A DNA stretch of 27,588 nucleotides, taken from positions 1-27,588 of the IMG/VR virus record IMGVR_UViG_3300025127_008157. The stretch is one strand, 5' to 3'. The position numbers were made by a program, and so were the translations under genes. The DNA comes from a virus. A model generated the notes under the pieces. That model was not told the DNA's origin, searched no databases, and saw only the letters and a program-made list of their open reading frames with translations. The first letter of the stretch is position 1. Every line of letters begins with the position of its first letter. This document shows, one piece after another, positions 1 through 27,588 of the stretch.

Positions 1-1037
1 AAGTTTACACTTAAATCTCTACCACCTATAAAAGACGACTCTATTTCAGGATCAAATTGTTCGTGGTAAGGTCTGCCATCATCTGGTAAGGCATCGAGGT
101 ACTCAGCACGAATAGCAAATAAAGTTTTTTGATTATTTGGATTTGATGTGGATGTGTTAACTTTTAAATCAACAAGAACAAAATAGTTATTTAAAGCAGC
201 TGCTTGCGGCGAGTTTGGATCTTTGCCAAAATAGCTTAGTAAATCTTTGTAAGCATTGCTTTTTGCTGCTGCGATAGAAACATTAGAAGCGCTTTGTACA
301 TCTTTATTTTTTTGTTCACTATTTTTGTATTCACCGTATATCTCGCCAGTAACCTCGCCTCGTGGCTCTCTTCTATTCTGACCAAGAACAAAATAGTAGT
401 AACCTTCTGATATACCAAGTGTTGGATTTTCTTGTATTCTTTGTAAATACAAGCCACCTGCTGTGTCTAGACCGCCTAAAACTTTTTCATTATGCTCATT
501 AAAGTTGTAATAAACCAACCTTACATCGCCAGGCTCTAGTGTCAGCCAATTCTGGTTGTCTTTTGGTGATACATCACGCGCTCCTGGTGGAATATAAGGC
601 TGAACTTGGTCATCTATTTCTAAAATTCTATTATTTACAGCAGGTGATACAACACCTTGTCGAGCCCGAACATTTTCAATTCTCGTATAAAAAACAGATT
701 CGATCGCAAAAAGCTCCGAAAAAGCTAAATTCTGTGACAAGAAACCTACCCAAACTCCAGTTGCCGAAGGCACAATCTCTGTTACAGTGATACCTGCGCC
801 GAAAGCGGCAACAATATCTTGTGTCTCAAAACCAGGATCTGACCAACTACTCAGTCCGTCTACATAAGGCGCCTTGCGAACTGTAATTGTAGTGTCAGTG
901 GTTATGACAGGATTATTTGGAGATACCACATAAAAATCATACCCCTCTTCAGCAAAAGCCTCTAAATTTGGATCAGTAGCAATTGTAGCATATTTAGCAT
1001 CTTGTACACTTAGTGGTGGAATGTTTTGAAACGTCAT
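1..1037 (-). CDS. Partial phage protein, probably virion structural, cut by the window edge
   Basis: The reading frame is open from an ATG at 1037 to the left edge without a stop, giving about 345 residues with the C-terminus missing. I translated it codon by codon down to about position 240 and saw no break, and the rest also reads open. The protein is rich in Gly, Pro, Asn and acidic residues with no membrane segment or enzyme motif, which suits a beta-rich structural protein. A GAG lies 8 bases before the ATG. The upstream gene stops at 1047, only 9 bases away, so the two are almost certainly co-transcribed. Position after the hub-like and spike-like proteins suggests a baseplate or tail component. 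I do not recognise the family; the structural role is inferred from context only. Confidence 0.7.
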   Translation of the reverse strand, partial: MTFQNIPPLSVQDAKYATIATDPNLEAFAEEGYDFYVVSPNNPVITTDTTITVRKAPYVDGLSSWSDPGFETQDIVAAFGAGITVTEIVPSATGVWVGFLSQNLAFSELFAIESVFYTRIENVRARQGVVSPAVNNRILEIDDQVQPYIPPGARDVSPKDNQNWLTLEPGDVRLVYYNFNEHNEKVLGGLDTAGGLYLQRIQENPTLGISEGYYYFVLGQNRREPRGEVTGEIYGEYKNSEQKNKDVQSASNVSIAAAKSNAYKDLLSYFGKDPNSPQAAALNNYFVLVDLKVNTSTSNPNNQKTLFAIRAEYLDALPDDGRPYHEQFDPEIESSFIGGRDLSVN

Positions 1038-1046
1038 TTAGTTTTC

Positions 1047-2492
1047 TCAGTTACAGTTATTTAGCTTACTTAAAATATAAGAATTATTACCTTTTTTATT
1101 AGTTCCGTGAAGAACCAAATAGTTGTTAATCAAGCCGGACAGGTTCGTCATCTCTTTCATGGCTGATAAATCAGTCTTAGAAATTTTAGCGACATCAAAT
1201 TGAAATCCTGCTGCTTTTGCTTCTTCTGATTGAAGAGTAGGCTTAGCATTGAAAAATCCAACATGTGTGTGTTTTGACATAGCTTGATTAAACTTCATTT
1301 GATAATTGTTTGCCTGATGAAGATATTTAGCAAGATTTTCGATATTTTTAATTATTTTTTTCAATAGATCAGATAAATTATCGCCTAAAACCATAGGCTG
1401 TAAAGTGGTTATGTCGTTACCAGCTATAAGATCAATGCCGTGTCCTTGAACCTGGCCACCTTGAGAGTTTTTATCATCAGTACCTGTAACAATTTTAACT
1501 GCCTCGCGACTAATAATTCTTATATTATCAGCCTTCATGGCGATAGCAGACTTTGCTCCATACTTGCCAATGTTTTCATCATCTTTATTGTCTTTAGAGT
1601 TGTTACTAGCTTTACCAAATTCGCCAATTCTAAAGTTTTTATCGACATCAGTTTTTTGTGAAACGTAAATTCTTGCGGCATCTAAGAAAAAGTTTGGGTT
1701 TGTTTTTACTTTTACCTCCGCAACTTGACCGTTAGCTAAAGGTTTTTTCTGTACTTCTTGAGGATTAAAGCTTGCCATTCCAGCAACAATGTCTATTGCG
1801 TCTGACTGTGTGTGTCCTTTACCACCATAGCCAGTATGAGGCTTGTCAACACGATCGTTACCAATAACTATAAATGCGTTATTGTCTGGGCCTCTACCAA
1901 CTACTAACTCACTTGGTACATTTTCACGATCAATAACTGCTTGTATTCTTTTAGCACCGAACACACCACTAATTTTTTGCTGAGCCTTTTGTTTTTCAGT
2001 TAAGCTTTCAAATTTTTTTCTTTTCTCTTCCGACATGCCAGTAAGATCTCTTGCTTTTTTTTCAACGCGAGCTTTAGGGATTGATATATTTGGTACTAAA
2101 TTACTTAGGGAGCCATCTCTACTTGACTGGTCAAAATCAGATAGCTGGTTGCGGGGCTCATTATTAAACTGTGTTTGTGACGATGGTACTCGGTCTCTGA
2201 ACGGAGGAGGAGTTGGGGTAGGAATGTTACCAGTCTCAAAATTCTTTTTTGAAGCTGATTTGAAAGTTCCATCATTAAACGGATCTGTTCCATCTTTTCC
2301 ATTTATCTTTACTAAACCAAACTTAGATTTTTGCTCAGCTAAAAAAGCTTTAGCTTCATCTTCATTGACAGTTTTTTTTGAAGAAATTAGCTGTTTAGTT
2401 TCTTGCTTATATACTTCTAAAACATAATATGTTACTATGCCACTAGAAGTAGCTGAAGAGGTGGTTCTAGCAACAATGTTGACACTACTCAT
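1047..2492 (-). CDS. Putative baseplate/tail spike-type structural protein (481 aa)
   Basis: This protein appears to have several parts. Residues 1-75 look like a small globular domain. Residues 90-175 are a Pro-rich then charged linker (PTPTPPPFRD at 91-100). Residues 178-365 carry repeated short beta-strand patterns such as DAIDIVAGMA (231-240), DAARIYVSQ (271-279), ADNIRIISRE (321-330) and HGIDLIAGND (351-360), resembling the stacked strands of phage spike or VgrG-type beta-prisms. Residues 368-405 are helical. Repeats of the form IxIxAxx are known from baseplate spike proteins, but the match here is by eye. It starts 8 bases after the stop of the 1223-aa hub-like gene; AAAGGA lies upstream of the ATG at a rather long spacing. 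Role as a spike or baseplate protein is an inference; it could be another tail component. Confidence 0.65.
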   Translation of the reverse strand: MSSVNIVARTTSSATSSGIVTYYVLEVYKQETKQLISSKKTVNEDEAKAFLAEQKSKFGLVKINGKDGTDPFNDGTFKSASKKNFETGNIPTPTPPPFRDRVPSSQTQFNNEPRNQLSDFDQSSRDGSLSNLVPNISIPKARVEKKARDLTGMSEEKRKKFESLTEKQKAQQKISGVFGAKRIQAVIDRENVPSELVVGRGPDNNAFIVIGNDRVDKPHTGYGGKGHTQSDAIDIVAGMASFNPQEVQKKPLANGQVAEVKVKTNPNFFLDAARIYVSQKTDVDKNFRIGEFGKASNNSKDNKDDENIGKYGAKSAIAMKADNIRIISREAVKIVTGTDDKNSQGGQVQGHGIDLIAGNDITTLQPMVLGDNLSDLLKKIIKNIENLAKYLHQANNYQMKFNQAMSKHTHVGFFNAKPTLQSEEAKAAGFQFDVAKISKTDLSAMKEMTNLSGLINNYLVLHGTNKKGNNSYILSKLNNCN

Positions 2493-2500
2493 AATTGTAA

Positions 2501-5500
2501 TTATCCTTTAAATTTATTTATTTCTGACCACCGGATTATTGAATCACCATTCCAAAATTGAAAGTGCATGTGGCTTTCAATATTCTTGCTCTTCCAAGAT
2601 ACTTCTTTAACTCTATCAACCACATTTGGTATACCGTATATTTCTGCTATGCGTTTTTTTTCAGCGCTATTCCAAACTTTACCACCTTTGTACCTTTTCT
2701 TTAAGAAGTTTAAGTTTCCCCATCTCATTTTTGCGGTCTCGCAAAATGTCAACAGCCACAATGTTGGGTTAGCTTCTTTCTTTACTATTAAAGATCCTTT
2801 TGATTTGCTCATGATTTCGCTGTATCGAGATGCTTGAATAGAGCCTTCAGCAGTACCTTTGTAAGCTGATGGAGCGCCCTCCCAGCTTTCAGCTTCTCTA
2901 ATTTCATTTTGAGCTTGAATCGCGTTTGTTAAAAGTATAGATGGAGCAACTCTAAAAACACCCAACCTATACAATTCATTTGCGTGTTCTTCTAAAAATG
3001 TTTGTGACCAAGCGCCAGTAAAAACACTGTGAATTGATCTAGCCGATCGTAAGCCAAATCCAGCTAAATGCGGGTCAACATCAAAAGCCAAGCCAAATGA
3101 GTGTAAAGAAACACCTATATTATAGGCCGTATTGCCTTTGTAATCTTTATAGCCTCTAATACCATTAACCACCTCAAAAGGTACGTAATTTGACTGGTTA
3201 CAGGCTGTTTCCCACGCATTTGATATCCTGCCTGTAATACAGCTCCAAATCGGTGGGCTTTCTTTTACTGTAAGCTGTCCTCCTGGGCCACGAGCTTTGT
3301 ACTTGAAAGTGCCTACTTTAAACCCATCAACATTTTCTAACTTTGTTTTTGTTTTTGATACTTTGTGCTTACCTTGAAACGAAAATCTATTTTTGTCAGG
3401 CACATAATCGATCATTTGTTTTAAATCAGCGAAACTATCAACTAACGCTATTTTAATATCGCCGCAGTTTTCAACCGATGGTGCTGGGTTAGCAGATGAA
3501 ACAAGTGTGTCTTGCGATACAGCCTCACCCAATTTTATCGGCGGTGGACTACACTCTGGTGACAATTTTACAGCTCGCGACTTAACTTTTTCTAAAGTAT
3601 TATCAACTTTATTTATGATTTTTTGATACGCGGCTGGGGCAGATAATATTTTTGCTAGATTTGTTAACTCAGGAAAAGAATCAGGAACGCTCTCTGGAGT
3701 ATCAATAGATTGTGCTGCGGCAGGTGTAAAAAAATCATTAATGTCAAAACGCTGTTTTAATATTTCTATGCTTTTTTCAGGCTTAACATTTCCGAATGCA
3801 GCATAAGGTTGTTTAATTTTTTGCTTTGCTGTGGTCAACAAGCTTTGTGCCTCTTGCTTAACTTTTGTTAGTCGACCTGCGTCAATATTTGATTCTAAAA
3901 GTTGAGATTCAAAATTGTTAACAATTTTAATCTCCTCTAGATCTATCTTATCTGTAATATAATTTAAGTAATCTTGAAAAAATCTAGATCCTTTGACAAA
4001 GCTTATTTGCCCATCTACACAGTAAATTTGATATGGACTTTCATCATAACAAGGTGCGTCGATTCCACTATTTATCCAGCTTATAATCCCATTTTCAAAA
4101 AATACAATTCTTTGATATAATTCATTGATTCTTTTTTGTATTTTTGCTAAATCAGATGCGGCTTGTGCTGCTGTTGCTGCGGCAGCATGATCAGGCACTG
4201 TGTTACCTGCCGCGAACAAACTACTGTTTGTATCAGGTTTTATAAGTGTTGTTTGATTGCCATTTAAATTTTGAACTGTTAAGGCATATCCAGCTTTAGC
4301 ATTATTGTCTTGTTTAGCAATATGAAAGCTACAAACAACATCAGTTGCTTCGCCAGAAGCATCGTTGTTAGAAGTAGAAAAAGCAACAGGAAATGTAAAT
4401 TTAATCTCGCCATTGCCAGACGGTGGCTTGTTGTTTTCCTTAAATAAAGATAGTACGTCTAAAGATTCAGTGTTTAATTTGTCTAAGCCATTAAAAAAAT
4501 TACTTGCGTTAGCAGGGGAAACTGAGCTAATATAGTTAAACTGTAGCTTTCTTGCTTCTTCGTCGACAGCAGGCCTAACTAACTTGGTATATAACGCTAC
4601 TGATGGCGGAACAAAATCAAAAGTCCCAGGTGATATAGTAGCATTATCAATTCCAGTATCTATAAAATCAACCCTTTGTATTTTAAAATTATTTCTTATC
4701 TCAGTAACAGTATCAAAATTTTGACACATGCTTGATATTGTTAGGGCGCCGATGCCATCTCCCACTAAAGAAATATAAGTAACATTATCACTTGTACCGC
4801 TACCTAAAAAACTATCAACAACATCTAATACATCACCATGAAAATCAGTAAAATTACCACCAATATAAGAGCGGTCAAACGATCTTAATTCTCTACTTAC
4901 AAATGGTGTAATGTTAAATAAGTTTAGCTCTTCAGAAACTGTGACTCTTTCTAGCTGCTCCTTGTACTGCTGATATTGTAGGCCAACTCTAGTATTTAAA
5001 CCTTTTGAATGTAAAAGCTCTGGAATTACTAATATAATGTTTCTTCCATCTTTAATATAATCTTTAATTGCTGGAGCTATTTTATCTTTAAAATCATTTG
5101 GCTGATTAATAGCGGACTGTATCGCCTCTTGTTGGCTATCAACACCTGAAGCGAAAGCATTACCAAAACCATTTTTATCATGAAAATAATATTTTATTTC
5201 GATAGGCGAACTTGTGTCTAAACTATATGGCGCGTATATTATGGTTTCACGACCAAAGCCAGGACGATTTATAACATCTAGGTAACCATTGCTTTTTATT
5301 TGTCCGACCCATATGAAAGCGTTGTTAGCATCAGGGGCGCCTCCAGGAATATTGTGTATAAATGATGGTCCAGCAACTTTTAACGCCTCATTAAAGTTTG
5401 CTTTTGTAGCTAAAGAGCCATTTCCAAACAAACCGGTTACTATTCTATTTTTTAGTTTAACTATCGGTGGTCCTGATAGTAAAACAGGATTAGCTTCAGT

Positions 5501-6172
5501 GTTGCCTCGATACAAGCCAGCAGCTGGCTCAGCCAAGTTTCTAAAAGCTTTACATGGTGGACCAAACTCTTCTACTGGAGATATTAGCGCTTCGTCAGCG
5601 ACTGGCGACCCTTTGTCATAAAGACCAAGAATAACACCAGAAGGAAAGCCACTTTTTGAAGAAATATGATCTAAAGTATAAAACTGAACCCACACCATCG
5701 AGCCAGGACGTATTAGTTCAAAGTCTGGGTTTTCATCAAATTGATGAAACTCAGAATGCATTGATATTACATCTTCGTCTTCAACTGTTTCTGGCCAGTC
5801 CATAAAATTATGAACCTCTGGTATGCGAGCTATAATTTTTATTGGCGCCGGCTTTTGCTGTTCTTCTCTTCTTTCGTTGGTACTATCTTTAAATCCTTTG
5901 ATGTTCAAAGCGCTGCTTAGATTTCCACCGTTTGTTGAAGCTTCATTGTTTACTTGAGGCCCAGACAGGACTTTTAACACAATAGCTAGAAAAGGACCAG
6001 TTTTATCAATTTTAGTATTGCTAAGAAAATTTTCAACTAACATCCTTTCTTTTTGGGCTGATGTTTCACCACCATCCATAAAGTCTCTTCTCGCTGAGCT
6101 TTTTAAAGGATTAGTTTCGCCAGAGTCGCGATTAACGTGCCGAGCCCAAGGTGTTTTAGCTTTTGTTGCCAT
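2501..6172 (-). CDS. Very large baseplate hub-like protein with C-terminal M15 peptidoglycan peptidase
   Basis: At 1223 residues this is the largest gene in the window. Residues 56-190 (GPFLAIVLKV, IKIIARIPEV, GSMVWVQFYT, GVILGLYDKG) look like the OB-fold domain of phage hub proteins such as T4 gp5. Residues 325-530 are an unassigned alpha/beta-looking region. Residues 660-700 and 745-870 are long helical or coiled-coil stretches. Residues 1017-1210 carry the M15 (VanY/VanX) zinc peptidase signature SLHSFGLAFDVD, with likely zinc ligands His1024, Asp1031 and His1203 (in HMHFQF) and nearby Glu1199. M15 enzymes cut the peptide stems of peptidoglycan, so this would be the tail enzyme that locally opens the wall at infection, replacing the lysozyme of T4 gp5. 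The start has AAGGA 7 bases upstream. The peptidase domain is well supported; the hub role is inferred from size, domain mix and neighbours. Confidence 0.8.
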   Translation of the reverse strand: MATKAKTPWARHVNRDSGETNPLKSSARRDFMDGGETSAQKERMLVENFLSNTKIDKTGPFLAIVLKVLSGPQVNNEASTNGGNLSSALNIKGFKDSTNERREEQQKPAPIKIIARIPEVHNFMDWPETVEDEDVISMHSEFHQFDENPDFELIRPGSMVWVQFYTLDHISSKSGFPSGVILGLYDKGSPVADEALISPVEEFGPPCKAFRNLAEPAAGLYRGNTEANPVLLSGPPIVKLKNRIVTGLFGNGSLATKANFNEALKVAGPSFIHNIPGGAPDANNAFIWVGQIKSNGYLDVINRPGFGRETIIYAPYSLDTSSPIEIKYYFHDKNGFGNAFASGVDSQQEAIQSAINQPNDFKDKIAPAIKDYIKDGRNIILVIPELLHSKGLNTRVGLQYQQYKEQLERVTVSEELNLFNITPFVSRELRSFDRSYIGGNFTDFHGDVLDVVDSFLGSGTSDNVTYISLVGDGIGALTISSMCQNFDTVTEIRNNFKIQRVDFIDTGIDNATISPGTFDFVPPSVALYTKLVRPAVDEEARKLQFNYISSVSPANASNFFNGLDKLNTESLDVLSLFKENNKPPSGNGEIKFTFPVAFSTSNNDASGEATDVVCSFHIAKQDNNAKAGYALTVQNLNGNQTTLIKPDTNSSLFAAGNTVPDHAAAATAAQAASDLAKIQKRINELYQRIVFFENGIISWINSGIDAPCYDESPYQIYCVDGQISFVKGSRFFQDYLNYITDKIDLEEIKIVNNFESQLLESNIDAGRLTKVKQEAQSLLTTAKQKIKQPYAAFGNVKPEKSIEILKQRFDINDFFTPAAAQSIDTPESVPDSFPELTNLAKILSAPAAYQKIINKVDNTLEKVKSRAVKLSPECSPPPIKLGEAVSQDTLVSSANPAPSVENCGDIKIALVDSFADLKQMIDYVPDKNRFSFQGKHKVSKTKTKLENVDGFKVGTFKYKARGPGGQLTVKESPPIWSCITGRISNAWETACNQSNYVPFEVVNGIRGYKDYKGNTAYNIGVSLHSFGLAFDVDPHLAGFGLRSARSIHSVFTGAWSQTFLEEHANELYRLGVFRVAPSILLTNAIQAQNEIREAESWEGAPSAYKGTAEGSIQASRYSEIMSKSKGSLIVKKEANPTLWLLTFCETAKMRWGNLNFLKKRYKGGKVWNSAEKKRIAEIYGIPNVVDRVKEVSWKSKNIESHMHFQFWNGDSIIRWSEINKFKG

Positions 6173-6182
6173 CTAAAGATCC

Positions 6183-6482
6183 TTAATTATCTTCATTAAT
6201 TAGATCATAGATATCTTCTTTGTTTATAGAGCCAAAATCTGCTGCAGCAGTTTCTTTCTTAGACATTAAAGATGCTAGCTTAACTAACTGCTCGTTAGAG
6301 CGCTGAAGTGTTTCTAAGTACTTTGCTGCGACCGGGCCAGAATATTGATGTTTATTTTCGTCCGATTTAAGAAGACTCATAACTTCTATGAGAAGAGTCG
6401 AAGCCATGGCGCGATCTTTTCTAATATTGTCGATTGCTTCATTGATGTATTCATCGGAGTCTAAATGTTTCCCTTTTCCCAT
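6183..6482 (-). CDS. Small acidic helical phage protein, unknown
   Basis: This is a 99-residue protein predicted by eye to be almost wholly helical and acidic, with residues 1-20 rich in Lys, Asp and Glu, a hydrophobic helix around residues 26-38, a further helix around 50-75 and an acidic tail (DIYDLINEDN). There is no enzyme motif. Its ATG lies inside the last codons of the sigma-factor gene (22-base overlap) and its stop is 10 bases before the hub gene start, which carries its own ribosome site. Placement between the late sigma factor and the hub gene suggests a role in assembly or late expression, but nothing in the sequence shows one. I do not recognise it. Confidence 0.7.
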   Translation of the reverse strand: MGKGKHLDSDEYINEAIDNIRKDRAMASTLLIEVMSLLKSDENKHQYSGPVAAKYLETLQRSNEQLVKLASLMSKKETAAADFGSINKEDIYDLINEDN

Positions 6483-7156
6483 TCTTTTTTAAAAGTCCTA
6501 TATCTAGATCTAATTCGGTTTAAGTTATTAACAATCTGTTTTGTGTTTAAACCGGTTATCTCTCTCATGTATAGGTAAATAGCTTTTTTGTTAAAAATTT
6601 CAATCTCGTTAATGCTGTTAAATAGTATGTTAATTGCGTCAAGCACTTTCTTTTCATTATCTTTAAGCTTAAGATTTTCCCAACTTTTCATTTCAGTAAA
6701 AAGATGTGCCCAGAACTCTTGCTCTTCCCTGTCAGACTCATAACTATTTTCAGTTATAAGTTGCTCAAACTCGTGCTCCGTACTTAAATCTTCGTACTGA
6801 ACATCTCTTTTTAGTTTTTTAGAGTTTTGTTTTACCTTGTGAATAAACCAGTTTTTTGTAATAACGCTGAAGTATGAAAAGGCTTTTGACTTTCTGTTAG
6901 GATCGTACTTATCAAGAATCGTCATTAGCCATATTTTACAATCATCTTTTAAATAATCAATATTTGGAAGCGTATTAAACTTATAAGTATAGACGATTTT
7001 ATCAACCATCTCATCAAAAGCAGGACCTATAAACTCTATGTATAGTTCCGACCTTACTGGCTTTAAGTCAGTAGAAGCATATTTAATAATTGCCTCTTCA
7101 TGTACTTTAGTAAAATAATTATTTTTCTGTCTTGGGCGTCTCTTCTTCTTCACCAT
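6461..7156 (-). CDS. T4 gp55-like RNA polymerase sigma factor for late transcription
   Basis: The central part (SELYIEFIGPAFDEMVDKIV, then CKIWLMTILDKYDPN and FSYFSVITKNWFIHKVK) follows the pattern of sigma region 2 as it survives in T4 gp55: a helix that holds core polymerase, a helix with the FDxxK-type turn, and the aromatic patch that reads the late -10 box. The C-terminal third is helical and ends in a basic segment (IRSRYRTFKKEW). T4 gp55 is about 185 residues and needs the sliding clamp plus gp33; no gp33 is seen here. I chose the ATG at 7156, giving 231 residues, because it is preceded by GAG at suitable distance and has a typical basic start (MVKKKRRPRQ). An ATG at 7183 in the same frame adds nine residues but has no ribosome site. 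It overlaps the membrane-protein gene by 38 bases. Its products would act at TATAAATA-type late promoters. Confidence 0.75.
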   Translation of the reverse strand: MVKKKRRPRQKNNYFTKVHEEAIIKYASTDLKPVRSELYIEFIGPAFDEMVDKIVYTYKFNTLPNIDYLKDDCKIWLMTILDKYDPNRKSKAFSYFSVITKNWFIHKVKQNSKKLKRDVQYEDLSTEHEFEQLITENSYESDREEQEFWAHLFTEMKSWENLKLKDNEKKVLDAINILFNSINEIEIFNKKAIYLYMREITGLNTKQIVNNLNRIRSRYRTFKKEWEKGNI

Positions 7157-7514
7157 TATCTGACTCAATTTGTACCTCGGCATTTGAATATAACAATTGA
7201 AAATCGATCATGCCATTAATCAATTGTCGAGAATGGTCGATCAAATTTTGTAAGTTTTGATCCCCATAATACATCTCTAAAGAATGTACATCCTCTAAAT
7301 GATCACAAAAACTATTCATTTTTTCATACATTGATTGTAGATCTTCTTCTAAAGAGTTTTTTTGTCTTATACTGTAAATTATATACGATACAAGCAACAA
7401 GTTTAATAAGGCACTTAAAAACAAAAAGAATGGCACAGGACCAAACAAATATATAAGTAACCCTCCGTTTAATATAACGGATATAATAATAATACTATTA
7501 AGTATTGTCTTCAT
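7119..7514 (-). CDS. Small two-helix membrane protein with C-terminal coiled region
   Basis: The protein has 131 residues. Residues 5-24 and 28-48 are two hydrophobic membrane-spanning segments joined by a Gly-Pro turn. The rest is soluble: a charged helix from about 52 to 75 that could form a coiled coil, a His- and Tyr-containing stretch, and an acidic tail (GEEEETPKTEK). The arrangement is that of an inner-membrane anchored phage protein with a cytoplasmic tail. Function is not recognisable; spanins and holins are possible labels by topology alone, but no lipobox, signal sequence or endolysin is next to it, so I do not call it one. It overlaps both neighbours and is translated as part of the same operon. 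Confidence 0.7.
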   Translation of the reverse strand: MKTILNSIIIISVILNGGLLIYLFGPVPFFLFLSALLNLLLVSYIIYSIRQKNSLEEDLQSMYEKMNSFCDHLEDVHSLEMYYGDQNLQNLIDHSRQLINGMIDFQLLYSNAEVQIESDNGEEEETPKTEK

Positions 7515-7764
7515 AATATTCTTCTTTTAAAGATTTTTTTTGCTCTTGCAAGTCATTACTAAAATCTTCAATGGCCTTCCTAACTACGTCGCCGGCTTGC
7601 GTGCTAGCGTTTTTTATTTCAGTCTTAAATTTTGTTGGCATGCGTATCATACAATTAATCGAATTGCAATATTCACAATCTTTAATACGCTCCTCTTCTG
7701 ACATACCATGATACGCATCAATCTCAACATCGCAGTACTTACACTTATAAAAATATCTAGGCAT
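7498..7764 (-). CDS. FmdB-like zinc-ribbon protein
   Basis: The N-terminus MPRYFYKCKYC with Cys8 and Cys11, followed by Cys30 and Cys33 (CEYC), is the two-knuckle zinc ribbon of the FmdB putative regulatory family, which typically begins MPxYxYxC. The remaining 50 residues are a charged helix. The family is named after a regulator of formamidase but its biochemical role is not established; in phages it is a common small gene. I chose the ATG at 7764 (88 residues). A TTG two codons earlier at 7770 is possible but the family consensus favours the ATG. It overlaps the gene before by 8 bases and the one after by 17. It might bind nucleic acid or protein; no more can be said. Confidence 0.75.
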   Translation of the reverse strand: MPRYFYKCKYCDVEIDAYHGMSEEERIKDCEYCNSINCMIRMPTKFKTEIKNASTQAGDVVRKAIEDFSNDLQEQKKSLKEEYYEDNT

Positions 7765-7927
7765 TTTCAACTATTCTTTTTAACTTGTCTCTAACAACTT
7801 GTAGCTTATCGACTGAATAAGCTTTATTCCAAAACTTCTTTTCGACATCATCTACTTCAAATTGCCTCAAAAATTTATCTAAAAAATTGTAGCATACAGT
7901 AACATCTTCTAGGTTTAAATCAACCAT
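7757..7927 (-). CDS. Small phage protein, unknown (56 aa)
   Basis: The likely start is the ATG at 7927, preceded by an AAGAAGAAG purine run and overlapping the stop of the upstream gene by 8 bases; a GTG at 7942 in the same frame would add five residues. The protein is short, helical and rich in Asp, Glu and Lys, with an aromatic-containing middle (FLDKFLRQF, KKFWNKAYSV). No motif is recognised. It lies in a run of four overlapping small genes between the sugar block and the late sigma factor. Confidence 0.6.
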   Translation of the reverse strand: MVDLNLEDVTVCYNFLDKFLRQFEVDDVEKKFWNKAYSVDKLQVVRDKLKRIVENA

Positions 7928-8102
7928 CTTCTTCTTCAACACCCAATTTTACAACAGGAGGGTTCATGACAAAAAGCTCTCCTTTGTCGCTAACCTTGAA
8001 ATTAAATCCTTTCAATACTGGCACAATATCACTTTGCTCAAGTAAAGATCTTTGTAGAGCCATCATTACTGCTCCAAGCGCTTCATCTGATAATCTTAAC
8101 AT
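7920..8102 (-). CDS. Small phage protein, unknown (60 aa)
   Basis: The gene starts in a TAATG overlap with the stop of the dehydrogenase-like gene, with AAAGGA suitably upstream, so translation is probably coupled. The protein has an amphipathic helix at residues 3-22 (LSDEALGAVMMALQRSLLEQ) followed by a short beta-like segment (FNFKVSDKGELFV) and an acidic end. It looks like a small folded protein, not a random frame, but I cannot assign a function. Confidence 0.65.
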   Translation of the reverse strand: MLRLSDEALGAVMMALQRSLLEQSDIVPVLKGFNFKVSDKGELFVMNPPVVKLGVEEEDG

Positions 8103-8929
8103 TATTTAATCCTTTTATCTCTTTGGGTGCTATTAAAGTTTATACTTTCTTTTAGCATGTTAAATAGAGTACCACAACTTTTTGCAAAATTTAATAATTC
8201 AATTGAATCTTTCGGTAAACATTTTCCTCCGTAACCAAACTTTCCATCCGGTCCAGGAACATAGGTATGTTGATCTCCGACCCATTCTGCACGTGCAAAA
8301 TGTTTTTGAAACATGTCATAATCTATTTGCTGTTGTTTACATAAATTATATAAATTATTACAGTAGCTAACTTTTACAGAATAAAATGTGTTTCTTGCTA
8401 ATTTTAACAATTCTATCTCTTTGTAATTCTGTGTTTCAAAATATTCTGCGTTGACATTATTGTGGTGCTTAAAAAACAGTTTATAAATAGCTTTCACTTT
8501 TTCTGTGTGTTTCGGCATACCAGCTAAGTATACCTCTTCTTGATTTATGAAATCTTCCATAGCAGTTCTTTGTGTGAGAAACTCAGGGTTAAAAACAATA
8601 TTTGGCAACTGAAAAGTACCTGATAGGTTATCGCATGCCCCAACTGGAAGTGTTGATTTTATTACTATAGTTGATGTATTTGAATTAGAAAAATTTTTAT
8701 AATCCTCCATACACTCTTCAACAATCGCTACATTTAAACGACCATCTAATAAATCAGTTGGAACATTAACAAATATAATATCTGCGTTATAGGCGTTTTC
8801 CTTGCTTTTAAGAGAGTTATGCTGCTTATTGCTAGGGTCATATATATATGTCGTTAAAACGTCTTTAAGCTGTGCTACAGCCTTGCCTACGAAGCCATAG
8901 CCGACGATGCCTATTGTTGATTTATCCAT
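8102..8929 (-). CDS. UDP-glucose/GDP-mannose 6-dehydrogenase-like protein, shortened
   Basis: The family oxidises C6 of a nucleotide sugar twice using NAD, giving a uronic acid. Here the NAD fold opens with GIVGYGFVGKA (Gly10, Gly12, Gly15). Further family landmarks are KSTLPVG (91-97), FNPEFL (113-118), a Lys/Asn pair in LLKLARNTFYS, and the active-site block FGYGGKCLPKD with catalytic Cys237. The usual enzyme has about 390-450 residues with a C-terminal nucleotide-binding domain; this protein ends at 275, just after the active site and dimer helix. It either works as a compact form, uses a partner, or binds another substrate. The active-site residues are intact, so it is not obviously decayed. 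It is the last sugar gene of the block and overlaps the upstream glycosyltransferase-like gene by 19 bases. Confidence 0.85.
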   Translation of the reverse strand: MDKSTIGIVGYGFVGKAVAQLKDVLTTYIYDPSNKQHNSLKSKENAYNADIIFVNVPTDLLDGRLNVAIVEECMEDYKNFSNSNTSTIVIKSTLPVGACDNLSGTFQLPNIVFNPEFLTQRTAMEDFINQEEVYLAGMPKHTEKVKAIYKLFFKHHNNVNAEYFETQNYKEIELLKLARNTFYSVKVSYCNNLYNLCKQQQIDYDMFQKHFARAEWVGDQHTYVPGPDGKFGYGGKCLPKDSIELLNFAKSCGTLFNMLKESINFNSTQRDKRIK

Positions 8930-9747
8930 TGTGTGTACCTGTCAAAAATATATTCTGGTGTGGGATGATATTGAAACTCATCTAAAAATAACACTGGGGT
9001 TGAGAGAGGGTTCCAATTATTTTCATAACGAGTAAGTGATAATTTACGATCTCCCCATACTAAATGCCGAGCCCCACAAAGACTAGATAAATGCATGGGA
9101 CCAGATGACGGACCAAAAACAGTTTTACAGTTTCTTAATATGTTGAACACTTCTTCTAACGGTTTGTCTCTAAGGTCGTCAGCTTCTGGAATTACTCCTG
9201 ATTCTTTTGTAGTTCCTACACATGCTACTCTCTCACCATTTTTAGTTAGTAACTTGTGTAGTTTTTTCCAATTATCTAAGCTCCAATTATCTTCTTTGCG
9301 CAAATCTCTATCTCTTATATGAAAAACATATTCGTATTGTAAATCTTGCTCTTGGCCAAATCTAATATATTTTGGTTTTATTATATAATCTTTAACTTTA
9401 ATTTGTTCAGAAAAATGAGTATTTGGAGGAAAACCAATTCGTCGTGGAGCAAAAATAGTTGTGCCTTTATCTAGTAGCGAATCATGCTTAAGCAAGACTT
9501 GTCTTGTATATACATTTAAATCAACACCATGCATAAAAAAAGAATCAGACAAGCCATTTGGTGGATCTAAATCTATAAACTTACTAGCAAAATCACTATA
9601 CAAAGCTTTAGAAGATGGCTTACATGCGATTACTGTTTCTTCAAAATTTTCAGCTAAAGCACGAACATACGCCTGCCAAGCAAAAAGCTCCCAACCAAAC
9701 TCTCCTATCCAAGGGCCGGCGATTAATCTTTTATTTAACTTGTTCAT
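8911..9747 (-). CDS. GT9/heptosyltransferase-like glycosyltransferase (278 aa)
   Basis: The N-terminus contains GPWIGEFGWELFAWQ and the C-terminal half contains HIRDRDLRKEDNWSLDNWKK and FGPSSGPMHLSSLCGA. The second pattern matches the nucleotide-sugar side of GT9 (ADP-heptose:LPS heptosyltransferase) enzymes, where GPxSGPxH sits in the donor site. The first half is divergent. Members transfer heptose or related sugars from an ADP- or GDP-linked donor. Length is slightly under the usual 320-350. The gene overlaps the previous one by 17 bases and the next by 19. With the heptose kinase and nucleotidyltransferase upstream, an ADP-heptose-type donor is a sensible guess, but donor and acceptor are not proven. 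Confidence 0.75.
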   Translation of the reverse strand: MNKLNKRLIAGPWIGEFGWELFAWQAYVRALAENFEETVIACKPSSKALYSDFASKFIDLDPPNGLSDSFFMHGVDLNVYTRQVLLKHDSLLDKGTTIFAPRRIGFPPNTHFSEQIKVKDYIIKPKYIRFGQEQDLQYEYVFHIRDRDLRKEDNWSLDNWKKLHKLLTKNGERVACVGTTKESGVIPEADDLRDKPLEEVFNILRNCKTVFGPSSGPMHLSSLCGARHLVWGDRKLSLTRYENNWNPLSTPVLFLDEFQYHPTPEYIFDRYTQWINQQ

Positions 9748-10600
9748 AAAAACTCACTATTTGTTTTGCCCAGCTTAATCGATTAAATTTTTGTACTTCT
9801 TTGTAACCTTTTTCAGCGATTTTTTTAGCCTCTTCAGGATTTTTTAGATAATAATTTATTTTTTGGTTTAGGTCTTCTGCATCTTTAAAAATAACGCAGT
9901 GCTCACCATCAATAAAAATATCTTCTCTGCCTGGCCAATCATCTGTGATTAAAAAACCTTTAGCAGCCATTATTTTATATACTCTATCAGATGCGCCATC
10001 CGAAGTACACATATTTAAATTAATTTTACTTTTTGAAACTTCTATTGAATGACTGTTAGAAAAAGCATTATTTATAACTTTTACTGGTACATCTAGTTTA
10101 GAAAGCAACTCTGCCCTGTTTCCATATATGTTGCCAATAAAGCTAGCATCATAAATTTGATCAACATCACGAGGCTTGTCAATAGTAGAATCAAACCCTT
10201 CACAAACATAAAAAGAGTTTTTGTTTATTTTAGTAGCATGCTCTAGTACATTTAACTTATCACAACAAAAGTAATGAACTAATTTAGTTTTATCTTTCAT
10301 TTCTTGATCATAATTTACCAACGCATCCATAAACCAAAGACAGGTGGTTGTTATATCACTAATTTTTTTAAAAACTTCTAAAGACACTACATTACATTTA
10401 CTAAAAACAACTAAATCAAATGCTCTTTGTTTGACCAAATAAACTAAATCTTTATCTCTGTATTCGTTGCCATGTATGGCTGCTTTTAGACGATAGTTAT
10501 AGCCTATAACATCATAACCTAAATCTTTGAAAGCAAATAATTGTGATAAATTAGTCGACTTACCTTCTTTGTCAAACACACCAACAAATAAAATTCTCAT
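9731..10600 (-). CDS. CgeB-like group 1 glycosyltransferase (289 aa)
   Basis: This is a GT-B type protein. It begins MRILFVGVFD with a Rossmann start and ends with the CgeB/glycosyltransferase group 1 arrangement: SKSKINLNMC (190-198), SDRVYKIMAAKGFLITDDWP (204-223), and EHCVIFKDAEDL (233-244), where a conserved Asp/Glu segment contacts the nucleotide sugar. CgeB-like proteins transfer sugars in spore coats, capsules and phages. The length is compact. The start at 10600 has a good AGAGG ribosome site four bases upstream. It is flanked by a radical SAM gene upstream (gap of 9 bases) and a GT9-like gene downstream. Donor and acceptor unknown. Confidence 0.75.
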   Translation of the reverse strand: MRILFVGVFDKEGKSTNLSQLFAFKDLGYDVIGYNYRLKAAIHGNEYRDKDLVYLVKQRAFDLVVFSKCNVVSLEVFKKISDITTTCLWFMDALVNYDQEMKDKTKLVHYFCCDKLNVLEHATKINKNSFYVCEGFDSTIDKPRDVDQIYDASFIGNIYGNRAELLSKLDVPVKVINNAFSNSHSIEVSKSKINLNMCTSDGASDRVYKIMAAKGFLITDDWPGREDIFIDGEHCVIFKDAEDLNQKINYYLKNPEEAKKIAEKGYKEVQKFNRLSWAKQIVSFYEQVK

Positions 10601-10609
10601 TCTGCCTCT

Positions 10610-11680
10610 CTAGATAAACTCATCGTTTACTTCAGGATTCTTAATTCTATTTAAATACTCGTTAATAATATGAGGTCGACACTTGTAGTTTCCACACGGC
10701 TCATGATTTAGCTTTGCTACTTTGTCAATTATTTTTTGTACTTGGCCACTAGTATGAATCTCTTCAAACGTCTGTTCATAGATATTTCCAAAGCTATAAT
10801 CTTTCTGATCATAGAATATATTACACCCATAACAACCGCCTTTAGCATCAATTAGTGTCAAAAAGTTATACGCATAACATTTTTTGTAACAGTAATTGTG
10901 GCTCTGACCAGGTATTTCTGGCATTTCCTCTAAATTTCTGCTTCTCACAGTTACGTAAAAATCATCCGTTGAGCGGTCTAGTAACCGCTGTCTTAGCTCA
11001 TTATCTGTTAAGCTATACAAAGTGGGGTTAGAGGCGCTTTTAGGATGATTGTGGTGTGGTTTAAACTGAACATTGTCAACGCCTACGTCTTTCATCAGAT
11101 CAGCGAATGCCTCCATTTCATGAATATTGTTTTCCATAACAATAAACTGCGCGCCAAGCTCAACATCTAGATTATGTTCTTTTTTGTACTTTGCTGCGGC
11201 GCGCATATTTCTTATAACACGATCAAAATCTTTTGATTTATGTATTTCACGATGTGTTTCTGCTGTAGCAGCATCGATACTAAACCTAATCCAAGCAAAG
11301 TAAGGCAAAAGCTGGTTTAAGCGTCTTTCATTTAATAAGCCACCATTGGTTGCCATGGACGTCTTGATGCCTCTACTGTGTGCAGCTTGAACAAACTTAT
11401 CCATATCTGGATGTAGTAGGGGCTCGCCTTCGCCAGCAAAGTATATTGATTTTACTCCAATATCTGCCATAGAATGTATGCCTCTAACTAAAACTTCTGT
11501 GTTTATCCTTACAACTCCGTGCGTAATCCAATCCACACTACAAAAGCTACAATGGTGCTGGCACCTGTTTGTTGGTCCGATCTCAACATGTAAAGGAGTC
11601 GCAGCCCCTGTTTTTTTCCAATGTGCTACCTCTTCTGGATAATACATTAATTTATGACTATCAACGTCTTTGATGCCCAT
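10610..11680 (-). CDS. Radical SAM protein with SPASM-like C-terminal cysteines
   Basis: Cys40, Cys44 and Cys47 form the CxxxCxxC that holds the SAM-binding 4Fe-4S cluster, followed by the FAGEGEPLLHPD segment that contacts SAM. After the TIM-barrel part, Cys264, Cys268, Cys283, Cys286, Cys329 and Cys334 make a second cysteine-rich region like SPASM or twitch domains, which bind auxiliary iron-sulfur clusters. Such enzymes modify peptides, sugars or aminoglycosides by radical chemistry. Within this operon a sugar-modifying reaction is plausible, for example on a 4-amino sugar as in the DesII deaminase, but a peptide-modifying or unrelated reaction cannot be excluded. It sits one base after the epimerase gene, whose last codons supply the GGGAG ribosome site. 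Confidence 0.85.
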   Translation of the reverse strand: MGIKDVDSHKLMYYPEEVAHWKKTGAATPLHVEIGPTNRCQHHCSFCSVDWITHGVVRINTEVLVRGIHSMADIGVKSIYFAGEGEPLLHPDMDKFVQAAHSRGIKTSMATNGGLLNERRLNQLLPYFAWIRFSIDAATAETHREIHKSKDFDRVIRNMRAAAKYKKEHNLDVELGAQFIVMENNIHEMEAFADLMKDVGVDNVQFKPHHNHPKSASNPTLYSLTDNELRQRLLDRSTDDFYVTVRSRNLEEMPEIPGQSHNYCYKKCYAYNFLTLIDAKGGCYGCNIFYDQKDYSFGNIYEQTFEEIHTSGQVQKIIDKVAKLNHEPCGNYKCRPHIINEYLNRIKNPEVNDEFI

Positions 11681-11681
11681 T

Positions 11682-12662
11682 TTATACTTCTCCCAGCCAA
11701 TACTCGACTAAATCTTTTAAAGTTTGTTCTATTGCTATAGATGGCTGCCAATTTAAAAAGTTTCTAACTTTTGTGTCATCTGGAATTTGAACCGGTATAT
11801 CAACTTTTCTAAAAAATTTAGGCTCTATCTCTAGCTTAACATCTTGTAAATTGTACATCTGTAGCATGCTATCTAGGTAGTACTGCATGGGATGTAAGTC
11901 GTTACCGGCAATATGAAATATTTCACCGCATTTTATATTGTCTTTATGAAACTCATTCATTAGTCTATAGTATACATCAACAACATCTCTAACATCAGCG
12001 ACAATTCTTTGTGACGTCATGTTACCGATTTTAATTACAGGCTCTTGTTGGCCCTTAATAATTTTAGCAATTTGGATTGCGTCTGATGATATAGAAAAAT
12101 TACTACCTCGACGTGGACCAGTGTGAGAAAAAGCCCTTGTTAGAAATGCTCTCAAGTCTGTATTGTGTGTTCTTTCTAAAACATACATATCAGCAACAGC
12201 TTTTGAAACACCATAAGGGTTATTAGGGTTGAACGGTGTAGTTTCATCAATTTTTGAATCAGCAGGACAGATACCATACACTTCTGGTGTTGAACAATTC
12301 ATCAGCACGCACAACGGCATGTTCTCAATAATCTCATCGCATATTCTAGCTGTGCCCAAGGCATTAGTTTTAGTTGCCAACAAAGGCGTTTTAAATGAAG
12401 ATGGTGGGTGAGCAAACGCCCCAAGATGAAACACTCCGTCAAACATATCATTTTCAAATATGTTTGTTATTGAGTCTAAATCTTCTAAATCACCATAAAC
12501 AAACTCAATTTTATTTAAATTTTCTTCTCCAACAATATTAACTATATCCCTACATGTGTCTAGGTTTCTTGCCATGGCAACAACTTCATCACCGCCTTCT
12601 AAAATTCTGTTAATCATATGCGGGCCAGCAAATCCTGTAGCACCAGTTACTAAATATCTCAT
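11682..12662 (-). CDS. NAD(P)-dependent sugar epimerase/dehydratase, GMD/RMD-like
   Basis: This is an extended short-chain dehydrogenase: cofactor motif GATGFAG (7-13), catalytic-type CSTPEVYG (123-130) with Thr125, and Tyr150/Lys154 in NPYGVSK. The segment RAFSHTGPRRG (176-186) resembles that of GDP-mannose 4,6-dehydratases and GDP-4-keto-6-deoxymannose reductases more than other branches. Those enzymes make or reduce the 4-keto-6-deoxy intermediate that a DegT aminotransferase can use. The length of 326 is normal. It shares an ATGA overlap with the aminotransferase gene, indicating coupled translation. The exact nucleotide sugar cannot be told from sequence alone. Confidence 0.85.
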   Translation of the reverse strand: MRYLVTGATGFAGPHMINRILEGGDEVVAMARNLDTCRDIVNIVGEENLNKIEFVYGDLEDLDSITNIFENDMFDGVFHLGAFAHPPSSFKTPLLATKTNALGTARICDEIIENMPLCVLMNCSTPEVYGICPADSKIDETTPFNPNNPYGVSKAVADMYVLERTHNTDLRAFLTRAFSHTGPRRGSNFSISSDAIQIAKIIKGQQEPVIKIGNMTSQRIVADVRDVVDVYYRLMNEFHKDNIKCGEIFHIAGNDLHPMQYYLDSMLQMYNLQDVKLEIEPKFFRKVDIPVQIPDDTKVRNFLNWQPSIAIEQTLKDLVEYWLGEV

Positions 12663-13612
12663 TGTAAATCCTTTAATTTTTCTACTATAAAATGTATGTC
12701 TGCCTTATTAACATCAGGACCAACTGGTAAATACATAATTTTTTTAGACATCTCATAACTTTTTGTTTGAGATACATCTAATAAAAATGGTGCGCATGAA
12801 CCAACAGGCTTAAACCCGTATCTCGCAGCTATATTTTGTTTTCTTAAATCGTCGACAATTTTATTATTATCTACTTTAATATCATAGACCCATGGCACAT
12901 CTCTTCTAGGCATGTGATATTTTTTAGCTATTAGCGAATCATATAAAGATTCGTTTTGTCGTCTTATTTTTATATTTTTATCTATCTCGCCTAAAGAATC
13001 AATTATTAAAGATGCCTGTGAATTAGTCATTCTGTAATTAAACCCGATTCGTTTATGCATGTAATTGTGCTCTTCCCCAAAAGACATACTTTTCATGTCT
13101 TTTACAATTTTTAAAAATTCTAAATCATCAGAAACAATGGCGCCGCCCTCTTCTCCACAAACTATTTTATTTCTATAAAAAGAGAAGCAACCTATATCAT
13201 AGCTTCCAACCATTTTATTGCCCCATTTACATCCATGTGCTTCAGCCGCATCTTCAATAATACGCAAATTATATTTTTTAGCTAGTTCAGAGACTGCGTC
13301 CATATTTACAACCCTTCCATAAACATGTGTGACCATGATAACTTTTGTTTTATATGTTATCTTTTTTTCTAGATCAATCAAGTCGATAAGTAGATCATCA
13401 CTGCAGTCAACGAATACCGGGTTAAGACGAGCATAATAAACCGCCCAAGCAGTAGCAATCATAGTAAATTGTGGTACAATAATTTCAGAATCTTTAGGAA
13501 GTTGAAGCGCTTCTAGAGCTAGATGAAGAGCGGCAGTGCCAGAGTTGACCGAAACACACCCTTCGGTACCTATATATTTTGAAAATTTGTTCTCTAACTC
13601 TTCAAATTTCAT
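12659..13612 (-). CDS. DegT/DnrJ/EryC1-type PLP sugar aminotransferase
   Basis: The protein has the DegT pattern: SVNSGTAALHLALEAL near the N-terminus, IIVPQFTMIATAWAV, EDAAEAHG (Glu120-Asp121, where the Asp contacts the PLP ring nitrogen) and CFSFYRNKIVCGEEGG with the PLP-binding Lys149. These enzymes place an amino group on a keto sugar-nucleotide, usually at C3 or C4. At 317 residues it is shorter than the usual 360-400. I chose the ATG at 13612 because it overlaps the stop of the upstream epimerase in TAATG; an ATG four codons earlier at 13624 is possible. Its neighbours are two dehydratase-type genes and a formyltransferase, which fits a 4-keto to 4-amino to 4-formamido sequence. Confidence 0.9.
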   Translation of the reverse strand: MKFEELENKFSKYIGTEGCVSVNSGTAALHLALEALQLPKDSEIIVPQFTMIATAWAVYYARLNPVFVDCSDDLLIDLIDLEKKITYKTKVIMVTHVYGRVVNMDAVSELAKKYNLRIIEDAAEAHGCKWGNKMVGSYDIGCFSFYRNKIVCGEEGGAIVSDDLEFLKIVKDMKSMSFGEEHNYMHKRIGFNYRMTNSQASLIIDSLGEIDKNIKIRRQNESLYDSLIAKKYHMPRRDVPWVYDIKVDNNKIVDDLRKQNIAARYGFKPVGSCAPFLLDVSQTKSYEMSKKIMYLPVGPDVNKADIHFIVEKLKDLQ

Positions 13613-14565
13613 TACCAATCCCATTCACTATTATTAGAGTAATAGTAATCTATTGTTTTCTTTAGGGCGTTTTCTAGAGATGTTGGTGTCTTTTTCCCGA
13701 TCGCATTATATAATTTTGTGTTATCAGACTGGAGATGCCAAATCTCCCATGGTCTTGCTCTTTTCTCATCAGTTTGTATTTCTACATTTTTATGGCCCAT
13801 TAGCTTGCCGATAAGTCTAGCAAGATCATAAATTTTTATACCACCTTCGCTTCCCATGTTGTAAACTTCGCCAAATTGACCTTTTTCTAAAAGCTCTACT
13901 GCCATACGTACAGCATCACCAGAATATTGAAAATCTCTAAACGAATTATTTCCTAATTTAATTACGCTTGTTTTATCTAGCTGACTAATAATTTCAGGAA
14001 TAACATATGCGTGCGTTTCTCTCTCACCAACACAATTAAATTGCCTCATTGCGATAGCAGGAACACCGGCCTCTCTCCAGCGAACCTGTACTAAACCATC
14101 AGCAGCTAGCTTGCTGACTCCATATGTAGAGTGCGCTGCGACAGGATCAGATTCAGATATCTTGCCTTTCATATCGCCATAGATTTCAGCAGAGGAAACC
14201 TGTAGCAATCCTTTTATATTTGCTTTTTGACATGCGTTAAGTACTCTTAAAACAGCCGTAGCATTAATATCAAAAAAATGCATTGGTCTTTCAAAGCATT
14301 CTGGAATGTATGGCTCAGCAGCATAATTAAAAACATACTCAATATCATGACTTATTAATATTTTTGCCAGTTCGTTTTCATCATCACGAATGTCAAACCA
14401 TATAAACTTTGCTTTTTCATGAATGTGTTTTTTAAGTCCCGTAATCAGATTGTCTAGCACAACAATATTACAATTACGATCATTAATTAAATGATCGACT
14501 AAGTGTGAGCCTAGAAACCCAGCACCACCAATAACACAGACATTAACATTTTCTATAGTTCTCAT
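13612..14565 (-). CDS. NAD-dependent sugar epimerase/dehydratase (UDP- or dTDP-sugar type)
   Basis: The cofactor motif GGAGFLG (13-19), the acidic residue at the end of the second strand (VVLDNL), QVSSAEIYG (122-130) and the catalytic pair Tyr148/Lys152 in TYGVSK define an extended short-chain dehydrogenase. The set resembles dTDP-glucose 4,6-dehydratases, UDP-glucuronate decarboxylases and UDP-GlcNAc/glucose epimerases; RQFNCVGERE is the substrate-side loop. Length 317 is normal. It begins 2 bases after the formyltransferase stop with AGAGGAA as ribosome site. It likely supplies one of the two keto or epimerised sugar-nucleotides of the block; which one is unknown. Confidence 0.85.
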   Translation of the reverse strand: MRTIENVNVCVIGGAGFLGSHLVDHLINDRNCNIVVLDNLITGLKKHIHEKAKFIWFDIRDDENELAKILISHDIEYVFNYAAEPYIPECFERPMHFFDINATAVLRVLNACQKANIKGLLQVSSAEIYGDMKGKISESDPVAAHSTYGVSKLAADGLVQVRWREAGVPAIAMRQFNCVGERETHAYVIPEIISQLDKTSVIKLGNNSFRDFQYSGDAVRMAVELLEKGQFGEVYNMGSEGGIKIYDLARLIGKLMGHKNVEIQTDEKRARPWEIWHLQSDNTKLYNAIGKKTPTSLENALKKTIDYYYSNNSEWDW

Positions 14566-14567
14566 TA

Positions 14568-15170
14568 TTATTCCTCTTTGTAATCAATATATATTTTTTT
14601 ACCTTTGTTGTTAAAGTAATATAATTGGTCTTTGCCTGGAAAATAAAAAGCTTTAACAAACCTAGTTAAATTTCTTGCCTTTTGTAGGTCTTTTTTCAAA
14701 TAACATTTACCTACATTTTTTCTTTGAGGTGTGGCAATATAGTCCTCAAATAGTAAATCACTATACCAATCTTTAAACATTTTAAAGATTATTTTTACGC
14801 CTTTTTCGTACAAGGAAAAAGCAGTGTCATGTTTAGATATCAAAAATTCTCTAATTTCAATAATATCTCCCGTATCAACACCCTGGTCAATCAAATGTAA
14901 AGTAATACCAAATTTGCTTTCTTGATTCAACAAAGCCCAAGTACATATTCCACTTCCTTTATACTCAGGCAACACGCCAGGATGAAAATTGTAACATTTT
15001 TTGCTTTTTAATATGTCAGCAGAAATTATTTTTTCATACATAACAGACAAAACGATGTCAGCTTCTTGCAAGCTATTAACCAACACAAAACCACTAGGAG
15101 TATTGTTGCGTGCCCACAGAATACATTGCTCACCGACTTCTCTAGATGTTGCTATAAAAACTTTTTTCAA
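14568..15170 (-). CDS. Formyltransferase, probably sugar N-formyltransferase
   Basis: This 200-residue protein keeps the catalytic part of the methionyl-tRNA formyltransferase/GART family: NFHPGVLPEYKGSGICTWAL with Asn61 and His63, then HLIDQGVDTGDII (92-104), whose aspartates complete the Asn-His-Asp site that moves the formyl group from N10-formyltetrahydrofolate. The N-terminal Rossmann part is reduced and the C-terminal tRNA-binding domain of Fmt is absent, so initiator tRNA is an unlikely substrate. With an aminotransferase next door, formylation of an amino-deoxy sugar is the best reading. The start codon is TTG at 15170, supported by AGGAG 8 bases upstream inside the end of the previous gene. 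Small size is shared by some phage and O-antigen enzymes. Confidence 0.85.
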   Translation of the reverse strand: MKKVFIATSREVGEQCILWARNNTPSGFVLVNSLQEADIVLSVMYEKIISADILKSKKCYNFHPGVLPEYKGSGICTWALLNQESKFGITLHLIDQGVDTGDIIEIREFLISKHDTAFSLYEKGVKIIFKMFKDWYSDLLFEDYIATPQRKNVGKCYLKKDLQKARNLTRFVKAFYFPGKDQLYYFNNKGKKIYIDYKEE

Positions 15171-15172
15171 TC

Positions 15173-16039
15173 TTATTGCTCCTGTAAATAATTTAAACGC
15201 TCAATCATAAATTTAACATTATCTTCTATCGTAGGATGCTGCTTACAAAAGTTTTCACATTCACTAATATCTAATTGTGGAGTATTATCCCATGTTTCTT
15301 TAATCACACGCTTAAAGTCTTCATAGCTATCATCACTAAAATATATGGCTCTGTCACCTAAATAATCTCTAGCACCCTCGTACACAGAGTCGCTAATAAC
15401 AGAAGCTTTTCCTAGCTTGTAACCTTCTAAAAGGCCCAAACCGCCAGTTGAAGTTTCATGATAATCTGTACACATAAAACTACATTCTGCTATGAGTTTG
15501 CGATATTGTTCTTCTGAAGCTCCATGATTTGGTGTTTTTAAAGGTATATCTAGTTCTTGACATGCTCTTTCAAGCCATCCATAGTTTTTGTCTGCTACAT
15601 AAGGCCTTATTGTTTTAAGAATATATCTATCATCTTTTATTTCATTATTATAGTCGAAAAATCTAGCCCACATTTTCATAAGCTTACACTTTTTAATATC
15701 GATGCCTTCTTCGCCCATTCTGATAATTACTTCATTTGAAATACACCACAACTCTTTACATTTTTTTAAATAATCTTTATACAATTGCCAATTATAACCA
15801 TGAGGGTTTGGAGCTGTCCATACTGTTTTATAAAAGTCTAACGTCAGACTTACAATTGGAATGCCTGGAAATGTACCATGGAACATGTGTACAAGCTCTA
15901 ACCCAGCTTGAGTTGTCATTAAAATAAAATCAGTATCCGGATGAATTCCATTATGATCTACTTTAACACCCTTAGATTCAAATACAGGTATAAGCGGTTC
16001 TACGTTTTGCGATGGGGGAGTTACGATAGATATTCTCAT
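15173..16039 (-). CDS. GT4-like glycosyltransferase (288 aa)
   Basis: The protein is a GT-B candidate. It begins MRISIVTPPS, has an acceptor-side half with HMFHGTFPGIPIVSLTLDFY, and a donor-side half with STGGLGLLEGYKLGKASVIS and GDRAIYFSDDSYEDFKRV, matching the ExxxxGxP and loading-loop region of group 1 glycosyltransferases in reduced form. No membrane segment is present, so it would be cytoplasmic. An ATGA overlap and AGAGGAA upstream link it to the GT9-like gene before it. Donor and acceptor are unknown; the assignment rests on the C-terminal half. Confidence 0.7.
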   Translation of the reverse strand: MRISIVTPPSQNVEPLIPVFESKGVKVDHNGIHPDTDFILMTTQAGLELVHMFHGTFPGIPIVSLTLDFYKTVWTAPNPHGYNWQLYKDYLKKCKELWCISNEVIIRMGEEGIDIKKCKLMKMWARFFDYNNEIKDDRYILKTIRPYVADKNYGWLERACQELDIPLKTPNHGASEEQYRKLIAECSFMCTDYHETSTGGLGLLEGYKLGKASVISDSVYEGARDYLGDRAIYFSDDSYEDFKRVIKETWDNTPQLDISECENFCKQHPTIEDNVKFMIERLNYLQEQ

Positions 16040-16926
16040 TTTGTTTCCTCTAGTTTTTTGTCAATGTTATGTATTATAAGATCCATATCAATAAAATTAG
16101 CAGTTTGTCCTTCTAAATATACAGCATTGGGATTGACCGGTTGCCAGTTTTTTGTTGTGTCAACCAAGGGATCATAAGCTGTTGAATATAAGCCAACCGT
16201 GGGGTGGTTAAAGGCAGAAGCAACCCATGGCATGCCAGAATCACAAGTTACAAGAAGGTCTGTGCTTAGCATCTTTTTACAGCTGTCAAAATACGTACCC
16301 CTCACAAAAGTAGTGTTTCTAATATGAGGCTGGTGCGGACCAGACAATTGATATACTTTATAACCTTTTTGACATAAATACTTTGCTATGTACTCTTGTT
16401 TTTTTATATTAACAGATCGTGTTCCGCCAGGCCATTTACTAGAAAATAAATGAATGGCAACTGTCTTTGGTTCTTTAACAACATCTTCTGGCATCTTTAA
16501 TTCTATTTTATTTGTCGATGCTTCCACACCTAACATAAGTGCGGTTTCCTCAACAAGGTGTCGATGCTTAGCCCAATCACTTTGTTCATGATACGGTTTT
16601 TCAAAAGGAAACATAGCATCAAAGCTTTGTTGCTTTATATAATCTAGATCTGATTGTGTTGGCCAATCATCATATCCTTGCCACACTTTAAAATCAATAA
16701 TATTTTTATGATAGTTATAAAAAAGAGGTTGAATATCTTTGTACTTGTCGCAAATAGCAAGAACAATTTTAGTTTCAGGATTATCTTCAATAAACTTTCT
16801 TAGGCCGGGTTCCTGCATGATGATATCACCATATTGACCACCCATGCCAAAGCATACTTTATCGTAAGGAGGCTGTCTATTTTCATACTTAAATTTATCT
16901 AAATTTAGTTTTGAATTAATACTCAT
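16036..16926 (-). CDS. GT9-like glycosyltransferase (296 aa)
   Basis: It carries the two halves of heptosyltransferase-like enzymes: VCFGMGGQYGDIIMQEPGLR near the N-terminus, like the GxGDxI start of GT9, and VAIHLFSSKWPGGTRS plus LLVTCDSGMPWVASAFNHPT toward the C-terminus, where GT9 members have TxDSGxxHxAAA. Here Trp replaces the usual His in that motif. The family moves heptose from ADP-heptose onto LPS core. It begins immediately after the cupin gene stop (TAAATG) with an AAAGGAG site. Its position beside the heptose kinase, nucleotidyltransferase, phosphatase and cupin supports a heptose-like donor. Confidence 0.78.
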   Translation of the reverse strand: MSINSKLNLDKFKYENRQPPYDKVCFGMGGQYGDIIMQEPGLRKFIEDNPETKIVLAICDKYKDIQPLFYNYHKNIIDFKVWQGYDDWPTQSDLDYIKQQSFDAMFPFEKPYHEQSDWAKHRHLVEETALMLGVEASTNKIELKMPEDVVKEPKTVAIHLFSSKWPGGTRSVNIKKQEYIAKYLCQKGYKVYQLSGPHQPHIRNTTFVRGTYFDSCKKMLSTDLLVTCDSGMPWVASAFNHPTVGLYSTAYDPLVDTTKNWQPVNPNAVYLEGQTANFIDMDLIIHNIDKKLEETK

Positions 16927-17286
16927 TTAATCTCCTTTTTCAATTCTGTATGAATCACTATCAAAATGTTGTGTTGAAAATTCAAACAACTCTGTATCTT
17001 CAAGTGCTATCATTTGATGTCGAAGCCCAACATAAACATGAAAGTTGTCGCCTCGCTCTAATATAACTTCAGAAGCATTGTTTAAATCGTCATCGTCTGA
17101 ATACTTTACCATAATTTTGCCAGACTGTATATAGAACACTTCATCTTTTATTTTGTGATAATGCCAAGAGCATTTTTTACCTTTGACAAAATATAAAAGC
17201 TTTCCACAATATTTGTCGTTATTAACAATCCACTTTTCAAAGCCCCAGCCTTTAGGAACAAAGTTCATTTTTAAAGAATTCTTCAT
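16927..17286 (-). CDS. Single-domain cupin, sugar-phosphate isomerase type
   Basis: Cupin motif 1 is complete: Gly36, His42, His44, Glu49, Gly56. Motif 2 (GDNFHVYVGLRHQ) gives Gly79 and His90, so four metal ligands are visible. The WGFEKWIVNNDKYCGKLLYF lead-in resembles the cupin part of mannose-6-phosphate isomerase/mannose-1-phosphate guanylyltransferase proteins, and such single cupins are often found in surface-sugar clusters. It probably isomerises or binds a sugar phosphate; the reaction is not proven. I chose the ATG at 17286, giving 119 residues, because AAAGGA stands 9 bases before it; a longer frame to 17346 has no ribosome site and would cut far into the HAD gene. It overlaps that gene by 35 bases. 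Confidence 0.8.
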   Translation of the reverse strand: MKNSLKMNFVPKGWGFEKWIVNNDKYCGKLLYFVKGKKCSWHYHKIKDEVFYIQSGKIMVKYSDDDDLNNASEVILERGDNFHVYVGLRHQMIALEDTELFEFSTQHFDSDSYRIEKGD

Positions 17287-17584
17287 CTTTGCTTCCTTTA
17301 TCGTCAACGTATATATCGCCGGCTGGCTTACCAAGATACAAAGCATGAAATTTTACACCCCAGTTAGTCAGTTGTTCGTGTGTAAGACTCCAAAACTCTG
17401 CTTCAGCTAGAGATATATTATTTTTAAATCTACCCATTCCTCTAGCTGTGTGAAAAATTATCTTATTGCCTTCTTCATATAAAGAATTTATTTTTTCTAT
17501 TCTTTCTTTTATTGGAACAGCCTTGTTATATTCTCCATTTGTTAAAGAGCAAATAGTGCCGTCGATATCAAACACGTAAGTCAT
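17252..17584 (-). CDS. Small HAD-family phosphatase
   Basis: HAD motifs are all present in a 110-residue core: DIDGT with nucleophile Asp6 and acid/base Asp8, FHTAR (Thr46), GKPAGD (Lys86) and IYVDD (Asp94, Asp95). There is almost no cap domain, as in small capsule- and LPS-cluster phosphatases, and it lacks the Cys-rich zinc loop of GmhB. In a heptose pathway it may take the bisphosphate to the monophosphate, standing in for GmhB, or it may act on another sugar phosphate. The ATG has a perfect AAGGAGG ribosome site and lies 17 bases inside the end of the kinase gene, tying the two together. Confidence 0.85.
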   Translation of the reverse strand: MTYVFDIDGTICSLTNGEYNKAVPIKERIEKINSLYEEGNKIIFHTARGMGRFKNNISLAEAEFWSLTHEQLTNWGVKFHALYLGKPAGDIYVDDKGSKDEEFFKNELCS

Positions 17585-18338
17585 CTATATCCTCCTTAGT
17601 CAAAGTATAGGTACCAAACTTTTGTACTGCTAATCGAGCACACTTGTTGGCAAAATCAATTGATTTTTCAAAACATCTTGTATGTAAATACTTAAACACT
17701 AAAGCTGCCATAAAAGTATCACCTGCGCCGCAGACATCGAACACATCACAACGTTCTGTTGAGAATGTTTTGTTATTCCACAACGCACCGTCGGCACCTT
17801 TAGTTACAATTAGCTGGTAAGTGTTTGGAAACACTTTAGACTTTTCATATTCAGATTGATTAATTTTGATAATACAATCTTCAAATATGCTTAAATCAGT
17901 TTTTTTAGAATCTACAAAAACAGTAACGTTGCTAGCTTTTGCTTTGGATAAGATAATTTTTACATTAGTGCTATCTATAAAGCCTTTATCGTAGTCTGAT
18001 ATAACAACTGCGTCCAAATCAGAAAATTTAATTTTTTCTAACTGTGTCTTAGTACAAGGCTCAAGCTTTAAATTTTCACCAAAATCTGTTCTTAAAAGAT
18101 GTTGTCTTGTTTTTAAATCAACAAATCTTTCTTTTCTAATAATTTTTTTATTTGTGATAGAGTCAACAGACAGACTAAACGCTATTAAATTATTGCGCAC
18201 GTTTAAGCTCATTCCATCTCTATTTTCTGTATGGTCATGCTTTAAAACTGGCACGGGAGCTTCTGGACTTAACCTATCACAGTGTCCATAATGATAAACG
18301 TCTAGACAAGCATCTCCAACTAAAAGTACATTAAACAT
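17568..18338 (-). CDS. PfkB-family kinase, HldE/RfaE N-terminal (heptose-7-phosphate kinase) type
   Basis: The stretch RLSPEAPVPVLK (22-33) is the RfaE signature. Other landmarks are VISDYDKGFI (112-121), VTKGADGALW (178-187) and CGAGDTFMAAL (203-213) with the catalytic Asp207 of the PfkB family. HldE-type kinases phosphorylate heptose 7-phosphate at C1 on the way to ADP-heptose. The protein is only 256 residues, against about 320 for HldA-type kinases. Compared with the family, the GGAANVA block is replaced by DGMSLNV and about 40 residues of the lid region following it are missing. Catalytic residues are intact, so it may be a compact active form with altered substrate range. It is followed by the phosphatase and preceded by the nucleotidyltransferase. 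Confidence 0.85.
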   Translation of the reverse strand: MFNVLLVGDACLDVYHYGHCDRLSPEAPVPVLKHDHTENRDGMSLNVRNNLIAFSLSVDSITNKKIIRKERFVDLKTRQHLLRTDFGENLKLEPCTKTQLEKIKFSDLDAVVISDYDKGFIDSTNVKIILSKAKASNVTVFVDSKKTDLSIFEDCIIKINQSEYEKSKVFPNTYQLIVTKGADGALWNNKTFSTERCDVFDVCGAGDTFMAALVFKYLHTRCFEKSIDFANKCARLAVQKFGTYTLTKEDIDDLRV

Positions 18339-18348
18339 TGTTATTTTC

Positions 18349-18732
18349 TTAAGCCTTTAAAACTTTGCTAGTTGAATATCCTTCTACAAAATTGAATATT
18401 CTTACCTCAGCGATATCATGACCAACAACATCTTCTTTTCTGTAGTCACCGCCTTTAACAATTATATCAGGCTTCAATTGTTTAATTAAATTATAAGGTG
18501 TTTTTTCATCAAAAATTATAACACGATCAACATATTTACAGCACTCTAAAGCATATTTTCTATCGCATTGCTTAAAGAAAGGCCTATTATCACCTTTTAA
18601 ATCTTTAACGCTTCTATCACTATTCAGGCCTACAACAACTGTTGATCCTTGACTTTTACAAAATTCAAGAAGTTTAAAGTGACCTTTATGTAATATATCA
18701 AAACAACCATTTGTAAAAACTAATTTAGACAT
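18349..18732 (-). CDS. Nucleotidyltransferase, HldE/RfaE C-terminal (heptose-1-phosphate adenylyltransferase) type
   Basis: The 127-residue protein is a complete small cytidylyltransferase-like domain: FTNGCFDILHKGHFKLL with the HxGH pair His15/His18, VVGLNSDRSVKDLKG, KGGDYRKEDVVG and a final GYSTSKVL in place of the YSTT motif. In E. coli this domain is fused to the kinase as HldE; here it is a separate gene, as in HldC-type organisms. It would join a sugar 1-phosphate to AMP to give ADP-heptose; glycerol-3-phosphate cytidylyltransferase is a related alternative, but the neighbouring RfaE-type kinase favours heptose. A weak AGG site precedes the ATG, with a 21-base gap from the upstream gene. 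Confidence 0.85.
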   Translation of the reverse strand: MSKLVFTNGCFDILHKGHFKLLEFCKSQGSTVVVGLNSDRSVKDLKGDNRPFFKQCDRKYALECCKYVDRVIIFDEKTPYNLIKQLKPDIIVKGGDYRKEDVVGHDIAEVRIFNFVEGYSTSKVLKA

Positions 18733-18753
18733 TAGTAACCTATAAAATTCACT

Positions 18754-19608
18754 TTAGGTTCCAACACACAATGTTTTAAACATGCTAAGAGCCTTATGAG
18801 TTCTGCTCTGTAACTCTTCTAACAAAAAGTCGCCAGAAAGATTAAATAATTCTTTTTCGCTGTACATGCCAATCAAGCCTGGTTTTGTCAGCACTTGGCA
18901 ATTTAATATTTTTGACTCTGCTACCAGGCGACAAAATGTTTCTAAAACTTGTGGCATGAATAATATCTTTTCGTATTGAGATACGTTTAATAAAAAGTCG
19001 TTTGGCTGGGCTGGCTCAATTAAAGAATATCTCATATTTTTCATTTCACAATACCTTACAGCCTCCGCAGTACCCTTTGTAGGGTTTTTAGAATTTACAA
19101 TTCCTAAGCTTTTTGTTTTTTTATTATTTAAATTATTTCGTAAAAAAGAAAACTTTTTGTCAGTCCACAAGCTGGTTCCAATACTAATAACATTAGATAT
19201 GTTTAAGTTATCTTCTAATACTTGTCGACAAATTTCACTTAAAACAACAATTTTATTAGAACTTTTATAAAAATCAATATTAGCTAAATGTTCGTGTGGT
19301 ATTTTAAAATTTAAATATTTTGACGGATCTCGATTTGCTACATACTTGTGATCATGCTCATAAATAATATAGTTATTATTTTGAATCATATATCGCTTAC
19401 ACTCTTCAGTAAGGCCAATAAAATTGCCAACTATAAAAACACTATCTTTGTTTTTATGTAGTAGTTCAATACTACAAGCTGATGAGTGAACTTTAGCTAC
19501 ACACAAGTTATTATTCTTTAAATATGATATTAGAACTGAATCATTTGATTCTGCACCTCCCAGCAAATCATCACTAAAAAAATCAGCTATAAAAATTACA
19601 TTTTTCAT
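18754..19608 (-). CDS. GT4-like glycosyltransferase (284 aa), divergent
   Basis: The N-terminus MKNVIFIADFFSDDLLGGAE carries the GGxE turn common in GT4 acceptor domains. The C-terminal part LGIVNSKNPTKGTAEAVRYC and MPQVLETFCRLVAESKILNC matches the P-x-x-E-x-F-x-x-x-x-x-E pattern of GT4 donor sites. It is short, and the usual long donor domain is trimmed. It overlaps the preceding GT4 gene by an ATGA. The evidence is reasonable but not strong; a glycosyltransferase-fold protein with another role is possible. Confidence 0.65.
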   Translation of the reverse strand: MKNVIFIADFFSDDLLGGAESNDSVLISYLKNNNLCVAKVHSSACSIELLHKNKDSVFIVGNFIGLTEECKRYMIQNNNYIIYEHDHKYVANRDPSKYLNFKIPHEHLANIDFYKSSNKIVVLSEICRQVLEDNLNISNVISIGTSLWTDKKFSFLRNNLNNKKTKSLGIVNSKNPTKGTAEAVRYCEMKNMRYSLIEPAQPNDFLLNVSQYEKILFMPQVLETFCRLVAESKILNCQVLTKPGLIGMYSEKELFNLSGDFLLEELQSRTHKALSMFKTLCVGT

Positions 19609-20879
19609 ATAATTTCAATTTCATTTAGCTTTTCAAGCCACTCTTTTCTTTCTGCTAGCCCTTTTTCTTCAGCGATTGCTTCTAGCTGATCAGTGTATTG
19701 TTTATAAATCTTTGAAGCTTCAAAATCTTCGCAAACCCAATCTTGTAGTTTTTTAGCTCTCTTTTTAAATCTTCCATAATCTCTGTAAACTTCATCTAAA
19801 TTCATTTTAATTGAGCCATCTTCTGGAAAAGCCCACATAGAATCTTGTACAATCACATCCTTCCAAAGTACCTCAGCTGGCACAGGTCTTAAACTATAAG
19901 ATATTCGCGAAAACATGTGCTTCTTTTTGTACTTGCCATTTTTTTGTTTTTCTTTCATATACAAAAAATCTAGATGACCAGACCAATCAGTTGCTATAAC
20001 TGGCAGGCCATAATATGCTGCTTCAAACAAGGGCAAACCATAGCCCTCGCCATGAGTAGTAGAAACTAAAGCTTTAACTTTTGAGTGCGTATACAAGCCG
20101 GCCATTTGCTTATCTGACAAATATCCGTGTAGAAGATAAACTTTACATTTTTTTTCTCCAGCTTTTTGAACTGCTTGGTTAAACAACCCTCTAGTCATAA
20201 AACGATCTGGAATAGAGTTTTTAACTGAGTTGGCTTTAACGATTAATCCAACATTCTCATTATCTCTAAATTTATCGATAAAATTTAAAATAAGCTGTTC
20301 AGCATTTTTTCTCGGACTTAACTGAGCAACTGCTAAAAAATTAAAATCAGTTTCTAAATCTAGATCTAAATTTTCAGGTTCTGCTTTTACAACTGGATAG
20401 TGGATGTAGTCAATTTGTGTTTGTACTCTATAGTCAACTTTTTCACCAGTGTCTGTATTTGTAGCTTCGTACACTGTATTTACATAGCTGTCTCTAGAAA
20501 ACTCACTGATGGTTAAAATTTTATCCATGATAAAAGATTTTTCAATCCACACTGGAGCAACTTTAGTAGTCTCGATACCAGCGGTAACACCAATGTTAAC
20601 CTCAGCAATCTTTTCCCACTCATTAGGAATTGTTACTTGTAAAGACATATCGAAAGTACCACCTTCACTAGCGTAACCTAATGTTTTCTTTACGCATGAA
20701 TCAATCCACTGTCTTTCTTCATTATCTTCCCAAATCCAACTAGTCTGTCCCCAAACTATTGGCTGGATGTAAATATCAAAAAGATCTTCTTTTGTGCGCA
20801 AAGCGCGTAGAACAGTTCTCGCATGATGACCATAGCCAGTCTGTGTTAACAGAGGGCCTTTCAATAATACCTTTATCAT
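19605..20879 (-). CDS. GT4 family glycosyltransferase (424 aa)
   Basis: A full-length GT-B enzyme. The start MIKVLLKGPLLTQTGYGHHA has the Gly-rich loop of the acceptor half; FLAVAQLSPRKNAEQLILNF (181-200) is the inter-domain strand that begins the donor half; LLHGYLSD (249-256) and THGEGYGLPLFEAAYYGLPV (275-294) give the Ex7E pair Glu278 and Glu286. These retaining enzymes use nucleotide-diphosphate sugars. A TAATG overlap ties it to the preceding GT4 gene, which is its likely partner in building the same glycan. Confidence 0.88.
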   Translation of the reverse strand: MIKVLLKGPLLTQTGYGHHARTVLRALRTKEDLFDIYIQPIVWGQTSWIWEDNEERQWIDSCVKKTLGYASEGGTFDMSLQVTIPNEWEKIAEVNIGVTAGIETTKVAPVWIEKSFIMDKILTISEFSRDSYVNTVYEATNTDTGEKVDYRVQTQIDYIHYPVVKAEPENLDLDLETDFNFLAVAQLSPRKNAEQLILNFIDKFRDNENVGLIVKANSVKNSIPDRFMTRGLFNQAVQKAGEKKCKVYLLHGYLSDKQMAGLYTHSKVKALVSTTHGEGYGLPLFEAAYYGLPVIATDWSGHLDFLYMKEKQKNGKYKKKHMFSRISYSLRPVPAEVLWKDVIVQDSMWAFPEDGSIKMNLDEVYRDYGRFKKRAKKLQDWVCEDFEASKIYKQYTDQLEAIAEEKGLAERKEWLEKLNEIEII

Positions 20880-22132
20880 TATTTAACCTCTAGTAGTTGC
20901 CAAGTTTTATAATTTTTACGAGTTTCCCAAGAGCCAAGATTCTCATGAATACTTAAAAGACATTTTTCCCATCTTTCTATGTATTTGTCAAAACTATAAT
21001 TATTTTTAACATGTTCTGCGCCGGCAGAGCCTAGAGATTTTCTTTCTTCTGATGACATCTCATACATTTTTAATAATGCATTTAAAAGATCTTCGTTATC
21101 AAAATGGTCTTCATAAATGTAAGGTACATTTTGAGATCCGATAACAGGCTTTGCTTTACATTCCAAGCCAATGCCAAACCAATTTTTGCCATCAGTAACC
21201 TGCTCTTGTAAGCCGCCTGTCATATTAACGATAATTGGTGTCTCGCATGAAAGAGACTCTAACGTTGCCAAGCCAAAACCTTCTGCGTCAGAAACATTAA
21301 CAGTCACATCTGCCATGTTGTACATAACGGCTAAATCATGAAATTCAACTTTTTGAGTTGAAAACCTAACTTCGCCATTTGTTAAACCTAAATCTGCGAT
21401 GTTTGCAATAAGGTCCGGCCCATTAGGGTCTTTTGGCTCTGTATGCATCACCAAGCATGCTTTATCATGTCCAACCTTGTCTAAAAACTGTTTAAATACA
21501 TGAATTAACGTGGCTGGTTGTTTTCTTTTAGCATTTCTATTATTCCAGAATACAACAAATTTATCATCTAAACCTTTTTGCTTTCTAAAATTTTGAACTT
21601 GTTCTTCTGGCAAAGGCCTAAAAAATGTTGGATTTACAGCATGAGGAAGATACTCACACCGCACATCAGGCGACACATTTTTTACAATGTCATAAGTGAC
21701 TTTCGAAATACACGCCACATGATCACATGAGTCATACCATACTTTATTAAACTTAGGATAAGGATAATTATCCCAAACATGGTAATATACCATTGGAATT
21801 AAAGATCTAATCTCGTCTTCAATCTCCCAAAGCCAACCATAAAATCTAGGATCAGTCATAAACCAAAGCATATCTGGTTTTTCAGTTCTGATCAAAGATC
21901 TAATCATATCTTGACTACCATATCCATCAACTGGATACATAATTAGATCATCTCCCCATTTCTCAGTTTTTTGAGGATTGTAATCATGATGCTTAATAGC
22001 GCCAGCCAAGCATAAGAACTTAAACTTTCCAGTTTGTAACATGCCTTCTATCATGTAGCGTGTTTGTGTACCCACGCCAGAAGGGGAAAAAGGATGGTCT
22101 GAAATAACCAAAACTTTAATTTTTTTACTCAT
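20879..22132 (-). CDS. GT4 family glycosyltransferase (417 aa)
   Basis: A full-length GT-B enzyme and the first gene of the sugar block. VLVISDHPFSPSGVGTQTRY (8-27) is the acceptor-side Gly-rich loop, FVVFWNNRNAKRKQPATLIH (192-211) opens the donor half, and SDAEGFGLATLESLSCETPI (281-300) holds the Ex7E pair Glu284 and Glu292. ELLEVK-type basic ending follows a helix. The ATG is preceded by AGG. It lies only 6 bases after the nuclease gene, so the sugar block is joined to the replication-type genes upstream without a visible promoter or terminator between them. Confidence 0.88.
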   Translation of the reverse strand: MSKKIKVLVISDHPFSPSGVGTQTRYMIEGMLQTGKFKFLCLAGAIKHHDYNPQKTEKWGDDLIMYPVDGYGSQDMIRSLIRTEKPDMLWFMTDPRFYGWLWEIEDEIRSLIPMVYYHVWDNYPYPKFNKVWYDSCDHVACISKVTYDIVKNVSPDVRCEYLPHAVNPTFFRPLPEEQVQNFRKQKGLDDKFVVFWNNRNAKRKQPATLIHVFKQFLDKVGHDKACLVMHTEPKDPNGPDLIANIADLGLTNGEVRFSTQKVEFHDLAVMYNMADVTVNVSDAEGFGLATLESLSCETPIIVNMTGGLQEQVTDGKNWFGIGLECKAKPVIGSQNVPYIYEDHFDNEDLLNALLKMYEMSSEERKSLGSAGAEHVKNNYSFDKYIERWEKCLLSIHENLGSWETRKNYKTWQLLEVK

Positions 22133-22138
22133 TTTAAC

Positions 22139-22906
22139 CTACGTACAATATTCTGTTTTATAAAATTCACATCCATATCCTGAAGTACAGGACAGTTTGT
22201 TTTTTATAAATCTCAACTTTTTTATATTGTATATTGCTTTGTCTAAAAGTTTAACAGCATTTTCAGTTTTTTTTGCTCCGCTAGAAACATTAAATATCTC
22301 AACGTTGTTAGACTTGGCAGTTCTCTTCAGCAAAGCAAAATGAGTTTCAATGTTATTAGGATCAATATTGTGTTTTTTAGCAAAGAAGTGCTTGTATAAA
22401 GTCAATTGATAAGTTGTCATGCGATCTGCTTTGCGGCGAGCATCCCAACCCCAGGAGCAGGTTTTCCAATCAATAATATGATATATATCACCTACTTTAA
22501 GAACAAGGTCAATAAAACCTTTAAAATGAAGTTTGTCTTCAATCGGTATATATAAATCTTCCTCTATAGAAACAACTTCAAACGAAGAAAAAGCTTTTTT
22601 AACCGCTGGTAAAATATATGAAAGCATATTCTCACCTTGGCTTCTCATGTCCTCAATAAGTTTTTTATTTAATGGTACGCTATCTTCTTTTAAAAGAGTT
22701 AGCTCTTCTAAAAATTTATTTTGAAATATGCTAGATAGATCACTACTTTGGTCAAACATATTTTCACAAACATAATGCATGGCCGTTCCAAAAGCAGTAT
22801 GTTCGCTGCCTTTAAACTTTTTTACACCATCTATATAAACTAGCTTGTGCTTGAAGGCGCAATCGTTCCATATTTTTAATTCAGAAAAAGATATATGTTG
22901 ACGCAT
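22139..22906 (-). CDS. PD-(D/E)XK nuclease, Cas4/RecB-like
   Basis: The start ISFSELKIWNDCAFKHKLVY follows the SxSxLxxWxxC pattern of RecB/Cas4/AddB-type nucleases. The active site reads FKGFIDLVL (Asp133), HIIDWKTC (Asp146, Lys148) and TTYQLTLYK (Gln167, Tyr171). Cys16 plus Cys240, Cys246 and Cys254 recall the iron-sulfur arrangement of Cas4 and AddB, but the spacing of the last three is not the usual one. Phage relatives act as exonucleases in recombination and replication. I chose the ATG at 22906 (255 residues), which starts one base after the previous stop (TAACATG); a GTG at 22942 would only extend into that gene. Confidence 0.85.
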   Translation of the reverse strand: MRQHISFSELKIWNDCAFKHKLVYIDGVKKFKGSEHTAFGTAMHYVCENMFDQSSDLSSIFQNKFLEELTLLKEDSVPLNKKLIEDMRSQGENMLSYILPAVKKAFSSFEVVSIEEDLYIPIEDKLHFKGFIDLVLKVGDIYHIIDWKTCSWGWDARRKADRMTTYQLTLYKHFFAKKHNIDPNNIETHFALLKRTAKSNNVEIFNVSSGAKKTENAVKLLDKAIYNIKKLRFIKNKLSCTSGYGCEFYKTEYCT

Positions 22907-22907
22907 G

Positions 22908-23210
22908 TTATGACTTTTTAGTTGTACCTTGGTTTTTAGCACTAGTTTTTTTCACTTGTTTTTTTGTAAGTGGGAAAACCCAAGTCTTAACAAGATGTTT
23001 GTCTTCTAAATTATTAGCAGACATGTTTTGATCACTTAAGCATTCTCCGAGGTTGTATGCTGCTGGTGGATTATAATTTTCATTAATATATTTTACAACA
23101 TCTGATGTGTATACAGCAACTATATCTTGTTTAATTTTTTCTCTACGCTCAACTGCGACAGTCACATAGACTTTGTTGTGCTGCTTGTTTGTTTCAATAT
23201 TATATTTCAT
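22908..23210 (-). CDS. Unknown basic-tailed protein (100 aa)
   Basis: A 100-residue protein with a beta-looking N-terminal half (KVYVTVAVERREKIKQDIVA) and a Lys-rich tail (KKQVKKTSAKNQGTTKKS), suggesting nucleic acid binding. No known motif is recognised. AGAGAA precedes the ATG and the start overlaps the metallopeptidase gene by 11 bases. Position directly before the nuclease gene fits a role with it, but that is only context. Confidence 0.65.
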   Translation of the reverse strand: MKYNIETNKQHNKVYVTVAVERREKIKQDIVAVYTSDVVKYINENYNPPAAYNLGECLSDQNMSANNLEDKHLVKTWVFPLTKKQVKKTSAKNQGTTKKS

Positions 23211-23895
23211 AATTGTTCTCTAAGTTATCTAAAAGGTATAACTTATTATAAATATAAGGACATATCTTTTTTAAGTAAAGCCTGTTTCCTAAATAATATT
23301 CCTCAAACCCTCTAGCGAAATACTCTCTGAGTGATACTGTAGAGTATGGGCTGAGAAACAAGCCATTAATTAAATTGTTTAACCTTTCATATCCAACACC
23401 GTCTTTTAAAAAGATATCTAAGTCTTCATCATAATCAATCTCTGTAAAATCGTAATCTTCAATATCAGACCAGCGATTTTCATGTCTTAAAAATCTTTTT
23501 AGTGTTTGTCTTTTGGACAAAAAATCGTCCTTAATGTCTCCGTCTCCATAAATTATTTCACCATAAGCGGCTTCACAAGCATGAGAATATTCGTGAATAA
23601 TATCATCCAACAAATCACCTTCGTTATCTTGGTCATTGCTAACATATATAGCGCCATCTAAATACATAGCATTAATGTCTCTTTGTTTAAAGTAATCAAA
23701 ATCACCAACGTAAAGCGCATCAACAAGATTTATTATATGCTCTGGTAAAAGCTGATTTACTCTTTTTATAACAGACACGTAATCAACATCATTAGAAAAA
23801 TGATCTTTAAAAATTATCTGTAGAGAGCCAACTTTTTTTAAATTAAGTTTTTTATTTCTAGTCTTCACATAATTTACAAGATCGTTTTTTTTCAT
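23200..23895 (-). CDS. Putative zinc metallopeptidase (HEYSH)
   Basis: Residues 98-107 read DIIHEYSHAC, a zincin HExxH site with His101, Glu102 and His105; Glu191 in SLREYFARGF is the likely third metal ligand, at a distance suited to gluzincins. The protein has 231 residues, no signal peptide and no membrane segment, so it should act in the cytoplasm or in the virion. It might process a phage or host protein. A clear GAGAGGAAG precedes the ATG even though the gene starts 38 bases inside the preceding gene. The substrate is unknown and nothing adjacent points to one. Confidence 0.75.
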   Translation of the reverse strand: MKKNDLVNYVKTRNKKLNLKKVGSLQIIFKDHFSNDVDYVSVIKRVNQLLPEHIINLVDALYVGDFDYFKQRDINAMYLDGAIYVSNDQDNEGDLLDDIIHEYSHACEAAYGEIIYGDGDIKDDFLSKRQTLKRFLRHENRWSDIEDYDFTEIDYDEDLDIFLKDGVGYERLNNLINGLFLSPYSTVSLREYFARGFEEYYLGNRLYLKKICPYIYNKLYLLDNLENNYEI

Positions 23896-24166
23896 CTTCC
23901 TCTCTCGCTAGTTTCATACCGGCATCGACATCCACTAAAGCCTGTTCATAACCTCTAACCCAGTTTTCTTCTGCTAAAGCTAATACAAACTGTGGAAATT
24001 CTTTTGCCATTACGTCAATAATCATTTCTACTGTAACATTCATATCTTCAGGGTTTAATTTTTCGCCAACATATTCAACTAACATATTTTTTAAATCGTT
24101 TTCTGGTTCAACCATTTGATCTAAAATAGGGTTTTTTTCATATTCTTTTGAGTTTATTGCTTCCAT
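23858..24166 (-). CDS. Unknown acidic protein (102 aa)
   Basis: An acidic, mostly helical protein with ENWVRGYEQALVDVDAGMKL in the C-terminal half and a Cys-rich end (CKLCED). It starts in a TAATG overlap with the PhoH stop, so translation is likely coupled. No motif or fold is recognised. Confidence 0.7.
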   Translation of the reverse strand: MEAINSKEYEKNPILDQMVEPENDLKNMLVEYVGEKLNPEDMNVTVEMIIDVMAKEFPQFVLALAEENWVRGYEQALVDVDAGMKLAREEDEKKRSCKLCED

Positions 24167-25473
24167 TATAATACCTTTGATGCTAAAGTTGCAACCTTTG
24201 ATCTCTCGCCCTTCTTAAGTGTTATATGGCCAGAAAGATCGTAGGTTTTAAATTTTTCTACAGCGTATGACAATCCATTTGATGTTGCGTCAATATAAAC
24301 ATTGTCAATCTGTTCGATGTCGCCAGTTAACACAATCTTTGTATTTTCTCCGACACGTGTAATTATAGTCTTAAGTTCGTGAGTTGTTAAGTTTTGCGCC
24401 TCATCAATAATCATAAAACCGTTTGATATTGATCTACCACGAATATAAGTAAGAGCCTCAACCTGAATTGTTCCATTCTCAAAAAACATATCCATACTGT
24501 CTCTTTTGCCATTCATCAGAAACTCAATATTATCTTGGATGGGCATCAACCAAGGCATCATTTTTTCTTCCATCGTGCCTGGAAGATAGCCAATATCTTT
24601 TCCTAGTGGCTGTACAGGACGAGACACAACTAGTTTCTTGTATTGCTCCTGATCTAAGACCTGTTCTAGGCCCGCTGCGATAGCAAGCAGGGTCTTGCCA
24701 CAACCTGCGGCTCCAATAAGCGTAACGATAGGTATACTAGGGTCCATAAGCATATTAAAAGCAAACATTTGCTCCTTGTTACGAGGACGACAACCCCACA
24801 CACCTTTTTTGTAATCAACCAATTTTTTAATTGGTGTTGTTTTAGATTCAAATTTAGCCAAAGCAGTCTTTTTCTCATTTGTGCTGGACACCAGCATAAT
24901 AAATTCATTTGGTTGAAAATTGGTTTGCTCGTCGTCTAGGTATATTTCTTCACCTTCATAAAAACGATTAACAATCTGATCGTCAACAAGATGCTCTGTA
25001 TAGCCAACGTATAGTTCACTTTGATCTTCAATAATCTTTGCCGGCTCGTAATCTTCAGTTAGCATCTCTAGAGAGTCGCACTTAACTCTCATATTAATAT
25101 CTCTTGTAACTAAGATAATTTTTCTTTTTGGATTTGCAACTTGTTCGCTTAGAGCAGTAGCGATTATTTGATTGTCTGCGCTTTGTACGTCACAACCAAT
25201 TGGCATCTGGTCATAATTAAATCCTTTAACAGATAATATGCCTAGGCCTTTATCTATTCGGACACCTTTATGAAGATTTCCTTTAGATCTTAGTTCATCT
25301 AAAATTCTAATTGTATTTCTAGCATTAAGACCAACACCATCTTGACGTTTTTTGTGTTTATCAATCTCGTCGAGCACTTTTAAAGGGATAACAATATCAT
25401 TATTTTTATACTCATAAATTGAATTTGAGTTGGTTAAAAACACGTTCGTATCCAGTATGTAAATTTTTTTCAT
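24166..25473 (-). CDS. PIN-PhoH fusion ATPase
   Basis: Residues 1-130 are a PIN domain, with metal-binding candidates Asp8, Glu36, Asp100 and Asp125, and residues 215-435 are a PhoH ATPase with Walker A GAAGCGKT (254-261) and Walker B MIIDEAQN (354-361) plus LTGDIEQID (382-390). The fusion is the PhoH2 type, in which an RNase-like PIN domain is linked to an RNA helicase-like ATPase. PhoH genes are very frequent in marine phages; the phosphate link in the name is not reliable. It is the first gene of the 25.5-kb minus-strand block and lies 33 bases from the divergent plus-strand protease gene. AGAGAG lies before the ATG, and a TATAAATA box on the same strand lies 44 bases upstream. Confidence 0.92.
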   Translation of the reverse strand: MKKIYILDTNVFLTNSNSIYEYKNNDIVIPLKVLDEIDKHKKRQDGVGLNARNTIRILDELRSKGNLHKGVRIDKGLGILSVKGFNYDQMPIGCDVQSADNQIIATALSEQVANPKRKIILVTRDINMRVKCDSLEMLTEDYEPAKIIEDQSELYVGYTEHLVDDQIVNRFYEGEEIYLDDEQTNFQPNEFIMLVSSTNEKKTALAKFESKTTPIKKLVDYKKGVWGCRPRNKEQMFAFNMLMDPSIPIVTLIGAAGCGKTLLAIAAGLEQVLDQEQYKKLVVSRPVQPLGKDIGYLPGTMEEKMMPWLMPIQDNIEFLMNGKRDSMDMFFENGTIQVEALTYIRGRSISNGFMIIDEAQNLTTHELKTIITRVGENTKIVLTGDIEQIDNVYIDATSNGLSYAVEKFKTYDLSGHITLKKGERSKVATLASKVL

Positions 25474-25506
25474 CTTAACTCTCTGTTCAAAAACTATTTA
25501 AGACAT

Positions 25507-26217
25507 ATGAATCGTTTATTTATATTATTTTTTGTTTTGGCTACCAGTTTCATAATAAATAGTTGTGCCGCACAAACTAATATAAATAAGTCTATGACGA
25601 ATGTTAAAAAGTCTATTGTAAAAATAGAAACGTGGGCTAGACTTGGTGCATGCGATGAAGAAGCAATGTCCTGTGGGGGCCTTACTTTAATATCTTCTGG
25701 CACAGGTGCTGTAATACTTTATGGTGGCAAAAAAGCAGTGCTAACTGCTGCTCACGTTTGTAAAGATGACAGACTAAGACAGATGGTTGCTGCAGCGGCT
25801 GGTGAAGTAGTGCTAAAAGCAATTGACAGAAACAACAAACAATATCGTATTGAGATAATGAAAGCAAATGATCAATATGATATATGCGTTCTTAAGCCGG
25901 CAGGTAGGCTACTTGAGCCTCCACACATTAGATTATCCAAAAAGATGCCTGAGTATGGTGAAGAAGTTTATAACTTAGCCGCTCCATCAGGCATTATTGA
26001 CGGAGAAATGGTGCCTATATTTCGTGGGAATTATCATGGAATTTCCAACGGCGTCGCTTTCTATAGTGTTCCAGCGATCGGGGGTTCTTCTGGAAGTCCA
26101 ATTTTAAATGTAAAAGGTGAACTTATAGGCGTACTTCACTCTGTACACTATAAATTTCATCATATTACACTAGCAACTTCGTATCCAGTAACTTGGAACT
26201 TTATTAAATTACCTTAA
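25507..26217 (+). CDS. Lipoprotein trypsin-like serine protease
   Basis: This is the only plus-strand gene in the window. Residues 1-19 are a lipoprotein signal peptide (hydrophobic core FILFFVLATSFII) ending in the lipobox-like INSC with Cys20, so the protein should be lipid-anchored outside the inner membrane. The rest is a chymotrypsin-fold protease: VLTAAHVC (His83), YDICVLK (Asp125) and IGGSSGSPIL (Ser195), giving a complete triad. Four further cysteines (49, 56, 85, 127) might form disulfides. No PDZ domain is present, so it is not a full HtrA. It could damage or modify host envelope proteins, or protect the infected cell. The start at 25507 is fixed by the signal peptide; AAGA is the only ribosome-like sequence before it. 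Confidence 0.85.
   Translation: MNRLFILFFVLATSFIINSCAAQTNINKSMTNVKKSIVKIETWARLGACDEEAMSCGGLTLISSGTGAVILYGGKKAVLTAAHVCKDDRLRQMVAAAAGEVVLKAIDRNNKQYRIEIMKANDQYDICVLKPAGRLLEPPHIRLSKKMPEYGEEVYNLAAPSGIIDGEMVPIFRGNYHGISNGVAFYSVPAIGGSSGSPILNVKGELIGVLHSVHYKFHHITLATSYPVTWNFIKLP
25517..25524 (-). promoter_or_regulatory. T4-type late promoter box candidate for PhoH
   Basis: The minus strand reads TATAAATA here, identical to the T4 late promoter -10 consensus recognised by gp55, and a gp55-like gene lies in this window. Transcription would start near 25507, leaving about 33 bases of leader before the PhoH ATG. However, five copies of this octamer on both strands were found in the window, about what an AT-rich sequence would give by chance, and this one sits in the first codons of the protease gene. 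Position alone makes it notable. Confidence 0.3.
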
Positions 26218-26346
26218 TTAAAGACTTACTTTTATTACTATCATCAAGTAAGCCAACATTAAGAGAAGCATAGCTATATCTTTAACAGTTAATACTGCTT
26301 GTTTAGACCAAAACAAAGCAGTACTTAGTGCTTTTACCAAACGCAT
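26218..26346 (-). CDS. Small membrane peptide (42 aa), too short for usual gene calls
   Basis: An ATG at 26346 is preceded by a perfect GGAGG 9 bases away, and the frame stays open for 42 residues, ending in TAA immediately beside the stop codon of the protease on the other strand. The N-terminal part MRLVKALSTALFWSKQ is basic; residues about 22-41 (KDIAMLLLMLAYLMIVIKVS) form a single membrane-spanning helix. This fits a small phage membrane protein such as a lysis modulator or regulatory peptide. A stable hairpin lies just before the ribosome site. The family is unknown. Confidence 0.65.
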   Translation of the reverse strand: MRLVKALSTALFWSKQAVLTVKDIAMLLLMLAYLMIVIKVSL

Positions 26347-26362
26347 AATACACGACCTCCAT

Positions 26363-26377
26363 GCAACAGAGTGTTGC
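26363..26377 (-). promoter_or_regulatory. Hairpin just upstream of the small membrane ORF
   Basis: The minus strand reads GCAACA-CTC-TGTTGC, a perfect 6-bp stem with a 3-base loop, ending 2 bases before the GGAGG ribosome site of the 42-aa ORF. It may stabilise that mRNA end or control access to the ribosome site. The stem is short; no known motif is recognised. Confidence 0.4.
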
Positions 26378-26385
26378 TATACAAA

Positions 26386-26399
26386 AGAGCCTAGGCTCT
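26386..26399 (-). terminator. Possible weak intrinsic terminator
   Basis: The minus strand reads AGAGC-CTAG-GCTCT followed by TTTGTA, a 5-bp stem and 4-base loop merging into a run of four T. It lies about 20 bases after the stop of the 91-aa gene, the right place for the end of that short operon. The stem is short, so termination would be inefficient. Confidence 0.35.
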
Positions 26400-26418
26400 A
26401 AAATAATTATACATTAAA

Positions 26419-26694
26419 TTAAAACTTAAGCAAATTTATATGCTCTATTCCGTGAAAAATATTTTCTGAAATAGATCTCATGGCAGTTACAGCAATATCT
26501 AAATTTGTATACTTGCCACAATACTTGTCTGGGTATACGTGTGTTACATATTCTACTTTTATAGATTCTTTAGGATGACAATCTGTTAAACCAAGATCTG
26601 TATACTTTCTTTCTATCCACCCAAGACACATTCCATCTATCCATATATAAAATATATTTGCGTTGATAGAGTGTGCTTTTACTTTATAATTCAT
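26419..26694 (-). CDS. Unknown protein (91 aa)
   Basis: A 91-residue protein with a beta-rich N-terminus (ANIFYIWIDGMCLGWIERKY) and a helix near the end (IAVTAMRSISENIFHGI). No motif is recognised. It overlaps the zinc-ribbon gene by ATGA, so the two are translationally coupled and may work together. Confidence 0.65.
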   Translation of the reverse strand: MNYKVKAHSINANIFYIWIDGMCLGWIERKYTDLGLTDCHPKESIKVEYVTHVYPDKYCGKYTNLDIAVTAMRSISENIFHGIEHINLLKF

Positions 26695-26951
26695 TCACCA
26701 AAGCCTAACTTTTTAGTTTTTTTACTTTCTTCTTTCTTTTTTCGAAACTCTTCAAATTGAGAGATTTCTACTATGTTTGGATATGATGTTTTATAATTGA
26801 TAGTGATAAGCCCTCTTAATTTTGATGGAGCAACACTATCGATAAATTTAACTTGTATATTTCCACACTCGCACCCTAAATTGTTATGATCATGATTGAT
26901 ATCAGATGCAATCATCTTTGTTCCACATTCAACGCATTCAATCGTAGTCAA
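26691..26951 (-). CDS. Small zinc-ribbon protein with TTG start
   Basis: Cys6 and Cys9 (CVEC) with Cys27 and Cys29 (CEC) form a likely zinc-binding knuckle; His20 and His22 lie between them. The rest holds a beta segment and a Lys-rich helix (FEEFRKKKEESKKTKK), consistent with nucleic acid or protein binding. The start is TTG, supported by AAAGGA with 8 bases of spacing. It begins 39 bases after the tRNA 3' end. Confidence 0.65.
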   Translation of the reverse strand: MTTIECVECGTKMIASDINHDHNNLGCECGNIQVKFIDSVAPSKLRGLITINYKTSYPNIVEISQFEEFRKKKEESKKTKKLGFGE

Positions 26952-26990
26952 GTTAAAATTCCTTTATATAAATAGAAACACCATATAAAA

Positions 26991-27067
26991 TGGTTGGCTC
27001 GGTGGGACTTGAACCCACGACTACGACCTTATAAGAGCCGCGCTCTAACCTGCTGAGCTACGAGCCA
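26991..27067 (-). tRNA. tRNA-Ile (anticodon UAU)
   Basis: The cloverleaf closes fully: acceptor stem TGGCTCG/CGAGCCA, D stem GCTC/GAGC, anticodon stem CGGCT/GGTCG with G-U pairs, anticodon loop CTTATAA, and T arm GTGGG-TTCAAGT-CCCAC. The anticodon TAT reads the AUA isoleucine codon, which is used freely in these AT-rich genes and is often poorly served in hosts. Discriminator A and CCA are encoded in the DNA. The 5' end lies directly after the stop codon of the 56-aa ORF. Confidence 0.93.
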
Positions 27068-27238
27068 TCAGTCTAAAAGAAGCTGTTTTTTATTGGAACT
27101 ACTTTCTTTCAGGTTTTTTTCTTCTTGCATTTCTTCATATTGAAGCTTTGCTAGATGAGGATATAAATCAAATACTTGCGGTAGCGTCAAATTTTGTTCT
27201 ATCTGTATTCTTTTTATTTCGTCGTTTACCTTTCCCAT
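27068..27238 (-). CDS. Short ORF (56 aa) between the 107-aa gene and the tRNA
   Basis: An ATG at 27238 with AAAGGAA upstream opens a 56-residue frame, below common size cut-offs. It is helical and charged, with LPQVFDLYPHLAKLQYEEMQ as the core. Its first 71 bases overlap the end of the 107-aa gene in another frame, and its TGA abuts the tRNA 5' end. The ribosome site, position and sensible composition make it a likely gene, but the long overlap leaves doubt. Confidence 0.5.
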   Translation of the reverse strand: MGKVNDEIKRIQIEQNLTLPQVFDLYPHLAKLQYEEMQEEKNLKESSSNKKQLLLD

Positions 27239-27491
27239 TTTTAGTAGTTTCCTTTTTTACTTCTTTTGTTGGCTCAAAGTCAGGGTGTAGTCTAGTCTTA
27301 ACCATAAACTGTTGTCTAGCATTAGACCACTTGACTTTAACTTGCATGCCTTTATGCTGCTCGCTTCCTTCCCATATGCGATTAAGTTTCTGCCTTACTC
27401 CATCGGCTTCTTCAAAGGACGCATAAAATCCTTCATTTTTCCACGGTTTGCCTGGTTTAACAACAGGCTTAATTTCTTCTGTCTCTTCCAA
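27168..27491 (-). CDS. Unknown basic phage protein (107 aa) with TTG start
   Basis: The start is TTG at 27491, with AAAGGAG at good spacing; no ATG is available nearby in frame. The core KPWKNEGFYASFEEADGVRQ and MQVKVKWSNARQQFMVKTRL looks like a small alpha/beta fold, and the tail is strongly basic (KNGKGKRRNKKNTDR), suggesting nucleic acid binding. I do not recognise the family. It is the first gene of the short minus-strand cluster. Confidence 0.7.
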   Translation of the reverse strand: MEETEEIKPVVKPGKPWKNEGFYASFEEADGVRQKLNRIWEGSEQHKGMQVKVKWSNARQQFMVKTRLHPDFEPTKEVKKETTKNGKGKRRNKKNTDRTKFDATASI

Positions 27492-27555
27492 AATTAACTC
27501 CTTTAGATTAAATTATAATAACTTATTTACATAATATAAAATATTATTATAATAT

Positions 27556-27585
27556 ATTATAAATTAATTCTTTCTTTCTTTTCAA
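27556..27585 (-). promoter_or_regulatory. Sigma70-like promoter candidate at the right edge
   Basis: On the minus strand TTGAAA (27585-27580) and TATAAT (27561-27556) are 18 bases apart, a good host sigma70 match, and would start RNA about 57 bases before the 107-aa gene. The region 27498-27588 is almost all A and T and carries further TATAAT copies, so the match could be chance. No other gene is visible in this stretch. Confidence 0.4.
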
Positions 27586-27588
27586 TAT

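Follow-up and report, generated by a model that had tools for sequence, protein, structure and literature searches.

Phage-borne sugar clusters as such are already known. Those of cyanophages (the P-SSM2 kind) have been described as complete sets for sugar production and transfer (PMC7824862), and the host recognition cluster of pelagimyophages is a hypervariable region of T4-like marine phages that is rich in glycosyltransferases (GTs; PMC7029224). Phage clusters of this sort are commonly read as host-surface remodelling, largely by inference. The locus analysed here lies in a window of 27,588 nucleotides from an IMG/VR virus record, and, as in the P-SSM2 kind, nucleotide-sugar enzymes and GTs occur together in a phage genome. 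A sequence-only reading of the window had called such a combination of production and transfer unusual, a view overtaken by the clusters known in cyanophages since P-SSM2 and in pelagimyophages (PMC2984593, PMC7824862 and PMC7029224). In common with the clusters of P-SSM2, S-CAM1 and S-CAM3, the locus encodes nucleotide-sugar epimerases, an HldE-type kinase, a nucleotidyltransferase (NTase), a HAD phosphatase and a cupin. The NTase-kinase-HAD-cupin order is that of Prochlorococcus phage P-SSM2 genes 309-312, with the kinase 43-46% identical to its homologues in T4-like cyanophages (P-SSM2, Synechococcus phages S-CAM1 and S-CAM3) and the cupin 59% identical to that of P-SSM2. The cyanophage quartet, however, is located in the tail-fibre region, whereas the present block, in which tail fibre genes were not recognised, lies between a PD-(D/E)XK nuclease (PDDEXK) with two GTs, GT4A and GT4B, and gp55. 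Similarly, the pelagimyophage cluster sits between VrlC and gp14 together with tail fibre genes, instead of between PDDEXK and gp55, and the accessible part of its description mentions no conserved pair of GTs at the border (PMC7029224). Three features are new here: exchange takes place at one fixed site, a GT4 anchor is conserved, and a membrane step is absent.

The sugar block is an unbroken run of 17 minus-strand ORFs (8102-22132), nearly all of them sugar enzymes. The block and its surroundings comprise:

6461-7183, minus strand: gp55-like late sigma factor, right flank (phrog_234)
7920-8102, minus strand: conserved 60-aa gene, right island boundary (homologues in 77 loci, mostly at the island edge)
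8102-8929, minus strand: UGDH-like dehydrogenase, 275 aa, without C-terminal domain (PF03721, PF00984, phrog_9148)
8911-9747, minus strand: GTa, heptosyltransferase-fold GT (model pLDDT 75, moderate confidence; Foldseek; hhalign)
9731-10600, minus strand: GTb, GT-B glycosyltransferase (PF13524, E 1.5e-21)
10610-11680, minus strand: Radical SAM/SPASM enzyme (PF04055, PF13186)
11682-12662, minus strand: SDR closest to GDP-D-glycero-D-manno-heptose 4,6-dehydratase (PDB 7us5)
12659-13624, minus strand: DegT sugar aminotransferase (PF01041, E 1.6e-76)
13612-14565, minus strand: SDR2, nucleotide-sugar epimerase/dehydratase (PF01370, PF16363; PDB matches)
14568-15170, minus strand: sugar N-formyltransferase, PseJ-sized (PF00551)
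15173-16039, minus strand: GTc, putative glycosyltransferase-like protein (ETSTGGLGLLE-type motif only)
16036-16926, minus strand: GT9-like (heptosyltransferase-type) GT (PF01075 just below cut-off; hhalign profile match)
16927-17346, minus strand: cupin, candidate sugar isomerase or epimerase (PF07883; start probably internal)
17252-17584, minus strand: HAD phosphatase, EcbF/BcbF-like (TIGR01689, E 2e-12, below cut-off; DIDGT motif; phrog_1238)
17568-18338, minus strand: HldE-type PfkB kinase, separate gene (PF00294; TIGR02198, E 6e-43, below curated cut-off)
18349-18732, minus strand: HldE-type NTase, separate gene (TIGR02199, E 4e-45, below curated cut-off; phrog_7878)
18754-19608, minus strand: GTe, GT4-type GT-B glycosyltransferase (predicted structure pLDDT 95.6; Foldseek to GT4 enzymes, E 1e-7)
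19605-20879, minus strand: GT4B, conserved second anchor glycosyltransferase (PF00534; found in islands)
20879-22132, minus strand: GT4A, conserved anchor glycosyltransferase (PF00534, phrog_2170)
22139-22942, minus strand: PD-(D/E)XK nuclease, conserved left boundary gene (PF12705; in 43/43 islands)
24166-25473, minus strand: PIN-PhoH, upstream flank (PF02562, PF13638, phrog_2765)
25552-25563, minus strand: promoter-like motif AACTATTTATTA upstream of PhoH (14.3 bits, near 25563-25564)

Family searches bore out the gene run and the enzyme families proposed from the letters alone, with 17 ORFs in place of the fifteen genes counted there (the accompanying list likewise sums to 17). Overlaps of 1-40 bases, said to join most genes, were present at about half of the 16 junctions (1 to 19 bases), the others being spaced by 0-21 bases; the cupin and HAD genes overlap by 95 bases if the long cupin start is used, and by fewer if translation begins at an internal ATG, as it does in homologues. 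Placing the block between replication-type and late structural genes was fair, given PIN-PhoH and PD-(D/E)XK upstream, and the gp55-like sigma factor and large tail/baseplate-like proteins downstream. A blastn search of the block against phages returned no match.

Forty-two other IMG/VR contigs carried the same flanks. The left one consists of PD-(D/E)XK nuclease, GT4A and GT4B and the right one of the 60-aa gene, a zinc ribbon and gp55, with 0-30 different variable sugar genes (at least 90 aa) between them. Seventeen co-oriented, nearly all sugar genes with boundaries repeated in 42 other contigs are far beyond chance, and this recurrence rules out an assembly chimera. It also upholds the earlier idea of a single functional phage-borne block, as does the inner cassette, found contiguous again in two relatives (G034 and G035); no scattered or unlinked arrangement was seen across the 43 islands. 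Between contigs G016 and G032, the flanks shared 92.8% and 90.6% nucleotide identity and GT4A 99% at the protein level, whereas the islands (~13.7 kb) were unrelated, with no gene in common at 50% identity. The fraction of shared island genes did not correlate with gp55 identity (Spearman -0.016 over 703 non-independent pairs). Conversely, the window's cassette in G034/G035 reached 83-84% identity, while gp55 and GT4A there were only ~60% identical; across relatives, the gp55-like protein shared 54-85% identity, save for one distant relative at 34%. As judged from these alignments, GT4A/GT4B and the nuclease stay, and phages differ in the entire segment that separates GT4B from the small genes preceding gp55; homologous recombination within the flanks is the probable route of this wholesale exchange. 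A fixed site holding an exchangeable glycan-assembly island in a marine Far-T4-like phage is very probably what these comparisons reveal.

The lineage assignment was made on two near-complete relatives, G038 and G041, the window itself being without the genes concerned: their gp23, portal, terminase, sheath and tube were homologous to those of Rhodothermus phage RM378 at ~22-51% identity per segment, which, on this shared gene content, places the lineage in the Far-T4-like (RM378) group. A search of a limited set of literature for glycosyltransferases in Far-T4 phages found no report. The EX7E and R/K residues of GT4A were invariant in 22 homologues, RM378, immuto and Mel-JY01 among them, and GT4B carried an additional C-terminal domain in 11 relatives; profiles of both found no match in the PDB at 1e-20 and 1e-10. 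Both Flavobacterium phage immuto and Microcystis phage Mel-JY01 have kept PDDEXK-GT4A-GT4B, and RM378 has the two GTs. In G041, the sugar genes consist of GT4A and GT4B only, between syntenic flanks.

As to the seven GT-like proteins initially proposed, four were backed by Pfam (GT4A, GT4B, 9731-10600 and, just under the cut-off, the GT9-like protein at 16036-16926) and two by predicted structure, leaving the seventh, GTc at 15173-16039, with no family match, no profile match to GT4A and no structural support; a homologue in G034 is 65% identical. The GT9-like protein matched E. coli WaaC/WaaF/WaaU in hhalign (94%, E 1.4e-7), and the GTa model resembled WaaC and TibC in Foldseek (best E 1.5e-6), with hhalign at 90% to the Waa set. 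GTe did not match GT4A in profile comparison, its class being settled by structure, and the predicted fold was similar to many GT-B enzymes, T4 alpha-glucosyltransferase being one of them.

Among the sugar-making enzymes, the first SDR was nearer to the heptose enzyme (7us5, E 8e-57) than to GDP-mannose 4,6-dehydratase (5e-29), the top PDB matches of DegT were a sugar aminotransferase and perosamine synthetase, and those of the N-formyltransferase were formyltransferases for nucleotide sugars (E 2.5e-19). The cupin displayed invariant residues across 17 homologues. No NCBIfam equivalog above cut-off was obtained for the Radical SAM/SPASM protein, and the UGDH-like protein, although confirmed as to family, is short and truncated as listed. 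Neither a GmhA isomerase nor an HldD epimerase was recognised in the window (SDR2 scored 97.5 bits against the heptose epimerase family, cut-off 274.6); GmhA may be supplied by the host. GDP-heptose is the substrate of the enzyme that the dehydratase matched best in the PDB, a mismatch with the kinase/NTase pair, which is of the ADP-heptose type. Scanning bacterial genomes with the dehydratase retrieved no relative; the cupin alignment retrieved loci that were scattered, often on contigs of marine MAGs, and that point to no one host. Going by enzyme families, kinase, phosphatase and NTase would yield an activated heptose-like sugar, which would then undergo 4,6-dehydration, amination and N-formylation; the two heptosyltransferase-fold GTs and the GT4-type enzymes would transfer this and other sugars onto a growing oligosaccharide. 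We give about an even chance to the cassette's product being a heptose-type sugar. The single-pathway reading proposed earlier was strengthened for that part of the block, from heptose activation to N-formylation.

The motif AACTATTTATTA likely marks the start of a transcription unit spanning the island; of 31 relatives, 24 also had a site upstream of PhoH, compared with 1% of random windows. The motif also precedes the genes for tail tube and sheath and a gene adjoining the baseplate genes, and we infer a promoter role. It is not proven to be late, because the unit also encodes gp55, expected to act before the late genes. The T4-type late promoter TATAAATA was rejected, with 112 occurrences versus 95 expected, barely above chance; a motif unlike it, the promoter-like AACTATTTA noted upstream of PhoH, was recovered in its place. 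A sigma-70 scan of the sequence scarcely exceeded shuffles.

None of 1,008 island ORFs had at least three membrane segments, under a rule that flagged E. coli Wzx, Wzy and WcaJ, and the phosphoglycosyltransferase family PF02397 was absent from the 43 contigs. A full O-antigen export route is thereby excluded unless supplied by the host. Because no island codes for a protein that would prime, flip or polymerise at the membrane, assembly of the glycan must be cytosolic throughout.

The least certain step is what receives the first sugar from GT4A/GT4B. We slightly favour a phage-made acceptor, most likely a virion protein, because PDDEXK-GT4A-GT4B is also found in Flavobacterium and Microcystis phages; we put this just short of an even chance. 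The hosts of immuto, Mel-JY01 and RM378 differ in envelope, yet the GT pair is conserved, it is kept where no other sugar genes remain (G041), and tail genes and the island unit have the promoter-like motif in common. No test connected a virion protein with the island. The conservation of the GT pair, its retention in G041 and the shared motif also weigh against a rebuilding of the host surface, in which LPS core or lipooligosaccharide would be lengthened by phage enzymes in the cytosol and the host would export the product, blocking superinfecting phages or grazers. We place this reading close behind the phage-made acceptor, with less than even confidence. LPS typically involves ADP-heptose, heptosyltransferases and N-formyl amino sugars, diversity from island to island fits phage competition, and the GT pair could persist by acting on a common host glycan. 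The lack of a phosphoglycosyltransferase and of polytopic membrane proteins speaks against host-surface rebuilding; missing Wzx/Wzy are nonetheless compatible with it, because LPS-core genes are also without membrane proteins. Core extension by the E. coli waa genes needs no dedicated flippase, host export being enough. Host-surface rebuilding is also the published interpretation for P-SSM2 and pelagimyophages (PMC2984593, PMC7824862, PMC7029224).

Glycans on phage DNA, protecting against restriction in T-even style, appear very improbable: phage GTs can modify DNA, and the predicted GTe fold resembles T4 alpha-glucosyltransferase as it does many GT-B enzymes, but the usual hydroxymethyl handle is missing, because no member of the thymidylate synthase/hydroxymethylase family (PF00303) was found in the 43 contigs (several of them fragments, two of ~181 and 186 kb), and big swaps of rare-sugar enzymes would be unexpected for DNA masking. 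We give equally little credence to a small sugar-derived molecule, suggested by the Radical SAM enzyme, the cupin, other modifying enzymes and a secondary-metabolite proposal for a second cyanophage cluster (PMC7824862), or to a transient mosaic without selected function, given that the recognised enzymes are mostly GTs or nucleotide-sugar enzymes, with intact ORFs and a cassette conserved in another lineage at up to 84% identity.

With a virion acceptor, island swaps would alter the particle's sugar coat. In its widest form, this would mean that phages of Bacteroidota, cyanobacterial and uncultured marine hosts share a system for glycosylating virions, which PDDEXK-GT4A-GT4B would initiate as its invariable part; the exchangeable islands would then confer serotypes on the particles, as O-antigen islands do on bacteria. 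We consider this extension less likely than not. Comparable arrangements are those of vB_FspM_immuto and Mel-JY01, in which homologues of PDDEXK, GT4A and GT4B stand in the island's order, followed by other sugar/GT genes; the cargo differs, the anchors are 28-34% identical to those of the window, and in Mel-JY01 a GuaB-like gene separates PDDEXK from GT4A, whose annotation is split in two. In bacteria, O-antigen and capsule loci likewise exchange sugar genes wholesale between conserved flanks among close relatives, but unlike them, the island has no Wzx, Wzy or priming transferase. For the preferred acceptor, mycobacteriophages offer a precedent: the capsid and tail tube subunits of their virions bear glycans (Freeman et al. 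2023, as cited in PMC12619734). A rare-sugar pathway island of comparable size is not known from mycobacteriophages. A fixed site, a minimal form of two GTs, a natural island swap and two cultured phages with the anchors now render the glycosylation target directly testable. If the acceptor is indeed the particle, the present lineage would represent marine phages with exchangeable sugar coats.

The sugar gene block (8102-22132) is filled by 17 ORFs, all on the minus strand, in a linear IMG/VR virus entry of 27,588 bases. The sequence-only reading had miscounted fifteen genes, most of them overlapping; overlaps are indeed present, but at about half of the junctions. Its sugar-enzyme families were matched by Pfam, PHROGs and NCBIfam, from which we assigned a radical SAM/SPASM protein, two SDR nucleotide-sugar enzymes, a DegT aminotransferase, a sugar formyltransferase, a cupin, a HAD phosphatase, several glycosyltransferases, a UGDH-like protein lacking the C-terminal domain, and an HldE-type kinase and nucleotidyltransferase encoded by separate genes. 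Two PHROG labels are doubtful and probably wrong: 'phosphoheptose isomerase' (phrog_1238, 17252-17584) for a HAD phosphatase with DIDGT, and 'cysteine dioxygenase' (phrog_7851, 16927-17346) for a cupin travelling with sugar cassettes. Phage genes flank the block, with PIN-PhoH and a PD-(D/E)XK nuclease on one side and a gp55-like late sigma factor and large proteins on the other. The latter gave no match in family searches and, judged from size, position and sequence only, are tail/baseplate-like. The sole large plus-strand gene (25507-26217), encoding a trypsin-like protease with a lipoprotein-like signal, is divergent from PhoH, a pairing kept in relatives. The window also carries a tRNA-Ile with anticodon TAT (26991-27067, minus strand), an uncommon way of reading AUA.

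Relatives were obtained by scanning viral contigs for gp55 and GT4A, one of two adjacent GT4 glycosyltransferases (GT4A and GT4B) next to the nuclease. Two near-complete relatives, G038 and G041, have homologues of the major capsid, portal, terminase, prohead protease, sheath, tube and ribonucleotide reductase of Rhodothermus phage RM378, the only Far-T4 isolate in the 2020 description, in which Bacteroidetes are the predicted hosts of marine Far-T4-like phages (PMC7198788). RM378 itself has the GT4 pair, and Flavobacterium phage immuto and Microcystis phage Mel-JY01 have the pair plus the nuclease. The large proteins downstream of gp55 (3-6172) are 28-39% identical to those of G038, versus 84% for gp55 and 76% for PhoH; the tail side is therefore either fast-evolving or recombining.

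Extraction of the nuclease-to-gp55 stretch from 42 contigs with both edges gave, with the window, 43 islands. Not every one counts as an independent case: G021 and G028 are nearly identical, as are G034 and G035. Their order is nuclease, GT4A, GT4B, a variable part, and usually a 60-aa gene, a zinc ribbon, a small membrane gene and gp55; the small right-edge genes are reduced in the distant G030, and the simple ORF caller missed one or another small gene in some islands. Counting genes of 90 aa or more, the variable part holds between none (G041) and 30; it falls into many clusters, the majority singletons. In a random sample of 110 variable-part proteins, the commonest Pfam families were sugar SDRs, DegT, UGDH, PfkB, glycosyltransferase and methyltransferase.

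Between contigs G016 and G032, nucleotide identity is 92.8% over the left 3.3 kb and 90.6% over the right 1.5 kb, whereas the ~13.7 kb between these flanks yielded a single alignment, a 93-base match, and zero island genes in common at 50% identity. Across 703 island pairs, which are not independent, the shared-gene fraction did not correlate with gp55 identity (Spearman -0.016). Conversely, G034/G035 carry the window's cassette, up to 83-84% identical, with gp55, GT4A and the nuclease just 55-61% identical and a different, short DegT at the DegT position of G034. Closely similar flanks around unrelated islands, together with a cassette shared between less similar phages, argue that cassettes pass between phages and that entire islands are replaced, probably by way of the conserved edges. 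The G016/G032 break falls inside the GT4B gene. In 11 islands GT4B bears an extra C-terminal domain of ~240 aa (e.g. L127, 2129-4150), GT2-like by eye. Because the G034/G035 island (L168 of G034, 4197-7745) has genes for a class II aldolase, a transaldolase and an RpiB-nucleotidyltransferase fusion, it may supply its own sugar phosphates; in this setting the transaldolase could serve sugar synthesis, not the pentose phosphate pathway. The window's nucleotidyltransferase-kinase-HAD-cupin quartet also occurs in the same order, at 42-64% identity, on contigs of marine MAGs that carry archaeal, planctomycete or Rhodobacteraceae labels (L187, L188, L189, L192, L214); these contigs may be of phage origin and have entered the MAGs through binning.

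As to the product, the SDR at 11682-12662 matches GDP-D-glycero-D-manno-heptose 4,6-dehydratase much more closely than GDP-mannose dehydratase, the DegT enzyme is nearest to one sugar aminotransferase and perosamine synthetases, and the formyltransferase matches sugar N-formyltransferases, although several pathway-enzyme matches lie below curated cut-offs. On the simplest reading of these families, the HldE-type kinase and nucleotidyltransferase, HAD phosphatase, heptose-type SDR, DegT and N-formyltransferase would act together to yield NDP-4-formamido-4,6-dideoxyheptose or a close analogue, which heptosyltransferase-fold enzymes would then use. GmhA and HldD are absent among the window's recognised genes. 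That the cupin is an isomerase is a guess; a sugar-isomerase role has also been proposed for cupins of phage clusters (PMC7824862).

Pfam supported four glycosyltransferases of the block, including a GT9-like protein just under the cut-off that matched E. coli WaaC/WaaF/WaaU in profile comparison. Three further genes, and the promoter-like motif considered below, are:

8911-9747, minus strand: GTa, moderate model, best matches the ADP-heptose enzymes WaaC and TibC (TibC heptosylates a protein)
15173-16039, minus strand: GTc, candidate glycosyltransferase only
18754-19608, minus strand: GTe, high-confidence predicted fold of a GT-B enzyme, GT4 type
25552-25563, minus strand: promoter-like motif AACTATTTA, upstream of PhoH

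Even at a permissive threshold, none of 1,008 island ORFs had at least three membrane segments, a rule that flags Wzx, Wzy and WcaJ of E. coli K-12 (positive control), and no PF02397 priming phosphoglycosyltransferase was found in 43 contigs. The chemistry must therefore finish in the cytosol, with a virion protein, the LPS core or DNA as acceptor.

The motif was learnt on G038 and G041, in which it is over-represented in front of genes, those for tail tube and sheath among them, and was checked in the remaining relatives. It preceded PhoH in 24 of 31 relatives and, in 29 of 54, the gene adjoining the baseplate genes, each versus 1% of random windows; in test sets of which some were small, it was never upstream of the nuclease (n = 3), GT4A, GT4B, the 60-aa gene or gp55 (n = 11). 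Thus, the island is probably transcribed from the PhoH promoter, and the motif may represent a promoter class of this phage group. We do not claim strictly late timing for the PhoH-island unit, since gp55 is encoded within it.

Among possible acceptors, we slightly favour one made by the phage, because the GT4 pair persists in phages whose hosts differ in envelope, is retained where every sugar gene is gone, and shares the promoter-like motif of its unit with tail genes. Close behind is modification of the host surface: the LPS core, too, can be extended without a membrane protein from the phage, and the island sugars are LPS-like. DNA is unlikely, as no thymidylate synthase/hydroxymethylase homologue was found in the 43 contigs.

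Precedents exist in the cyanophage P-SSM2, whose two clusters together hold 24 LPS genes (PMC2984593), include epimerases, cupin isomerases, PfkB kinases, nucleotidyltransferases and glycosyltransferases and are polymorphic in content (PMC7824862), and in pelagimyophages, whose hypervariable island holds glycosyltransferases and tail fibres (PMC7029224). The window's island is set apart by its lineage and site, its conserved GT4 anchor, the absence of recognised tail fibres, wholesale exchange and a minimal form. A literature search of incomplete coverage returned no description of such an island in Far-T4 phages. Phage-borne sugar clusters were thus already known; what is new here is the lineage, the site, the GT4 anchor, the wholesale exchange and the minimal form.

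Follow-up and report, generated by a model that had tools for sequence, protein, structure and literature searches.

A predicted lipid-anchored trypsin-like protease paired with phoH in uncultured T4-like phages

A trypsin-like serine protease with a lipobox was found encoded divergently beside phoH, at one fixed genomic spot, in a widespread and apparently uncharacterised family of uncultured T4-like phages. Comparisons of the two genes indicate that the protease has been inherited vertically, as a single-copy companion of phoH, throughout a deep phage group, i.e. that it is an old and fixed part of these genomes. The explanation that we favour overall, with moderate confidence, is that the product would be an envelope-tethered endoprotease of narrow specificity, made in the infected cell, whose likeliest purpose would be exclusion.

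The window (i.e. the whole stretch of DNA analysed, a virus record of 27,588 bases) contains an open ORF on the plus strand at positions 25507-26217 that starts with ATG and encodes 236 amino acids. This is the sole plus-strand ORF of >130 amino acids in the window. To its left lies phoH2 (PIN domain and PhoH ATPase; 24166-25473, minus strand), with the start codons of the two genes 33 bp apart, and to its right are two further ORFs (26419-26694 and 26691-26951, both minus) and a tRNA-Ile (26991-27067, minus strand). The initial annotation had described a lone gene on the opposite strand between minus-strand clusters, and this arrangement was confirmed, as phoH and the two ORFs to the right are all on the minus strand. 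The protein matched Pfam Trypsin_2 (PF13365) over residues 65-209 (9.9e-15, 56 bits with a cut-off of 27.6), with only protease families among its Pfam matches, and PHROG 9683 'protease' over residues 74-216 (1.8e-07). Membership in the trypsin-like peptidases (PF13365) was assigned on a profile score above the curated cut-off together with the presence of both the triad and the trypsin fold.

The triad motifs of the window protease are TAAH83VC, YD125IC and GGSS195GSP, and the catalytic residues are encoded on the plus strand at 25753-25755 (His83), 25879-25881 (Asp125) and 26089-26091 (Ser195). The nucleophile had been named Ser195 in chymotrypsin numbering and is also residue 195 of the window protein. 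Conservation was examined in 93 distinct family members, where distinct means not identical and some rows are near-copies. His83 was present in all 93, a count that is partly by construction, as is that for Cys85 below, since some loci were found via the pattern TA[GA]HVC. Asp125 was likewise present in 93 of 93 and Ser195 in 92, the exception (L054) ending at the contig end before the serine. The Trypsin_2 match, the triad and the structural model all agree with the earlier proposal of a serine protease with a complete His-Asp-Ser triad.

An AlphaFold2 model of the window protease, built from a 32-member alignment (A2) that left out the cut L054, had a pLDDT of 94.3 and a pTM of 0.87 as a single chain. 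The best solved match to this model in Foldseek was HtrA1 (4.0e-13), and alignment with VIA-align gave a Z of 24.7 and an rmsd of 2.5 over 191 residues for HtrA1 (3tjn_B) and a Z of 24.1 and an rmsd of 2.9 over 190 residues for DegS without its PDZ domain (2qf3_C). The top chains in a profile search of solved structures were HtrA1, DegP-like and HtrA3, and overall the closest solved folds were the protease domains of HtrA1, DegS, DegQ and DegP. The window protease shares with the HtrA/Deg proteins (DegS, DegP) a trypsin-type fold with an H-D-S triad, whereas it has only ~15-20% identity to them, carries a lipobox in place of a lasting transmembrane anchor and belongs to a family with H-x-C and D-x-C cysteines. 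DegS is also membrane-tethered and faces the periplasm. A further difference is the C-terminal PDZ domain, which was not found in the window protease by Pfam, in the model or in the structural alignments. No room is left for one, as the protease domain extends to the end of the protein (the last helix spans 226-234 of 236 residues and the structural alignments reach residue 236). The protein was not filed as a member of HtrA because this defining domain is missing; the model suggests that it works like an HtrA-type protease, outside the HtrA family proper. These closest folds would be consistent with a role in envelope quality control, i.e. action in place of DegP/DegS during infection, either removing misfolded envelope proteins or setting off the host envelope stress response, but the lack of a PDZ domain and a fast divergence (described below) that is unlike a general housekeeping protease make this role unlikely.

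The N-terminus of the window protein is a predicted type II signal peptide (MNRLFILFFVLATSFIINS, then C20AAQ) that occupies residues 1-19 (25507-25563, plus strand), has the lipobox I-N-S-C20 and is conserved in the family. Cys20, encoded at 25564-25566 on the plus strand, is the predicted lipid-modified first mature residue and is followed at +2 by Ala, not Asp. This Cys was aligned in 92 of the 93 distinct members, with Ile in the exception (L147). A strict lipobox rule (i.e. a charge-free hydrophobic core, a small residue at -1 and a positive n-region) was passed by 86 of 93 distinct members, with start codons for 33 rows chosen to yield a signal peptide wherever several starts were possible, as compared to 2 of 781 control ORFs, which were taken from the rest of the same loci with a minimum length of 150 codons and include spurious ORFs. 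Six of the seven misses still show a lipobox by eye, and the +2 residue was never Asp in the 86 members that passed the rule. By the strict rule, the lipobox is conserved well above chance, in line with the initial annotation of a lipoprotein.

Two pairs of cysteines were also conserved. Cys85 (H-x-C; 25759-25761, plus strand) and Cys127 (D-x-C; 25885-25887, plus strand) were each conserved in all 93 distinct members; these invariant residues, placed two residues past the catalytic His and Asp, are likely to form a disulfide. A second disulfide is expected between Cys49 and Cys56 (25651-25674, plus strand) because both were kept in 86 of 93 members and both were missing in the same seven. These predicted disulfides suggest a location in the periplasm, which the two pairs would fit. 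The protease had been described as surface-anchored; the envelope location is supported by the lipobox and the cysteine pairs, whereas the surface side is not, as an outer-membrane anchor facing the periplasm would be equally compatible. The envelope location and the chemistry first proposed are probably right.

Relatives of the locus were collected in several scans. Two scans of IMG/VR yielded 16 further contigs, i.e. 17 close loci with the window. The protease was divergent beside phoH in 17 of 17, at a distance of 30-37 bp using the start that gives a signal peptide, although its presence is by construction in these loci, which were found via the protease or its alignment. A less biased sample of 39 loci was obtained by searching with PhoH only, and the protease was upstream on the opposite strand in 24 and missing in 15. 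Among the latter, L055 and L058 have no upstream DNA and L059 is a distant PhoH. In the other 12, which do have upstream DNA, no match to the protease profile was found beside phoH, and among the upstream genes listed for these loci the long ORFs have the same orientation as phoH. These 12 loci indicate that the protease is dispensable in related phages. Three more scans, one of which contributes the best 80 of 125 relatives, produced 92 loci with 60 new distinct sequences, of which 51 were divergent beside phoH, eight were without phoH in the fetched stretch and one was at a contig edge. In total, 84 of the 93 distinct members (33 and 51) have the protease at the phoH-divergent place. Other genes were observed around phoH in these loci. 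In L006, a SpoU-type RNA methylase gene (10584-11243) lies on the other strand with its 3' end overlapping the 3' end of the protease by ~145 bp; this methylase cluster (c9) was present in nine loci and was not found in the window. The same contig has an adenylosuccinate synthetase near phoH (12469-13530; PF00709, 1.2e-83), whose cluster (c10) was also present in nine loci.

Inheritance of the pair was assessed with phylogenies of both genes. A maximum-likelihood phylogeny was built from 43 distinct PhoH sequences, leaving out L055, L058 and L059 and 10 duplicate phoH rows; in it, a single branch separates the 34 with the protease from the nine without it (support 99/95; 0 of 500 shuffles as low). 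The protease tree, from which the cut L054 was left out, gave the same main groups as the phoH tree. Pairwise identities of protease and PhoH were correlated over 32 genomes (r 0.92; reached by 0 of 9999 permutations), with the protease being much less conserved, i.e. a mean identity of 28% where PhoH had 59% and of 49% where PhoH had 76%. Among 15 large records, 13 had one match each and two had none. One of these matches, in G008, was weak and different (6.0e-8), as this record is without the phoH-linked protease and the match is a diverged Trypsin_2 protein elsewhere (L072:2806-3537; 3.8e-15) that has a lipoprotein-like N-terminus (LLSC) but lacks the H-x-C and D-x-C cysteines. A chaperonin (Cpn60) segment (L072:17-844) lies ~2 kb from this gene. 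The pairing of phoH and protease is ancestral, given its occurrence in the close loci and in the loci found with PhoH only.

The initial annotation had regarded the gene as looking like a moron, a separately expressed gene acting on the envelope. If moron is taken to mean an accessory gene gained on its own by this phage, the isolated opposite-strand position and a candidate promoter element of its own would fit such a history, but comparison of presence and absence in related phages revealed no patchy, independent distribution, a single branch dividing the phoH tree. Together with the co-inheritance with PhoH at r 0.92 and the shared position in 84 of the 93 members, this makes a moron highly improbable, on evidence that does not reach the deepest origin of the protease gene.

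The phages carrying the family, which we presume from the sample numbers to be marine, were typed by their capsid gene. Of the 11 large records searched, nine had a match to the T4-type major capsid protein (Gp23, PF07068). The protease was 77-104 kb from gp23 in all eight records with both, G008 being left out as its match lies outside the family, and the gene is therefore not in the capsid cluster. The initial annotation had named a conserved virion component encoded with structural genes as a finding that would refute its reading, and this was not what was observed. These distances bear on whether the protein could be a virion component, carried by the particle and acting at entry, rather than a product acting within the infected cell. 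Some phages do carry envelope-active enzymes, an indirect point in favour of this reading. Against it stand the separation from gp23, the location on the strand opposite to the surroundings and the lipoprotein signal, which would divert the protein from particle assembly, and we consider a virion component very unlikely.

The short space between the two divergent genes contains a candidate promoter element. The heptamer CTATTTA (25494-25500, plus strand) is a copy of CTANTTA, which precedes the start codon by 4-8 nt in all 17 loci of the window clade as compared to an expectation of 0.012 per upstream stretch, these loci being related and hence not independent. Only one of 16 more distant members had the element. 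By eye, the sequence ACTAGT, which is the same on both strands, was inside CTANTTA in eight of the 17 loci; the window copy lacks this symmetry. In bacteria, pseudo-symmetric bidirectional promoters have been reported (PMC12825309, PMC10268837). CTANTTA could act as a -10 element for both the protease and phoH. A promoter upstream of gp23 was sought for a comparison of expression timing and none was clear.

The gene string to the left of phoH was also annotated. On the minus strand, positions 8102-22132 of the window are occupied by successive genes for sugar nucleotides and glycosyltransferases, i.e. a phage-borne surface-glycan cluster, of which the far part varies between relatives. This string encodes nucleotide-sugar epimerases, an aminotransferase, a radical SAM protein, a formyltransferase-like protein and a heptose-type nucleotidyltransferase, alongside several glycosyltransferases. 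Where relatives extend far enough to the left of phoH, glycosyltransferase-like genes are again seen there (clusters c0 and c5). Judging from gene content, envelope or glycan remodelling is a theme of the region. A fatty acid hydroxylase-like gene was also observed in a phage gene string (L008:12347-12859; PF04116, 2.8e-09), with its cluster (c15) in four loci. Further left in the window, positions 1047-6172 contain two large ORFs of 481 and 1223 amino acids, neither of which was matched in PHROG, Pfam or NCBIfam within the limits applied; for the larger one, a relative is present in L016.

A mechanism can be proposed from these observations. An infected Gram-negative cell would make the protease as an exported serine endoprotease, transcribed divergently from phoH at the stage of host takeover, and signal peptidase II would cleave before Cys20. 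The lipidated protein would stay in the envelope and, having no Asp at +2, would be sorted to the outer membrane, as the E. coli rule has it for lipoproteins without Asp at this position. The catalytic domain would lie in the oxidising periplasm, held by its disulfides, and would cut a few host envelope proteins and not unfolded proteins at large. A narrow substrate set is suggested because PDZ domains are absent and the protease has evolved much faster than phoH, although the faster divergence also fits weak constraint. Cleavage would disable envelope proteins used as receptors or entry factors by later phages, leading to superinfection exclusion and keeping progeny off the dead host. Also counted in favour of this explanation as a whole are the genes for sugars and glycosyltransferases that share the gene string. 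Its envelope-protease part is quite probable, and the disabling of receptors or entry factors of later phages is a tentative proposal for its purpose.

The main rivals of exclusion as a purpose are quality control, discussed above, and help with lysis. For the latter, an outer-membrane-tethered protease would cut lipoproteins or other tethers between the outer membrane and peptidoglycan late in infection, helping breakage of the envelope. The location and the lipid anchor would suit this function, and outer-membrane lipoproteins do act in phage lysis, e.g. the Rz1-type spanins; however, the partner gene was phoH in 17 of 17 close loci and no holin, endolysin or spanin family was detected among the scanned window proteins, a search that small ones could escape. 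A function in lysis or release is accordingly rated as improbable. Exclusion, in turn, has a parallel in Llp of T5, a phage lipoprotein that blocks a receptor. Both would be phage-encoded lipoproteins made inside the infected cell, whereas Llp is a small, non-enzymatic blocker and the window protein is a protease. A fuller version of the exclusion proposal, which we regard as speculative and rather doubtful, is that the family strips chosen host envelope proteins from a lipid anchor during infection, so that exclusion would be by proteolysis and not receptor blocking, as a core-genome function of a large uncultured T4-like group that is tuned in each clade to the envelope proteins of the hosts and coupled to phoH in the window clade by the near-symmetric promoter element.

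Known relatives were sought in several collections. Nine family members searched by tblastn against 50,697 phage records had no convincing homologue, the best weak match (3e-4, 22% identity) being to a Staphylococcus phage record without annotation. In bacterial genomes, no relative was found in two scans with short exact peptide patterns, which would miss distant ones. PHROG 9683 (category other) was matched by 31 of 32 A2 members at E values up to 1e-3, but the match is modest and covers the protease core only, and the function in the library is just 'protease'. In PADLOC, several systems were matched through their trypsin-type domains (best 2.9e-08); these matches were taken as generic and a defence-system reading was set aside. 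Among the literature listed, titles and the starts of abstracts yielded no lipid-anchored phage protease. A trypsin-like protease is noted in T4-like phages of Rhizobiaceae (PMC10783043). Sm_phiM9_102 of the Sinorhizobium phage phiM9 resembles the family in belonging to a T4-like phage, in its Trypsin_2 annotation, as a lone opposite-strand gene and in having an N-terminal hydrophobic stretch, but differs in lacking the lipobox and the H-x-C and D-x-C cysteines and in adjoining gp23, not phoH. It was rejected as a family member for lack of a lipobox and a match to the family profile at only E 0.072. In phiM9 the gene divergent from phoH (L060:47410-48761) encodes an RpoE-like sigma factor and not a protease. 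As PHROG 9683 shows, sequences of phage proteases of the general kind were already known.

A single-copy, probably lipid-tethered protease that is so deeply conserved suggests that there is an envelope step of infection that is perhaps hidden in cultured models. The family may offer a handle on remodelling of the host envelope by uncultured T4-like phages, and its substrate, once known, would help to find the hosts of these phages.
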